From: Clostridium sp. AM58-1XD
Lineage (GTDB): Bacteria; Bacillota; Clostridia; Lachnospirales; Lachnospiraceae
Length of the DNA: 64,000 nt
NCBI RefSeq assembly: GCF_003464085.1
Contig: NZ_QSDR01000004.1
Span: 62,001-126,000, forward strand
Direction: 5' to 3'
Shown: piece after piece, positions 1 to 64,000 of the stretch
Layout of the letters: every line of letters begins with the position of its first letter
How positions within the stretch are numbered: position 1 is the stretch's first letter
Notes under the pieces: model-generated
The model's input: the letters and a program-made list of their open reading frames with translations, nothing else
The model's database searches: none
Told to the model about the DNA's origin: nothing
Position numbers and translations under genes: made by a program

Positions 1-151
1 ATAGACTTCATTTTTCTTATCTTGCAACGATATTCAACCGCAAGTTTCGACAAATTTGCCCGGCATCTTACTTCTATCCCATATATTGTGATGAAGGGTC
101 ATTTTTCCCACAACTTCTGTAAAATCCGCTTCAAAATCCGCCAAAAAGTAA

Positions 152-173
152 AGAGTCTGACAAGTCAGACTCT
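152..173 (-). terminator. terminator after the DHHW gene
   Basis: A perfect 10-bp stem (AGAGTCTGAC, two-base loop, GTCAGACTCT) lies about 95 bases downstream of the DHHW gene stop. Read on the minus strand it is followed by TTTACTTTTT. Bases 1-151 hold no recognisable gene. Confidence 0.65.
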
Positions 174-266
174 CATTTTACAGAAAGCCATCTTGTGACA
201 CAATTCTCTATCTGATGGCATACAAACTCACAACTATCATTTTTGTCGGAAATGAAAGACTTTTCA

Positions 267-1718
267 TCACTGGTTCAAAAGCGCCTGGATCTGAAGCGGT
301 TTTTTAACGCTGAGCACGTCTGCGTTATTGATGAAAATCACATCCTGAACATTGTTTTCTTTTACAAAATTGACAAGATTCTTTTTGTAATACCGGTAAT
401 CGATAACATGCACCGTCTGATAATGGTCTACAAGGAACGGAACAAACGCATTTCCAAAAGATTCCTTAATTACGACACAGGAAGAGCCGTCCGTAATGAC
501 TGGATTGTCGATTCTGGAATATGGATTGTCTCCGCCGATAAAGCAGCTGTACTTTACACCTGGCGCATATTTGCTGACATCATTGATAATTTTCCACTTC
601 CGTTCCTCTCCGCTCTTCTCAACAAACATCATGTTGTTCGTGCTGCTGGGTACGTAAGCCTCAATGTCATCCGGATTATTTTTCAAAACCTCGGACTGGT
701 TGCTGAATGCATAAAAGCTTCCTACAAAGTGTTCAAATACCACTTTCTCATACTCGTCCAGGCTCTTTGGCTCGATTCCCTTGGCCGCGGCAAATTCTTT
801 GTATGCGTAGTACGCGCCCAATGCCGTCCAGTGGTGGTCCGTATTATAGTAAATATACTCTGCGTTATGTTTTTTCAGCGTATCGAAAATAGATACCTTT
901 TTCACGGAATTGTCGATCTGACCGTATACGTAGTCGAACGCCTTGTCCTGTGGAGAGCTCTTTAACGACTTCTGAATCTCCTCGTCCAGGCATACGCTTA
1001 CAGCAGTCGGTACCAGCATGTCGTAAACCGTTGCTACGCCCTGGAATTTTTGGGCTGCCTCATTGATCACAGAAGCATAGAGATCAGCGCCCTCTCTGCT
1101 GAAGTAGTAGAGTTCAAAGCCTCTTCCTTCCGCGATATAGACCGTTCCCGCCACCTCCGGTTCCGTATGAATGGTAGCGTCCTGAAGCTGTTCTTCCGTA
1201 CTCTCCTCAGTTGGCTCTTCTGTCTCCTCTGTGGCTTCCGTAGCAGCCGCTTCTGCTGCATCCTCTCCGGACTCACTTTCAGCAGTCAAAGCGCCGCCCT
1301 GCTCCCCGCCTTCCGGAGACTGGTCCGGACCATCTGCTTTGCCTTCTGAAGGAATGACATCCGGAATATCATCTCCCACCGATGTGTTCCCGAATATCTG
1401 CTGCGTCTTGATCCCGTACAGTTCCTTCAGGCTGGAATTAGCCGTCAGAAGGGCTTCACGGAAAGGAAAGGTATCCGCATACCATGTAGAAATCTGGCTG
1501 AAATACTCCCCGTTCAGGAATGTTTCCAGCTGAAATTCCGGAAACTTCTCCAGTTCTCTTTTCTCCACTTCCGACACCTTCGGCCTGAGAGGCATAATAA
1601 TTCCAATCACAAAGAATATAAACAGGCCCGCAGCAAACAGATATGCCGTCACGGCATCTCTGCGCCTCATAAGCCTTCGCTTTTTTAATTTCATCTGATA
1701 ACTTCTCATATTTTTCAT
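267..1718 (-). CDS. DHHW-family (AlgJ/AlgX-like) membrane-anchored protein
   Basis: Predicted 483-residue protein of the DHHW family, related to the SGNH-fold AlgJ/AlgX proteins that help O-acetylate exported polysaccharides. A basic N-terminus and one membrane segment (about residues 24-45) suggest a cell-surface anchor. A Glu/Thr-rich, probably disordered linker covers about residues 120-185. The family signature TDHHW sits near residue 293, inside the extracellular domain. It starts 11 bases after the MBOAT gene stop, so the two are one transcription unit, as in AlgI-AlgJ type pairs. The start at 1718 has an AGAAGG Shine-Dalgarno sequence; nearby ATG codons at residues 4 and 9 are alternatives. 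The acyl acceptor cannot be read from the sequence; the neighbouring NRPS-like gene makes a lipopeptide or modified wall polymer possible, but that is inference. Confidence 0.8.
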   Translation of the reverse strand: MKNMRSYQMKLKKRRLMRRRDAVTAYLFAAGLFIFFVIGIIMPLRPKVSEVEKRELEKFPEFQLETFLNGEYFSQISTWYADTFPFREALLTANSSLKELYGIKTQQIFGNTSVGDDIPDVIPSEGKADGPDQSPEGGEQGGALTAESESGEDAAEAAATEATEETEEPTEESTEEQLQDATIHTEPEVAGTVYIAEGRGFELYYFSREGADLYASVINEAAQKFQGVATVYDMLVPTAVSVCLDEEIQKSLKSSPQDKAFDYVYGQIDNSVKKVSIFDTLKKHNAEYIYYNTDHHWTALGAYYAYKEFAAAKGIEPKSLDEYEKVVFEHFVGSFYAFSNQSEVLKNNPDDIEAYVPSSTNNMMFVEKSGEERKWKIINDVSKYAPGVKYSCFIGGDNPYSRIDNPVITDGSSCVVIKESFGNAFVPFLVDHYQTVHVIDYRYYKKNLVNFVKENNVQDVIFINNADVLSVKKPLQIQALLNQ

Positions 1719-1729
1719 TCAACCTTCTT

Positions 1730-3166
1730 CTAAAACTGGAAATATAAAAACGGGTTATAACTGTTTCCAACAAGGGCCAGAATCGATAATCCCCAAAGGA
1801 ATACCATGATGGCCACCTGACCGATATATACCGGATAAGGCATGCGGAAATTATAAGAATACCATTTCAGCAGCCATTCTTTTATCTTCTTAAACAGCGG
1901 TGTCACAGCAAGGAGTGCATAGATCATAAAGAAAATGTTATTTTTCAGCACAATTTCTGTCTGAATGTCCATTACTCCATTGCCGTTCAGGCCAAACATA
2001 CCCTTTATGATTACCGCAACATTGCCCAGGTTCTCAGAACGGAACAGAATCCACCCGAAATAAATGACGATCAGGGCATAAACATGACCGAAAAAGGATG
2101 GTATTTTCTCCAGAACTCTGCCCAGAAATGCCCGCTCGATCAGCAGGAAAACGAAGAAATACAATCCCCAGAGAACATAATTCCAGCTGGCTCCATGCCA
2201 GAAGCCGGTCAGGAGCCAGACCACAAACAGGTTTCTGACGTTCTTTAAAAGGCTGCAGCGGCTTCCTCCCAACGGGATATATACATAATCCCTGAAAAAG
2301 CTGCTCAAAGTCATGTGCCATCTTCTCCAGAAGTCTTTAATGGATACTGCCGTATATGGATAATTGAAGTTTTCTTCGTAGTGAAGGCCGATCATCTGCC
2401 CCATTCCGATTGCCATATCCGAATAGGCAGAAAAATCCAGATAAATCTGGAACATGTACATGAGTACTCCCACCCACAGACCTGCTGCTGGAATCTTCGC
2501 CAGCTCTCCTGCCGCTACCGGAAGAAGGGCATCCGCGATACTTGCACAGCTGTTGGCCAGCACAGCTTTCTTTGCCAGTCCGATAAAAAAACGGCGTATT
2601 CCTGATCCTACTCCGGAAAGCCTGACGGAACGGTCTTCCAGCTCCTTTGCAACGTATTCATAGCGCACGATCGGACCGGCGATGCACTGATGGAACAGTC
2701 CGGCATACAGAAGAAGCATCCAGTACTTTTTCTGCGCCTCCACTTCTCCACGGTAGACGTCCACCACATAAGAAATGAGCTGAAAGGTGTAAAAAGAAAT
2801 ACCGATCGGAAGAACAATCTGAGGCACGACTGCCGGAACGTGAAATACTGCCTGCACATTTCCCAAAAGAAAGGTCAGGTATTTAAAAATTCCGAGTACG
2901 ATGACAAGGCCTGCACAGCCGGCGGCCATCCACTGCTTTTTCCTTTTCTCGTCTTCTCTGTTCTGCTCAATCTGTACGGCCGATCCCCACGCGATAAATA
3001 CCATGCCGATCAGCAGGATCAGATAGCGCGGTCCGCCCCATGAATAAAAGATCAGCGAAAAGATGAGCATCTCTATATTTTTTGCCTTTATGTTCGGCAT
3101 AAAACGGTACAAAATCAGGTTCAAAGGTAAAAAAAACAGTACAAAAAACAGACTAGAAAAAACCAT
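1730..3166 (-). CDS. MBOAT family O-acyltransferase (AlgI/DltB-like)
   Basis: Predicted 478-residue polytopic membrane O-acyltransferase. In AlgI and DltB relatives such proteins pass an acyl group across the membrane to a polysaccharide or teichoic acid. The sequence shows many hydrophobic segments, the conserved DFWRRWHMTLSSFFRDYVY block (around residue 285) and the catalytic His in GFWHGASW (around residue 320). Length matches AlgI (about 470-520). It is followed after 11 bases by the DHHW gene, the usual partner. Upstream is a 420-bp gap with a terminator, so it probably has its own promoter. Start at 3166 has AAGGGG about 10 bases upstream. Confidence 0.88.
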   Translation of the reverse strand: MVFSSLFFVLFFLPLNLILYRFMPNIKAKNIEMLIFSLIFYSWGGPRYLILLIGMVFIAWGSAVQIEQNREDEKRKKQWMAAGCAGLVIVLGIFKYLTFLLGNVQAVFHVPAVVPQIVLPIGISFYTFQLISYVVDVYRGEVEAQKKYWMLLLYAGLFHQCIAGPIVRYEYVAKELEDRSVRLSGVGSGIRRFFIGLAKKAVLANSCASIADALLPVAAGELAKIPAAGLWVGVLMYMFQIYLDFSAYSDMAIGMGQMIGLHYEENFNYPYTAVSIKDFWRRWHMTLSSFFRDYVYIPLGGSRCSLLKNVRNLFVVWLLTGFWHGASWNYVLWGLYFFVFLLIERAFLGRVLEKIPSFFGHVYALIVIYFGWILFRSENLGNVAVIIKGMFGLNGNGVMDIQTEIVLKNNIFFMIYALLAVTPLFKKIKEWLLKWYSYNFRMPYPVYIGQVAIMVFLWGLSILALVGNSYNPFLYFQF

Positions 3167-3411
3167 ATGTATTATCCCCTTATCTATCAGAACGCCCTCT
3201 TCGGGCCGTCAGTATTCTTTCTTTCTTCACTCCGTGCTTTCACTGTCCTGTCAATTCATGGCGGTATGCCTTTTTTCGACAAAAAGCACTCCTACCTATT
3301 ATACACAACACGCCCCTATGTTTCCAACTCTTTTTTTACGAAATTCCTGCATTTTTTTCCATAATCTTTATATAAAGTTACCTTATTTTCCCTGCTTCTT
3401 TTAAAACGTCG

Positions 3412-3464
3412 AAAAAAGAGGCGGACTGAACGAATTTTCATCCGTTTCAGAAGCCTCTTTTTTT
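3412..3464 (-). terminator. terminator between the NRPS-like gene and MBOAT
   Basis: Inverted repeat with outer arms AAAAAAGAGGC and GCCTCTTTTTTTT and a partly paired centre, ending in a T tract on the minus strand. It lies in the 420-bp gap (3167-3585) between the stop of the NRPS-like gene and the start of MBOAT. The rest of the gap is AT-rich and holds no gene; it presumably includes the MBOAT promoter. Confidence 0.75.
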
Positions 3465-3585
3465 ACTTATTGTATGATATCTGATATTTTTTCTCTGTCG
3501 AAAATCGGCAGCAAAATAAGAAGCTGTCGGTGTTCGGTCCTCCCTTACTGCATGTCGATTCCCTTAAATCGTATTTCTCCAGGAA

Positions 3586-6500
3586 TCAGCTGATTTTCAC
3601 AGTGGACGGCAAGATATGCCTCAGTTTTTCCATATCCGGTTCCTTTGTCCCATAAATCTCCGCTGTCAGCACTAGCTTATTCTCTTCTGCATATCTGATA
3701 TATGCTTCTGCCGACCGGATTCCCTCATATTCGCAGAGAACATGCTCCAGCTTATGAAGATTCAGGAAGAAACGGCCTGCAATCCCTTCCGACATGACCG
3801 TCCTGCCCCCATTTTCGATCATATCGATGGAACCGTCGGGAAGAATACGGGCAGTCCGCCCAGTTTGATAGAGTACGCCTTTACCATAGGGATTCGTAAT
3901 TTTATCCATCCATCCCTTCGTCTCATAGTCCATAATATAAAGATTTCCCCAGCCTCCGTACGGCTGCTTGCGGCAGTTCTCATCCAGAATATATGCTTTT
4001 ACCTTCGTATCTGCATCGACATTTCCAATCAGTTCGCAGCCGGCTTCCTTATTAACGGTTCCAGCCGCAATAAAATAATGTTTGGGAAACATCGTCTCCG
4101 GCAGATGCTTTTTCAGTTTGCGCACGGATGGTTCGTCCAGCATGGCTTCCAGAATCACCTCCAGACAGGTCATAAATATGTCAAGCTGCTGTTTATCAAA
4201 TCTGTTTTCCCAGTAGCGAAGCTCGTAATAGTATCCTCTTGTATCCGCCATCACCTGCAGATGGAATGGCAGGGAATCCAGCTGCATTTTCATCCGCTCT
4301 GCCGGCGCGCCTCCAATCTCATCGATGTTCAGAATATCTCCCTGGTACTGAAAGAACATTTCATCTGCATGCAGCGTGGAGATATAGCAGCGCATCGTAT
4401 TCATAATCTGCTTTCCATGCTTTTTCAGCAGGTGAGGGACCGTTTCATGGGCTGCATTTGTATACCTGAAATAATAAGTCAAAAAAAGGGGACCGGCCAG
4501 CCTGTTCCATCGGCTGTCCGTTCTGCCGCTGTGAATGCTGGTGCTCACCGTATCCTTTTCATTGCTGAAAATACTGATACAGTAATTAAAAGCGGTCAAA
4601 AACATGACATTTTCTGAAACGCCGTTTTTGCGGCAGAACGCCGTTACCTTTTTCTTATTCAGGCTGTCAAAACGCTTTTTTATAGCTGCATTCCGGCCCT
4701 GCTGCAGGTCATGGCAGTCCTTGCGTGTCAGAATGCTCTTCCTGATTTTAAAGTCCTTCATCAGATTTTGAAAATACTGCTCATTTTCTGTGCGAAGTCC
4801 CCTTGCATCCCGGTCTTTTTCATCCAGGATATACTCATAAAACGTATATGTTTCTTTTTCTACGGTTCTTCCGCGGTAGAGGTCATTAAGATCTTCGAAC
4901 AGGATGTTCATGGTCATGCCGTCTCCCATAATGTGAGCAATGTCCAGGAAGAAATAATTGTGGGAATCTGTCTCGTAGATCCCTCCGTGGTAGAGAGGTT
5001 CATTTTCCCCGTACATGTAAGGCCTGATCAGCCTCTTTTGCGTTTCCTCCCACTCCGGACCGCTCAAGTTTACGATTGGTATCTCTACTTTCCGTTCATC
5101 ATCACGAAAATTCTTATACACGCCCTGATCCTGCTGTATAATGTCTTTCAACCCAGGATGGACATCGAATAAATCTTCCGCCGCCTTTTTCAGGCGCAGA
5201 AGGTCTACGCTTTTGTCCAGGCGGAACAGAAACGGCAGATTGGCCGTTGTGTTTCCCCGCATTACATACGCAAAGAAAAGCTGGAGATTCGTAAGAGGAT
5301 AGACGTCTCTCACCGTAAAATCCACCTGTTCTTTCTTCCTGCTCTCAACTGCGAACCCTTCCAGCCTCCGAACGGTCGTATATACCATAAGATCATTCAA
5401 TGTCATGGAGATATTCAGTCTGTCATAAAGGCTGGTCAGGAGCAGCACGCTGCCGAGAGAGTCCATTCCTGCTTCATAGATATCCGTATCAATGCCGAAC
5501 CGGCGGTGTCCCAGCACCTTTGCAATGCACTCATAGATTTCTGCCTGCAGCTCATTTTCCGGACGATGCACGCTGGCAAGCTGCTCCTCTTCCATTTTTC
5601 TTTGGCTGAAATAGGCCGTTCGAATGATTTTTTTGGATGAAGTTTTCTCAAATGGATTTTCTCTCACCCTGCATTTCATGATTCGTTTATATGTAGGAAG
5701 ATCCTGATTATGGCTTTTTATAATTTCATTCACCGCCGATTCTATATCCGCAATTTCAGCCGCTTCTGCAAATTTAAAATTTGGATAAACTTCAGCCGAG
5801 ATGGTATCTTCATCTCCAAACACCAGAATATCTTCGATCAGCTGCTCATCCTCAAACATATTTTCCAGCTGCTCCGGCGCTACGTTTTCTCCATTACTAA
5901 GTATGATCAGATTCTTTTTCCGGCCTGTGAGATAGAGGAAATTTTCTTCATCTACATATCCGATATCACCGGTACGGAGCCAACCGTCTTCCGTCATCAC
6001 TTCCGCCGTTTTGTCCGGTTCCTTATAGTATCCCATCATAACGGAAGGGCTTTTTACCTGAATCTCTCCATCTGCGATCCGCACTTTGCAGCGGTCTACA
6101 ATTTTACCAACTGACGAAACCTTATCCGGCCTTGTCCAGTCAGGAGAGGATATTTTCGGCGAACATTCCGACATCCCATACCCCTGGGCAATGGCAATAC
6201 CAAGCCTGCTGTAATTGTCCGCCAGTTCCGGTGCCAGATATCCGCCTCCACTGATGATCTTATGAAGGCGTTTCCCAAGCACAGCATCCATAATTTCACG
6301 GATCGGGCGCTCCGGTTCCTGCTTCATCATGATGGAAATCCTGTTATAAAGCGCCTTTGCTACCATGGGAACCATACGGATCACTGTCGGCTGGAATAAC
6401 TGGATATGGGCAGCCAGCTTGGCCATGTCCCGGTTCAGACAGAGCATGCTCCCATAGCGCATGGCAAGAAAAACATCTCCATTTAAGCAGAACACGTGAT

Positions 6501-7154
6501 GAATAGGCAGGATATTCAGATAAATTTCTTTTTCGGGATGGTCGGTGTCAGTAGTACAGAATGTATTGTCGATCAGATTTTCATGAGAGAGCATGACTCC
6601 CTTTCCTCTTCCTGTTGTTCCTGAGGTAAAAAGAATCATGGCGCAGTCTTTTTCAGATATGTATGCGTTTGACGCCTTTCCGGCGTATGCCTTTAAAATG
6701 TTGTCGGAACAGGGTGCGTGCTTTCCGTGCTGAAGAGATATGCAGTCTGTAACAGCAGGGCACCTTTCTTCGGCTCCTTCAGCAAGCGCCCGATGCTCCC
6801 AGTCGTAAAACAGGATGTCCACATCGGAGCGGTTCAGGCAGTCGCAGAAGGTTTCCATGTCCATCTGCACATCCAGTGGGATTCCCACATTGCCGTTGCT
6901 CATCGCACCCAGAAGCACAGCGAGATAGTGATGGCTGCTGCTTCCCATCAGTCCGATCTTTACCTTATGGCCCGCTTTTTTATCCTGTTCCTTCACCCAG
7001 GCGGCGACCGCACTGCATTCTTCTGCAAATTCCCTGAGGTTACATCATACATTACATCATTATCCTCATAACGTAAAAAAATGCGTTCTCCATGTTTCCT
7101 ACCTGCATGCAGCACCAGGTCACGGATGGTCTTTGTGTTCTGATAAGTTATCAT
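3586..7154 (-). CDS. single-module NRPS-like protein, A-T-C plus partial A (one frameshift)
   Basis: About 1189 residues after repair of one frameshift near 7040 (AAA read as AA; repaired reading DVNLREFAEEC). The start at 7154 follows AGAGGAGAAAAT. Domains: adenylation (residues about 1-490; P-loop FTSGTTGRGKG, GYGMSECSP, LRTGDIGYVDEE, Lys in KTSSKKIIR), carrier (phosphopantetheine Ser in GMDSLG near 563), condensation (about 605-1000; active-site region reads AHIMGDG, so the first His of HHxxxDG is Ala), then about 155 residues resembling only the C-terminal half of an adenylation domain (YILDENCRKQPYGG, YQTGRTARILPDGS). No thioesterase or reductase domain is visible. It probably activates and condenses an amino or fatty acid for a small product. 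MBOAT and DHHW genes follow on the same strand and a TetR gene diverges from it, suggesting a small export/modification locus. Product unknown. Confidence 0.8.
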
Positions 7155-7379
7155 ATTTTCTCCTCTTATATCGGCAGGTACAAAGAACATTACCTGATTC
7201 ACAATATAGCACATCTGGTTTTCGGGCGCAATCGAAGATTAATCGACTTTTTGTTTAAAATCAAAATGATGGCTTATATGTTTCGGCACTGGTCAATTGT
7301 GCTGCGTACAAAAACCACTATCATTTCTTTAAAGTAATCGAATCCCTTCATTTCCAAAAAACACCTGGAAGAAATTTTC

Positions 7380-7408
7380 TTGACATCTTCTTCTCATTGT
7401 GTAACAAT
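7380..7408 (+). promoter_or_regulatory. promoter of the TetR-family gene, with nearby dyad
   Basis: A TTGACA -35 at 7380-7385, a 17-bp spacer and AACAAT at 7403-7408 as a weak -10. A small dyad, TAAC-AATA-GTTA, overlaps the -10 and could be a self-operator for the TetR product. The 305-bp gap 7155-7459 separates this gene from the divergent NRPS-like gene and holds no other feature I recognise. Confidence 0.45.
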
Positions 7409-7459
7409 AGTTATGCAACATATGTAATTTATTAATTTCTTTATAAGGAGCCCCTCTGT

Positions 7460-8047
7460 ATGCCGCCTAAAGCAAAAATAACAAAAGAAATGATTTTGAA
7501 TACAGTACTTAATATTACAAGAGAAACAGGATTTGAAACAGTAAATGCCAGAAGTATTGCAGGGAAATTGCAATGTTCCACCCGGCCGATCTTTACTTGT
7601 TATGAAAACATGGATGAGTTAAAAAAAGACTTTCTTGCTTTTGCATATGAATACTATGAGCAGTATGTCGCTGATTATCAGAATCGTGTGATGGTCAGCC
7701 CCCTGCTGACCGATCCTCTTTCCTATATAGACTTTGCTCAGAAAGAAACTCATTTATTTAAACTGATCTTTATAAACGATATGGATTTAAATATGACAGA
7801 AGCAAAGGATTTTTACCGAGAAACCGACAATGAAGAAAAGGCCAGAACATTTTCAGAAACCATTGGAGTAGAATGCGAACAGGGAAAATCTATTTTTTTA
7901 GACTTATTCCTCTATACTCATGGAATAGCCTCTTTGGCAGCTACTAAAAAAATCACATTAGACAGAAGCAGCGCTGAAAAAATGATCATCAACATATTAT
8001 CGGCTTTTATCAGGCAGGTAAAACCGGACTGGAATTTACCAGTATAA
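7460..8047 (+). CDS. TetR/AcrR family transcriptional regulator
   Basis: 195-residue predicted repressor. The N-terminal 50 residues fit a TetR helix-turn-helix (ARSIAGKLQCSTRPIFTCYENMDEL: two helices, then the usual YxxF/Y-like stretch before the third helix). The helical remainder should form the ligand-binding domain and has no named match. ATAAGGAGCC lies upstream of the ATG. It is divergent from the NRPS-like gene and followed by the methyltransferase gene, so it may control either. Confident as to family; the ligand is unknown. Confidence 0.85.
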   Translation: MPPKAKITKEMILNTVLNITRETGFETVNARSIAGKLQCSTRPIFTCYENMDELKKDFLAFAYEYYEQYVADYQNRVMVSPLLTDPLSYIDFAQKETHLFKLIFINDMDLNMTEAKDFYRETDNEEKARTFSETIGVECEQGKSIFLDLFLYTHGIASLAATKKITLDRSSAEKMIINILSAFIRQVKPDWNLPV

Positions 8048-8103
8048 GTCTATCTATTGTTTCCTAATTTCCGATTACAAACCAGTTGAAGGAGGATTAT
8101 CAT

Positions 8104-8894
8104 ATGAAAACAAACCAGTATTTAATCGACTTTTACAGCAGTTTTAACGAGGATAGCCGGCTTGCGCCAAAGCATGGATCAGTAGAGTTTCTTACCACAA
8201 TGCGTTATATTGAAAAGTATGCAAAACCAGACAGCCATATGCTGGAAATCGGCGCTGGAACCGGCCGGTATTCTCACGCCTGGCACGCCAGGGATATACG
8301 GTTGATGCGGTGGAGCTGGTTGAACATAATATAGAAATCTTCCGTCAGAATACGCAGTCCGATGAGCGTATCTCGATTATCCAGGGCAATGCTTTGGACT
8401 TATCCGACTTCCCAGACAATCAATATGACATTACGCTGCTGTTAGGACCGCTGTATCACCTTTACAGCACAGAAGACAAACGCCAGGCTCTGGCCGAAGC
8501 AATTCGTGTAACAAAACGCGGCGGAGTGATCTTTGCCGCATATGTCATATCCGACGGCTGCCTTCTCGATGAAGGTTTCCGCCGCGGTAATATCAATGTG
8601 GCGGAATATATCAAAAATGGCCTGCTTGATTCTGAAACCTTCGCCGCCAAATCCGAACCCAAGGACTTATTTGAGCTTGTCCGCAAAGAAGACATCGACG
8701 ATTTAATGGCCGTATTTCCAGTCGTCCGGCTGCATTACATCGCGGCAGACGGATGCGCCTTATTTATGCGTGAGGCTGTCGATGCAATGAGTGACGATGA
8801 ATTTCAATTGTATTTAAAATACCATTATGCGGTCTGTGAAAGGGCAGATATGACCGGAATTACGAGCCATGCGGTCGATATATTCAGGAAATAA
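8104..8894 (+). CDS. class I SAM-dependent methyltransferase (one frameshift)
   Basis: 263 residues after repair. The start at 8104 follows a strong AAGGAGG. SAM-binding motif I is [12 protein letters not shown] (about residues 44-55); further class I motifs follow ([10 protein letters not shown], the acidic-loop region; [25 protein letters not shown]). The reading frame breaks near 8290: the DNA reads CACGCCTGGCA where CACGCCCTGGCA gives the expected [17 protein letters not shown], a CCC-to-CC loss. Similar to small-molecule methyltransferases of Firmicutes; the substrate is not recognisable. It follows the TetR gene after 56 bases and may be its target. Confidence 0.8.
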
Positions 8895-8932
8895 CTAGCA
8901 GGCTTGAAACGCTTCCCACTACTCCGACCGGA

Positions 8933-9036
8933 CATGTTTTCAATAAATATCCCGTAGCCTTTGGTTGAGTCCTGTATGAACACATGGGTCACCGCCCCAA
9001 CCAGCTTCCCATCCTGGATGATTGGCGATCCTGACA
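8933..9036. repeat. left copy of the 104-bp direct repeat (spoIVB 3' fragment)
   Basis: Base-for-base identical to 30624-30727, which codes for the C-terminal part of SpoIVB from just after the catalytic MSGSP start to ENM. Only the right copy belongs to a complete gene. The two copies bracket the defence island at a distance of 21,691 bp. Flanks differ at both ends immediately outside the repeat (8932 A versus 30623 G; 9037 C versus 30728 T). Confidence 0.95.
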
Positions 9037-9171
9037 CGATTGAGTCAAGTAAGGGACAACATTGATATCTTCAATTTTCAAACTGCCAAAAACCATTCCG
9101 AGAGAAGTCACTTCTACACGGTCATCATATACAGCCACCTGAATGCTGGACGGATGGAGATAGCTACGATG
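9037..9171 (-). pseudogene. fragment of an AlbA_2/ATP-binding regulator-like gene
   Basis: On the minus strand, starting just after an in-frame stop at 9172-9174, an open stretch reads HRSYLHPSSIQVAVYDDR followed by VEVTS and a GSLKIEDI tail. This resembles the ATP-binding region (HREY...ITSPG) of AlbA_2-type regulators. It has no start, loses similarity after GSLKIEDI, and ends at the boundary of the 104-bp repeat. It is not a copy of the intact AlbA_2 gene at 9319-10785. Bases 9172-9318 hold nothing I recognise. The call rests on motif likeness only. Confidence 0.45.
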
Positions 9172-9318
9172 TTATGCAAAGTTAGTTCCGAATCCCCCAG
9201 AATAAAGGAATCCGAAACTTTTTACTTTTTTCGGTCTGACAGGCACTTTCTAAAATGGCACGGAAAGCACACCTGTGCATTCTTCTCATGCTCGCGGTTG
9301 CCCTATCCCTTAACCAAA

Positions 9319-10785
9319 TCATGGGGTTGAATGACCTTCCTTTTTTGTAATCTTCCAATATCCCTTTCGATTGGAACCTATTCTCTCAATCATACCATTA
9401 TCCTGCAACGCTTTCATAAGACGCTTAACAGACATCAGAGATATTTGTAGTTTATCCTTCAATTCTGACTGCGTAATTGACGGTTCCTCTGTGATAATCG
9501 CAAGAGTTTTCGCCATATTGACTTCAAGGAAATCTCTCCGATTGGTTTCTCGTTTGGTTTCTTGATTAGTTTCTCGTTTGGTTTCTGGGCCAATTCCCAT
9601 ATCAAATGAGTAATCATTATCCAACGGCACAACAATTCGGAACACATCACCGTCTTCAAACACAGGGTCTTTTCCAGAATAGAACTTTGTATATTTGAAT
9701 AGCTTATGCACACCAGAGCCTAATCTGTCTGCTCTGCCAATATTTCTGAAGAAAGAAGCAATCAATGGATTCTTTGGATTTGGCTCCAGATTTTCCGGTG
9801 TAATGAATCCATTGCCCGCAGCTCTGCTTGCATTTTCCGTATACATCTGGTCTTTCTTTATCACCAGCTTCGCCGCATAAGAACTCGTGTATTCGCGATG
9901 CATAAGCGTATTGCTGACAATCTCTCTGGCAATGATATTTCTAAGACTGACTCTGTTTTCATCTTCCAGAAAGAACTTATCCGGTAAATGCTTTTTAATA
10001 AAATCCATAAGAAGGTCGAAGCTCTCGATTAGATTGGTTCGGACAATCTCACGGTCATCGTAGCGATCCACATTTACTTTTCTCACCAATGCATCTGTTT
10101 CATAAGCAGGGCAGACATTTTGAATCACTTCATCTTTTCCTAACAATAAAATCGCAGCCAGATTATAACCAGACTCTCCCGTTGCCACATCCCTTCCATA
10201 CAGGCCGGCACTTCTCAGCAATTCTTCGTCCGTCATATTCTCCCACGGATGGCTACCGCCGGCATGATTTACGGCCATCTGCCTGATTCGTGGAAGCAAG
10301 TCTGTTCTCAAATCATCAATCGCAGCATACGGATAAATCTTTCGTTCGGTAAAAATACTCTGTTTACGAATATACATCTGTGCAATCTGTGTCGTCGCTG
10401 TAACTTTTACATCTGCATCATTTACCCGGTCATAAATAACCTTCTTATAGCTGTGAACCTCTGCACTCGGCGGCACGTGGACATGAATAATCGTATGCCC
10501 TTCATATTCCAATATCTCTGGAGACAGATAAATTGTTGGAGTAAACAGGGCCGGGTTACTAATAACGGTGATGAAATTCTTCACCATGTCGGGTGCAGCT
10601 TTCGGTGGAACGCCATTGACCGTTCCGTTATTCAATACTCCCATAAATATATCTCCACCAAAGCGATTCAAAAAGGAGCATACACTCTCATAAGTATCTG
10701 ATTCTATACCATTCCCGCAACGTTTGAACTCTACAGCGACTGTTTCGCCAATTTTCAATATTGTTTTTAGGGCTTTGGAATCCAC
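9319..10785 (-). CDS. AlbA_2-domain putative transcriptional regulator / ATP-binding protein
   Basis: About 488 residues. GTG at 10785 is chosen because AAGGAGG sits 8 bases upstream; the upstream ATG at 10803 would overlap that ribosome site. Order of parts: AlbA_2 (Schlafen-like) DNA-binding domain at the N-terminus (GETVAVEFKRCGNGI, FLNRFGGDIFMGV), an ATPase-like middle (IIAREIVSNTLMHREYTSSY, GSGVHKLFKYTKFYSG), a short repeated linker (ETKRETNQ then ETKRETNR), and a C-terminal winged helix (ITQSELKDKLQISLMSVKRLMKAL). The family is common next to restriction and phage-defence genes, often taken as a regulator. It is the last gene of the island operon, 52 bases after the small 100-residue gene. 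Confidence 0.82.
   Translation of the reverse strand: MDSKALKTILKIGETVAVEFKRCGNGIESDTYESVCSFLNRFGGDIFMGVLNNGTVNGVPPKAAPDMVKNFITVISNPALFTPTIYLSPEILEYEGHTIIHVHVPPSAEVHSYKKVIYDRVNDADVKVTATTQIAQMYIRKQSIFTERKIYPYAAIDDLRTDLLPRIRQMAVNHAGGSHPWENMTDEELLRSAGLYGRDVATGESGYNLAAILLLGKDEVIQNVCPAYETDALVRKVNVDRYDDREIVRTNLIESFDLLMDFIKKHLPDKFFLEDENRVSLRNIIAREIVSNTLMHREYTSSYAAKLVIKKDQMYTENASRAAGNGFITPENLEPNPKNPLIASFFRNIGRADRLGSGVHKLFKYTKFYSGKDPVFEDGDVFRIVVPLDNDYSFDMGIGPETKRETNQETKRETNRRDFLEVNMAKTLAIITEEPSITQSELKDKLQISLMSVKRLMKALQDNGMIERIGSNRKGYWKITKKEGHSTP
9540..9590. repeat. imperfect tandem repeat in the linker of the AlbA_2 gene
   Basis: Two near-identical units of about 24 bp, built on GGTTTCTCGTTTGGTTTCTTG and its variant, encode the ETKRETNQ/ETKRETNR linker between the ATPase-like and winged-helix parts. 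Such a tract can gain or lose units in frame. Confidence 0.7.
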
Positions 10786-10836
10786 AGGATACACCTCCTT
10801 CAAAATAGTTTATCCACATTTCAACAGTCTTATTTC

Positions 10837-11139
10837 TTATAACAACACAATCATTCTATCAGCAACCAGCTGCACTCGTCCAGTTTCACACCCGCTCCCA
10901 AAAGAGCCATCACAAAGGTGAACCTCACGGAGCAGCATTGTCAACAAGACTGCACAAAACTCATAGTCTGCTTCTGGAAGTCTTTTCAGCTCCTCATCGC
11001 AGTTAATCAGTTCGGTAATCATGTAATCATCGCAATTTGTTATCAAATCTCCCAGCTGTTCAAGAGTCTTATAGTACACCGTTTCCCGAAAGTTACAGTT
11101 TGCATTGAGCTGTTCGAGAAGCTGTTTCTTTTTCTGCAT
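10837..11139 (-). CDS. small conserved hypothetical protein (DUF6508-like)
   Basis: 100 residues, mostly helical, rich in acidic residues and cysteines. The C-terminal half (LTMLLREVHLCDGSFGSG, ending in a VQLVADRMIVLL helix) resembles the core of the DUF6508 family, of unknown function. It lies 19 bases downstream of the SF1 helicase gene with weak AAGGAAA upstream of the start, and 52 bases before the AlbA_2 gene, so it is part of the same operon. A role as helicase accessory is only suggested by position. Confidence 0.6.
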   Translation of the reverse strand: MQKKKQLLEQLNANCNFRETVYYKTLEQLGDLITNCDDYMITELINCDEELKRLPEADYEFCAVLLTMLLREVHLCDGSFGSGCETGRVQLVADRMIVLL

Positions 11140-11158
11140 TTGTCATAGTAATGTTTCC

Positions 11159-13255
11159 TTAACACAAAAACTCCGACTCTCTACCATAGCTTGTGATATA
11201 TGCGCCTTTCTGTGCACGAGTAAGTGCCACATAAAGCAGACATTTCTCCGATGTAATAGATTCCGCTTCAGAAACGGCATCCGTTTTGTTAATAGCAGAT
11301 GCCAATGGAACAATGCGGCTATTTACGGCTGTAACAAATACATATTTGAACTCCAGGCCCTTTACACGGTGCATCGTGGCAATACGCAGGCCATCGAAGC
11401 TACGGTCGTCACTTTTGTTTCGTTTGATTACATAAGAACGAATGCCAGCTTTGGTAAACTGAGCGATATAATCATCCACCAGCTTTTTCGTTCTGGCAAC
11501 CATACAAATATCTTTAAGTGCAACGCCATTGCTCCTAAGTCGAGTTACCTCGCCCAGCAGATATTCAAACTCTGCACTGGCATCCTTAAATTTTTCCACT
11601 ACTGGCTTTTCACCGTGGGTCAATGATTGACACCTATCGCCCAAATCCGTATCTTCATCAAGATCATCAAACGCTATACCATTCAAAAGTGCAAACGCAT
11701 ATTGGCGGGTTTCTTCTGTGGTACGGTAATTAATTTTCAAAATGCTGCTGCGCCCCCGAACATTGATACCACACTTAGATAATGTTGGGTGGTTTCGATA
11801 TATTCTTTGGTGCGAATCACCAACAATGAAAATATCATTGGAATGTTCTTCACCAGCTAACGCACGCAAAAGCCGGTACGCATTATCACTGAAGTCCTGG
11901 CCTTCATCAACAATAATATTTGTATATCTGGGTCTGCCCGCTGCGGCAGCAAGAAGCTTGGTGCTTTCGTACATAGCGGTGTTAATATCTCGTATCTGAT
12001 TTTCTTTCATCAGGTTCTGATAAATTTCAAATACTTTCCAGACCATCATACGCTTTTTACGGTCAAGACGAGTTCCACGGCCATTGCGAGTTGCCTTTAC
12101 ATATTTTTCGAGAGTAAGGGCTTCCTGTGCAATTACAATACGATTCCATTCTTCTTCGTAAAACGCCTTATCAAAAGGTAAATTAACATTAGCAAGCAAG
12201 ACAGCCTTTTCCCACAGTGGTTCAATTTCCTCATCATATCCGATCTGAGCGGTAAACCCAGACACTTTCAGGAACTGATTGACCCAGGCATCAAGATGAA
12301 TCACTTCAATTTTTCTAAGTTCTTCCATTGAACAAATTTTACGGAGATTCTCTCGAATATCAGCCGCCAAATTTGCCGTATATGTTGTAAACAAAATTCG
12401 TTGTTGCCCTGTTAATGTAGAAGCCAAATGCTTTGCCCTGTGCATGGCAACAACTGTTTTCCCTGTACCAGCACCACCAAGTATACGAACTGCCCCGGAA
12501 TAGTTCTTACAGACGATTTTACGCTGTGTAGGGTGGAGAAATACACGCCACTTTTCAAGCGGTTCTGCCATAATTCTACGAAGTTCATCTTCACCATCAA
12601 TAACGACAAAAGATTTTAATGTTGATGGCGTATCTAATGCTGCCGCCAAATCTTCATTGGTTTCAGCTGTTGACTGTTCTTCCTCCGCCAGTTCCAACAC
12701 TTCAGCGATATCGAAGCCTTCTACAATCCAGGAAAGATATTCATAGACATCATGTGGAATAGACGGTTCTGCTTTGTAGAACTTATCTTTGTCCGAAAAA
12801 GCCCGTACATACTTAAGCTGTGCTTCTGGCACTCCAAGTTTCAGCAAGTCCTCATCCGTTGCTTTTACAAACAGTGAGGGGTTCGCAGGCGTTCTTATTT
12901 CCTCGGTAACACTCTTTACGTCAAACACTTGGATTGCACCGGTTTTATGGTTCACTTCACACCGCTTATTTGCAGCCCATTGATATGCTTCATCGTGGTG
13001 ATCCACCCATAAGAGCAGATAAACACCTGTTTCCGGTTGACGAACCACAATACCACGGTAGGTATCATCAATGCGTACAGAATAAATCTTCTTATCCAGC
13101 CCGGAAGAAATCTTTTCGTAGTAAATGCCTGATGAAGTTGGGTCATTACGGAATTTATTGACAAATTCCGTCACCTTCCCTTGTATCTGCCTTGGCAGCT
13201 TTGCAAAAGCAGTCAAAAAGTCAGAAGAAATTGCAACTTTTAATTTTTCTGTCAT
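11159..13255 (-). CDS. UvrD/Rep-type SF1 helicase with RelE/ParE-like N-terminal domain
   Basis: 698 residues. Residues 1 to about 95 have the pattern of a RelE/ParE toxin fold (SSDFLTAFAKLPRQIQGKV, YSVRIDDTYRGIVV, YLLLWVDHHDEAY). The rest is an SF1A helicase: Walker A GGAGTGKT (about 264-271), motif II IIVDEGQDF (about 450), motif IV/V region DSHQRIYR and INYRTTEETR, ATMHRVKGLEFKYVF, and motif VI YVALTRAQ (about 682). The ATG overlaps the stop of the DUF1998 helicase by four bases (ATGA), with AGGAGG upstream, so the two are translationally coupled. Such fusions occur in defence operons; whether the RelE-like part cuts or binds RNA, or only docks, cannot be seen. Frame is intact. Confidence 0.85.
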   Translation of the reverse strand: MTEKLKVAISSDFLTAFAKLPRQIQGKVTEFVNKFRNDPTSSGIYYEKISSGLDKKIYSVRIDDTYRGIVVRQPETGVYLLLWVDHHDEAYQWAANKRCEVNHKTGAIQVFDVKSVTEEIRTPANPSLFVKATDEDLLKLGVPEAQLKYVRAFSDKDKFYKAEPSIPHDVYEYLSWIVEGFDIAEVLELAEEEQSTAETNEDLAAALDTPSTLKSFVVIDGEDELRRIMAEPLEKWRVFLHPTQRKIVCKNYSGAVRILGGAGTGKTVVAMHRAKHLASTLTGQQRILFTTYTANLAADIRENLRKICSMEELRKIEVIHLDAWVNQFLKVSGFTAQIGYDEEIEPLWEKAVLLANVNLPFDKAFYEEEWNRIVIAQEALTLEKYVKATRNGRGTRLDRKKRMMVWKVFEIYQNLMKENQIRDINTAMYESTKLLAAAAGRPRYTNIIVDEGQDFSDNAYRLLRALAGEEHSNDIFIVGDSHQRIYRNHPTLSKCGINVRGRSSILKINYRTTEETRQYAFALLNGIAFDDLDEDTDLGDRCQSLTHGEKPVVEKFKDASAEFEYLLGEVTRLRSNGVALKDICMVARTKKLVDDYIAQFTKAGIRSYVIKRNKSDDRSFDGLRIATMHRVKGLEFKYVFVTAVNSRIVPLASAINKTDAVSEAESITSEKCLLYVALTRAQKGAYITSYGRESEFLC

Positions 13256-16200
13256 TCGTTATCACCTCCTACGATAGAGTCTGCCGGTGGCAGACTCTCC
13301 TGCTCGCTTTGGCGAAACAGGTTGACTGCATCAGCAGCATCAAACAAGCCAATTATTGTCCACCCCATTGTTTCTAATTTTTCTTTGTCACCGATTTGTT
13401 CTTCGGTTATGAACCCAATCTTTTTGTCAGGCCATGCAATCTCAACCGTTGCAACAACCTCTCCGTCATCGCCTTCTACTTCATAACCAATATCATCTTC
13501 ATTCGGCACAGGAATAACAAGACTCTTAACTGTATCCACAAAAGCTTTAGCTTCATCATCAAACAGCAATTCTCTGATTGCCTCCCATGCTCCGTTGCCA
13601 ACTGTATCAGCGCTTGTTACGGTATCAATATCAGAATTGAATGTCACCGGAAGTGCAAGATAATCCATTTGTGTCACGCCCGTAGAGGAAACAGCAATGA
13701 ATTCCCTGGCAAACTGCATGACATTGTAAAATTGCCAAAGCCCATTCCACTCGGCTTCATATTTATCAGTGCGCTTATCCTTTTCATCACTCAGAACCGC
13801 ACAAACAGCAACCGCACCATCTTTCTTTAATTCCGTTGCAATAATACCGGCATGGAACGCCAAATGAGCGTTGGAATTTCTTGGAATCCAGCTTCCATAA
13901 GCTGTTCCCGGAAAGACAAAGTCTGTGCTTGTAAAGTGTGTTTGCTCAATTACTGCGTCCATAATCGTTTTCCAATTGTTGAACGCCAGGCTATTGCCTA
14001 TTAGTTTTGGCTCAAGTAGTGAAAGAGAATACGCATAAGCCTGCCCCTCAAAAATTTTTTCTGCATCTGGCAGTTTCAAATATGCAATCAGCAAATCAAA
14101 AGCCGATAGTTTTGCGGGTTCGATTACATCCACACCAGCTTTTTTGACAATGTTCTGGTACATGACTTTCCCATAAGGCATTTTCTCTGCTTCTAATGTT
14201 GCCGTAGCATAATCGCCTTGGGGAACAAACACATTCTGGACATCCCTGAAGCTCAAAGACCAAACTCGATAGTTTCCGCTTCTACGGATCGCTTCACGCT
14301 TAACCGTATCATCAGCTACAATATCTTTGTGATACAAGAATCCATCTGTGAAAACTGCCACCGATTTGTGATTCGGTGCTGACACAGGCCAGAACATGAA
14401 ATCCGGTTTACAGGCAATCTTTACACCATCTGCGGCATCTAACAGCACCTGGGGTTCAATTTCCCAAGCCACATCGTCCACTTTGATATAATAGCTGTGC
14501 TTGCCATTACGAATGGTATCGCTGACATTAGCAGCACCCACCCTGGTACGCACTGCTTCCATGAAACGCTGTTCGAGTTCGCTGTCAAACAGCGGGTTTA
14601 CAGGGATGTCGTTAATCTTATTTATCTTCTGTACATTATCTTTGCCAGATAGTATCGACTTCAAAATGCGAATTGCTGTACTTCTTGAAATGTTGCCGAT
14701 TTGCTGGCTCTGACGGTATGCAAACAGGCAGTGATAACAGCCATCCTTTTGCGGATCGTCTTTGCAAGAACAGTTCTCCATCACATGAAGTGCCTTTTCA
14801 AAGATTTCAATTAAGGCATTCTTTTCGTGCATCAACTGTTTCAAATAGCCGGTGCCGCCCGGAACGGAATCATAGACAACCAAGTATTGTTTACGGTAAT
14901 TGGCATCCGCTACCGGAACCTCACTTACCGTTGCTCGCAGATGGTCAACATTTCCAAAGTATTCTTTCATGCCCAGCATAAACGCCGCCACGAAAGACTC
15001 CATCTTTACCGTAGAGGAATCCATCGTCGTTGCAGGAACCAGCAGACGAAGAATTTCCGTGCTAAACTCACGATATAGGAACAGACACTCCTCATAGGCA
15101 TCTGCCTGCATAATGGATGTCATTTTTCTTGTTTTACAGGCAAAGCTATGGTTTGGTTTCCCGTGTTCCGGTTGAATTTTTCCACAATACTTGCAAATTC
15201 GGAAACCTTTACGCACATCCTCCACGCCGGATACTGACAGTTTTTCGCCGGTCATATCACTTTCGCCAAAGTTTATTTCACGCAGCGTTGCCTTACGGAC
15301 AAACTCATAACCAAATGGAAATTCCTCGTTATCCATTCGATAGGCACTGGAAATATCGTGGTCTTCATCCACGTCAACTAACAGCTGCTTACAGTAAAAG
15401 ACATTGGAGCGTTCTTCCGTCTCATCATTAATCAAGCTCTTGGTATAATCCATGTTGGAGTACACCATCTGAACTTTCAGCATCGTGCGAACCTGACCGG
15501 CATCTGCCCAAGCAGGGCTGCCACACCGAGGGCAGGCAGAAGTGTTCTTGCCTGTTTCTTCAATCTGTGCATGGGAGCAATTCGGGCATAGACGCCACCT
15601 GGCTGTCTGCGCCGTAGTCACGTCAACCTGGTCAATCGTCAGCTTGCGGCCATCCGCATAAAAACTGTTATTTGGTGCGAACTCACTGATAGCCGATGAA
15701 GCAGACCGGCTATATTCATACACCATCTTCTCATACTTTTTCTTGCTGTCAGTCTGTATTGCCTGGTCATTCTCTTTGCGATACAGGATGGCACGGAGAA
15801 TAATGCCTGCTTCCGGGAACGCATAGTTCGGCAACAATCCTTCATCGGATAGGAAGTTGAAGATGTTCTTTTTACCAAGCTCCTGCAGTACACCAAGCAG
15901 AGCTGCTTCTTCGCTTTTCAGGTCTTTGATTTCTTCATCATAAGAGCTGTCTTTTGGCTTTGCCTCCAGCTCCTTAATCATGCCTTTCAGTGCTTCCACA
16001 CTGGTACGCAGTGCGTCCTGCTGCTTTTTCAAATCTTCAAAAGCATCCAGAATCTTCACATACATAGGACTATCGCCAGAACCTTTCCCACGCACAAAGT
16101 CCTGCAGTTCATCTCTGGAACTCTGGTCAAGGTATGCGGCAAACATCTGCATGAAAGAGTTCAGCTGTCTTGCCTGTGTACTCTGCACATAATCAAGGAA

Positions 16201-19200
16201 ATTGAACGGAAATATATCCGCCGGGCGCTTGTCCAGTTTGTTCAAAATCACGCCGACTTTATCCGGGATTGCACCATCAGGAATCCCTTTTTTTACCCAA
16301 GAATCAAGGCAGAAGGCGACAAACTGCCTTTCCAACACAGCGGATGCACGAAGGAAGATTTTGGGCGGTGTTACATTACCGGCAATCATATCCAGCGGGT
16401 CAGCATAGAAATAGAGGTCATGTGGTCTCGCGTTTGCCACCGCCAATGTCAGGGCATTGCCATCCTTACGGCCGGCACGACCGGTTCTCTGCAAGAACTG
16501 GCTCTGTGCAGGCGGCATGCTGCAAAGGATAACCGTCGAAAGATCGCCAATATCAATACCCATTTCAAGCGTCGGGGTACAGGAAAGTACATTCGGGTCC
16601 CAAATCTCCTGGGTATCTTTCTCACGCTTAAAGTCGATTTCAAGCTGTTCACGGTCAGGACGCTCCAGCAAACCGGTGTGTTCTCTTGCATTGATACGAG
16701 CAAGGTTACCGGCACTGTATAACCGACCATAATAGTTAATCTCAGAAGATCGATATTCCTCCAGGAAGCCACCGCAGTTGGCTCTTTGGCAAGGCGCACC
16801 TTCCCAAAGCTCCGCATTAATGGCAGCAATAGCATAAAGGGAGCCGCAGCTTTCACAACGCATCTGAACCACATTGTCGGTAATGAACACACGCTCTTTG
16901 TTCAAACCATATACTTTATAATCCGCTGAAGAAGGCAGGGCAGCTACCACCTGCTGTTTTGTTGCTTCTTCCAAAATAAACTTGCTGATTGCACGAAAAT
17001 TGCTTTCTTCAACCATTACCTCTGTGCAGCAAGATACAATCCAATCCACATACTTGTTGGCAGATGGCGCATCAAATTCAAGCGACTTTCTACCGCCGCC
17101 AATATGCTCGGCAATGAAACGAGGTGTATTACGACCAGACTGGCGGCCAGGCAGCCAGCGGTTTCTATCATTTGACAGCATATAGCCATTGCCGTTGCCA
17201 ATCGTATATTCATCAAAAACGTGATCCTCAAACGCACCGTTGGTACGCATCAGGTTCAGATAGCCAAGCACCATGCGCTGGAAAGACTTGATGTTTTCCG
17301 TAGTCAATACACCAAGCTCATTAACAGTTCTTTCCTGCACGGCATCAGCAATCGCCACAACATCATCCTCGGCAAACGAGAGAACAGAACAGCTGGACTT
17401 TTCAAGGGTTCGTCCAATCTTACCAGCAAGTCCATACTCCAGCATGATTTCGTATTTGATACGCTGTTCCACTTCATAAACCAGAATCTGGGCTTGCCTG
17501 TCTGTGCCAAGCTTACGGTTCTTTACCATATCCTCATACGCATTTTTCCAGGTCATATTCGGTGCAATAAAGAAGCTGACAAACTGCTCCAGTGTCATGT
17601 GTTCATGCCAATACTTAATAAAATCGTTTTGGAAATCTGTCAGTGACAGTCCTGCGCCAGCTTCATTGCAATACTTCTGAATAGCGGTACGCAAGCCAAA
17701 ACGCCAGGTGCGGGAATTAAAGAAACCTGCACGATGGGCAGCATCCTGCACATTATCCGAGAATGCCAGCGTTTTCTTATCATCATTAAACCGAGAAGCA
17801 AACATCTGAGATAGGCTTGCGCTGATTTCTGTTGCGCTTCGTAAACCCATCAGCGAAAGACCTCGGCGGCTGCCACAACAAGGGCAGACATACTGCTTAT
17901 GATCTTTGGAACCGGATGTTTTAATCGGATTCGGAATTAACACATCCACCATTTTAGCACCGCAGCTTGGGCAATCGCCGGTGCCGTCTTCCCCCAACTT
18001 CACTTGTAGACAATCAGGCAAATTCTGCCCGGAATCATGCCGGCAATATGTTCCCTATGGGAATGAGGGAACAACATTACAATCTTATCGTCCGCACGGA
18101 AATAAAGGTTGTAGAACGCATCCAGATTGACCATCGTGGCATTGCTGCGCTCGTTGAGGATAGATACCCAGCCGGTAATACCGCAATCACGGCAGTTTAC
18201 AACCGGCAGATATTGTTTTGCCTGCTGCTTATTCAAATCATTTGCAATCCCATAATTGATTTCATCTGGGTCAACTTTGGCAACCAAACGACGCAGCTCT
18301 CGCATCCATAACTGCACCTGAACGTTGAGAAATGGACGCAGCTTGCCCGCCTTTCCGGTACGAGCATGAGAGATTAACGCAAACAATGAGTTGATAAGAA
18401 CAGTCGGGTCTTGCAGAGCTTTCAGTTCCGGATAATGGGCAGACAATTCTTCAGCTATTTTAGAAACCTGATAATACGTACCACCCGTCAGATTAAGTAC
18501 CGCCTGCATGAAGCTGTGATGCACCAGTTCCTCACTAAGTTCCATTCTGCCTTCATCGCTCAGCGCATCAAGCGTAAAATTGGGGAACCAATCTTGTACT
18601 GCGTGGTTCAGATATGAAGACAGTTCATCCTCTGCTGCCAGCAAATCAAGTTCAGCCACCTGGTCGGCAGACGGCAAGGTGAACTCTGTAATCTCTTTGT
18701 CCTCAAAGAATTCCTGTGAACTCAAACGGTCTTCGGTAATCACCGCGTCTTTATCAAAGGGTTCGCCAAAGATTTCTGTAGCATACTCCAGTATATTGCC
18801 GTTATTGTCTTCAGAACCCATTGTTGCCGAAGTACCAATGCAGCACAAATATCCGTCATAGATTCCAAGACGGCGTTTCAAACGGCGAAGCAGACAAGCC
18901 AGATCGGTACCCTGTGCACCGTCAAAAGTATGCAATTCATCGACCGCAATATATTTCAGTGTTTCCGGGTCATTGTCCCGCCACAAAAGAGCATCTTTGG
19001 GGCGAACAAGCAGATAGTCGAGCATCTTATAGTTGGTCAGCAAAATATCCGGTGCGCTGTTCAGCATGGTTTCATGGTCCGTAATAACACCATGTTCACC
19101 CATCATACGGGCAGGGGTATGCTCTTGTCCTCCGACATACATACCAACAGTCACATTGCCACGCAGCTCATCGCTGCCATAGATGAGCTCGGCAATACGC

Positions 19201-19622
19201 TTTGCCTGGTCGGAGGCAAGGGCGTTCATCGGGTAAATAATCAACGCTTTGATACCACGCTCACCACGATGCTGATAGCAGTATTCCAGAATCGGATAAA
19301 GAAAACATTCCGTTTTACCGGAACCGGTGCCCGTTGCGACCAACGTAGATCTACCATCATCTCCGGTCAGTCGCTCAAATGCTTTCTGCTGATGAACATA
19401 AGGGAGGTAAGCAGGGTGGATTGCTTCAAAGCAAGTCGGCTTCTCATCTGCCACACGAAACGGCAGGCGCACAGCAACATAAGGCTCATGATAAACCGAG
19501 CCTTTCGTCGCAAGCATATTTTGAACCGAACCTTTAAACGGTTCGTTCGTCATTGGAAATGTGGTTTCTATGTAGTCCCCAATGCCTTTCTCTAATTGTT
19601 TTGCAAGTATGGATGGTAGCAT
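13252..19622 (-). CDS. very large DEAD/DEAH helicase with DUF1998 (DrmA/DrmB- or DruE-like), one frameshift
   Basis: About 2123 residues after repair near 18020, where TGCCTG should read TGCCCTG; repair restores a zinc ribbon (CPDCLQ ... CPSCG). Start at 19622 follows AATAGGAGGAAACAGT. N-terminal helicase half: Walker A TGTGSGKTE (about residue 98), DELH motif II, GTSAT motif III. Middle: further Cys pairs (CRDCG, CPDC, CPSCG, CPCCG). Second helicase half: EMGIDIGDLS and QRTGRAGRKDG (about 1050). A DUF1998/MZB Cys cluster (CSCKDDPQKDGCYHC) lies near 1620. Then a possible PD-(D/E)XK-like fold near 1740: KPDFMFWP, VAVFTDGFLYHKD, YRVWSLSF, with FTDGF in place of the E-x-K motif. In class 1 DISARM the helicase and DUF1998 functions are split between DrmA and DrmB; in Druantia they are joined in DruE. 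Here they are one chain. Upstream is the GajB-like gene, downstream the coupled SF1 helicase. Confidence 0.85.
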
Positions 19623-19779
19623 ACTGTTTCCTCCTATTGTTCGTCACCAGTTCTATTATCATATAGTGGTTTTTTACCAACTGCTCTCCACTACGGACAT
19701 ATCCTTTCAGAAAATCCGATAGAAATAAAGTTATTCCTTCATCAGGAAGGTGCTTATGTTGAGTGAGCATCTGTATCAT
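19534..19779 (-). CDS. possible small ORF in the GajB-like/DUF1998-helicase gap
   Basis: An 81-codon frame begins 9 bases after the stop of the GajB-like gene and runs 89 bases into the helicase gene in another frame. It has no clear Shine-Dalgarno sequence and no recognisable domain. Its first 50 residues (for example PDEGITLFLSDFLKGYV) look protein-like, so a small operon member or a leftover of a neighbouring gene remains possible. The 165-bp gap is otherwise unusually long for this tightly packed operon. Confidence 0.22.
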   Translation of the reverse strand: MIQMLTQHKHLPDEGITLFLSDFLKGYVRSGEQLVKNHYMIIELVTNNRRKQYATIHTCKTIRERHWGLHRNHISNDERTV

Positions 19780-19787
19780 GCCAATGA

Positions 19788-20912
19788 TTACTTTATTATA
19801 TATGCATCTTTAATCTTCTTGAAAGTAGAAGATTTCATGAGATACAAATTGCCTTTACTTCTTGTCATAGCGACATAAAGCTTATTTATTGTTGAGGTGG
19901 CTATCCCTTTCGTCGTAAATTCTTCGTCATCCATATTGTCGAACTTATCTGTAAGTATTACGCACACGCTACTAAAGGTATCTCCTTTAGAATATGACCA
20001 ATTCATAGCGTTAAACTTATAATCTGCTGCTTTCTGAATGACGAGTTTCAGAATATCAGGATTATCAAGTATAGCTTCAGCTGAATCATCACACCAAAGA
20101 ACTTCACCTTGATTGTTATTAGCGGATTTTATCTGTATGCCCAGCTTTTCTTTCACATAATTGCATACCGAAGTAGCGCATCGTCTTGATTTTCTTAATG
20201 TTTCTTCATCAACTTCAAACCCAGATTTTTTTAAGGTGGCAACAAAATCGCTGTAACAAACTTCAACCTTTTTGATTTTAAATGGTTTGCCGGAATTATT
20301 TGTTCCAGATACAGAATGCTGATAATAATCTCCAACAAGTAAGACACTGTTTAAATGCTTGGACAGTTCAATTATCAAATCAAAATCATGTTCACGAAAG
20401 TCTTGAAACTCATCAATAAAGATTTGGTCGTAGAACAAGTTCAATCTTGCTGCACCTCTTTTCACAAGAGATTCCCTACCTTTCTTCACCTGCATTGCAA
20501 GTTCAGATAAGGTAGCACAATAATACTGTTTACTCTTGGTTATGTAGTGCTCAAGTTTATCCTTCGGAGTATATCTTCTGTTTGCGATCATCCCCCCTCC
20601 TGAGATCGATATTTGCTTAGGTGGAGGGTCAATGATACAAATGCCATTACTTGCAAAAGAAGAACACTTAAAATGCTCAGCGATACTTGGTTCGTATGGA
20701 TTTATCAAATGTCGATACATAAAAGAATCGAACGTCATAATAGTTGTCAGTTCTGGCACAGAACCAAAAGCGTCGCACAGTTCATTTCGGATATTGTGGA
20801 TGTTTTCATTCGTAAATGCGAGCAGCAGGTTTCTTTTCGAGGGATTAATCATATGGCAGATATGATATGTTTTTCCTGAATCCGCAACAGCCAATATTAC
20901 TCGTTTATCCAT
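19788..20912 (-). CDS. compact UvrD-like helicase (GajB-like)
   Basis: 374 residues, well below the roughly 490 of the characterised Bacillus cereus GajB. The Walker A is unusual: AVADSGKT (residues 8-15) instead of GxGSGKT. Motif II is IFIDEFQDF (about 167-175). C-terminal motifs are short but present: SYSKGDTFSSVCVIL and YVAMTRSKGNLYL (motif VI). Its start lies inside the last codons of the ATPase-TOPRIM gene (16-base overlap), the same arrangement and order as gajA-gajB in Gabija. In Gabija, GajB is thought to sense or unwind DNA ends and support GajA nuclease. Whether this short protein is a true helicase or only an NTP sensor is open. Confidence 0.75.
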   Translation of the reverse strand: MDKRVILAVADSGKTYHICHMINPSKRNLLLAFTNENIHNIRNELCDAFGSVPELTTIMTFDSFMYRHLINPYEPSIAEHFKCSSFASNGICIIDPPPKQISISGGGMIANRRYTPKDKLEHYITKSKQYYCATLSELAMQVKKGRESLVKRGAARLNLFYDQIFIDEFQDFREHDFDLIIELSKHLNSVLLVGDYYQHSVSGTNNSGKPFKIKKVEVCYSDFVATLKKSGFEVDEETLRKSRRCATSVCNYVKEKLGIQIKSANNNQGEVLWCDDSAEAILDNPDILKLVIQKAADYKFNAMNWSYSKGDTFSSVCVILTDKFDNMDDEEFTTKGIATSTINKLYVAMTRSKGNLYLMKSSTFKKIKDAYIIK

Positions 20913-22477
20913 TTGACTGCATCCTTAATGTATTGTGGAACTTCAAAAACTTTTCCAGACATAAGCATCTGATATGCAACATCCACCTTATTATTTAACA
21001 TTTTTCCAGCCACTTTTCCATAGTCATTTCCGTGAAAAAGATAATCTGCTCCTGCCTGAACAGTAATCATTTTGTCGAGTGCCGCTTTATTTATATTGTA
21101 AACACAGATTTCCCAAGTCCAATCCTCGATTGTTGCCCCCATAAAGATATGCTGTAATTCATTATTCCTATTGAACTCGTCTGCTTTTGTAATGTTGCCA
21201 GTCTTTTTATCATTATCAGTTATTACAGCAATACGTTTGCCTGTGCCTTTGGCAATTGCTAAATATTTTTCGTAGGAAATTCCGTTACACGAAATCACAG
21301 ATATTCCATCTTCTTCGATGGGATGTCCTATGAGCTGCATATAAAAATAAGGGAGTAGCAAAAATTCAGTAGCTCCTTCAACAAGAAAAACTTTTTTTGA
21401 AAGCAGTAATTGCAAAAAAGCATTATCGTCTGCTCTAACAAAGAACTCTGCAACAGCCTTGTCCACACCAGATAAAGATTGCACACCGTCTTCTGTAATC
21501 CATAAAACATTGTTTAAGTTCAGTCTGCTGGCAATCATATTGTTATGAGTTGCCACAATTATCTGAGATTCGTCTTGCCTGTCTGATATTTCCTGTAGCA
21601 TCTTGCGTAGGGTCGTAAAACCAAGATGGTTTTCAGGTTCTTCCATCAGTATAACATCAAGACCATTTGCCCTATCCAACGCAATCTGTGTTTTTATGAG
21701 ACTTTCCATACCACTGCCTCGGTTTTCAAGAGCAATCGAATTTTCATATACGGATATAACCGTTTCGAGTATCACTTTCTTGCTATCTACTCCAAATTTC
21801 CGGGTGTCACTAATTTGTGGTAGCTCTACCAAATCAAAAGCTTCTTCAAGCTTATCTCGAAACTTATTCTTTGCCTTCATCCGTGTCTGCTCATCGTATT
21901 TGCTGTCAAAGAGCGTACGATTATAATAGTTGAAGGAAGGCGCAACTGCACTACTAGTCGTGTTTACGGAAATGAATTTTAGTGGACGTTTTACCATTTG
22001 ATAAGGGCGATTTGCAAAAGTTGTCCATGTCAGTGAATAATACTCATAAGGAATCTTACCATCTGTAATAGATTCTTCTAATCCGGATCCAATTTCCTCA
22101 TCAAATTTGCATTCAAAACGAATCCCGTATTTTTCACCTTGTTTTTTTTTTGAACCATATACCTCACCGTAAAAGTAATCAGCACCTTTTTTGCTTGGAT
22201 CTAGCATTAGCTCTATTTCAATTTGAATACGAGGTAAAGTATCAACGTTTGGGTTCATCAAATATTCATTTACCATCTGCATATTGAATAAGTCTCTAAG
22301 AACCGACTTGTCAACATTGCGATATTGCTGGTTTAAGACGGTCTTAATAGCATCCAAAATTGTGCTTTTCCCAGCTTCATTCTCTCCAACTAAGATATTC
22401 ATGTGTTCATTGAAGTCCACATGAAGACTGACAAATTTCTTAAATCCCATAATGTCTAATGTTTTTATATGATTCAA
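20897..22477 (-). CDS. OLD-family ATPase with TOPRIM nuclease domain (GajA-like)
   Basis: 526 residues. N-terminal ABC/SMC-type ATPase: Walker A GENEAGKST (residues 31-39), signature-like RGSGMES, Walker B VILMEEPENH (about 275) and the His switch IVATHNN. C-terminal TOPRIM domain: acidic residue in VFLVEGATE (about 369) and DxD in VITDNDK (about 424), the metal-binding residues of OLD nucleases. Length is close to GajA (about 580). The downstream overlapping UvrD-like gene makes this a class 2 OLD pair, the composition of Gabija. It begins 14 bases after the giant methylase gene, so it is embedded in the DISARM-like operon rather than standing alone. Predicted to be the island's DNA-cutting effector. 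Confidence 0.85.
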   Translation of the reverse strand: MNHIKTLDIMGFKKFVSLHVDFNEHMNILVGENEAGKSTILDAIKTVLNQQYRNVDKSVLRDLFNMQMVNEYLMNPNVDTLPRIQIEIELMLDPSKKGADYFYGEVYGSKKKQGEKYGIRFECKFDEEIGSGLEESITDGKIPYEYYSLTWTTFANRPYQMVKRPLKFISVNTTSSAVAPSFNYYNRTLFDSKYDEQTRMKAKNKFRDKLEEAFDLVELPQISDTRKFGVDSKKVILETVISVYENSIALENRGSGMESLIKTQIALDRANGLDVILMEEPENHLGFTTLRKMLQEISDRQDESQIIVATHNNMIASRLNLNNVLWITEDGVQSLSGVDKAVAEFFVRADDNAFLQLLLSKKVFLVEGATEFLLLPYFYMQLIGHPIEEDGISVISCNGISYEKYLAIAKGTGKRIAVITDNDKKTGNITKADEFNRNNELQHIFMGATIEDWTWEICVYNINKAALDKMITVQAGADYLFHGNDYGKVAGKMLNNKVDVAYQMLMSGKVFEVPQYIKDAVKWINE

Positions 22478-22491
22478 ATCTGTCCTTCTCC

Positions 22492-25400
22492 TTACTTCCC
22501 GTATTTTTCTTCAAAAAATTTCCAGGCGGTTTCGTAGTCCTGCTCACGATCACAGCGGTCAAATGGTGCAATATATTCAATGGTGCGCTCTACCGGGCCA
22601 CCGGGCATGGTGTCATCCGTGATGGTACGGTAAAACTTTCTACCTGCCGGGGCATCCTTGACTTCGTTTTCCCACGTTATTCGGTCAAAACCAACACCTG
22701 TCAGACTGCGATTGTTCGTGAATACAATACGTCCGTTGGCATCGTACCACGTGCCTGCTTCATAACTTTGAAGCACTGGAAACTGAATACGATAGATGGT
22801 TTTGAGCTGCTCCAGTGTCATACCCAATGCCATTGCAGTTAAAACATCAATTTCGATAAGCGCTTGACGACGCTCATAGTCTGTACGTATAGGTATATTC
22901 CAATTCCATTTTGAAGTTAAGGATGAGAATTTTTCTGGTCGAAGTCGAGGCTCATTCTTAGCCCACGCTTCGTTTATTGCGTTTGACTGCCAACACTCTC
23001 TCCACAGCTCAGCATATTGAGCGGTTAATGCATTCAGCAATAATCCTCTTAATGTAATAGGGTATGCTTTTTTTAAATCAAACAATGGGAACAATTTAAT
23101 TGTTCCATATCCAACATGATTCTTACCAATAATTTTCACAAGAAAGTCATACGGTAAACTATTCTCACATGCACATAAACAAGATAGTATCCGAACATCC
23201 TGAAGTGCTACACCAAACAATGTGCAAATAAATGTTGATTTAGGCGGTAACAAGCACGCAGTTAATGTTCGTTCAGACATTGTGCCAACAAACTCCCGAT
23301 TCACAAGAGTATAATTGGCGTTAAACTTATCTCCCCACGGTGTCCCTGGAATTTTAGAGATAAAACTTTCCTTGTCGCAAGCTATGGTGTATTTTGTTCT
23401 TGGATAGTAGTATTCGTTCAATTGCGTCAAATCTATTGTATCATAATCGCTATTACTTATATATTTTCGGCGAACTGTTTGAAAGTAAGGATTTCCAAGG
23501 CTACAATATGCACCAACAAAAATCGTGTCATTGTTTGATTCTGGAAAGCAAATGTTTTGTGTAAGCACTCCATTTTTTTGCGAATTAGTTTCATCCCACA
23601 TTTTTGTTGTTTGAATCGCAAGTCCTGATGTGCCAACTGTTTCTGTCTGTTCTGCAAACTTTTCTAAAACTTCCATTTGTGTGGATTCATGTAAAGAAGG
23701 TAGCTTTGTTTGACGCCATTCTGTATTACCTTCAAACACAGTAGCAAATGCTTGTAATTCTTTCTTTGTAACATGGATTATTCGCTTGGGATGCCCCTGA
23801 ACATTCCATTCTCCATTATCATCTTTAATACCCGGAATGGGCGCAAAAATGTCACCTTCGTAACATTGTACGATACTGGAAACATCATACAAATTACAGA
23901 TGGTGTCGAAAGAAACCATCTGTGGACTACCATACACATTCAAACTGAATTGTGTATGGTGGTCCACTTCGAGAAATAATTTTCGCTCATTCGCAAACAT
24001 AAAATGTTTGCGAAGTCTTGTGTATAATTTTTCCCGAAGTACACCACCCTTCGGGTCGTCATAGACACCCTCTGGATGAACGAACGCGCTAACACCGCAT
24101 TTATTATTGAAGTTCCATGCCTGCGGCAAAAAGCACTTAAACAAATTAGTTTGCTGGCCTTTCAAATCCGCGTAGTTTTGTATCGCATCTAAAAACGACA
24201 GTTCTCCTGCCAAAGATTCATATTCTGCAAAATATAGATCATAAGTGCTTCGATTCTCCATTGCAGCTTCTCTGTTCTGGGCGGTTTGACTTGCATTCAG
24301 TTTTTTTACTGCAAACATCGGATTTTTATCTGCCAACACACTTTGTTCATTCCATTGTATTTTTATCCACGGCGGGTTTCCTATAACCAAATCAAACCCT
24401 CCACACTTTTCAAACAAATCCGCAAATTCTAGTTCCCAGTGCATGAACTTGTTCTGCTCGGTAATCCCACGCACCAACGCCAGTCGTGGAAACAACTGAC
24501 ATAGTTGGTCAAGGTTTACTTCAGTATTTTCCCAGATATTCTCTTCCTCATCATCAGAGCCTTCATCAAAGAGCTTCACCTGATGGTAATCATTTGGGCG
24601 CTGTGTCTGTATTACACCGACCAAGATTAGGTTCATATCATTCAGAAATTCGCTTCTCGAAGGCAGCATATCCGCCTGTTCAATCGGCCAAAACCACAAA
24701 GAGCACCAATAATCCATAGCAAACTTCAAACGGGCATAAGGGCCGGCATTCTGTGCGTGTTCGGATTTATAAATAATATGCAAAAATTTGTCTTTTTCAC
24801 GGATGCTGGTCATGGAATCCTTACTGGAATCCTGATGTCCATACACTGATAAGGTGCTGTGTGTATTGTCTTCCAGCATCTTTCGATTCCTGATTTGTGC
24901 TTTCCACAACGCATTGATAGTTTTTGATAGGGCTAGCAGTGTTTCGGTATCATCCTTGGAATAAGGTGCTATAAACCGTTTGTTCCAGTCCGCCATTTTT
25001 TTGATGTTTTCCGGTTCCAGCGATTTAATCACCTTGTCAGTGTAACTGCACATTCCTGGATCACCAAGCAGAAAATGGAAAATTCGCTTGGGCAGCATCT
25101 TCTTTGCATTAAGAGGTGCTCGCTCTGGTTCTTTTTCATACCACCGCAACCCTTTGCTCGTTGCCTGTACATCCGCCACCCGATAGCACTGCCGCCTTGC
25201 GCCAATCAGAGAGTTACCATTTACAAGCTGTGTTCCAAACCAAGGCACAAAGCCACCCTCATAAATGGTATTCAGCCACAGCGATACCTCTGCAAGTTCC
25301 ACAGCAACCGGATTCAAGTCAATACCGTACACATTTCGGTCAGCAATATACATCTTGACCTTTTGCAGCTCATTGAAGCGTTTTTCATAGCTGATGATGT

Positions 25401-27216
25401 CGCCGGTTTCTTTTTCCTTGCGGGAAATATATGCTTCGGCAAGCTGGTTGATCGCTTCATTCAAGAAAGCTGCGCTACCCATAGCAGGTTCACAAATAGT
25501 CAGTTTTAGAATATCATCGGCTGTTTTTCCCTCCAGCAATTCTTTCAGGGCATACTTAACCAGGCACTTTGTCAGAACTTCCGGTGTATAATAAGAAGCG
25601 GACTTCTCACGCTCACGACCGGCAAGGCGATAGATAAAAGTACCTTTTTCATACATTCGCAGCTTGCCTTTTTTCTCACCGGTTTCATAGCGCACACGCT
25701 CGTCCTCGGTGTACTGATCAAGCTCGGCTTCCGTAACAAAGTAGCCAACATCCAGCTCGTTAAAGTTGTCGCCTGCACGCTTTACTTCATACAAGTCGTG
25801 CTCGGCAATAAAGCCACGATAGGAAAGCAGGGCTTCATATACAGCGCCCATCTGGTTGATGCCCAAATTGGCATAGGAAATACGCCCACGGCGGTCATTC
25901 TTTTTGCCGGTGGACTTTGTTAAGCTCATCAAATCAATGATTCGCAGCATACAGCTGTTGCGCAGCCTTGCCGCAGTAATCATCTCGGTATATTCGGGGT
26001 CAAAGATATGTGCCTTCAACGGTGCAATCAGGAACATATCATGCAGGCTGTCGGAACCGGCAGCCCGCCGCAGTTCTTCCTCTGTTTTCGGGTAGCCGTC
26101 ATAAATCAGCTCATAGAGCTTTGCCAGTGTATCGTGCAGATAGTAACCGTTTCCTACCTCTGCAACATCCTCCCGGATATTGTCTGCAATGTCACGCAGG
26201 CTTTCCAGGGAGTAACCGGAGTAATAGGTCTGCGCTTTGATCGGTGCATATCCAAGTTCAGGGCGGGATTCAATAAACAGCACAAACAGCATACGGTACA
26301 TATACCGCAGGCATTCCAAGGTCAGCTTGCCGGCATCCACCGGGTCAACTTCCAGGTCACGTCCAAGGCGGTGCGCCATATCGTAAAGCACTTCATTGCC
26401 GAGCAGTTCAATGCTCTCTCTCAGTGCATATTTCAAATTTTGAGAAACACCGGAAGCGTTTTTATGGCTTTGCTCGTCCAACTCGTCCAATAAGATTTTG
26501 CCATCGTCCGGGCAAAGAGAATCTTTGTGAAGCAAAACTGCCATCGCCTGCAAGGTGGTGTTTTCCAAGCGGGAGAAGATTTCTTCCAGTTCAAATTGCA
26601 AGTAACGCTTTTCGTTCCACTTGTTACGGTCAATCAGCGCAATCTGGTTCATGCTGATAAATACCAAAAAGCGAGGAGGTTCTGCAGAACCAAACAGAAT
26701 CTTCGTCGCCAAGTCCTCGTTCGGCATTTCATTCAAAATGCCTTTATACAGTGCTCCGTTCGCATCTTCCTCAACATCAGCCGAGTTAAAAGCATAGCTT
26801 TCCATAATGCCGGTATCGGTTTCTTTTGAAGCTGACAGAATAACCCAAAGTAACGGTGCGCCATTGCTCTTAGTCATTTCCAGATAGACCGGTACCGTCA
26901 GGGTATCGTTCACTGTTATTACTTCCGGTTTTGCTTCAGGGTAACCCAAGGTAGCCAGGTAGCTATCCGCCAAGGTGCGGATATTGCTTAATGCGTGCAA
27001 GTTCATAGAGGAACGAACAAAACGATCATGTGCAGCATAATACTGTCTGGCGTTTTGTCGCAGCAACGACCATGGCGTGTGGAATTCTACCGCCTCTTTG
27101 GCCGCAGCGTTCCAACTGCTGATGGTGGAACTTGCGTTTTCTTCAAACACCGTTGCAAAATAATGGTTGGTGTAGTATTCGTTTTTATTGGTGATACCTG
27201 TTAAATCAATGCTCAT
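22492..27216 (-). CDS. giant N6-adenine DNA methyltransferase (Eco57I/PglX class, DrmMI-like)
   Basis: 1574 residues from ATG 27216, which overlaps the stop of the SNF2 gene as ATGA; the longer frame to 27291 would run into that gene. SAM motif I reads CEPAMGSAAF (about residue 575) and the catalytic motif IV NPPW (about 947), typical of N6-adenine methylases. A long N-terminal helical region and a C-terminal target-recognition-like region surround the core, giving the size seen in BREX PglX and DISARM DrmMI. No specificity subunit (HsdS) or restriction subunit (Res/HsdR) is nearby. With the adjoining SNF2 helicase this is the drmD-drmMI order of class 1 DISARM, in which methylation marks self DNA. 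The frame is intact over 4.7 kb. Confidence 0.87.
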   Translation of the reverse strand: MSIDLTGITNKNEYYTNHYFATVFEENASSTISSWNAAAKEAVEFHTPWSLLRQNARQYYAAHDRFVRSSMNLHALSNIRTLADSYLATLGYPEAKPEVITVNDTLTVPVYLEMTKSNGAPLLWVILSASKETDTGIMESYAFNSADVEEDANGALYKGILNEMPNEDLATKILFGSAEPPRFLVFISMNQIALIDRNKWNEKRYLQFELEEIFSRLENTTLQAMAVLLHKDSLCPDDGKILLDELDEQSHKNASGVSQNLKYALRESIELLGNEVLYDMAHRLGRDLEVDPVDAGKLTLECLRYMYRMLFVLFIESRPELGYAPIKAQTYYSGYSLESLRDIADNIREDVAEVGNGYYLHDTLAKLYELIYDGYPKTEEELRRAAGSDSLHDMFLIAPLKAHIFDPEYTEMITAARLRNSCMLRIIDLMSLTKSTGKKNDRRGRISYANLGINQMGAVYEALLSYRGFIAEHDLYEVKRAGDNFNELDVGYFVTEAELDQYTEDERVRYETGEKKGKLRMYEKGTFIYRLAGREREKSASYYTPEVLTKCLVKYALKELLEGKTADDILKLTICEPAMGSAAFLNEAINQLAEAYISRKEKETGDIISYEKRFNELQKVKMYIADRNVYGIDLNPVAVELAEVSLWLNTIYEGGFVPWFGTQLVNGNSLIGARRQCYRVADVQATSKGLRWYEKEPERAPLNAKKMLPKRIFHFLLGDPGMCSYTDKVIKSLEPENIKKMADWNKRFIAPYSKDDTETLLALSKTINALWKAQIRNRKMLEDNTHSTLSVYGHQDSSKDSMTSIREKDKFLHIIYKSEHAQNAGPYARLKFAMDYWCSLWFWPIEQADMLPSRSEFLNDMNLILVGVIQTQRPNDYHQVKLFDEGSDDEEENIWENTEVNLDQLCQLFPRLALVRGITEQNKFMHWELEFADLFEKCGGFDLVIGNPPWIKIQWNEQSVLADKNPMFAVKKLNASQTAQNREAAMENRSTYDLYFAEYESLAGELSFLDAIQNYADLKGQQTNLFKCFLPQAWNFNNKCGVSAFVHPEGVYDDPKGGVLREKLYTRLRKHFMFANERKLFLEVDHHTQFSLNVYGSPQMVSFDTICNLYDVSSIVQCYEGDIFAPIPGIKDDNGEWNVQGHPKRIIHVTKKELQAFATVFEGNTEWRQTKLPSLHESTQMEVLEKFAEQTETVGTSGLAIQTTKMWDETNSQKNGVLTQNICFPESNNDTIFVGAYCSLGNPYFQTVRRKYISNSDYDTIDLTQLNEYYYPRTKYTIACDKESFISKIPGTPWGDKFNANYTLVNREFVGTMSERTLTACLLPPKSTFICTLFGVALQDVRILSCLCACENSLPYDFLVKIIGKNHVGYGTIKLFPLFDLKKAYPITLRGLLLNALTAQYAELWRECWQSNAINEAWAKNEPRLRPEKFSSLTSKWNWNIPIRTDYERRQALIEIDVLTAMALGMTLEQLKTIYRIQFPVLQSYEAGTWYDANGRIVFTNNRSLTGVGFDRITWENEVKDAPAGRKFYRTITDDTMPGGPVERTIEYIAPFDRCDREQDYETAWKFFEEKYGK

Positions 27217-30053
27217 TGCGATACCCCCATCAGAACAGACACGATCCGAATGTATGGATTGTTCTGTATTGTCAAAGTCTCTTTTACCCAATTCATAAAC
27301 TGGTCGAACAGTTCATCCACACGGCGCTCCTGCTCTTGCAGTTTGCGCTCCTGTTCAAACAGTGTCAGCTGATAATACTCATGGTGCTTCTCTTGCAGGG
27401 AAATCAGCTTATCCACTTCTTCATCTAACATAGGGGTCATCTCAACCTGATATTTTTCATAATGCTCGTCCAAGTGCTGCTTGGCATGGGCAACCACATC
27501 CGCCAGAAGGCCACTTGCATTCGCAATTTCTGCTTCACCGATGCAGTTGGTGTTCGGAATCTTCTCGTTACTAAGTCCAGCTTTTTGAACGACCTCGTTC
27601 ATTGTCAGCACTTTTACAAATTTGCCATTCTGGTAAAACAAACCAAACCATTCATCAACCAGAGGGGTCGATTTCAGATTCGGCATACTGCCGGAGACGA
27701 TATAAATGCTTTCGCCCGCAGCAAGTTTATCGGGTAATCCAATCACAGGCGCTTCACCACGACCAAACAGCAAACCGGCTTTGTCATTTACCCAGGAAAG
27801 AACCGGGTGCAGTTTCCAAAGGTATTGCGTGGAAGGCCATGCAGATTCATCCATGTTCTTCTGCATACTGTTACGCATCTGCTCCATGCAGAAAGCTTTA
27901 TCATTGGATACACGAAGCGTATCCCCATGCGGCAATGCTTCTTCCGGTACAAGAGCTTTCAGACGGCGAAGCATATCCGGAGTCAGTTTAATATCCAAAC
28001 CAGAAACAGTCTGGAGCTTTTCAACCGGATGGCTCTCAGTCTGGTTCAAAAAGTCAAGCGCCTGGTAGAGATAGTCCACATCAGTGAACAGAGTGTCATC
28101 TTCCACAATTGTGGATTCTTTTGTTTCGGCATTTTCTGCTTCACTTGCCGCAGACATCAATGTTTCAAACGGATCAAAGTCAGCTTCGCTGGCATTCAAA
28201 GTCTTTTCAAATGCAGCTTCGTCAGAACCGCCCTCGATAGCCTCGGAAACAACAAGCTCTTCGTCCTCTACCGTGAATTTACCAAGGAGCAAAGATGGGT
28301 CGCCAATGTTTTTGAGTGCTTGTTCTTCTTTGGTAATCAAGATTTCAATGATACGCATATCACCCTTGATTTTCTTGTTGTCGCTCTCAATCAGCATATA
28401 GCGGATATCAGGACGCTTCTGCTGACCATAACGGTCGATACGACCATTTCTCTGCTGGAATACCATCAGGGACCAAGGAATATCGAAGTGAATCAGTCGA
28501 TGGCTGAGGTAATGAAGATTCAAGCCTTCGGAGGCGACATCAGATGCAACCAGCACACGAACTGGTAACTCGGTACGACCAAAATCTTCGACAATCTTCT
28601 GCTGTTCGGCATCACTCATGCTGCCGGAAATTTCCTGAATAGCATTTGCTTTCACACCAAGATCCGCACGAAGTTTTTCGGCCAGATACTTCATGGTTTC
28701 AATACGCTCTGTGAAAATGACAACACGGTCTCCGGTGTCATTCGGGTTCCAGGCGTAATCTTTGCTGCGGAGAAGTGTCAGCAACTTCTGATAACGGGTA
28801 AAGCTCTCCGGTGTGATTTTTTCAAGTGCAGCTTTCAGTTCTTCCAACAGACGAATGTCTTTGATATCGTCTACATTATATTTTTTATAGAGTTTTTTCA
28901 ATCTGGCATCAATGCTCTTGATGCAGGCAGCTGGGCTGGAAAATAGAGATTTCTCCAAACTGGTCTTGAACAACTGACCGGTTCCCCTGGTCTTACCTAA
29001 ATCCATTTCAAGCTGCATTTCCGCAAATATATCAAACACATATTCTTCTTGTGCTGAAGCGTTGCAGCGCTCCAGGGTAATCTTTCTTTCCAAGAACGAA
29101 CCGCTTACCTGGTCTTTTACATCTTTCTTGAAACGACGGATACAAAGTCCCTTAATATGTTCCGGTGTGTAATTTTCCGGATCAGCAATCGCAGTTGGGT
29201 CAAGCATATTCATCAAAGAAGCGAAGCTCTTAGCCCGTCCATCGTGCGGTGTAGCCGAAAGCATAATCATCGTGTCGCTTCGGTCAGCCAACAGCTTTGC
29301 CAAACGGGAACGCTGCGCCTGACGGTCGCCACGCTCGGCAACATTCTGTGCTTCATCAATGACGATAATATCCCAATAGGCATTTTCCAGGTGGGTGCGA
29401 TATTCAACATCTCGCTTCAATGTATCAATCGAAACAATGGTTTTATCATAATAAAAAAACGGATTGTAATTGGTCGGCAGACTGGCACGAATCTTTTGGA
29501 TTCTGTTTGAATCAAGACGCACTAAAGGAATGGTGAAACGGTTCCACATTTCTTTTTGGAACTGCGTCATCATACTTTTTACGGTAACAACAAGAATTCG
29601 TTTCCCTTTTCCACGGGCAATCAGCTCGGACATCAAGATGCCCGCTTCCAAAGTTTTACCAAGACCAACGGTATCGGCAACCAAAATGCGCTGGCGAGGA
29701 CGCTGCAAAGAAAGTTTTGCCGGGTCAAGCTGGTAAGGCATCAAGTCCATTGCGGCCTGATGACCGATATGTAAATTAGCATCTGTCGGTATCTTCTGAC
29801 GCCATTGACTCTCCAAATACAGCAGAGTTCTTTTATAAAACGGCGAATTGTCCGGAATTAGCTTAACTTCGGCAGGGTTCACGATTTGAATTTGCTCCAA
29901 ATCTGTCAGAAAGATCGCTTCTTTATCCTTCACAAGCGGAGAAATGCCAATGCAGTATAAAGCCTTGTTGCCAAGACTATTTGTTTCAATTTTTTTGACC
30001 ATCCATTCTTCGTCACGAATGATGGTTCTCATTCCGGGAGCAAAATCAACCAT
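27213..30053 (-). CDS. SNF2-family DEAD/DEAH helicase (DrmD-like)
   Basis: 946 residues. Walker A variant DTVGLGKT (about residues 126-133), motif II VIDEAQN (about 234), SATPHDG motif III, and a helicase C half with VVIFTERIETMKYLAEKL, VASDVASEGLNL and QRNGRIDRYGQ (motif VI, about 540). The C-terminal third is helical and specific to the subfamily. AAGGAGA precedes the ATG at 30053. It is the first large gene of the operon, 50 bases after the HTH gene and coupled (ATGA) to the methylase gene, as drmD-drmMI in class 1 DISARM. Likely an ATP-driven DNA translocase that remodels or scans incoming DNA. RapA-like SNF2 proteins are an alternative, but the context favours DrmD. Confidence 0.87.
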   Translation of the reverse strand: MVDFAPGMRTIIRDEEWMVKKIETNSLGNKALYCIGISPLVKDKEAIFLTDLEQIQIVNPAEVKLIPDNSPFYKRTLLYLESQWRQKIPTDANLHIGHQAAMDLMPYQLDPAKLSLQRPRQRILVADTVGLGKTLEAGILMSELIARGKGKRILVVTVKSMMTQFQKEMWNRFTIPLVRLDSNRIQKIRASLPTNYNPFFYYDKTIVSIDTLKRDVEYRTHLENAYWDIIVIDEAQNVAERGDRQAQRSRLAKLLADRSDTMIMLSATPHDGRAKSFASLMNMLDPTAIADPENYTPEHIKGLCIRRFKKDVKDQVSGSFLERKITLERCNASAQEEYVFDIFAEMQLEMDLGKTRGTGQLFKTSLEKSLFSSPAACIKSIDARLKKLYKKYNVDDIKDIRLLEELKAALEKITPESFTRYQKLLTLLRSKDYAWNPNDTGDRVVIFTERIETMKYLAEKLRADLGVKANAIQEISGSMSDAEQQKIVEDFGRTELPVRVLVASDVASEGLNLHYLSHRLIHFDIPWSLMVFQQRNGRIDRYGQQKRPDIRYMLIESDNKKIKGDMRIIEILITKEEQALKNIGDPSLLLGKFTVEDEELVVSEAIEGGSDEAAFEKTLNASEADFDPFETLMSAASEAENAETKESTIVEDDTLFTDVDYLYQALDFLNQTESHPVEKLQTVSGLDIKLTPDMLRRLKALVPEEALPHGDTLRVSNDKAFCMEQMRNSMQKNMDESAWPSTQYLWKLHPVLSWVNDKAGLLFGRGEAPVIGLPDKLAAGESIYIVSGSMPNLKSTPLVDEWFGLFYQNGKFVKVLTMNEVVQKAGLSNEKIPNTNCIGEAEIANASGLLADVVAHAKQHLDEHYEKYQVEMTPMLDEEVDKLISLQEKHHEYYQLTLFEQERKLQEQERRVDELFDQFMNWVKETLTIQNNPYIRIVSVLMGVSQ

Positions 30054-30104
30054 AACGCTGTCTCCTTGTCTTTTGTTCTCTCAGCAAATATGAATCAAAT
30101 ACAA

Positions 30105-30296
30105 TCAGACATCTGATTTACGATATTTGCCACTCTTTACTCTTGCGTCAGCTGGTTTTTCTGCATCAGCTGGAATAATCCAAGAATAGCCTATCTTCTG
30201 TGCTCCGGGGATTCTGCCCGTCGTACACAAGGTTTGAATTCTCCGCACAGAGATTTCCCATTTTTCGGATGTTTGCTTGATAGATAAGTATTCCAT
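30105..30296 (-). CDS. small helix-turn-helix DNA-binding protein
   Basis: About 63 residues from ATG 30296 (AATGAGGTGGATT upstream); a longer frame to 30383 would include the promoter and is rejected. Contains an excisionase/MerR-like helix-turn-helix: EYLSIKQTSEKWEISVRRI then LCTTGRIPGAQKIGYSWIIP. A PADAEKPADARVKSGKY tail follows. Such proteins commonly lead restriction or helicase operons in Firmicutes. As first gene after the island promoter it is a plausible operon regulator; excisionase activity is less likely because no integrase is present. Confidence 0.75.
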   Translation of the reverse strand: MEYLSIKQTSEKWEISVRRIQTLCTTGRIPGAQKIGYSWIIPADAEKPADARVKSGKYRKSDV

Positions 30297-30350
30297 AATC
30301 CACCTCATTGCGGCTTTTTCGCCGTTCTTCGTGCACAATATGTCAAAGGT

Positions 30351-30379
30351 ATTATACTCCAAACTACGAATAAAATCAA
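30351..30379 (-). promoter_or_regulatory. promoter of the defence operon
   Basis: On the minus strand, TTGATT (-35, 5/6 to consensus; plus bases 30374-30379), a 17-bp spacer, then a perfect TATAAT (plus bases 30351-30356). Transcription would start near 30344. The leader of about 48 bases contains the small hairpin CGGCGAAAAAGCCG (plus about 30311-30324) before the ribosome site of the HTH gene, whose product might act there. It is the best sigma-A-type promoter seen in the island. Confidence 0.75.
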
Positions 30380-30417
30380 CCAACGATATTGGTTCTTTTC
30401 AAGATTGCGAATTTTCT

Positions 30418-30548
30418 TGTCGCATCCCGCTAGTCCGTCCGGGCGCAACCGCCGGCACCCTTCGGACACCATCGGTTGCGCGGCTTCCCCCCCAGGGGGC
30501 CTTCTCTTGGCCTTCGGCCAATTCACCTTGTCGCCGCATAGGCCACTC
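30418..30548. other. GC-rich gene-free block at the right end of the island
   Basis: About 130 bp of clearly higher GC than its surroundings, between the operon promoter and the spoIVB terminator. It contains short open frames on the minus strand with low-complexity Arg/Gly/Pro-rich translations that have no start signal. Its composition and its place at the junction suggest it came with the island. I see no inverted repeats typical of an insertion sequence end, and no function can be assigned. Confidence 0.4.
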
Positions 30549-30551
30549 ACA

Positions 30552-30592
30552 AAAAGGAGGTTCACGCAAGCAAGCTTGCATCACCTCCTTTT
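30552..30592 (-). terminator. terminator after spoIVB
   Basis: Outer arms AAAAGGAGGT and ACCTCCTTTT (perfect 10-bp stem), with an inner stem GCAAGC/GCTTGC. On the minus strand it ends with TTTTTG and lies about 20 bases after the spoIVB stop. Because the arms end in A/T runs on both sides it could work in both directions, insulating spoIVB from the island. Confidence 0.75.
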
Positions 30593-30611
30593 CACTATGT
30601 CCTGCCCATCC

Positions 30612-31889
30612 TCAATGCTCCAGCATGTTTTCAATAAATATCCCGTAGCCTTTGGTTGAGTCCTGTATGAACACATGGGTCACCGCCCCAACCAGCTTCC
30701 CATCCTGGATGATTGGCGATCCTGACATTCCCTGGACGATTCCGCCGGTCAGATCGATCAGCGACTGATCGGTCACTTTGATTACCATTCCCTTGCTTTT
30801 ATGTGTACTGCTGTAATCCACTTTCTGTATCTCGATCTCATAGTCTTTCAGCTCTCCTGATACGCTGCTGCGGATCACTGCTTTCCCTTTGTGGACGTCC
30901 TGGCGGTAGCCGATTTCGATCGCCTCTCCTGTCAGACCTTTTGTAAACCGCTGATTCACCGTGCCAAAAATCCCTTCATCCGTGTTGGATTCGATATCCC
31001 CCAGTAGTGATCCCGGTCCATAATAGATAACGCCTGACATCACTCCCGGATTTCCCACGCTTCCCTTGTTGATTCCCAGTATTTCCGTATCATACAGGTT
31101 CCCCTTAGCGATCTCTACAACATTTCCCGTATCGCTGTCGCTGATCCCATGGCCCAGCGCCCCGAAGTGGCCGTTTAAGTCCACATATGTCATCGTGCCG
31201 ATTCCCTGGGTATCGTCCCTTACCCAGGCTCCCAGCTTATAATCTCCTTCTTCCGTACAGACAGGATTGACTTTTACATCGATTTCTTCCCCTTCCCGCC
31301 GTACCGTCAGAACCGCGTCCTGTTCCTTATTCTGGTTGACCTGCTGGATCAAAGCTTCCTTGTTATCCAGCGGCTGTCCGTTAAACGCTTCAATATAATC
31401 GCCGGAGCGAAGGATTCCGGCGGCCGGTTCCGCTGCTTCCCCGCCTTTTTTTATCACCTCCCCGGTACCGATCACCATCACACCCTTGGATTTCAGATAG
31501 ATTCCTACGGGAAGGCCGCAGGGAACGGCATACCGCTCATCCACCACATCCACCTGAATATCCTTGAATTTAATCAGGCCGAACAGTTTCATTCCCAGTT
31601 TATAGCTACCCTGATTCTTCCCGCAAATGGAAAATGAATCCCCTGATGTAATATGAATTTCATTTGCCGGTATATTGGAACCATTTCCCAGAACCACTTC
31701 TTCGCTTTCGCTGTGGATTGTCGTATCAAATAAGGCTGGAAAATGAAAGATTTCTTCTTCATTCTCTACAATACTCAGCCTGTCCGGCACCATTCTCCCC
31801 GCATAATACCATGTAAACCCGATACAAAATATAAGGCTTGCCCAAAATAGAATGACTATCCTTTTATGAAATTTTTCTCTTCCCGTCAC
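30612..31889 (-). CDS. spoIVB: SpoIVB peptidase (S55 family)
   Basis: Predicted 425-residue sporulation signalling protease, the size of B. subtilis SpoIVB (426). In sporulation it is exported from the forespore and cleaves SpoIVFA, triggering pro-sigma-K processing. GTG at 31889 is chosen because GAGGAGG lies 8 bases upstream. Features: N-terminal membrane anchor (IVILFWASLIFCIGFTWYY), PDZ region (about 110-200; GDYIEAFNGQPLDN), S55 catalytic domain with the nucleophile in MSGSP (about 388). It is the last gene of the recN operon. Bases 30624-30727 of this gene are the right copy of the 104-bp repeat; the last three codons and stop lie outside it. spo0A, its usual next gene, is absent. Confidence 0.92.
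   Translation of the reverse strand: MTGREKFHKRIVILFWASLIFCIGFTWYYAGRMVPDRLSIVENEEEIFHFPALFDTTIHSESEEVVLGNGSNIPANEIHITSGDSFSICGKNQGSYKLGMKLFGLIKFKDIQVDVVDERYAVPCGLPVGIYLKSKGVMVIGTGEVIKKGGEAAEPAAGILRSGDYIEAFNGQPLDNKEALIQQVNQNKEQDAVLTVRREGEEIDVKVNPVCTEEGDYKLGAWVRDDTQGIGTMTYVDLNGHFGALGHGISDSDTGNVVEIAKGNLYDTEILGINKGSVGNPGVMSGVIYYGPGSLLGDIESNTDEGIFGTVNQRFTKGLTGEAIEIGYRQDVHKGKAVIRSSVSGELKDYEIEIQKVDYSSTHKSKGMVIKVTDQSLIDLTGGIVQGMSGSPIIQDGKLVGAVTHVFIQDSTKGYGIFIENMLEH
30624..30727. repeat. right copy of the 104-bp direct repeat (within spoIVB)
   Basis: Identical to 8933-9036 with no mismatch. It covers the spoIVB codons from the MSGSP active-site start to ENM near the C-terminus. It marks the right limit of the region gained between spoIVB and whatever originally followed it. 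Confidence 0.95.
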
Positions 31890-31946
31890 ATCACATACCT
31901 CCTCTTCACCTGAATTCCAGCATTTTTCGCCATTTTTTCGTAAAGG

Positions 31947-31970
31947 AAAAGGAGCACTTTTATGCTCCTC
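31947..31970 (-). terminator. weak hairpin between recN and spoIVB
   Basis: GGAGCA-CTTTTA-TGCTCC stem (31951-31968). On the minus strand it is followed by TTTTCC. It sits in the 130-bp gap between recN and spoIVB and may attenuate read-through, leaving spoIVB to a sporulation-specific promoter. Confidence 0.5.
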
Positions 31971-32019
31971 TTCTAGTATGTGATATTTGAAAAAAATCAA
32001 TCTGTTATTTTTTAGCTGA

Positions 32020-33678
32020 TTACTTTCCTTCTGTAGCCATTTTTTTCATTTCACGGGCATTTTTCAGAACAGCCTCCGTTATTTCGGCGCCTCCCAGAAG
32101 CCTGGCCAGCTCCCTGACCATATCTTCTTCCGAAAGTTTTCTGATTTCCGTAGCAGTCCGTCCATCTTTTGCCTCTTTTGCAATTTCGAAATGGCTGTCC
32201 GCCATGGCGGCAATCTGCGGCAGATGCGTGATGCACAATACCTGATGCGTTTTTGCAATATAATGAAGCTTTTCTGAAACCTTCTGCGCCGTGCGTCCGC
32301 TGATACCGCTGTCTATTTCATCGAAAATCAGCGTTGGAATATCGTCGGAATCCGCCAGCACCGTTTTCATCGCAAGCATAATTCTGGACAGCTCGCCGCC
32401 GGAAGCAACCGTGCCAAGCGGCCGGATCGGTTCTCCTGGATTAGTCGATATCATAAATTCCACCTCGTCGAAGCCATCGGCCGTATAGTGGTCCAGATGT
32501 GTAAATGCAACTGCGAACTCGACGCCGATAAAATTCAGGTCATCCAGGCCTTTTTTTACTTTTTCAGTCAGCCCTTCCGAAGCTTTCTTACGGATTACAG
32601 ATAATTGTCCGCATAAATTCTCTAATTCATTCTCCGTATCTGATAATTCTTTTTCCGTTTTTTTCTTTAAAATGTCAAAATTCTCCAGTTCTTCCAGCCG
32701 CGTCCGCTTCCTATCCAGACTTTCTGTAATCTCTGTCACGCTGTTGCCGTACTTGGCCTGAATGTTGTGAATCAAATCCAGCCGTTCTTCCGTCTTGGCG
32801 AATTCTTCTTCATCAAAGGTCAAGTCTTCCATATAGGAGGATATTCCATGGGTTACATCATTTAAAATAGATTCCGCATCAAACAGCTGATCTCTAATGT
32901 TTTTTAAATCTTCTTCATATTCAGCTGCTTCTCCTATGCCTTTTAACGCGGAGCTGATGTCAGCCCGGCTGACAGCTTCATAAGCTTCCGAAAGCGCTTC
33001 TATGATCTTTCTGCCGTTCATGAAGCGGCGGTATTCCTTCGTTAATGCTTCTTCTTCTCCCTCTTTCAGGGCGGCATTTTCAATTTCATCAATTTCAAAG
33101 CGCAGAAAATCCGCCTCTCTGAGTCTCGTTTCCTCATCTGTCGAATAGGAGGAAATTTTTTTCTTCAGAGCGGAAAACTCCCTGTAAGCTTCTCTTATTT
33201 TTAATTTTAACGGCTGGGTCCTGTTTTTCAGATAATCGTCCAGAATTTCCAGATGCTTTGATTTATAAAGAAGGGACTGATGCTCATGCTGTCCGTGAAT
33301 ATCCAGAAGAAGACTCGTGATTTCCTTCAGCCTTCCTGACGTCACCGTCTCGTCATTGATTTTGCTCATACTGCGGGACTGCATGATTTTTCTTGAAATG
33401 ATCAATATTCCATCCTCAGGCAGATGGATTTCCTTTTTCTCCAGAGCCTTGCGCTTTTCCGGCTCTGTTACAGAAAAAATAAGCTCCACATAGGCATAAT
33501 CCTCCCCTTTGCGGATAATATCTCTTGATGCTTTTGCCCCCAGGGCCAGGTTTACAGAGCCCAGAATAATTGACTTTCCGGCGCCTGTTTCACCCGTAAG
33601 TATATTCAGGCCGTCTTCAAATTCCACATCGGCCTTTTCGATCAAAGCCAGATTCCTTACATGAAGTTCCAGCAGCAT
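32020..33678 (-). CDS. recN: DNA repair protein RecN
   Basis: 552 residues, full length for RecN, an SMC-like ATPase that acts early at double-strand breaks. Walker A GETGAGKS at residues 29-36, long coiled-coil arms in the middle (heptad-rich EENLLEEL-type stretches about 150-340), ABC signature ASGGELSR (about 425) and Walker B LIFDEIDSGISGRTA (about 455). Begins 13 bases after argR; recN following argR is the usual Firmicutes order. Confidence 0.95.
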   Translation of the reverse strand: MLLELHVRNLALIEKADVEFEDGLNILTGETGAGKSIILGSVNLALGAKASRDIIRKGEDYAYVELIFSVTEPEKRKALEKKEIHLPEDGILIISRKIMQSRSMSKINDETVTSGRLKEITSLLLDIHGQHEHQSLLYKSKHLEILDDYLKNRTQPLKLKIREAYREFSALKKKISSYSTDEETRLREADFLRFEIDEIENAALKEGEEEALTKEYRRFMNGRKIIEALSEAYEAVSRADISSALKGIGEAAEYEEDLKNIRDQLFDAESILNDVTHGISSYMEDLTFDEEEFAKTEERLDLIHNIQAKYGNSVTEITESLDRKRTRLEELENFDILKKKTEKELSDTENELENLCGQLSVIRKKASEGLTEKVKKGLDDLNFIGVEFAVAFTHLDHYTADGFDEVEFMISTNPGEPIRPLGTVASGGELSRIMLAMKTVLADSDDIPTLIFDEIDSGISGRTAQKVSEKLHYIAKTHQVLCITHLPQIAAMADSHFEIAKEAKDGRTATEIRKLSEEDMVRELARLLGGAEITEAVLKNAREMKKMATEGK

Positions 33679-33690
33679 ACTTTCACCCCT

Positions 33691-34140
33691 TTAACCTACA
33701 ATCAGTTTTTTCAGTTTATCCATAACAATAATCGTATCATCAACACTCCTAACTGCACACATAATCGTATTATCTCCGGCCACACAGCCCACAATCTCAT
33801 GGAGATGGAGTTCGTCCAAAGCAGCGGCAACCGCCATGGCCATACCTGATACCGTCTTAATTACAAGAATGTTCTGAGCCATATCCATACTCATAAATCC
33901 ATCCTTTAAAATTCTGATATACTTGTCGTTAAAATTCTCCTGGCTCTGGAGAACAACATACCTCTGTTTTCCATTCTCCGTCGGCACCTTGCTCAGGCGC
34001 AGCTCCCTGATATCCCTGGAAACAGTTGCCTGGGTCACATTATAACCTTCCTTGTTCAGATACTCTGCCAGCTCTTCCTGTGTGCCTACCTCGTATTTTC
34101 CGATCAATTCCACAATTTTGCTGTGCCGCTCCAGTTTCAT
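33691..34140 (-). CDS. argR: arginine repressor ArgR/AhrC
   Basis: 149 residues, the standard size. N-terminal winged helix (RHSKIVELIGKYEVGTQEEL, NVTQATVSRDIRELRL) binds ARG boxes; the C-terminal domain (about 80-149) forms the arginine-binding hexamer, with the GTVAGDNT-type loop seen here as CVAGDNTIMCAVRS. It senses arginine and controls arginine synthesis and breakdown genes elsewhere in the genome. Placed between nadK and recN as in most clostridia. Confidence 0.94.
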   Translation of the reverse strand: MKLERHSKIVELIGKYEVGTQEELAEYLNKEGYNVTQATVSRDIRELRLSKVPTENGKQRYVVLQSQENFNDKYIRILKDGFMSMDMAQNILVIKTVSGMAMAVAAALDELHLHEIVGCVAGDNTIMCAVRSVDDTIIVMDKLKKLIVG

Positions 34141-34152
34141 TCTTCTCCTCCT

Positions 34153-34995
34153 CTAAATACCGGTCATTTTATTTCTTATATTTTCTAAAAAGGAAACCCG
34201 GTCCAGCTTAATCAGCCTTGTGACACAGTCTGCCTTTTCAATTATTATCCTGTTGCCGTCTTCCAGCTGCCTTACCATGTCTCCGTCAAAGGCGACGCAC
34301 TGTTCTGTTCCCATAATATCGATCTGAAGCTGCGCCTGTGCCGGGAAAACGATACTCCGCGTATTCAGCGCATGAGAACAGATCGGCGTCATGACCATCA
34401 TTTGCGAATGAGGCACCACAATCGGTCCTCCGGCCGAAAGATTATACGCCGTAGAACCGGTAGGCGTGGCAATGATAATCCCGTCAGCCGTGTATTCATT
34501 AAGAAATTCACCGTTTACGGAAATACGGAAATGCAGCACCCGGGGCGTCCCTGTCCTAGTCAGGAGAATTTCATTCAGTGCGATATCTTCAAACTGGATC
34601 TCTTCCCCCTGAATAATCTGTCCCTCCAGCATCATACGCTCTTCAATCTGATAGTTATCTGACAGAAGGGCATCCAGCATATTCCCGATATCCTCTTCTC
34701 TACTCACCTGGGTCAGATAACCCAGATGTCCTCTGTTTATCCCAATAAATGGTATCTCAAGGGCGGCCAGATCTCTTGCTGCCTGAATCAGAGTTCCGTC
34801 ACCGCCGATGGTAATGACACATTCCACCTCCAGCGGTACGTCCGAGACTTCTGTATATCTGCCGGATGCCTTGCGCCTTTTTTCCATTTTTACAACGCAG
34901 GATGCTCCCCGGACTTCCAGGTGCTCCTGCACATGCCTTGCCGTCTCTCTCGCATATGGCTTGTCCTGGTTCACGATTACGTAAAAATATTTCAT
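34153..34995 (-). CDS. nadK: NAD kinase
   Basis: 280 residues from ATG 34995, preferred over 35049 because GAGAGGT lies just upstream and the longer frame overlaps tlyA. NadK phosphorylates NAD to NADP. The hallmark GGDGT (in ITIGGDGTLIQAARDL) and the second motif with NE and TPTGSTAYNLSAGGP are intact. In operon with tlyA upstream (13-base gap) and argR downstream. Confidence 0.94.
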   Translation of the reverse strand: MKYFYVIVNQDKPYARETARHVQEHLEVRGASCVVKMEKRRKASGRYTEVSDVPLEVECVITIGGDGTLIQAARDLAALEIPFIGINRGHLGYLTQVSREEDIGNMLDALLSDNYQIEERMMLEGQIIQGEEIQFEDIALNEILLTRTGTPRVLHFRISVNGEFLNEYTADGIIIATPTGSTAYNLSAGGPIVVPHSQMMVMTPICSHALNTRSIVFPAQAQLQIDIMGTEQCVAFDGDMVRQLEDGNRIIIEKADCVTRLIKLDRVSFLENIRNKMTGI

Positions 34996-35008
34996 TCCGG
35001 ACCTCTCT

Positions 35009-35808
35009 TTACAGACTCCTGTGCGCCTCTTCCACCGTTTCTCTTGCATTTACCGGAAATTCCGGATAATTTCCCTCTTTATGGTTCTGCAGATACAGCA
35101 GATATTCAATGTTTCCCTCCGGCCCCTTGATCGGTGAAAATTCCAGATTCAGAATTTCAAAGCCAATGCTCACCGCAAACCGGATAACCATTTCAATGAC
35201 TTCCAGGTGAACCGCCTTATCCCTTACGACACCCTTTTTTCCAACCTTTTCCCGGCCGGCTTCAAACTGGGGCTTAATCAAGCACACGATCTGCCCATCC
35301 TCTTTTAAAAGCGCCTTTACCGGTCCCAGAACCTTAGTCAGTGATATGAAAGATACGTCGATAGAAGCAAAATCGAGTGCGTCATCAATATCGGCAGGCG
35401 TTACATAGCGGATGTTGGTCTTTTCCATGCACACTACCCGCTCGTCATTTCTCAGCTTCCAGTCCAGCTGACCGTGGCCTACATCTACAGAGTACACCTT
35501 TACCGCTCCATTTTGAAGCATGCAGTCGGTAAATCCGCCTGTAGACGCGCTACATCCATGCAGATTTTTCCTTCCAGCCTGACCCCGAAATGGTTGACTG
35601 CCTTTTCCAGTTTCAGACCTCCGCGGCTCACATAAGGGAGCGTATGGCCGCGTACTTCAATCTGCACAGAATCCTCAAACGACGTTCCGGCTTTGTCCTC
35701 CTTTTGTCCATCCACATATACGATACCGGACATGATAACTGCCTTCGCCTTTTCTCTGGATTCCGCCAGATTCCGTTTTACCAAAAGTACATCTAGACGT
35801 TCTTTCAT
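35009..35808 (-). CDS. tlyA: TlyA family rRNA (cytidine-2'-O)-methyltransferase (one frameshift)
   Basis: 266 residues after repair. N-terminal S4 RNA-binding domain (MKERLDVLLVKRNLAESREKA), then an FtsJ-like methyltransferase. The break near 35540 lies in SAM motif I: the DNA reads GATGTAGCGCG where GATGTAGGCGCG restores DVGASTGGFTDCML, a GG-to-G loss. Members methylate 16S and 23S rRNA; often annotated as hemolysin A. It sits between dxs and nadK as usual. The start at 35808 has AAGAGGAAAAG upstream. Confidence 0.9.
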
Positions 35809-35827
35809 TAACTTTTCCTCTTATATT

Positions 35828-37695
35828 CTACACTTCATTCAGAAAAATGTGTTTCATCTTTTTCACAATGGAATCGCTGTCAATTCCAAGAGCCTCTCTG
35901 AGCTTTGACACGTTTCCATGCTCCACATAAGCATCCGGAAGGGCGATATTCAACACTTTCATATCCGGATATTTTTTGTGGATATAAGCTGTAACCTGTA
36001 GTCCATAGCCGCCCTGAAGGACATTCTCCTCCAGAGTAATCAGCTTCCCATGGTTCTTTGCCAGACGGTCAATCAGTTCCGTATCGATCGGTTTGACAAA
36101 CCGGCCGTTTGCCAGGCTGCACGGATGGCCGTCTGCCTTCCATTTCTCCCGGATATGCTCTGCCGTGCTCGCCATGCTTCCTACGGCCAGAAGAGCGTAT
36201 TCCGATTCTTCATAAATCATCTCTCCCTTTCCATATTCCACAGGAGCGTCAAATTCTTTCAGCCCTCGGTACGCCTCTCCTCTCGGATAGCGGATTGCAA
36301 AAGGACCGTCGTAATTTACGGCAAATTCCAGCATTTCACGGAGTTCCCACAGGTTTTTTGGTGCGCATACGCTCATGTTGGGGATCGATGTAAGGATCGA
36401 GTAATCGAAAATCCCCTGATGGGTCTCCCCGTCGCTCCCTACCAGACCTGCCCTGTCCACGCAGAACAACACCGGCAGATTCTGAATACACACGTCATGG
36501 ATCAACTGGTCATATCCTCTCTGCAGGAAGGAAGAGTAAATCGCAACCACCGGCTTCAGACCGGCGGCAGCCATTCCGGCAGCGCTGGTAATCGCATGTT
36601 CCTCTGCAATTCCCACATCGAAGAAACGGTCCGGAAATTTTTTTGCAAACCGTTTCAGCCCTGTGCCGTCCGGCATAGCAGCCGTAACGGCCACAATCCG
36701 CTTATTTTCTTCCGCCAGCTGACAGATTTTTTTTGAGAAGACGTCCGTATAGTCGGGATATATCTTCTCTGTTTTGGATTTGCCCGTAGTGACATCAAAG
36801 GGCGAAATTCCATGAAATCTGGAAGGATTGCTTTCCGCCGGCGCATATCCCTTGCCTTTTTTTGTCCTCACATGGATAATTACGGCATGGTTCACCTTTT
36901 TTGCCTCTTTGAAGACCTTGCAGAGTGCCCGGATATCATGGCCGTCCACCGGCCCCAGATACGTGATTCCCATGTTTTCAAACAGCATGCCTGGAATAAT
37001 CAGCTGCTTGATCCCATTTTTCGTCCTGCTTATCTTGTCAATCAGAGGGCGTCCCAGGACGGGCAGCTTCTCCAGAGCGTCGTTGACGCAGCGTTTTAAG
37101 TCATTGTATCCTGTATCCGTACGGATTCCATTGAGATATCTGGACATTCCTCCTACGTTTTTCGAAATGGACATGTTGTTGTCATTCAGCACAATAATAA
37201 AATTTTTCTTCATCCTGGCCGCATTATTCAGGGCTTCGTATGCCATCCCTCCGGTCAGGGCGCCGTCTCCGATCACGGAGATAATAAACTGGTCCTCTCC
37301 CAGAATGTCTCGCCCCTGGGCCATGCCCAGACCTGCTGAGATGGATGTGGAACTGTGTCCCGTATCAAACGCATCGTATGGGCTTTCCTTCCTCTTTGGA
37401 AAACCGGAGATTCCGCCGTACTGGCGCAGTTCATCAAACAGCTCTTTTCTTCCGCTCAGGATCTTATGAGTATACGCCTGATGGCCCACATCCCAGATAA
37501 TCTTATCCTTGGCAGATGAAAACTCAGGAACATGGCGATCGTCAGTTCCACAACTCCCAGATTGGAAGCCAGATGGCCGCCGGTTTTGCTTATTTTATCA
37601 ATTAAGAAGTCTCTTATCTCCTGAGCCAGGGTCTCCAGCTCCTCCGGACTTAATTTTCTGATATCGTCCGGATTCTGCAGTTTTTCCAGTATCAT
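35828..37695 (-). CDS. dxs: 1-deoxy-D-xylulose-5-phosphate synthase (one frameshift)
   Basis: 622 residues after repair, full length. First step of the methylerythritol phosphate pathway (pyruvate plus glyceraldehyde 3-phosphate, thiamine diphosphate dependent). The start at 37695 gives MILEKLQNPDDIRKLSPEEL; the open frame further upstream is GC-rich intergenic repeat. Near 37510 the DNA reads CTGCCAAGGAT where CTGCCAAAGGAT restores LPKDKIIWDVGHQ (AAA to AA). Thiamine-diphosphate motif GDGALTGGMAYEALNNA and transketolase C-terminal domain are intact. Dxs is expected to be essential for isoprenoids here, so a true knockout is unlikely. Confidence 0.93.
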
Positions 37696-37738
37696 GCTAC
37701 ATCGCTTCCTAACTGCATCAAACTGATGCAAAATTTTA

Positions 37739-37930
37739 CTGTGAAAGTCCCGGACGGCGGCCATAGGGACGGAGCATGCTCGCATGCGCAGACCTATGGA
37801 TATCGGGCGGGCAAGCCGGTATGAGTAAGCAGGGCGATGGCCCGGATTACGAATACCGGCGGCGATTGCGGGAGCGCAAGGCGCGGAGCAATCGGCTTTC
37901 ATGACTGGTGATGTCTGCGTCAGCAGACAT
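37739..37930. repeat. GC-rich intergenic element between ispA and dxs
   Basis: About 190 bp of high GC inside an otherwise compact operon. It contains several short palindromes: GCATGCTCGCATGC near 37773 and ATGTCTGC-GTCA-GCAGACAT near 37911-37930. Part of it (GGCGGCCATAGGGACGGAGC) resembles, on the opposite strand, the GC-rich block at 48095-48170 (GGAGGCCATAGCCGCGGAGC). It is probably a dispersed non-coding element; no coding potential is convincing. Confidence 0.5.
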
Positions 37931-37936
37931 TTCTGT

Positions 37937-38823
37937 TTACTTTTCCCTCGTAATCAGCATTTCGATTAGTGCTTCCAGGAATTCGTTGGTCTTTCCAAGG
38001 GAATGGAGCTCTTCTACTGCTTTGGCAGAAATTTCGGCAACGTCATGCTTTGCCTTCTCCAGCCCTTCCAATGTGACATATGTGGTCTTGTTGTTCTTCT
38101 CATCGCTTAATACCGGCTTGCCCAGCGTCTTGGCATCACTGGTCACATCCAGAATATCATCCTGAATCTGAAATGCGAGTCCGACGAGGGAGGCTACCGT
38201 CTCGATTGTCCCGACCTCTTTGTCGGAACCTCCCGCCAGGACGGCGCCGATCATCATGGATGCTTCCAGCAGCGCTCCCGTCTTCAGGCGGTAAATAAAG
38301 TCCAGCTTCTCTCTCGGGATAGCTTATTCGTAAGCTCCACATCCACGGTCTGTCCTCCGATCATACCAAAGATTCCCGTCTTTTCAGCCAGAAGTCCCAT
38401 GCTTCTTCCAACTGCCGCCTTGTCCTCAGTCATGGCCAAAGCCTTTGCAGCCGTCTCAAACGCATAGATCATCAGGCCGTCACCGGCCAGTACCGCCATG
38501 TCATATCCATATTTTACCCAGGTCGTAGGGACGCCTCTTCTCAGTGTATCGTTGTCCATACAGGGAAGATCGTCATGAATCAGAGAAGAGGTGTGTATCA
38601 TTTCGATCGCAGCCATAAAAGGCTCGATCTCCTTACCATTTCCTCCGAAGAGGCGGTACGTTTCCCTCATAAGCAGCGGGCGGAGCCTTTTTCCTCCCGC
38701 ACGGACGCTGTAGTTCATGGCTTCCAGAACCGTCTTCTGATGGCCTTCTTCTCCAGGAAGATATTTCTCCACCACAGCCTCCGTCTCTTCTGTATAACGT
38801 TTCAGCTGTTCCTTTGTATTCAT
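37937..38823 (-). CDS. ispA: polyprenyl synthetase / geranylgeranyl or farnesyl diphosphate synthase (one frameshift)
   Basis: 295 residues after repair. Builds prenyl diphosphates from IPP and DMAPP. The first Asp-rich motif is DDLPCMDND (about residue 85) and the second is DDILDVTSD (about 230). The frame breaks near 38325: AATAAGCTATCC should read AATAAGGCTATCC (GG to G), restoring NKAIPREKLDFIYRLKTGAL. Start overlaps the xseB stop by four bases. Downstream is the GC-rich element and dxs. Confidence 0.92.
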
Positions 38824-39050
38824 GATTCCAACTCCTCCTCGCTCAGTAAAATGATCTGTTTTTCTACCTGATCGATCTTCTCATGACAGGATTTCACCAT
38901 TTTGACCCCTGCCTCGTAATATTTAAAAGACTCCTCAAGGGAACAGTCGCCTTCCTCCATTTTCTCAAGGAGCTCCTCCAGTTCCGCAAAAGTCTGCTCG
39001 ATTGTCTTTTCTTCTTCCTGCGCCTTAATTTCTTCCTTTTTTCTCGCCAT
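38820..39050 (-). CDS. xseB: exodeoxyribonuclease VII small subunit
   Basis: 76 residues, usual size. Helical hairpin with the family pattern TFAELEELLEKMEEGDCSLEESF and YYEAGVKMVKSCHEKID. Partner of XseA, encoded directly upstream (2-base gap), in single-strand DNA degradation. Overlaps the ispA start (ATGA). Confidence 0.93.
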   Translation of the reverse strand: MARKKEEIKAQEEEKTIEQTFAELEELLEKMEEGDCSLEESFKYYEAGVKMVKSCHEKIDQVEKQIILLSEEELES

Positions 39051-39052
39051 GG

Positions 39053-40258
39053 CTATAAATCCTCTCTCACAATCTCTTCCGCCCGCCCTGTAATCCTGCC
39101 GTCCGCCAGCTGAACACGGAACGTATCGCCTTTTTTAAGCCTGTCCACCGAATCAAGTGCGCGGCCGTCCTGATCCGTAACAAATCCGTATCCTTTTGCA
39201 ATTCTTTTTACAGGAGACAGACCTTCCAGCCTTTCTGAAAGCAGGCTCAGTCTGTGTCTGCTCCGCTCGGCCTTCCGTTCCATCAGCGCTCTCATCCTGT
39301 CTTCGAGATCAGCCAGTCTCTGCTGCTTTTCGTTGAGCCTTCGCCCCGGATGGTACATCTGCATGCGCAGTTCAAGCTGATGAAGCTGAAATTTTTTTCT
39401 TTCTGCCACCCTGCCGATTCCTCTCATCAGACGGCGCTGATACATTTCCAGTTCGCCTTCAAACGCATAGTAATCGAAAACAGCCAGCTCCGCAGCGGCA
39501 GAAGGCGTCGGAGCCCTCATATCTGCTACGTAATCGGCAATCGTCACGTCCGTTTCATGGCCTACTGCGGAAATTACAGGAGTTTGGCAGTTAAAAATGG
39601 CTTTTGCCACGATCTCTTCGTTGAAAGCCCAAAGGTCCTCGATGGAACCGCCTCCCCGGCCGACGATCAGCACGTCCAGTTTCAATGCATCAAGTGCCTG
39701 AATTCCTTTCACAATGCTGTATTTTGCGCTTTCTCCCTGCACAAGGGCCGGATATAAAACCAGCTGGACATAGGGATTTCTTCGCTTTGCAATATTCATG
39801 ATATCCCGGATGGCTGCGCCTGTAGCAGCCGTCACAATTCCGACTGTCTTCGCATACTTTGGGATCGGCTGCTTGTATTCAGCCGAAAACATCCCCATCT
39901 CTTCCAGCTCATTCCTCAGCTTCTCGAATCTGCGGAACAGGTCCCCTGTCCCGTCCAGAGTGATTTCTTTTGCATAAAGCTGATATCTTCCGTCTCTTTC
40001 ATATACATCAACCGTACCGGAGACAACTACCTGCTGGCCTTCCCGCATCTGAAATGCCAGTCCCTTTCTCTGTCCCGCAAACATCACGCAGGCCAGAGTT
40101 CCTCCGCCGTCCTTCAGCGTAAAATAAATATGACCTGATGTATGATACTTGCAGTTTGATACTTCGCCTTTTACGGAAATTCTGTTCAGTGCAAAATCTT
40201 GTACGAACAAGTTGCGGATGTACGCATTCACCTGGGATACTGAATATATGCTCGCCAT
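39053..40258 (-). CDS. xseA: exodeoxyribonuclease VII large subunit
   Basis: 401 residues from ATG 40258, one base after the nusB stop. N-terminal OB fold (ISVKGEVSNCKYHTSGHIYF) followed by the catalytic domain (IVTAATGAAIRDI, VGRGGGSIEDLWAFNEE, SAVGHETDVTIADYVADMRAPTPS), then a coiled-coil arm. All conserved blocks are intact. Confidence 0.94.
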   Translation of the reverse strand: MASIYSVSQVNAYIRNLFVQDFALNRISVKGEVSNCKYHTSGHIYFTLKDGGGTLACVMFAGQRKGLAFQMREGQQVVVSGTVDVYERDGRYQLYAKEITLDGTGDLFRRFEKLRNELEEMGMFSAEYKQPIPKYAKTVGIVTAATGAAIRDIMNIAKRRNPYVQLVLYPALVQGESAKYSIVKGIQALDALKLDVLIVGRGGGSIEDLWAFNEEIVAKAIFNCQTPVISAVGHETDVTIADYVADMRAPTPSAAAELAVFDYYAFEGELEMYQRRLMRGIGRVAERKKFQLHQLELRMQMYHPGRRLNEKQQRLADLEDRMRALMERKAERSRHRLSLLSERLEGLSPVKRIAKGYGFVTDQDGRALDSVDRLKKGDTFRVQLADGRITGRAEEIVREDL

Positions 40259-40259
40259 A

Positions 40260-40703
40260 CTACACCAGCTTTGCCAGGACTCCGTTAATAAAGGAAGGAG
40301 AATCCTTGCCTCCAAATTTCTTTGCCAACTCCACCGCCTCGTTAATGGCTACCTTTTCCGGTATATCTTCATCGTATTTCATTTCATACACAGCCAGGCG
40401 CAGAATTGTAAGCTCCGCCTTTCCCATACGTTTAGTGCTCCATCCCTGGGCGGCATCATTAATCTTTCCGTCGATTTCCGGTATTCTATCCATAATGGCT
40501 TCTGCGCGCTTCGTGAGATACTCCCTGTCTTCATCCTTCAATTCCACGAGATGAAGGATTTCAATCTCTCCCTTTGGACCGATCTCATCCTCCTGGGGAG
40601 CCTCAAAATATTCCGTCAGCTGGCTCTCTGCTTCTTCCCTGCTATAAAAATCTGCACAGAACAGCATCTTAAAACAATGTTCACGCAGTTCCCTTCTTGT
40701 CAT
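40260..40703 (-). CDS. nusB: transcription antitermination factor NusB
   Basis: 147 residues from ATG 40703 (GAGGAAGAGAC upstream), preferred over 40742. All-helical NusB fold with [15 protein letters not shown] at the start and the C-terminal [19 protein letters not shown] signature. Acts with NusE in rRNA transcription. First gene of the long operon to spoIVB. Confidence 0.94.
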
Positions 40704-40774
40704 GTCTCTTCCTCCTGGTATTGTCTCTTTATCATCTGCCACTCTGGATTTATGGCATACTACACTAGTTTCTA

Positions 40775-40803
40775 ATTATAACGTAAACCGGTAATTTCTA
40801 CAA
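40775..40803 (-). promoter_or_regulatory. promoter of the nusB-spoIVB operon
   Basis: Minus strand TTGTAG (plus 40798-40803), 17-bp spacer, perfect TATAAT (plus 40775-40780), about 70 bases before the nusB start. It lies in the 357-bp divergent gap between nusB and cstA (40704-41060), which is very AT-rich and otherwise holds the cstA leader. Confidence 0.55.
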
Positions 40804-40926
40804 TACTAAACAGCAGGAAAAAATCCAGCTCATATTTTGTTCAGTTTTTAACGAACTTGTCCGCCGTATTTTTTTAACTTTCTCGTTTTTTTGGTAATAA
40901 TTATTAAATTTTAATGATATATCTAA

Positions 40927-40941
40927 AATTTTGATAAAATT
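40927..40941. promoter_or_regulatory. CodY-box-like palindrome upstream of cstA
   Basis: AATTTTGATAAAATT matches 13 of 15 positions of the CodY consensus AATTTTCWGAAAATT. It lies about 120 bases before the cstA start. A second dyad, GTGTTA-TTTT-TAACAC, is at 40976-40991. In such AT-rich DNA chance matches are not rare. Confidence 0.35.
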
Positions 40942-41060
40942 TAGTAAAATTTTCTCTTGTATTCTCCCTCAACAAGTGTTATTTTTAACACAAACAAAGC
41001 AGCTCGTTGCGGGAGTACTTTGTAATTAAACTTCTTTAAAAAAGAAGAGGAGGGAATTTT

Positions 41061-42522
41061 ATGATTAGCTTTTTTATTTGCCTGTTTCTTTTAATCGGAG
41101 GGTATTTCGTCTATGGTAAACTGGTAGACAACACCTTTGCGCCGGATGACAGGGAAACTCCGGCTGTCAGAATCAACGACGGGATCGACTATGTTGTTAT
41201 GCCTCAGTGGAAGCTGTTTCTCGTTCAGCTTCTGAATATCGCCGGTCTGGGACCGATTTTCGGTGCTCTTCAGGGCGCTCTGTGGGGACCGATCGTATTC
41301 CTCTGGATCACCTTCGGAACGATTTTCGCAGGCGGCGTACATGATTACTTTTCCGGTATGCTGAGTGCGCGTAATGACGGCGCTTCCATATCAGAAATAG
41401 CTGGTATTTATCTGGGCCACTTCATGAAAAATGTTATGCGTGTATTCAGCGTTGTCCTGCTCGTCATGGTAGGAACCGTTTTCGCAGTAGGACCTGCAGG
41501 CCTGATCGTTACCCTGTGCAGCAATAACGGTGTAACTGGACTGCTTGTCAATCCAAAATTCTGGGTAGCAGTTATCCTGATTTACTATTTTATCGCTACA
41601 TTCGTGTCCATCGATAAGATTATTGGTAAGATTTATCCTGTCTTCGGCGTCTGCCTGATCATCATGGCTGTCGGCGTAGGTATAGGAATTTTCACGAAAT
41701 CAGAATACGTCATACCTGAAATCTGGACCAACTTCACCAACATGCATCCGGCTGCAACACCGATCTGGAGCACCATGTTCATCACCGTAGCCTGCGGCGC
41801 AATCTCCGGATTCCACGCAACACAGAGCCCGCTGATGGCACGCTGCATGAAGAGTGAACGCCAGGGTCATTTCGTATTCTACGGCGCAATGGTATGCGAA
41901 GGCATTATCGCACTGATCTGGCTGCTGCCGGCTGCTCCCTGTACGCTGTTACCGGCGGCCTGAATACAGGACTTCAGGAAGCACTTGCCAACGGACAGTC
42001 TGCTGCAATCTACGACGTATGTGCAAAGACTATGGGCGGTATCGGTATTGCACTTGCAATGCTGGGTGTTATCGCATGTCCGATTACATCCGGAGATACA
42101 GCATTCCGAAGCGCACGTCTCGTTCTTGCCGACTGGTTCGGTATCGAGCAGAAAGGCTTCCAGAAACGTCTTTACCTCTGTGTGCCGCTTCTTGGCGCAG
42201 GCGCTGTAATCAGCCAGCTTGACTACTCCATCGTATGGCGTTATTTCAGCTGGACGAACCAGACTCTGGCTATGATCGTACTCTGGGCAGCCAGCATGTA
42301 TCTGTTCTATGAAAAGAAGAATTACTGGATCACCGCCGTTCCTGCAACATTCATGAGCGCCGTTTCCATGACATATTTCTTCTTTGCCAAGGAATGCCTG
42401 AACATGGGCACAGCCGTTGCATATCCTGCAGGCTTATCATAGCAGCAATATTCCTCGGTTTCTTCCTCTACACCATCAAAAAGCGTGATGTAAAGCCAAA
42501 TTACGGAACTGCTAAGAAATAA
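41061..42522 (+). CDS. cstA: CstA family peptide/pyruvate transporter (two frameshifts)
   Basis: 487 residues after two repairs, a usual length for the short clostridial CstA. A polytopic membrane carrier for peptides or pyruvate used under carbon or amino-acid limitation. The start at 41061 follows GAGGAGGG. Conserved N-terminal block PAVRINDGIDYVVMPQWKLF and GPIFGALQGALWGP are present. Break 1 near 41918: CTGATCTGGCTGC should read TGGGCTGC (restores LIWAAAGCSLYAV). Break 2 near 42433: GCAGGCTTATC should read GGCCTTATC (restores PAGLIIAAIFLGFFLYTI). Both are single-base losses. Confidence 0.9.
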
Positions 42523-42641
42523 ATCTGCACCTGTTTTGGACGGCTGGAATAATGACCGCAGGTCATGCCAGAAGATACATCGTTCTGAATAGTTGATGAT
42601 CTACATAAGACACCATTCCCCGCAACGGAAAGTGGCACCAG

Positions 42642-42759
42642 GAAGAGGGGGGCAAAAGTAAAACCAGACTCGTCCTCGATATCAGATTTCATTCCCAGGC
42701 ACACGCCAGGTCATTAATCTGGTCCGAGACTGTTCTTTTACCTATTTGCCCCTCTCTTC
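42642..42759 (+). ncRNA. long stacked stem-loop between cstA and the membrane-protein gene (repeat copy A)
   Basis: The 271-bp gap can fold into one long interrupted hairpin. The outer stem pairs 42642-42656 with 42745-42759 (15 bp, one G-U). The second pairs GTAAAA 42658-42663 with TTTTAC 42737-42742. A third near 42665-42672/42725-42732 is partly paired, and the inner one is CAGATT 42683-42688/AATCTG 42716-42721. The centre (42678-42724) is homologous to hairpins at 47543-47604 and 48315-48373. It is not followed by a T run, so it is not an ordinary terminator. Strand is assumed. Confidence 0.45.
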
Positions 42760-42793
42760 TTCTATTATTAATGATTACAGGGAGGAATACGAT

Positions 42794-43800
42794 ATGATTT
42801 TTAAGCCAAGACAGCTGGGCGCCGGCAGCCTGCCAGATAACGAACTGGTACAGGACAAAAAAGCATGCAGGAAATTCGGCCCCTGCGGTGTGGGAAAAAA
42901 GGCCCTGTACCTGAACAGTTTTTACATCGACCGGCAGTACTATATCCCCATACCATCCGTTACCCGCGTATTCAAACGGGTTGCCATGAGTAAGGGAGGG
43001 TTTACAGGAAAAGGTATATTTGCCTCGATTCCTTATCTCGTCGTAGAATACGACAATGGAAAAGAAAAGCAGTGCAATTTTAAATATGAACAAAACGTGG
43101 ACCTCATGCTCGCCTGTCTTCAGAAAGAGCATCCGGAGTTGAAATTTGTCAGCGCTTCCGTAGAAAAGCGCCTGGCTGAAAAGGAAGCCGAACGAGCTGC
43201 ACGTCCTGTAGCTGTCATTTCCAATCAGGCCCAAAAGGAAGCGAAACGGCTGGAACTGGCACTGGATTATCTGAACAGGCAGCCGGAACTGGCTGTGAAT
43301 TTAAGTGCAGCCGCGAAGGCAAAGCGGGTTAACGAACGGACGAATCCGGCATACAAATGGACTGCCCTGGCTATTACGCTTTTGGGTCTGGCCGCTCTCG
43401 CATACGGTATATGGTCTTTCGTGCACAAATCCGGCTACAGTTTTTATTTCACCCTGTTCGGCCTGGCTGCCATCTTTCTCTTTTCCGGCGCAAACGTCCT
43501 TCCGACAGCCGCAATAACAAAAAAGCGGTAGCGAAACGGCTGGAGGATGCCCGCAGTCAAACCGCTTCTTACATTGAGAAGTACCCTGATTTTCCGGTTC
43601 CCGCACGCTATGCACATCCTGTCGTCCTGCTCCGCATGATCCGGGCCATAAGGGATGGGAAAGCAGAAACTTCTGAAGCCGCTTTAGAGGCCGTTAAAGA
43701 CGAACTGAAGGCTCTGAACTCCAGCGTACAGGTAGAACAGGAAGAATATGATGAAGTAGTCGCAGTAAAGCCTTTGTTTCTCGTTGCGGACTATCAATGA
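42794..43800 (+). CDS. hypothetical protein with two membrane segments (one frameshift)
   Basis: 335 residues after repair. The start at 42794 follows CAGGGAGG; the frame to 42746 lacks a ribosome site. The N-terminal half (about 1-150) is a soluble PH-like or DUF domain (YLNSFYIDRQYYIPIPSVTR, LVVEYDNGKEKQCNFKYEQN), followed by a charged helix and two adjacent membrane segments (about 195-240; LAITLLGLAALAYGIWSF, FTLFGLAAIFLFSGANV) and a cytosolic helical tail. The break near 43515 (GCCGCAAT for GCCCGCAAT) restores PTARNNKKAVAKRLEDARSQ. I do not recognise a function; it may be a small membrane sensor or stabiliser. Confidence 0.7.
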
Positions 43801-43856
43801 TTTTCCGCCGCCGTGTTATTACCCCCTGTTCAAAATCATTTTTTAAATCTCAGCTT

Positions 43857-43891
43857 AAGCCTTTGGCATGAAAAATGCCGGGGCTTTTTTC
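43857..43891 (+). terminator. terminator after the membrane-protein gene
   Basis: Stem AAGCC..GGCAT/ATGCC..GGGCTT with loop GAAAA, followed by a TTTTTT run, 57 bases after the stop. A clear rho-independent terminator. Confidence 0.88.
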
Positions 43892-44007
43892 GTTTAATAT
43901 TCGGGTAATCAGCAAAGACTATACTGAACGGCTATACGTACAGGAACGGTTCAGAAAAACAGGACTTCTGTCTATTCTTTACAGAAACGAAAAAGCGAGG
44001 TTTGAAA

Positions 44008-46026
44008 ATGGCAAATCACCTAATAAATGAAAAATCACCATATCTATTGCAGCATGCAAAAAATCCGGTGGATTGGTATCCCTGGTCGGATGAAGCTTTT
44101 GAAAAGGCGGCTGCCGAGGATAAACCAGTGTTTTTGAGCATTGGATATTCCACCTGCCACTGGTGCCATGTTATGGCCCATGAATCCTTTGAGGATCATG
44201 AAATCGCACATCTCTTAAATACCCGTTTTGTTCCGGTAAAGGTTGACCGCGAGGAACGGCCGGAGGTCGATCTGGTATATATGTCTGTCTGCCAGGCCAT
44301 GACCGGTCAGGGCGGCTGGCCGCTCACAATCATCATGACTCCGTCAAAAAAGCCCTTTTTTGCCGGAACCTATTTACCGGCCAGGTCACGGTATCATATG
44401 ACGGGCCTGCAGGAGCTTCTGGTCAGGACAGCCGAGCTATGGAGCAGCAACCGGAAACAGCTTCTCCAGTTCAGTGAAGATTTACTGTCTTCTCTGAAGC
44501 AAAAGCGGCCGGTTTCCAGTCAGGCAGAAGTCTCCTGGGATATGGCGGAACGTGGTTATGAAGAACTGAATTCCATATTTGACAGAAATTACTGCGGTTT
44601 CGGCAGAGCGCCCAAATTTCCAGTTCCTCATAACCTTCTGTTCCTGCTTATGTTTTACGAACGGCGCGGGAATCATCAGGCACTTGCCATGGCGGAGAAA
44701 ACACTAGTCTCCATGGCACGCGGCGGAATTCATGACCAGATCGGAGGCGGTTTTTCCCGTTATTCCACAGATGACCAATGGCTGGTACCCCATTTTGAAA
44801 AGATGCTCTATGACAACGCCCTGCTTGTACTCGCCTATCTCGAAGGTTACCGGCTTACAAACCGTTCTTATTATAAGGAAACGGTTCAAAAAATTTTATC
44901 CTATATCGCCAGGGAACTGACGGGAGAAGAAGGCGGATTTTACTGTGGGCAGGATGCCGACAGCGAAGGCGTCGAGGGGAAATATTACGTTTTTACAAAA
45001 AAAGAAATCAGCCGGGTACTCGATCATGATGACGACAGCTCCATGTTCTGCCGTCGGTTTAGTATCACAAAGCAAGGGAACTTTGAGGGAAAAAACATTC
45101 CGAATCTCATTCATACTCCTGAATACGAACAGTCAGACCGCCGTATGGACCGGCTCTGCAGCATAGTATATGAATACCGTTTAAAACGCACTCCTCTTCA
45201 TACGGATGATAAAATACTGACATCCTGGAACTCCATGATGATCATGGCCTTCGCAAAAAGCGGATTTCTTCTGGACTGCACCTTTTACGAGGATATGGCA
45301 AAGCATGCGCAGGAGTTTACGGAACGCCGTCTCACCGACAAACACGGCCGGCTCCTTGTGAGATACCGCGGCGGAGAGAGTGCATTTCTGGGCAACCTCG
45401 ACGACTATGCATATAATTGCCTGGCGCTGCTGACACTGTACGAAGTCACACTAAGTGTAAATTATCTGGAAATGGCGGTTCGCAGGGCAGAGCAGATGGT
45501 GGATTTATTCTGGGATCATGAACAGTCCGGTTTTTTCTTCTATGGAAACGATGCGCAGGAATTGATCGAACGGCCAAAGGAAATCTATGACGGAGCCGTT
45601 CCGTCCGGTAATTCCGCCGCTGCCCATGTCCTTCTGTCACTGGCGGGCCTTACCGCGCAGGAAAGCTGGCGGCAGCTGTCAGAACGGCAGTTGGATTTCC
45701 TTGCCTCCGGTGCAGTTAACGCTCCCTCAGCACACTGCTTTTCACTAATGGCATTTATGAGGGCTATGGATGAAAATCGTGAGCTGATCTGTGTTTCCTC
45801 TTCTAACGAGGTTCCAGTTGAACTGAGCGCCTATTTAAAAAAGCAGGCCGCTCACTCTGTATTTGTCCTCTTTAAATGTCCTGCGAATGAAATAAACCTC
45901 AGCCGGATCGCACCGTTTACAAGGGATTATGCAATTCCTGAAAGCGGCGTACGTTACTACTTGTGTAAAAATCATGCATGCGGCATTCCTTTTTCCAGCC
46001 TCGCTGAAAAAATGGAATTTCTTTGA
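44008..46026 (+). CDS. thioredoxin domain-containing protein, YyaL/SPATA20 (DUF255) family
   Basis: 672 residues from ATG 44008 (GCGAGG upstream). N-terminal thioredoxin-like DUF255 domain with the CHWC motif (residues 50-53) in [16 protein letters not shown], followed by the six-hairpin glycosidase-like (alpha/alpha) barrel common to the family ([44 protein letters not shown]). Full length. Members are common in bacteria; the biochemical role is not settled. It is followed after 15 bases by the Rieske-FAD oxidoreductase, so a redox role is plausible. Confidence 0.88.
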
Positions 46027-46041
46027 GAATGGAGCGTAAAA

Positions 46042-47519
46042 ATGGAATCTATTCGGAACGATCATACATTTCAAGAAAAATCAATTTGGAGTAAAACCGT
46101 GGATATTCCTCCCCGAAAGCCTTTAGCCGGCAGCCTCACCGTAGAGGCAGCCGTCATCGGTGCCGGAATGGCTGGAATTTTGACTGCTTTTTTTCTGAAG
46201 CAGCAGGGGATCGACGTTGTCATATTAGAAGCGGACAGGATTGCCGGAGGGCAGACAAAAAATACCACTGCCAAAATCACAAGCCAGCACGGGATGATCT
46301 ATCAAAAACTGATTAAAAAAATCGGACCCAAAAACGCAAGACTGTATGCCTGCGCAAATGAAGCCGCTGTCCACGCATATGAGAAACTGATTGAAAAAGA
46401 GAACATTGACTGTCATTTCGAAAAACTGCCTTCTTATCTTTATACAACGGACGAAAACAGGGCAAAAGAGCTGGAACAGGAAACTCATGCAGCGTCTTCT
46501 CTGGGAATATCCGCTCATTTTACAAAAGTAAATGATCTTCCCTTTGAAACTGCTGCTGCCGTCCGTTTGATAATCAGGCACAGTTTCATCCACTGGAATT
46601 CGTAAAAGTGCTGTCGGAAAAACTGACCATCTACGAAAAAACAAAGGTTCTGAAAGTAAAAAAGCATGTGGTATATACAAATCGCGGAACTATAACCGCG
46701 GACCATATCATTTTTACCTCTCACTATCCTTTTATCAATATTCCTGGTTTTTACTTTGCCCGGCAGCATCAGGAACGCAGCTATGTTCTCGGAATCTTTG
46801 GTACAAAAAAACTGCCTGGCATGTATTACAGCATAGATCAAGGGGGATTTTCCTTCCGTTGGATCGGCCAGATGCTTCTTCTGGGAGGCGGTTCTCACCG
46901 AACCGGAAAAAGCAGAACCGGTTCGGAGTATGAAATGCTTGCAAAGGCGGCAGATAAGTATTATCCTGGCTGCGAAATCCGTACGCGATGGTCTGCCCAG
47001 GACTGCATTCCTCACGACAGTCTGCCTTTTATCGGGAAATACTCCAATTTCAGGCCTTACTGGTATATAGCCACAGGTTTTAAAAAATGGGGTATGACAT
47101 CTTCCATGCTGTCAGCAATGATAATAAAGGACCAGATCTGTGGGAAGAAAAATCCGTATGAATCCTTATTCCGCCCTCAGAGATGGTTTTTCCGGGCGTC
47201 AATAAAGGCTATGCTTGTAGATATAGGAGAAAGTATAAAGGGACTTGCAAAAGGAAGTTTCCACCTGCCCTTTAAGGCAGAACAACTTCCTGCAGGACAT
47301 GGCGGTATTGTTAGAATTGGATTCCGGCGGTATGCCTGTTATAAGGACAAATCGGGCACACTTCACAAAATCTCCGCCAGGTGTCCGCATTTGGGGTGTG
47401 AGCTGGAATGGAATCCGGCTGAAAACAGCTGGGACTGCCCATGCCACGGTTCCCGTTTTGATTATGATGGGAATTTGATTGATAATCCTGCCCAGACAAG
47501 AACCGCATTTGTAAAATAG
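46042..47519 (+). CDS. FAD-dependent oxidoreductase with C-terminal Rieske [2Fe-2S] domain (one frameshift)
   Basis: 492 residues after repair. N-terminal DadA-like FAD domain with Rossmann motif GAGMAG (residues 40-45) and the EADRIAGGQTKNTTAKITSQHG stretch split across the FAD site. The C-terminal Rieske domain (about 415-485) has both cluster motifs: CPHLGCELEW and CPCHGSRFDYDG. The break near 46572 (CGTTTGAT for CGTTTTGAT) restores AVRFDNQAQFHPLEFVKVL. Start has GGAGCG upstream. Such proteins are thought to transfer electrons between an amine or alcohol substrate and a quinone or ferredoxin; substrate unknown. Confidence 0.85.
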
Positions 47520-47542
47520 CAGGATTTCTGGAAATATAAAAC

Positions 47543-47604
47543 GCCCCCGATACCGAATTTCGTTGCATGGCAGCCGCCAAGTCACTCCATCCGGTATCGA
47601 GGGC
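47543..47604. repeat. conserved-loop hairpin element, copy B
   Basis: Arms GCCCCCGATACCG and CGGTATCGAGGGC (47543-47555/47592-47604) around a 36-base loop that shares the pattern ATTYCRTTSC...GGCA...GYYARGTCAYT with copies A (42678-42724) and C (48315-48373). It lies between the stops of the Rieske-FAD gene and asp23, which converge. Confidence 0.7.
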
Positions 47605-47654
47605 AATACTCTTTATACGCCTTTGATTTTTATTTCATTGCCGTATATATCGGC

Positions 47655-48065
47655 CTATGCTTCTGTGTTCAAATCCACGCCTGCTACCTTCAGATTCACA
47701 TCCAGAACAGTCAGTCCTGTCATATTTTCAATAGCTGTCTTTACACGCTCCTGAACCTTCTCACTTACTGCCGGAATATTATAGCCGAACTTGATATTCA
47801 GTGACAGTTCTACGGAAACATGCTCTTCCGTTACATCAACCTTTACCCCTTTGGACAGGTTCTTCATTCCCAGCCTGCTCACCAGCTCGTTCGTAATATT
47901 TCCCGCCATGGAAGCAACGCCTTCAACCTCTGTAGCTGCCAGCCCTGCAATAATTGCAACAACCTCATCTGCAATCTGTACTTCACCGATCTTTTCCTTC
48001 GTATATACCTGATGAGTATCCCGTTTCTCTGCTTCTGCCACTTCAATCTCCTCCTGTCTGCCCAA
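47655..48065 (-). CDS. Asp23/Gls24 family envelope stress protein
   Basis: 136 residues, full length. Family core IGEVQIADEVVAIIAGLAA, TEVEGVASM, and the C-terminal VQERVKTAIENMTGL then VLDVNLKVAGVD are present. Asp23 proteins assemble near the membrane and relate to envelope stress. It is monocistronic, with a hairpin-rich leader (48077-48210). Confidence 0.9.
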   Translation of the reverse strand: MGRQEEIEVAEAEKRDTHQVYTKEKIGEVQIADEVVAIIAGLAATEVEGVASMAGNITNELVSRLGMKNLSKGVKVDVTEEHVSVELSLNIKFGYNIPAVSEKVQERVKTAIENMTGLTVLDVNLKVAGVDLNTEA

Positions 48066-48076
48066 ACTTAAAATCG

Positions 48077-48210
48077 CTTCTATGTGGTCATTATCATGCC
48101 CGCTCCGCGGCTATGGCCTCCGGCCCATCCTATGCGCCCGGCTTTCTGCGGTGAACGCAGAAACCGGTATGCGCTGGTATAATGACCACTTCTATGTGGT
48201 CATTATACCA
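48077..48210. repeat. repeat-and-hairpin module upstream of asp23
   Basis: An 18-bp direct repeat (CTTCTATGTGGTCATTAT at 48077-48094 and 48189-48206). A perfect 15-bp inverted repeat, TGGTATAATGACCAC (48175-48189) and GTGGTCATTATACCA (48196-48210), has its ATAATGACCAC arm also able to pair with the first direct-repeat copy 84 bases away. The intervening block is GC-rich and resembles the element at 37739-37930. Confidence 0.75.
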
Positions 48211-48314
48211 AAAACATTCTGGTTTGGAAAGGGTTCGTATTTTATTTTGGGGTATTTTTTATTTTGCAATCGTTGGGGCGGTCTGAAGATGTTGCAAACG
48301 TTAAAACCGCATTG

Positions 48315-48373
48315 CAACTGATACCAGATTCCATTCCAGGCAGCAGCTAGGTCACTTCATCTGGTATCAGTTG
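48315..48373. repeat. conserved-loop hairpin element, copy C
   Basis: Perfect 15-bp arms CAACTGATACCAGAT (48315-48329) and ATCTGGTATCAGTTG (48359-48373) around the conserved loop (CCATTCCAGGCAGC, then AGGTCACTTC). It is in the 433-bp gap 48066-48498, together with the asp23 leader module and the nrdD terminator. Confidence 0.75.
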
Positions 48374-48423
48374 TAACGCTTTACTCCTTTTGTAACATTC
48401 TTCATCCGATATCATCCGATGTG

Positions 48424-48482
48424 AAAACAGGTGGGGAAACGACCTTATAAGCAAGCTTAAAGCCCGGTTCCCCACCTGTTTT
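48424..48482 (-). terminator. terminator of nrdD (thioredoxin-fused)
   Basis: Perfect outer stem AAAACAGGTGGGGAA/TTCCCCACCTGTTTT with a 29-base loop, 17 bases beyond the nrdD stop. The arm ends in a T run on the minus strand. Confidence 0.88.
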
Positions 48483-48498
48483 ACCGCCCTCTGGACTA

Positions 48499-50862
48499 TT
48501 ACTTTAATTCTTCTGAATATTTTTTGATATTGGAAGCATTTACAAACTTCTGGATCTTGCCGTCTTTGATCAGTACCAGCGTCGGTGCCTGCATAACGCC
48601 GAATTTACTGGAAAGCTCCGGATTTTCTTCTGCATCAATATCTTCGTAAGTCACGCCTTTTAAAAACTGCTTTGCGATCTTGCAGTTCGGGCATGTCTTC
48701 GTAGTAAACAGGTACGCGCCCGCTGGCGTTTTGGCAGCGGCTGTCTCTACAGCTTCCCTGATCTTTTCCGTACCGCCCTCTTTCTTCAAACTGGAATGGA
48801 TGATATCATACGTTTTTCTGCTCTTATATTCCGCAGACTTTCCTTCGTTCCAGTTCTTGACCGGACGGTAATATCCCGTAATTCTGCTGTAGACCTCTGC
48901 TTCTTTCCCGCATACAGGACATGTAAAATGCTCTCCTGACAGGTATCCGTGTTCCTTACAGATGGAATAAGTAGGTGAAATCGTGTAGTAAGGCAGTTTG
49001 TAATTATCTGCAATCGTGCGCACCAGCTTCGCAGCAGCCACCCAGTCAGGCAGCTTTTCTCCCAGGAACGCATGGAATACGGTTCCGGAGGTATATAAGG
49101 TCTGAAGGTCGTCCTGAACGTCAAGAGCATCGAAGACATCCGCCGTATATCCGACCGGCAGGTGGGAACTGTTGGTATAATACGGAGTCCCTCCTTCAGA
49201 AGCCGTTTTGATGTCCGGATAGTGCTTCACGTCATGCTTTGCAAGGCGGTACGCAGTAGATTCCGCCGGCGTCGCTTCCAGATTATAAAGATCGCCGTAT
49301 TCCATCTGATAATCGGAAAGGCGCTCCCTCATGTGATTCAGCACATTCTTCGTAAATTCCTGTGTCTCCGGGCTGGTCATGTCTTTTCCGATCCACCTTG
49401 CATTCAGGCCTGCTTCGTTCATTCCCACAAGACCGATAGTGGAGAAATGATTCTCGAATGTGCCCAGGTAACGCTTTGTATATGGATAAAGTCCTCCGTT
49501 CAGAAGCTTTGTGATCACTTCGCGCTTTACTTTGAGGGAACGGGCGGAGATGTCCATCATACGGTCCAGACGATCGTAGAACTCCTTTTCGTTCCTGGAA
49601 AGATAAGCGATTCTCGGCATATTAATGGTGACAACGCCGATGGAACCGGTGCTCTCTCCTGATCCGAAGAATCCTCCCGTCTTCTTTCTCAGCTCGCGCA
49701 GATCCAAGCGGAGGCGGCAGCACATGCTTCTGACGTCGCTGGGCTTCATATCACTGTTGATGTAATTGGAGAAATAAGGTGTGCCGTACTTGGCAGTCAT
49801 TTCAAATAAAAGGCGGTTGTTGTCCGTATCGGACCAGTCAAAATCCTTTGTAATAGAGTAGGTCGGAATCGGGTACTGGAATCCCCTGCCATTGGCATCG
49901 CCTTCGATCATCGTCTCGATGAATGCGCGGTTCACCATATCCATCTCCGCTTTGCAGTCTTTGTACTTGAAGTCAACTTCTTTCCCGCCTACAATGGCGT
50001 TCATCTCAGCCATATCATCCGGTACCGTCCAGTCCAGCGTAATGTTGGAAAACGGAGCCTGTGTACCCCAGCGGCTCGGCGTATTCACGCCGTATATAAA
50101 GGACTCAATGCACTTCTTCACTTCCGGATAGGAAAGGTTGTCTGCTTTTACAAATGGGGCCAGGTATGTATCAAATGATGAAAATGCCTGAGCGCCTGCC
50201 CATTCGTTCTGCATGATTCCCAGGAAGTTGACCATCTGGTTGCAGAGCACCGACAGATGCTTTGCCGGAGATGAAGTGATTTTTCCGGGAATTCCTCCCA
50301 GCCCTTCCATAAGAAGCTGCTTCAGGGACCAGCCTGCACAGTATCCTGTAAGCATGGACAGATCATGAAGATGAATATCTGCGTTTCTGTGCGCCTCTGC
50401 AATCTCTGTATCGTATATTTCAGACAGCCAGTAATTGGCGGTAACTGCGCCGGAGTTGCTCAGAATAAGTCCGCCGACCGAATATGTAACGGTGGAATTC
50501 TCTTTCACTCTCCAGTCTTCTACCTTTACGTAGCTGTTGACAACATCCTTATAATCCAGGATGGTATTTTTCATATTTCGGATTCTTTCTCTCTGTTTGC
50601 GGTAAAGAATGTATGCTTTCGCAACTTCCGTATATCCCGCCTGCTCCAGAACGTGCTCAACGCTGTCCTGAATTTCTTCTACGGAAATGCACCCCTCTTC
50701 CATTTTATCCTGAAAATCTGCCGTTACTCTCAAAGACAGCAGCTCCAGTATCTCATTATTATATTCCCTGCCCGTTGCCTTAAAGGCCTTTTTAATCGCT
50801 TCCGTAATCTTATTCAGACTAAAATCTGCTACCTCGCCGTCACGCTTAATAACACTTATCAT
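48499..50862 (-). CDS. nrdD: anaerobic (class III) ribonucleoside-triphosphate reductase with C-terminal thioredoxin-like domain
   Basis: 787 residues. Makes deoxynucleotides anaerobically using a glycyl radical. N-terminal ATP-cone (MISVIKRDGEVADFSLNKIT). Catalytic barrel with NSGAVTANYWL, HLHDLSMLTGYCAGWSL and SMCCRLRLDL. Zinc/glycyl-radical end with CPVCG and RITGYYRPV (Gly near 680). After a linker, about 75 extra residues form a thioredoxin/NrdH-like domain with the redox motif CPNC (KTCPNCKIAKQFL) and a cis-Pro-like MQAPTLV. The fusion indicates thioredoxin- rather than formate-dependent reduction (NrdD2-type), an inference. A second NrdD and the activase NrdG are encoded at 53.7-56.4 kb. 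Start at 50862 has AAGGAG further upstream. Confidence 0.9.
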   Translation of the reverse strand: MISVIKRDGEVADFSLNKITEAIKKAFKATGREYNNEILELLSLRVTADFQDKMEEGCISVEEIQDSVEHVLEQAGYTEVAKAYILYRKQRERIRNMKNTILDYKDVVNSYVKVEDWRVKENSTVTYSVGGLILSNSGAVTANYWLSEIYDTEIAEAHRNADIHLHDLSMLTGYCAGWSLKQLLMEGLGGIPGKITSSPAKHLSVLCNQMVNFLGIMQNEWAGAQAFSSFDTYLAPFVKADNLSYPEVKKCIESFIYGVNTPSRWGTQAPFSNITLDWTVPDDMAEMNAIVGGKEVDFKYKDCKAEMDMVNRAFIETMIEGDANGRGFQYPIPTYSITKDFDWSDTDNNRLLFEMTAKYGTPYFSNYINSDMKPSDVRSMCCRLRLDLRELRKKTGGFFGSGESTGSIGVVTINMPRIAYLSRNEKEFYDRLDRMMDISARSLKVKREVITKLLNGGLYPYTKRYLGTFENHFSTIGLVGMNEAGLNARWIGKDMTSPETQEFTKNVLNHMRERLSDYQMEYGDLYNLEATPAESTAYRLAKHDVKHYPDIKTASEGGTPYYTNSSHLPVGYTADVFDALDVQDDLQTLYTSGTVFHAFLGEKLPDWVAAAKLVRTIADNYKLPYYTISPTYSICKEHGYLSGEHFTCPVCGKEAEVYSRITGYYRPVKNWNEGKSAEYKSRKTYDIIHSSLKKEGGTEKIREAVETAAAKTPAGAYLFTTKTCPNCKIAKQFLKGVTYEDIDAEENPELSSKFGVMQAPTLVLIKDGKIQKFVNASNIKKYSEELK

Positions 50863-50941
50863 ATTAGAACCCCTTTCTCCTTGTGTACCCCTTCTAAGGT
50901 ACTGATGCCGTAGTACCCATTATAGCAGAAGCAAAACAAAA

Positions 50942-50986
50942 ACACAATATCTAGTTGAATTTTTGTTCTATCCCCAGATATTGTGT
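50942..50986 (-). promoter_or_regulatory. putative NrdR box pair (also a hairpin terminator of hflX)
   Basis: Box 1 ACACAATATCTAGTTG (50942-50957) matches 13/16 and box 2 TCCCCAGATATTGTGT (50971-50986) matches 12/16 of the NrdR consensus. Their starts are 29 bases apart, about three helical turns, 80 bases upstream of nrdD. The two arms (ACACAATATCT/AGATATTGTGT) also form an 11-bp stem with TTTTTGTTTT following on the minus strand, so the segment could end hflX transcription as well. Confidence 0.5.
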
Positions 50987-50990
50987 TTTA

Positions 50991-52307
50991 TTACCATGTC
51001 TTATAAAGATATAATTGTTTGCAAACTTGTTTTATCGCCGCGCAATTCGTTTGCCTATGAAGCATAATACTGCCGTAAACCTCCGCAGGAACATAGGCTT
51101 TTACCAAGATTCCCGCCTCTGTATATTCTTCTGACAGCAGTTCTCCATACTTGCGAATTAACTGAATCTTTCCTGCTTCCTGATAGGTATAAACCTGTTC
51201 CAGATAGACCTTTCTGTTCCTTAAAAGCTTTTCTAAAAGATCAATCAGTTCATCGATGCCCTGCCCTGTCTTCGCCGAAATTTTCACCTGGTAGTCGGAA
51301 GAGAAGTCTCTCAAAATCACGTCTTCTCCCGCCCTGTCTATTTTATTAAAAACAGTAACCACTTCCTTATCCTGCACTTCCAGCTGTTTCAATGTGTCGT
51401 AAACGACGTACATCTGCATGTCCATCTGAGGATTGGAACAATCCACCACATGCAGGATAATATCCGCATATTTTGCTTCTTCCAGCGTGCTCTTAAACGC
51501 CTCAATCAGATGGTGGGGCAGCTTGCGTATAAAGCCTACCGTATCCGTAAGGAGAATTTCCTGTCCGCTCGGCAGCTTCAGATTTCTCGTCGTCGGATCC
51601 AGTGTTGCAAACAGCTTATCTTCTGCCAGGATACCTGCATCCGTCAGCCTGTTTAAGAGGGTAGACTTTCCTGCGTTGGTATAACCTACAATAGAAGCCA
51701 CCGTCACATGGTTTCTGCTTCTTTTCTGGCGCGCCGTTTCCCTGTGTCGCTTGACATCCTCCAATTCGGCTTTCAGCTGGCCGATTCTGTCATGAATGCG
51801 CCGTCTGTCCACCTCCAGCTTCGTCTCACCAGGGCCTCTCGTACCGATACCGCCTCCCAGACGGGAAAGGGAATTTCTCAGTCCTACGAGCCTTGCGGAC
51901 CTGTATCTGAGCTGTGCCAGCTCTACCTGTATTTTTCCTTCTTTTGTGGTTGCCCTCTTTGCAAAGATATCCAGAATCACCATGGTTCTGTCCATCACCT
52001 TAGCCTCCAGGGCGTTCTCCAGATTGCGCAGCTGGGCGGGCGAAAGCTCATCATCGCAGACGATCCCTGTTGCTCCCAGTTCCTGGATTCTCTCCCGTAC
52101 TTCTTCAATTTTCCCCTTGCCAAGGTATGTCCCGGGATGCACGCTTTCCCTGTTCTGAATAACTTTTTCCAGCGTTACGGCTCCGGCCGTTTCTACCAGT
52201 TCTTCCAGCTCGTCGAGCGATGCTTCCGTATCGTCCCCATCCTTCGTGCTCACACCGACCAGAATCACCCGCTCTTCAATCTCTTTTATTTCTAACGTTT
52301 CCGCCAT
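50991..52307 (-). CDS. hflX: ribosome-associated GTPase HflX
   Basis: 438 residues from ATG 52307 (CAGGAG just upstream); the frame extends further but would overlap the TPR gene. HflX splits stalled 70S ribosomes. N-terminal HflX domain with the glycine-rich GTRGPGETKLEVDRRRI stretch; G motifs G1 GYTNAGKST, G3 DTVGF, G4 NKID. Last gene of the scpA-to-hflX string; terminator or NrdR region follows directly. Confidence 0.93.
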   Translation of the reverse strand: MAETLEIKEIEERVILVGVSTKDGDDTEASLDELEELVETAGAVTLEKVIQNRESVHPGTYLGKGKIEEVRERIQELGATGIVCDDELSPAQLRNLENALEAKVMDRTMVILDIFAKRATTKEGKIQVELAQLRYRSARLVGLRNSLSRLGGGIGTRGPGETKLEVDRRRIHDRIGQLKAELEDVKRHRETARQKRSRNHVTVASIVGYTNAGKSTLLNRLTDAGILAEDKLFATLDPTTRNLKLPSGQEILLTDTVGFIRKLPHHLIEAFKSTLEEAKYADIILHVVDCSNPQMDMQMYVVYDTLKQLEVQDKEVVTVFNKIDRAGEDVILRDFSSDYQVKISAKTGQGIDELIDLLEKLLRNRKVYLEQVYTYQEAGKIQLIRKYGELLSEEYTEAGILVKAYVPAEVYGSIMLHRQTNCAAIKQVCKQLYLYKTW

Positions 52308-52344
52308 ATGGCTCCTGTTTTTCATCCTGCTCTTTACGAATCTT

Positions 52345-53130
52345 TTATCTGGTGCGCAGAAAGGCAATTTCTTTTTCCACGCCTTCATCCGGTCCGTAAT
52401 TTTTCTGATAATCTTCAAATATCTGGAGCGCCCTTTTATAGTCGCCTGTATATTCATACGAAACGGCCTGGTTATACAGTAAGTCCTGCTTGATCTTTTC
52501 GTCGCCTGTCCGAATTCCCTCTTCCAGAAATCTCAGCGCTTCTTCATACCTGCCGTCAGCCATACGCGCCATGGCCAGCGTGTTGTAGACCTCCACCGAT
52601 TCCTTTCCGATTCCTTCTTCCAGCGCCTTCTCGTACAGCTCTGTAGCTTTTTCCGGCTGTCCTGCCGCTTCACACACGCGCCCGACTGCAATCAGTGCTC
52701 CGCTCCGCCCTGTTACGTTCCTGTCCATCTGCCTGTCCATATCAGCCGCCGCCTGATAGTCCGCAACAGCCTCGTCCACCTTGCCCGCTCCCGCTCTCGC
52801 CATGCTTCTGGCATAGAGATACTCCGGACCCGGACCTTCCTGGTCCACCTGAATCAGAACATCCCATGTATGGGCCGCCGCTTCGTAATCGCCTGCCTTA
52901 TACTCTGCCTCTCCCCGGTATTTCAGAATATCCAGCTCCATTTTTCCGACCCTTCCGTCCGCCTCTTTCAGCGCCAGGTCGAAGGTGGAAATCGCTCCTT
53001 CATAATTGCCGGCATTCAGCTGTTCGATCGCCGTCATTCTGAGCTCCGTCTCTTCCTTCCGGCTCCCGCAGGCCGAAAGCGCTACAGCCGCCAGTACGGC
53101 CGCCAAAAATACTTTACTTCCCCTTTTCAT
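52345..53130 (-). CDS. tetratricopeptide-repeat lipoprotein
   Basis: 261 residues from ATG 53130. Lipoprotein signal with lipobox LSAC (VFLAAVLAAVALSACGS). At least five TPR-like helical pairs follow (AGNYEGAISTFDLAL, GDYEAAAHTWDVL, GKVDEAVADYQAA, DGRYEEALRFLEEG, GDYKRALQIFEDY). Likely a surface scaffold for protein contacts; the partner is unknown. Position between dut and hflX shows it is part of the same transcription unit. Confidence 0.85.
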   Translation of the reverse strand: MKRGSKVFLAAVLAAVALSACGSRKEETELRMTAIEQLNAGNYEGAISTFDLALKEADGRVGKMELDILKYRGEAEYKAGDYEAAAHTWDVLIQVDQEGPGPEYLYARSMARAGAGKVDEAVADYQAAADMDRQMDRNVTGRSGALIAVGRVCEAAGQPEKATELYEKALEEGIGKESVEVYNTLAMARMADGRYEEALRFLEEGIRTGDEKIKQDLLYNQAVSYEYTGDYKRALQIFEDYQKNYGPDEGVEKEIAFLRTR

Positions 53131-53170
53131 GAAACACACTCCCGTCTCTTCCCCTGCCGATTCAGAACGT

Positions 53171-53686
53171 TTACTTCTTTGTCGTACTGCCGAAGCCTCC
53201 GTTTCTCACCGCATCCGCCTCGTCATCTTCCGTAATGCCGTATTCCAGGAATATTCCCTGTGCAAATCCTGTGCCTGCAGACAGTTCCACGATTTTTCCT
53301 TCCTTACTGTCGTTCGTCATCTTAACCTGGATGTGCCCTTCATTGTCGGAATTGTAATAATCACTGTCGATGATTCCTACCGTATTGTTGAGCTGAAGGC
53401 GGAACTTGAAGCCCAGGCCGCTTCTGGGATAAATTTTCAGCACCCATCCCTCTTCCATACGGGCCCGGATACCCGTGGGGATTTTAATTCCTTCCTGCGG
53501 TTTCAGAGAAAATGCAGCCGGCGTGTAAAAGTCGTAACCGGCCGACCCTGACGTGGCTCTGGAAGGCATCTGAATGCCGTCATAGATTCTCTCTATCTCG
53601 TCTTCGGTAACTCCGGGAAATGTGTCTTCCCAGTCCTTTTTAAACTGGCCGAAGCTTACTTTCTCAAACTTTGCAATTCTTCTCAT
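53171..53686 (-). CDS. dut: dUTP diphosphatase (trimeric dUTPase)
   Basis: 171 residues from ATG 53686 (GAGGGAAAATAG upstream). Motifs in order: ATSGSAGYD (motif 1), YPRSGLGFKF (2), NTVGIIDSDYYNSDNEG (3), a Gln/Gly-rich stretch GTGFAQGIF (4) and GFGSTTKK (5). Converts dUTP to dUMP, keeping uracil out of DNA; follows nrdG, so the nucleotide genes are linked. Confidence 0.9.
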   Translation of the reverse strand: MRRIAKFEKVSFGQFKKDWEDTFPGVTEDEIERIYDGIQMPSRATSGSAGYDFYTPAAFSLKPQEGIKIPTGIRARMEEGWVLKIYPRSGLGFKFRLQLNNTVGIIDSDYYNSDNEGHIQVKMTNDSKEGKIVELSAGTGFAQGIFLEYGITEDDEADAVRNGGFGSTTKK

Positions 53687-53712
53687 CTCTATTTTCCCTC
53701 TTTCTGTCCTTC

Positions 53713-54203
53713 TCATTCTTCGTAAATAACGATTTTTCCTTCATGAACCGTCTTCGGCACATCGATTACCCGCTGGTTGGAACTTCCCTTCCAGTGAAGC
53801 CTTGCGTCCTTCAGTTCTTCCACAAATCTGCCGTCTACTACCACATCTGCTTTTTTCACACAGCTGAGATTCTCGATTTCCTCCCACAAATAACCGGTAT
53901 ATACCAGACGGTTTTAGACGGATACCTCTGCTTGATCTCTTCGATCAGCTCTCCGATCTCTTTCCTGTTGTCCGGATGGAGCGGATCGCCTCCGCTCATG
54001 GTAATTCCTGAAATATATGGTTTCTCCAGTTCATCGAATATTTCCTTCTTCGCGGCCTCGTCAAAAGGTATGCCGCCGCAGACGTCCCATGTAATCGGAT
54101 TGTGACAGCCTTTGCAACCGTGCAGACAGCCTGCCACCCAGAGAACGACCCGCAGTCCGTCTCCGTTAAGCATATCGTCTTTCGTAATATTATGATAACG
54201 CAT
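53713..54203 (-). CDS. nrdG: anaerobic ribonucleotide reductase activating protein (radical SAM; one frameshift)
   Basis: 163 residues after repair. Radical SAM motif CLHGCKGC (CX3CX2C) near residue 26, MSGGDPL and the C-terminal WEEI. It generates the glycyl radical in NrdD using SAM and a [4Fe-4S] cluster. The break near 53910 (GTCTGGTATAT for GTCTGGTTATAT) restores KTVWLYTGYLWEEIENLS. Starts 19 bases after the nrdD stop. Confidence 0.9.
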
Positions 54204-54222
54204 TTTTCATCAAAGTCCTTCC

Positions 54223-56354
54223 CTACATGCTTTTTCTCTCAGCAATCTCTGCCATCTTGGCTTCGTTGAGCCTTGTATCGCCCTTAACCCTGGAATAGCT
54301 GAGATAACCGTTCATCCTGTCAATCTTCGTCAGATTTCTGCTGCCGCATTTCGGGCAGACGTCCATATCCAGCTCCTGATGGCCGCAGTCGTCACAATAA
54401 GACAGGGACAGATTGACTCCTTCATAAAATCCCATCTCCATGGCGCGGCGTACCAGTGTTTTAACTGCCTCTGTATTATAATTAATCGGATACTTCACGT
54501 ACTGGATCTTTCCTCCGTTGGAAAGCTCCCAGAACCTGTATTCCAGATCCTGCTTCTGAATCGGCGTAATATCTTCAGTTACGTGGCAGTGGAAACCGTT
54601 GCTCACGTATTCTCTGTCTGATACATTTTCTATAATACCATACTTTTTACGGAACTGCTTTACCTGAAGACCGCATAAATTTTCTGCCGGGGTCGCGTAA
54701 ATAGCATACAGATTCCCGTCCGCCTTTTTAAATTCTTCTACCTTTTTATTGATATGTTCCAGCGTTTCAAGGGCGAACTGGCCGTCCTCCACAAGCGATT
54801 TTCCATTGTAAAGCCTCTGCAGCTCGTTGAATGCCGTAATACCGAATGAGGCGGTAGCCGTCTTAAGCAGCGGCTTAATCTTATCGTGAAGCCCAAGATT
54901 TCCTCCGTAAAATCCGCCTTCGCAGTAGGCCAGCGGGTTGGTAGACGCCCTCATTTCCCCTAAGTACGCATATGTACGGACATGGATACGCCGGATCAGT
55001 TCCAGATAATAATCCAGCACGTCAAAGAAATCCCGGCTCTCCTGCCTCGCCCTGGCAAGAATCATCGGAAGGTGAAGGCTTACTACGCCGATATTGAATC
55101 GTCCTACAAACACCGGCTCGTCCTTGTCATCCGCCGGATTCATTCCGCCTTTTACATACCACGGAGAAAGAAAGGCTCTGCAGCCCATAGGCGAAATGAT
55201 CTTTCCATATTTTTTGTACATGCTGGAAATATATCCTTTTCCCGTAAGCGACAGCCAATCTGGATACATAGTATTTCTGGAGCATTCAATTCCTGCTTCA
55301 AATACATCTTCCAGTTCCTTTCCCGGTCCATGCAGATTTTCATCATACAGAAATACAATTTTCGGAAACAGAACCGGTTTTTTATGGCCGGATTTCCCCT
55401 CGCCGTCCCTGCGTACCTTCAGCATGGTAATGGTAGCCATCTTTGCAAAACGGCTCGTTCCCGTACCGGCGGTCATTGTGATAAACGGATAGTCCCCGCG
55501 GCTGGAGGAGACGGAATTGAACTTATATTCCCATCCCTGAAATCCCTGCTCCATATCTCTCTGCACATCCGCCATGCTACTTCCTCAGATTTTTCTTTGG
55601 AAAGGCCCAGATCCATATATTTCTCTGTATACTTCGCATATGATTTTTCAGCGTAGGGAGCCAGAATTTCTTCCACGCTCGGTACGGTAAAGCCTCCATA
55701 CTGCTGGCTGGCGGCGCTTAAAACGATGTCACCGATTACGTCAAAGGCTACATCCAGCGTCTTCGGCTCATTGTACCACAGATTTCCCATTTCAAATCCG
55801 CCTGTCAGAACATTTTTCACATCAAACAGACAGCAGTTCATCGTGTCGCGCCTTGCCGACATATCATGAATATAAAGGTATCCGTCGCGGCATGCCTGCA
55901 GCTCCTCAACCGTCATAAAGAATTTCTGGTAAAGAGATTTGTTCAGCTCGTTAAAGATCAAACTGCGTTTTGTAGAAACAAGAGCGCTGTCCGTATTGCT
56001 GTTTTCCTTATCGCCAATATACATGATGGACTGGCTCTTTTTATAGACATCGTCCAGCATGCGTACGAAATCCTGTTTATAATTGCGGTAATCCCGGTAG
56101 CTCTTTGCCACCTGGGGATTCACCCGTTCCAATGCACCTTCCACCAGATTGTGCATCTGGGCGATCTGAATCTCACCCGCCTGCAGCTCTTCCGCCTTTT
56201 CCTCTACGAACTGGCAGATAAATGTAAGCTCTGCCTGGGAAAAGCGGATCATCGCACGTTCTGCCGATTTATTCACTGCCACTACGACTTTATTAATATT
56301 AAAGTCCTCTCTTGTACCGTCTTTCTTTACAACTTTTATTTCAACGCATTTCAT
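54223..56354 (-). CDS. nrdD: anaerobic (class III) ribonucleoside-triphosphate reductase, second copy (one frameshift)
   Basis: 710 residues after repair near 55585 (GTAGCATGGCG for GTAGCCATGGCG; restores SEEVAMADVQRDMEQGFQG). ATP-cone at the N-terminus, catalytic core with LYIHDMSARRDTMNCCLF and GRFNIGVVSLHLPM, zinc site CDDCG/CPKCG and glycyl radical loop RMNGYLSYSRV (Gly near 680). No fused thioredoxin domain, unlike the copy at 48.5-50.9 kb. ATG 56354 is chosen because GGAGG is 7 bases upstream; 56360 is the alternative. It overlaps the end of scpB and is followed by nrdG. Confidence 0.9.
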
Positions 56355-57309
56355 CTTCATTCCTCCTGTCATCTGTTATGATGTCGTCTGTTATGGTGTC
56401 GTCTGTACTGCTGTCTTCTATCATGATGTCTTCTGCTGCCGCAGCCTCTTTTAATGCCTGATTTTCTTTTTCTTCTGATGTATACTGAAGCTCCTCTTCT
56501 GCCTCCTGGCGGAATTCCTCCACCTGCTCCGGATCAGGCTCCGGAAGATCGGTTACAGAGCCGACTCCGAACCTCCGCAGGAATTCTTCCGTCGTAGCGA
56601 ACAGGGCCGGCCGGCCCGGGGCATCCAATCGGCCTGCTTCATAAACCAGGTTGTATTCAATTAGCCTGTTCACCGCATGATCGGATTTCACACCCCTGAT
56701 CTTTTCGATCTCTGCCTTTGTAACCGGCTGTTTATATGCAATAATGGAAAGCGTTTCCAGCATTACGTCTGTCAGTACCTGCTTTTTCGGCGCCGCCGCC
56801 ACCCGGATCAGGTTTTCATAAAATCGGGCGCGTGTGCACATCTGCACGCTGTCTTCCAGTTCTATGATCTGCATGCCGCGCTTCTCATCGTCATACCGCC
56901 TTTTCAGCTGCTGTACAACGGCCCACGCCGTCTTCATGTCCTGCCCAATCGCTGCTGCCAGATGCTTAAGCGATACCGATGTTCCCATGGTGAAAAGGAC
57001 GGCTTCGAGGACAGCTTCCCATTCCTCCTCCGGATAATCTGCGGGCGGCAGTTCATCCATAACAGAAATCCCTTTCCTGGCCGCGGACTCGTTTTCAACT
57101 GCCGCCTCATTTTCAGCCGCAGATTCTTCTTCGGCCGCCGTCTCTCCTTTAGCCGTAAACGCCTCTCCGTCAGCAGCTTTTTCTTTGACTGCCGTTTCTT
57201 CCTTCAGCTGGTTCAGCGCCTCTTTTTCCAGTTCTTCTTCCATGGATTCATGGCGGGCCATGACCTCTTCCATATTAAATTCATCTTCGTCCTCGTACCA
57301 CTCGCCCAT
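56341..57309 (-). CDS. scpB: segregation and condensation protein B with long acidic extensions
   Basis: 322 residues; typical ScpB is about 190. The core with two winged helices lies at about residues 95-270 (AVLEAVLFTMGTSVSLKHLA, LETLSIIAYKQPVTKAEIE, RGVKSDHAVNRLIEYNLVYEAG, LFATTEEFLRRFG). The first 95 residues are Glu/Ala-rich with an imperfect repeat (ESAAENEAAVENESAA), and the C-terminus ends in DDTITDDIITDD. Both are probably disordered. ScpB joins ScpA and SMC in chromosome organisation. Starts about 60 bases after scpA. Confidence 0.9.
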   Translation of the reverse strand: MGEWYEDEDEFNMEEVMARHESMEEELEKEALNQLKEETAVKEKAADGEAFTAKGETAAEEESAAENEAAVENESAARKGISVMDELPPADYPEEEWEAVLEAVLFTMGTSVSLKHLAAAIGQDMKTAWAVVQQLKRRYDDEKRGMQIIELEDSVQMCTRARFYENLIRVAAAPKKQVLTDVMLETLSIIAYKQPVTKAEIEKIRGVKSDHAVNRLIEYNLVYEAGRLDAPGRPALFATTEEFLRRFGVGSVTDLPEPDPEQVEEFRQEAEEELQYTSEEKENQALKEAAAAEDIMIEDSSTDDTITDDIITDDRRNEDEMR

Positions 57310-57370
57310 ATTGCTTCTCCCATTCTAAATCCCTCAAAACACTGCGTTTTGCCACTGGCCATGTCTGCCG

Positions 57371-58168
57371 TCACAGACTGAAATCATCAAGTCCTTCCAG
57401 GTCCAGCTCGCCTTCTTCGCCTTCCGGTTCCAGCGTTTCGATGTACATATCATCAAATATATTCTCCTGCGTCAGGTGAATCTTACCTATTTTCATCAGT
57501 TCCAGCACAGCCAGAAATGTCACTACCACTTCCAGCTTGTCCGTCTGCTTCTCTAAAAGGCCGCGGAAGCTGAATGTCCTGTTCCTTCTGGCGTAAGACA
57601 TTACAGAAGTAATCTTGTCCTCCAGACTTACCGGCTCTTTCTTAATCGTGCCGAATCTGCTTCGCACCGGATCGATTTTCTCCTCCTGCCGTTTCATCAC
57701 CGACTCAAAAATGCTCTGGAGTTTTGCCAGCGTCAGTCCTGAGAGCATCTCGTCCAGATTCACCGGAGGTTCATATCTGGCAACCTCCTTTGGTACGGTC
57801 GGCTTCTTATAAAAGACCCGGTCTGCATCAAACTGCCTGTCCTTCAGTTCCAGAGCCATATACTTATACATCTTATATTCCAGGAGCCTTGCGACCAGTT
57901 CCGCTCTTGGATCTTCCTCTTCGCCTTCCTCATTGACTTCAGCCGGAAGGAGCATCTTGGCCTTGATATCGATCAGAGTAGCCGCCATAACGAGGAATTC
58001 ACTGACTATATTCAAGTCTTCTGAATCCATATGACTCACATATTCCAGATACTGCTCTGTTATCTCCGAGATCGGGATATCATAAATGTCCACCTTATTC
58101 TTTTCAATTAAATGGAGCAGCAGATCCAGCGGACCTTCAAAGTTCTCCAGTTTATAAGAAATCCCCAT
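57371..58168 (-). CDS. scpA: segregation and condensation protein A
   Basis: 265 residues from ATG 58168 (AAAGGAAAT upstream); the frame to 58189 is longer by 7 residues. Kleisin of the SMC complex. N-terminal block FEGPLDLLLHLIEKNKVDIYDIPI (spanning about 10-33), central helices and a C-terminal winged helix (VVVTFLAVLELMKIGKIHLTQ). Directly upstream of scpB. Confidence 0.93.
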   Translation of the reverse strand: MGISYKLENFEGPLDLLLHLIEKNKVDIYDIPISEITEQYLEYVSHMDSEDLNIVSEFLVMAATLIDIKAKMLLPAEVNEEGEEEDPRAELVARLLEYKMYKYMALELKDRQFDADRVFYKKPTVPKEVARYEPPVNLDEMLSGLTLAKLQSIFESVMKRQEEKIDPVRSRFGTIKKEPVSLEDKITSVMSYARRNRTFSFRGLLEKQTDKLEVVVTFLAVLELMKIGKIHLTQENIFDDMYIETLEPEGEEGELDLEGLDDFSL

Positions 58169-58230
58169 TTTTTCATTTCCTTTATTCATGCCAATGTATG
58201 TACGGCTTCATTTCCTCCTCTACAGAAAAT

Positions 58231-58271
58231 GAAGGAGCATTGCCTGATTGGTCTCCCGGCAGCGCTCCTTC
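58231..58271 (-). terminator. terminator after the metallophosphoesterase gene
   Basis: Stem GAAGGAGC/GCTCCTTC, with partial inner pairing, followed by ATTTTCTG on the minus strand, about 50 bases past the phosphoesterase stop and 60 before scpA. Confidence 0.65.
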
Positions 58272-58323
58272 ACAGTATAGCAAAGTTTCCCTTTTCTGTA
58301 AATACACAAATTATTATAAAATA

Positions 58324-59184
58324 TCAAAATATAGTCTTGTTTTTCATTCTTACCACAACCACTTGTGGTTTGTTGTTAAATCGAATCCGTATGGAGTGGG
58401 TGCCCAGCCCACGGCTTACGATCATTTTTTTGCCCTCTTCTTCAAATTCTCCGGCGCATCTGGGGAAGAAAAACTGGAACTGAGGCGTCATAAGCCCACC
58501 CAGCCATGGAAGGCGGATCGTTCCGCCATGGAAATGGCCTGACAGCGTAAGGTCGGCTCCCCATTCCCTGCACGCCTGAAAATACATTGGAGAGTGGGCA
58601 AGCAGAATCTGAAACCGCTCTCTTTCCGCCGTTCCGATACGCCGTTTAATGTCTCCGGCCTTCAGAACATCATGAGAAAACTTCCTGTAATATTTCTCCG
58701 GCAGATCGATCCCTGCAACAGCGATGTCATCAAATGCCGCTGCATTGTCATCCGACAGATACACAACGCCAGCCTTCTTCAGTTCTCTCCTGTATGTTTC
58801 ATACTGCCTTCCGTAGACGTCCGTTTCCCTTCTCATCCTCAGCTCATGATTTCCATTCCCATAGAATACAGGATATTTCTTCGCCAGCTGTTTTGTCAGT
58901 CTTTCCGCTATTTCCACACTCTGCTTTCCCTTGCAGACCATCATATCTCCGCCGATTAATATCAGATCAGGTTTCACTGCATCGATCGCTTCCAGGAGTT
59001 CTTCATTGTATGTACCGAATTCCTGATCGTGCAGATCGGAAAGGAACACGGCCGTCCTGTCCTTTTTTATCTTTGGAGAGCAGATTTCATACTCCTCTAC
59101 GGAAAAATGACGTTTCTCATATTCTGAACGGAGCAGACCGCCGATTCCGCCCGCCGCTGCTGCTCCGATGATCCATTTCCACAT
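58324..59184 (-). CDS. membrane-anchored metallophosphoesterase
   Basis: 286 residues. N-terminal hydrophobic segment (IIGAAAAGGIGGLL) then calcineurin-like phosphoesterase motifs: SDLHD (about 49), GGDMM (about 78), GNGNHE (about 110), and GHFHGG (about 215). The set binds two metal ions. Family resembles YkuE/LpxH-type enzymes that cleave phospho(di)ester lipids or act on the envelope. Substrate unknown. Confidence 0.88.
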   Translation of the reverse strand: MWKWIIGAAAAGGIGGLLRSEYEKRHFSVEEYEICSPKIKKDRTAVFLSDLHDQEFGTYNEELLEAIDAVKPDLILIGGDMMVCKGKQSVEIAERLTKQLAKKYPVFYGNGNHELRMRRETDVYGRQYETYRRELKKAGVVYLSDDNAAAFDDIAVAGIDLPEKYYRKFSHDVLKAGDIKRRIGTAERERFQILLAHSPMYFQACREWGADLTLSGHFHGGTIRLPWLGGLMTPQFQFFFPRCAGEFEEEGKKMIVSRGLGTHSIRIRFNNKPQVVVVRMKNKTIF

Positions 59185-59231
59185 AAATTACCCGCCTGTT
59201 TTAAAATATTCGTTATGGAACAACATCTTTT

Positions 59232-59417
59232 CTATGAAGCAAAAAATTCTGCCGCCGCCGCAAAAACACCTACGCCCATGACAACAAGACCGAGAATCTT
59301 TACTAATATTTCCGATTTTGCTCTCGGAAAGACCGCCTTGATTTTATCATATGGGCAGAATACCATAACTGCCCCTGCCGCGATTAACATAATATTCAGA
59401 ATCATATCCGCAATCAT
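59232..59417 (-). CDS. small two-helix membrane protein
   Basis: 61 residues with two hydrophobic segments (MILNIMLIAAGAVMVFC; ILVKILGLVVMGVGVFAAAA) joined by a short charged loop (PYDKIKAVFPRAKSE). GAGGAGA lies upstream of the ATG. Supported by the ribosome site and regular helix pattern; no family recognised. Confidence 0.6.
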   Translation of the reverse strand: MIADMILNIMLIAAGAVMVFCPYDKIKAVFPRAKSEILVKILGLVVMGVGVFAAAAEFFAS

Positions 59418-59581
59418 TCTATCTCTCCTCTTCCGTATTTATTAAAAACTGATTACAAGTATACAGGATTCTCCTTCCGAGGACAAGGGGTTTCCCAGTA
59501 AACAGAGGCGGCCTACAGACCGTTTCACCCCGTTTCCCATTCCCTATCGGCTTTTACCACGTCTTGATCAGCCGGAAATCA

Positions 59582-60112
59582 TCAAACTGCGTGATATTCA
59601 AAATTTAACTTCCCAAATGTTTTCTCATTTATCGTCAGAGCGCCTTTTTCAAAGCTTGTCTGAACCATTCCCGCTTTCTCCATGGCCCGCCTGGAACCAA
59701 TATTTTCTTCTGCACACCAGGCCGTAACAACGGATATCCCCTCCTCTTCCGTCAAATAAACAATGACACGCCGTAATGCCTCGCTTGCAAATCCCTTCCC
59801 CCAGCTGCCGCGTACGATACTTATTCCAACCTCAATCCTGTCTTCGTTCTGTTTATAGTCATAAGCGCCAATTGTCCCTACCAGCTGACCTTCGAATTGA
59901 ATGGCCCAGCCATAAAAACATGGATTGCTGTAGTTATCTATAAAATGACGGATTGTTTCCTGAGCCATTTCCTCTGTCTTGTACGGATTCCAACCAGAAT
60001 ACTCATACATTTCTTTGTCTCTGCCGAAACGCATGTGCAAGATCTGCCCATCCCCAGGTTCATGCCGCCTCAAAATCAGTCTTTCTGTTTCCATCTTAAC
60101 CGTACCCTGCAT
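59582..60112 (-). CDS. GNAT-family N-acetyltransferase (RimJ/RimL type)
   Basis: 176 residues from ATG 60112 (GGAGG 8 bases upstream). Family start METERLILRRHEPGDG; acetyl-CoA motif A region VEVGISIVRGSWGKGFASEALRR-like (here split as RIEVGISIVRGSWGKGFA and SEALRRVIVYL) and the C-terminal NIGSRRAMEKAGM. RimJ/RimL relatives acetylate ribosomal proteins or small amines; substrate unknown. Confidence 0.85.
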   Translation of the reverse strand: MQGTVKMETERLILRRHEPGDGQILHMRFGRDKEMYEYSGWNPYKTEEMAQETIRHFIDNYSNPCFYGWAIQFEGQLVGTIGAYDYKQNEDRIEVGISIVRGSWGKGFASEALRRVIVYLTEEEGISVVTAWCAEENIGSRRAMEKAGMVQTSFEKGALTINEKTFGKLNFEYHAV

Positions 60113-60258
60113 ATCTGGTACCTCCTCCTTCATAAACTTCCGGCTTGCCTCTTTGTTACTTACATTTTACCACAATTTCAGTAACCTTTGGAAAAAACGA
60201 TAGACTTCATCCTCTTCCTGCGCCTGCCCTCACAACCACTGCCTTCAAGGATGCAAAA

Positions 60259-60294
60259 TGCCCCAGGCTGCCGTTAATCAGCGGGCCCAGGGCA
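60259..60294 (-). terminator. terminator of the tct operon
   Basis: A GC-rich hairpin (TGCCCCAGGC...GGGCCCAGGGCA) followed by ATTTTGC on the minus strand, about 30 bases after the tctC stop. Confidence 0.6.
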
Positions 60295-60322
60295 ATTTAT
60301 ATGTCAGCTGTGCGCTGCGTTT

Positions 60323-61339
60323 TTATTTCATGGATTCTAACGTCGTCGCTTCCGTATCCAGCATCGTCTGCTTCGTGGTTTCCGGGTCTTCAAACTGGCT
60401 TACCAGCAGATTTTTATCCAGATAATTCGTCTTCCACTCTTCTGTTTCCGATACCTTTTTAAGCACGCCGCTCCAGTATTCCAGGCCTTTTGCAGTCATA
60501 TTCTTAGGACCGATTACGCCACGCCATACCGGATATTCTACGTTATTATATCCCAGTTCCTCCATCGTAGGCGCTTCCTCAAAAGGAGCTGCAAACCGTT
60601 CCGTACTGAAAGCAACTACCGGGGCAATGTCTCCTGCCTCTACATATTCCTTAGAAGCCGCCGGCTTGGCAATCCCTATATTGATATGCCCCCCTAAGAG
60701 CGCGGTAATGGTCTCGGAAGACGATCCGTAAACGATGTATGAAAACTGATCCTTTAATCCCAGTTCCTCGGCAAGGAGCTCAAATACCGCTTTTTCATCG
60801 CTGGCCGTTCCTCCCACAGCGATCTTCGTACCGCTTTTCGCCGCTTCTACAATCTCTTCAAAACTCTTATACTCGTTCTTTGTGTTAACGAATGCCAGAT
60901 GTTTATCCGCAGCCAGAATTGCTACAGGAGTAAAGTCTTCCATCGTCAGTCCGCCGTTGGAAAGCATGGCCGCCAGGTCTCCGGCGCTGAAGCAAAGCAG
61001 TGTGGAATCCACATTCTTAGCGGTGCTCACCTGCCTTCTGGAAATCTGTCCGTTTCCATCCTGAAGGTTGTTTACAATAAAGGGCACGTCCACCAACTTA
61101 TTAGCGCTTGCAATATCGGTGATCGTTCTCGTAAAGATATCGCTTCCCCCGCCGGCCTTTGAGCTTACGAGAAAATCCACATTGCCACTGAGCTTAAATT
61201 CCTCTGCCTTTTCCGCCTGTGTTTCCTGTTTTCCACTTCCAGCAGTTTGTTCCGTACCCTTCGTCCCCTGGCTTTGGCATGCCGTAAGCCCCATTGACAG
61301 CACCATCGCCGCCACACATAAGTATACTTTCTTTGTCAT
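60323..61339 (-). CDS. tctC: tripartite tricarboxylate transporter substrate-binding lipoprotein (TctC)
   Basis: 338 residues. Lipobox LTAC at the N-terminus (MVLSMGLTACQSQ) and a Bug/TctC-type binding domain (VDFLVSSKAGGGSDIFTRTI, AVGGTASDEKAVFELLAEE, EAPTMEELGYNNVEYPVWRG). It binds a carboxylate outside the cell and hands it to TctAB. Gene order tctB-tctA-tctC; ligand not predictable. Confidence 0.9.
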   Translation of the reverse strand: MTKKVYLCVAAMVLSMGLTACQSQGTKGTEQTAGSGKQETQAEKAEEFKLSGNVDFLVSSKAGGGSDIFTRTITDIASANKLVDVPFIVNNLQDGNGQISRRQVSTAKNVDSTLLCFSAGDLAAMLSNGGLTMEDFTPVAILAADKHLAFVNTKNEYKSFEEIVEAAKSGTKIAVGGTASDEKAVFELLAEELGLKDQFSYIVYGSSSETITALLGGHINIGIAKPAASKEYVEAGDIAPVVAFSTERFAAPFEEAPTMEELGYNNVEYPVWRGVIGPKNMTAKGLEYWSGVLKKVSETEEWKTNYLDKNLLVSQFEDPETTKQTMLDTEATTLESMK

Positions 61340-61357
61340 AATAAATTTCCTCCTAAA

Positions 61358-62872
61358 TTATATTTTTTTAACTTTTTTCATGATTGATTTAACCAGCGGT
61401 ACGCCTATAATAATGAAAAATATGATCATCAGCACCAAACTGATGGGGCGGCGGAAGAAAATTCCCAGGCTTCCCTGTGTAATGATCATTGTCCTCCTGA
61501 TATTCGTTTCCAGCGTAGACGACAGAATAAAGGAGAGAAGCAGCGGCGCTACGGGATAATCCATTTTTTTAAACAAATATCCTAATATCCCTCCGGCTAT
61601 CATGATAATAACTCCGAACATGGAGTTACTCGTGGCATATGAGCCGACGAAACAGATTGTAATGATAGACGGGATCATGACTCCTACCGGAACCATGAGA
61701 AGCTTAATCAGCCAAGGGATCGTAACAAGGGCGATCATGACCGCAATAAAATTCGACACAAACAGAGAAGCAATCAGTCCCCAGGCAAATTCCGGTTCGC
61801 TGGAAAACAGCATGGGACCGGGATTCAATCCCCACATCATCAGCCCTCCAAGGAGTACCGCCGTCGTTCCGCTTCCCGGAATCCCCAGGGAAAGCAAAGG
61901 GCCAAAGGCGCCTGCGGCCGCCGCATTATTAGCGGCTTCAGAAGCGGCAATCCCCTCGACTGCTCCTTCTCCAAGAGGCACTTCATTTTTAAAAAACTTT
62001 TTCTGTAAGGCATATCCCAGAAAGGAACCGGTCGTAGCTCCTGCTCCCGGCAGAAATCCTATAAAAGTTCCCAAAAATCCCGACCGCAAAACCGGAGGAA
62101 GAATTCGTTTCATCTCTTTGGCCGAAAGGAGGCTTCCCCTCAATGTAAGATTTTTCGCCATGGAATCATCTGCTTTTTTACTCCTGTCTGCAACCGCCAG
62201 ATCAAAAACCTGAGCCATCCCTACGAATCCGATTACAAGGGGGATAAAATTAATCCCTCCCAAAAGGTATTCATTTCCGAAATCGTACCGGATTGTGCCG
62301 GATACAATGTCAATTCCCATGGTGGCGATCATAATCCCAATACAGGTAGAAACAATCCCTTTTAGGGGATTTTCCCCTACCAGCCAGCTGATCGAAGTCA
62401 TGGCTACAAGCATCATGGCAGACATCTCGGAAGGGCCGAAATTCAAACCGAACTTCGCCAGCGCCGGTCCGATAAATACCAGGATTACCATACCGATCAA
62501 ACCGCCCATAAAAGAAGCCATATTGGCCGCAAACAACGCCTTTCCCGGATAACCCTTCCTGGCCAGAGGATATCCGTCCAGAGCCGTCATGACCGCCGGG
62601 GCGTCACCCGGAATGTTAATCAATATAGCACTGAACGCTCCGCCGAACATATTGGCATAGTAAATTGCTCCCAGCATAATAATGGCCGTGACCGGATTGA
62701 ATTTAAATGTCAGCGGAAGCAGCAGGGCGCATCCGGCCAGGGAACCGATTCCTGGCATAGCCCCAACGATCAGGCCGAGTACCGCTCCTAACAGCGCGGC
62801 TCCAATATTATTCGCCTGAAGCGCCACGCCAAATCCCTGAAACAGTAACGTTAAAGAATCCATTGATACCAC
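61358..62872 (-). CDS. tctA: tripartite tricarboxylate transporter permease TctA
   Basis: 504 residues, usual length. Polytopic protein with the family blocks LGLIVGAMPGIGSLAGCALLLPLTF (first 20: GLIVGAMPGIGSLAGCALLL), NIPGDAPAVMTALDGYPLA, GFLPGAGATTGSFLGYAL and SLGIPGSGTTAVLLGGLM. Forms the sodium- or proton-driven channel with TctB and is fed by TctC. Confidence 0.94.
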   Translation of the reverse strand: MVSMDSLTLLFQGFGVALQANNIGAALLGAVLGLIVGAMPGIGSLAGCALLLPLTFKFNPVTAIIMLGAIYYANMFGGAFSAILINIPGDAPAVMTALDGYPLARKGYPGKALFAANMASFMGGLIGMVILVFIGPALAKFGLNFGPSEMSAMMLVAMTSISWLVGENPLKGIVSTCIGIMIATMGIDIVSGTIRYDFGNEYLLGGINFIPLVIGFVGMAQVFDLAVADRSKKADDSMAKNLTLRGSLLSAKEMKRILPPVLRSGFLGTFIGFLPGAGATTGSFLGYALQKKFFKNEVPLGEGAVEGIAASEAANNAAAAGAFGPLLSLGIPGSGTTAVLLGGLMMWGLNPGPMLFSSEPEFAWGLIASLFVSNFIAVMIALVTIPWLIKLLMVPVGVMIPSIITICFVGSYATSNSMFGVIIMIAGGILGYLFKKMDYPVAPLLLSFILSSTLETNIRRTMIITQGSLGIFFRRPISLVLMIIFFIIIGVPLVKSIMKKVKKI

Positions 62873-62879
62873 CTCCTCG

Positions 62880-63326
62880 TTATATCATTTCAAATAATAG
62901 TCCTTCCGGAAACGGAACCTTCAGCCACACTGCGAATGTTCCGTAGACGATGGCCGTCATCACAACTGTGGCAATTATGATCGTCTTTACCGGCATCCGC
63001 TCAATCAAAGCCAGCCAGCCGATATAAAAAATCAGCAGTACGGGAAGCAGACCGACCAGCCATGTTCCGGCCAGAACGAAGCAGATCCCGGCTATCACAT
63101 AAATGGCCTGTTTTTCAAATACAGGAGCCTCTTCTTTAAAACTCTGCCTGATCGTAAAAATGCTGGCACAGGCCAGTACTACGGCGACAACAACCGGAAA
63201 AAAACCTGACAGCGGGCCGTCTCCCTCTTTCCAAAGTCCGTATTTGCTGATTCCAAGATATATCCACACAATTGCCATCGCCAACGTAGCAATTCCCATC
63301 CAGAAACGGCAGCTTATTTTTTTCAT
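62880..63326 (-). CDS. tctB: tripartite tricarboxylate transporter small membrane protein TctB
   Basis: 148 residues with four hydrophobic segments (for example FFPVVVAVVLACASIFTI, LVGLLPVLLIFYIGWLALI, IIIATVVMTAIVYGTFAVWL). Its ATG overlaps the stop of the upstream glucosidase gene (ATGA), so the transporter is probably expressed with it. Confidence 0.9.
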   Translation of the reverse strand: MKKISCRFWMGIATLAMAIVWIYLGISKYGLWKEGDGPLSGFFPVVVAVVLACASIFTIRQSFKEEAPVFEKQAIYVIAGICFVLAGTWLVGLLPVLLIFYIGWLALIERMPVKTIIIATVVMTAIVYGTFAVWLKVPFPEGLLFEMI

Positions 63327-64000
63327 CCCTTCTCCTCCTGATTCTTCCAGTAATATACTCTCGCTTCATAGGGCCTTAACAAAATCTTCTCCTCCCGGCA
63401 GACGGCGGGATAATTGGATATCAGTATCTCCGCTTCATCCAGAAGTCTTCCTGTCCTGTTCTCTAATTCCGGCGTCTTATCCTTAAAATTCAGAACAACA
63501 AGAAGTTTCTGCCCCTGATAATTTCTTTCATACACAAAGACCTCTTCGCTCTCCGCTTCATACTCCTTAAAGTCTCCATATACAATGATCTTGTATTCTT
63601 TGCGCAGGCGTATCAGTTTTTGATAGTACCTCAGTACGGAGCCGGAATCCCGCATCTCGTCCTCCGCATTGATTTCCCTATAATTAGGATTCACCGATAA
63701 CCATGGCGTTCCCTCTGAAAAGCCTGCGTTTTTTCTGCTGTTCCACTGCATCGGAGTTCTGGCGTTATCTCTCCCTCTATAATAGATTCTCCTCATAATC
63801 TCTTCCGGTTGAAAACCTTTTTCCGTCATGTCCCTGTAAAGGTTTAGTATCTGTATATCCTTGTAATATGTAATATCCGGAAATTTCACATTCGTCATCC
63901 CCAGTTCTTCGCCCTGATAGATATAAGGCGTTCCCTGAAGGGTGTGGATCATGGTCGCCAGCATTTTTGCGCTTTCATCGTGATAGACGCCGTCATTTCC
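63323..64000 (-). CDS. GH13 alpha-glucosidase (oligo-1,6-glucosidase / trehalose-6-phosphate hydrolase type), C-terminal part
   Basis: The gene runs off the right edge; 226 codons including the stop are seen. Signatures: TPYIYQGEELGMTNVKF, RDNARTPMQWN and NPNYREIN, typical of oligo-1,6-glucosidase and trehalose-6-phosphate hydrolase. The catalytic Asp/Glu lie beyond the window. The C-terminal beta domain is complete (LLVVLNFKDKTPEL to YYWKNQEEKG). Its stop overlaps the tctB start. Activity cannot be narrowed further from this end. Confidence 0.85.
   Translation of the reverse strand, partial: GNDGVYHDESAKMLATMIHTLQGTPYIYQGEELGMTNVKFPDITYYKDIQILNLYRDMTEKGFQPEEIMRRIYYRGRDNARTPMQWNSRKNAGFSEGTPWLSVNPNYREINAEDEMRDSGSVLRYYQKLIRLRKEYKIIVYGDFKEYEAESEEVFVYERNYQGQKLLVVLNFKDKTPELENRTGRLLDEAEILISNYPAVCREEKILLRPYEARVYYWKNQEEKG

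Follow-up and report, generated by a model that had tools for sequence, protein, structure and literature searches.

The operon examined here raises the question of whether its helicase, methyltransferase and nuclease genes make up one new defense system or an established system that has taken in the genes of another. It lies in a window of 64,000 nucleotides, the whole stretch of DNA that was analyzed. On the account favored here, which is likely to hold as a whole, this is an ARMADA type II operon that has taken up an independent Gabija module of two genes in the armB-armC interval and that is followed, past armD, by a Schlafen-type AlbA_2 gene. The features are as follows.

30105..30383, minus strand: small HTH_17-like ORF just upstream of armA, a possible regulator (Pfam HTH_17 24.9 bits, under the 27-bit cut-off)
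27213..30053, minus strand: armA, BrxHII/DrmD-like SNF2 helicase of 946 aa (PADLOC DrmD 323.5 bits)
22492..27216, minus strand: armB, PglX/type IIG-like adenine methyltransferase (PADLOC REase_MTase_IIG PDLC03614 884.9 bits)
20897..22477, minus strand: gajA-like gene, OLD-family ATPase plus TOPRIM, 526 aa (PADLOC GajA PDLC00102 289.9 bits, residues 3-523)
19788..20912, minus strand: gajB-like gene, short UvrD-type helicase of 374 aa (PADLOC GajB PDLC00148 144.1 bits, residues 1-354)
18000..19622, minus strand: first piece of armC, DEAD-box part of a DruE/YprA-like helicase, 540 aa (PADLOC DruE1 181.4 bits; Pfam DEAD 79.2 bits)
13252..18021, minus strand: second piece of armC, with Helicase_C and MZB/DUF1998 domains and a Vsr-like motif, ORF of 1589 aa (DruE1 211.6 bits; Helicase_C and MZB matches)
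11159..13255, minus strand: armD, RelE-fold N-terminal domain plus UvrD helicase, 698 aa
10837..11139, minus strand: small ORF of 100 aa, starting 19 bases after armD
9319..10803, minus strand: accessory gene after armD, Schlafen-type protein of 494 aa with AlbA_2, HATPase_c_4 and winged-helix parts (Pfam SLFN_AlbA_2 50.6 bits, MarR 30.1, HTH_24 28.1, HATPase_c_4 26.7)

The single minus-strand operon of the original prediction is confirmed for the SNF2 helicase, the NPPW methylase, the ATPase-TOPRIM protein, the UvrD-like helicase, the RelE-UvrD protein, the small ORF and the AlbA_2 gene, but the DEAD-box ORF at 18000-19622 had been missed. The predicted DUF1998 helicase is likewise present as an MZB/DUF1998 helicase, although its ORF covers only the C-terminal three quarters of a protein of about 2,120 aa, the DEAD-box part being separate. 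ATGA overlaps occur, as stated, at the methylase and SF1 helicase starts (armA/armB at 27213-27216; armC/armD at 13252-13255), and the figure of 16 bases for gajA/gajB is right, but it measures an overlap (20897-20912) rather than a spacing. Overlaps join these three pairs and are not continuous through the operon, because a gap of 165 bases separates GajB from armC. The armB ORF starts with an ATG at 27216 and runs on upstream to a TTG at 27291. Searches of PADLOC, Pfam and NCBIfam gave no family for the 100-aa ORF at E ≤ 0.001, and no Pfam PLD family matched any of the nine operon ORFs at that threshold, in agreement with the claim that a PLD nuclease gene is absent. Motif scans counted 30 promoter-like sites against 34.1 expected and 25 terminator-like sites against 17.2 expected. 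Among the flanking ORFs are two that we take, from their sequences, to be spoIVB-like and recN-like, along with other ordinary genes; the locus therefore looks like a chromosomal one of a member of the Clostridia.

The core genes can be compared with several named systems. In the main text of a 2025 preprint by Bell et al. (PMC12458937), ARMADA type II is described as four genes in the strict order ArmA-B-C-D, with a BrxHII-like SNF2 ArmA, a PglX-like ArmB and a YprA-like ArmC bearing a predicted C-terminal Vsr nuclease. The window has the four genes in the same order, a RelE-UvrD ArmD, a DruE/YprA-like ArmC with MZB and a putative Vsr-like motif, and the same catalytic residues; it differs in having Gabija genes inserted into the series and an armC in two pieces. 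That description mentions no cargo between armB and armC, and the main text contains 0 occurrences of Gabija. In alignments, all eight residues that Bell et al. mutated in ArmA-D are conserved in the window, the Walker A Lys and Walker B Asp of ArmA are both retained, and ArmB keeps its NPPW motif and SAM-site Gly. Over 965 columns, ArmA shares 46% identity with the protein at the ArmA position in an E. coli plasmid locus, a reference taken to be ARMADA II from its description in the preprint text (a Zorya-Druantia-ARMADA array) and not by accession. Sequence searches with the ArmD N terminus gave sub-threshold matches alone in Pfam and PDB, so that fold comparison was required; it identified a RelE fold, here fused to a UvrD helicase. 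By gene order, domains and residues the core is thus ARMADA type II, a system already named in the text of PMC12458937 with the four backbone genes in this order, and the proposal of a candidate new system falls, a prior description under one name being among the two outcomes set beforehand as refuting it. Because ARMADA type I is absent from the ArmC tree described below, the assignment to type II is based on ArmD and the order of the genes, not on phylogeny.

Resemblance to other systems is partial. Of the DISARM-like composite originally proposed, the composite character, the DrmD-like SNF2 helicase, the DrmMI-like methylase and the DruE-like helicase stand, and DISARM itself does not. The locus shares the SNF2 helicase and methylase with DISARM class 1 but has no separate DrmA and DrmB and no PLD gene, and its helicase is DruE-like; the helicase ORFs give weak DrmA matches and no DrmB among the best 25 PADLOC families per protein. 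Membership in DISARM is rejected on a DrmD score of 339.5 bits against an NCBI cut-off of 610 and on the lack of a PLD gene. As for Druantia, each of the two ArmC pieces has a DruE model as its top PADLOC match, but the partners are ArmA, ArmB and ArmD, and no other Dru component appears among the best 25 PADLOC families of any operon protein, so that Druantia membership is rejected as well. The suggested profile search against defense models bore out Gabija and neither of the other two systems.

Relatives were collected with two queries. The C-terminal piece of the helicase found four loci in species genomes. Strong relatives of the RelE-UvrD protein, at 56% identity or more, occur in 7/397 genomes of the family of G001 (G numbers denote genomes), in 2/350 genomes of the family of G002, 2/384 of its order and 3/391 of the class, the last with one distant relative at 35%; G001 and G002 recur across these searches, and additional genus and family searches (24, 3, 23 and 6 genomes) added no new locus. 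The sample comprises 14 distinct genomes, including G003 and G004 from the helicase search, plus the window. The order SNF2 helicase, methylase, DruE-like helicase, RelE-UvrD is found in all 12 clostridial loci where order is readable (the window, G001, G002, G003, G329, G324, G318, G090, G298, G307, G770 and G1118, with G003 read across two contigs). This count leaves out G004, G623 and G1224, which lie at contig ends, and G858, which is distant and has another layout. Among ARMADA loci on plasmids of other phyla, nine of ten have the A-B-C-D order, Cylindrospermopsis having C-D-A-B.

The interval between armB and armC, termed slot A, is filled in 7/12 clostridial loci, or 6/11 without the window. 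The window has GajAB; G001 a PHP/ATPase protein (PADLOC candidate PDC-M49A, 941.4 bits) accompanied by small ORFs; G002 a 460-aa protein with a weak match to PDC-M36A (23.5 bits); G003 an AAA-ATPase/PDDEXK_9 protein; and G329 an AlbA_2 protein with HATPase_c_4. The two ORFs of G324 and the one of G1118 have no Pfam or PADLOC match. In G318, G090, G298, G307 and G770 the slot is 2-51 bases long and holds no gene. An all-against-all comparison of the accessory genes yielded, between the contents of different slots A, one weak match (66 aa, E 7e-4), that of the window and G001 ATPases. On plasmids with A-B-C-D order the slot is empty in 8/9, the sole filled one being that of Haematobacter (a 282-aa ORF with an HExxH motif). 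Matches to the 2-kb E. coli junction occur in 519/5426 genomes, a set with many close relatives. The junction is spanned in 39 of the 40 records listed, and 38 of these 39 are uninterrupted, one having an IS3-family element inside the span. Absence of GajA/GajB from most homologous loci had been set beforehand as a refuting outcome, and the pair is missing from slot A in all 11 clostridial relatives whose slot could be read, five of them having no gene there and six having other genes. Since relatives have either nothing or essentially unrelated genes in this position, the Gabija pair is not a required ARMADA part, and from this comparison it looks like exchangeable cargo rather than a core effector. 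The presence of other genes or none in slot A also suggests that ARMADA II can act as a holder for interchangeable weapons.

Genes around the operon vary as well. After armD, the window has the small ORF and AlbA_2 gene; G298 has GajAB, 59% and 52% identical to the GajA and GajB of the window; G307 a different, longer Gabija type (GajA 683.4 bits; the GajB ORF is short, near a contig end); G090 Hachiman (HamA 240.5 bits, HamB 762.8 bits); G003 GmrSD/HEC-05; G318 a helicase of 999 aa whose type IV-like matches are weak; G1118 a TPR protein; G324 a zinc-ribbon ORF of 104 aa; and G770 an ordinary alcohol dehydrogenase, in a scan that left out G001, G002, G004, G329 and G1224. Before armA, G324 has Lamassu LmuB/LmuC and G318 an AlbA_2-like protein 24% similar to that of the window. 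These outer genes could be ordinary defense-island neighbors; the slot inside the operon makes a stronger case for cargo.

The pair in the window has the hallmarks of Gabija, an OLD ATPase-TOPRIM GajA followed by a UvrD-type GajB. Both proteins match PADLOC Gabija models of equally short length nearly end to end; the OLD-like TOPRIM domain of GajA scores 64.3 bits in Pfam, and the expected motifs are in place in GajA (Walker A, EEPENH, TOPRIM E/DND) and GajB (GKT, DEFQD). GajA matches 27 PDB sequences, none named GajA, and GajB matches no PDB sequence. By its domains and motifs, the pair is a short-form Gabija (526 and 374 aa), differing from the known gajA-gajB system in this length and in its place inside the operon of another system. 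The GajA family is common, with 1547 proteins at E ≤ 1e-30 among 7996 candidates scored, counted without gene context; the best 120 of these are 72-98% identical to the query. Plasmid records matching at the same threshold number 1690 (1620 over at least 80% of the query), and the 20 listed are 30-34% identical to the window GajA. Two plasmids were read, one of Kurthia and one of Enterobacter; both carry free-standing short GajA-GajB pairs, about 30-34% identical to that of the window, and neither lists an ARMADA gene closer than 6 kb. In the Enterobacter pair the overlap is again 16 bases, so the tight overlaps, once put forward as evidence against two systems side by side, are no such argument. 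Among 299 Lachnospiraceae genomes, four have a GajA match at E ≤ 1e-50; the sole close match, at 60%, is in G298, directly after armD of an ARMADA II operon, the other three being 29-31% identical. The close relative beside ARMADA in G298 could hint at coupling. The GajA subfamily of the window may prefer ARMADA, but two cases do not allow a conclusion. The genus of G002 has GajA in 0/64 genomes, which is uninformative, and exact-word scans of viral contigs found no GajA or ArmC relatives.

The domains, read with the ARMADA preprint, suggest how the parts would work. ArmB would methylate host DNA and so mark self, its target being set by a variable C-terminal half; ArmA, ArmC and ArmD would be motors acting on unmarked or replicating phage DNA, and the Vsr-like nuclease domain of ArmC would be the likely cutting effector. 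The Gabija pair, as ATPase-TOPRIM nuclease and helicase, would form a self-contained second layer, probably sharing transcription of the operon. Alternatively, slot cargo might stay silent as long as ARMADA is functional and be unleashed once a phage has disabled it, by analogy with a proposal for OLD/TOPRIM, GmrSD and Schlafen modules in BREX. In the main text of PMC12839542 (NAR 2026), BREX and BREX-related systems have embedded auxiliary or backup effectors in or beside the core operon, in classes that include OLD-TOPRIM (Gabija among them), GmrSD, PD-(D/E)XK and Schlafen with a kinase-like domain and wHTH. The host system there is BREX/BR, and the main text contains 0 occurrences of ARMADA or DISARM. 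Several cargo classes of the clostridial loci match these effectors, in-operon cargo recurs in Clostridia in 7 of the 12 loci counted with the window, and the one close GajA relative adjoins ARMADA, but the slot is empty in the remaining five and in most plasmid loci, the cargo is different each time, and short GajA/GajB pairs are found alone as well. Such coupling is thus possible but doubtful, and an independent Gabija module remains the preferred reading.

Sequence comparison among the loci separates a conserved chassis from a part that turns over. In a tree of 24 ArmC rows, in which ARMADA I is missing, outgroups stand on long branches and uneven letter make-up is flagged, the ArmC of the window clusters with those of E. 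coli, cyanobacteria and alphaproteobacteria and away from a Druantia III-like DruE (n = 1) and G858. The window falls in a clade of six loci (100/100) with slot A filled in 6/6 and its content different each time. Mapped on the tree, the slot-filled label requires three changes, two of them forced by starred branches, and 3/500 label shuffles did as well. Across 120 pairs of 16 loci, which share sequences and are not independent, identity follows that of ArmA for ArmB 201-700, ArmC 1-1700 and ArmD (Spearman 0.93, 0.93 and 0.91), whereas ArmB 1001-1500, which lies after the NPPW motif, tracks ArmA weakly (0.35). This segment is probably the target-recognition part, and it appears to turn over independently of the core. 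For example, G298 and G090 are 89% identical in ArmA, 96% in ArmB 201-700, 93% in ArmC 1-1700 and 92% in ArmD, but 38-39% in ArmB 1001-1599, with GajAB in one and HamAB in the other after armD, a natural swap. Slot A of G001 contains, in addition, fragments of a further ARMADA (68 ArmC residues and 97 ArmB residues, about 56% identity), which suggests recombination between operons. A bolder scheme would make ARMADA a docking platform in gut Clostridia, in which related operons recombine and swap a zone that begins in the target-recognition half of ArmB and includes the slot before armC. The motor chassis would be kept while two things were renewed, the specificity of methylation and a plug-in effector held as backup (Gabija, PHP-ATPase, Schlafen, PD-(D/E)XK or others), and the effector would fire upon ARMADA inhibition. 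This scheme is unlikely, and the fragments in G001 do not establish joint movement of cargo and ArmB segment, as G298 and G090 differ in the segment with slot A empty in both.

The state of armC bears on whether the ARMADA copy of the window works. Its two pieces lie in different frames with a 22-base overlap at 18000-18021; AGGAGG precedes the ATG of the first, and the TTG of the second has no ribosome site ahead. They match the N-terminal and C-terminal parts, respectively, of PADLOC DruE models, and the first is about 82% identical to the N terminus of the single-ORF ArmC of loci L001-L003. Among the 11 clostridial relatives whose ArmC is complete, 10 encode it as a single ORF of 2103-2135 aa, the eleventh, G770, being split near the C terminus. 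Because of this, and of the missing ribosome site, the two ORFs look like a frame break within one gene. A natural two-gene ArmC, as annotated for Tsukamurella, is less likely on the same two grounds. The C-terminal motif (K/R)(P/A)D(F/Y)...(F/Y).DG..(Y/F)H...D..(K/Q)R is conserved in 16 of 16 aligned ArmC and may correspond to that of Vsr. A Pfam search of this C terminus gave no significant match, and its predicted model (mean pLDDT 44) was too poor for a fold search.

With ArmC broken, the ARMADA of the window may be inactive, though not if a sequence error produced the break or the two pieces cooperate. According to the main text of PMC12458937, ARMADA II protection in E. coli is non-abortive and needs all four genes, so that a copy with split ArmC may be dead. 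The locus might then be a relic, its only functional genes being the Gabija pair and that for AlbA_2, retained under the promoter of the former operon. The second armC piece without a ribosome site would fit such decay, as would split core ORFs in G318, G307 and G770; against it, one isolated break could have arisen in assembly, none of the eight residues mutated by Bell et al. is lost, and the remaining core genes of the window have open frames. A relic is accordingly rather improbable. Far less credible still is the original proposal of a new DISARM-like system in which the Gabija-like pair takes the place of DrmC and is the fixed effector, a reading favored by the close packing of armB and gajA-gajB and the missing PLD gene but opposed by the named core, by a pair found in none of the 11 slots and nowhere in the fetched stretch of 9 of the 11 relatives (it lies elsewhere in that of two), and by ArmC, whose own conserved, putatively Vsr-like motif means that no effector need be missing.

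Taken together, the comparisons favor an ARMADA II operon with a lodged Gabija module. The ARMADA core, Gabija and BREX-embedded effectors are all already known, but no report of cargo within ARMADA was found in the titles and opening abstract lines of papers listed from the open-access literature. ARMADA, a strict four-gene operon as of 2025, thus appears to have exchangeable in-operon genes in Clostridia, several of which are known defense modules, extending to ARMADA what was just described for BREX. G298 and G090 offer a ready-made natural experiment, with near-identical motors, another ArmB recognition segment, and Gabija in one and Hachiman in the other. If cargo and ARMADA are coupled, new effectors could be drawn from these loci, with the unmatched slot contents of G324 and G1118 and the weakly matched content of G002 among them.

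The window's locus has an ARMADA type II core of SNF2 helicase (armA), PglX/IIG-like methylase (armB), DruE/YprA-like helicase (armC) and RelE-UvrD helicase (armD). The armB-armC interval, which holds the GajA/GajB pair in the window, contains only remnants from another, diverged ARMADA in the clostridial genome G001 among its other slot contents (L001 ~6489-6692 and 7497-7691; ArmC residues 195-262 and ArmB residues 1503-1599). In the Haematobacter plasmid ARMADA, an ORF of 282 aa that includes an HExxH motif lies in this interval (L078 11728-12576).

ArmB itself diverges within residues 1001-1500, the segment after the NPPW motif that is probably involved in target recognition. Between the clostridial genomes G298 (L055/L056) and G090 (L053/L054), this segment is just 38% identical, whereas the rest of the operons is mostly ~90% identical. 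Escherichia coli and Klebsiella display a milder form of this pattern, with 79% identity in the segment versus 98-100% across most other parts.

Core ORFs are split in several clostridial loci. The frame break in the window armC lies at 18000-18021, within a cysteine-rich (CxxC) stretch, and armA (G318), armB (G307) and armC (G770) are split as well. Adjoining the island in the window, 3586-6996 encodes an NRPS-like protein with AMP-binding, carrier and condensation domains.

Two loci have divergent layouts:

L067 4890-15674, distant three-gene layout of G858: 1177-aa protein, DruE-like protein (1705 aa) and RelE-UvrD-like protein (707 aa)
L080 12444-29117, Cylindrospermopsis plasmid ARMADA: gene order C-D-A-B

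The latter departs from the strict A-B-C-D order of ARMADA. The G858 1177-aa protein has no match in Pfam or PADLOC, and this layout may be a separate DruE-ArmD system.

Upstream of armA, 5 of the 11 clostridial loci with readable upstream DNA (that of G003 is cut) carry a homologous small ORF, judged HTH-like by eye and 38-55% identical; these loci are G002, G1118, G090, G307 and G324. The window ORF at this position is HTH_17-like and different. The homologous ORF is a possible ARMADA regulator.
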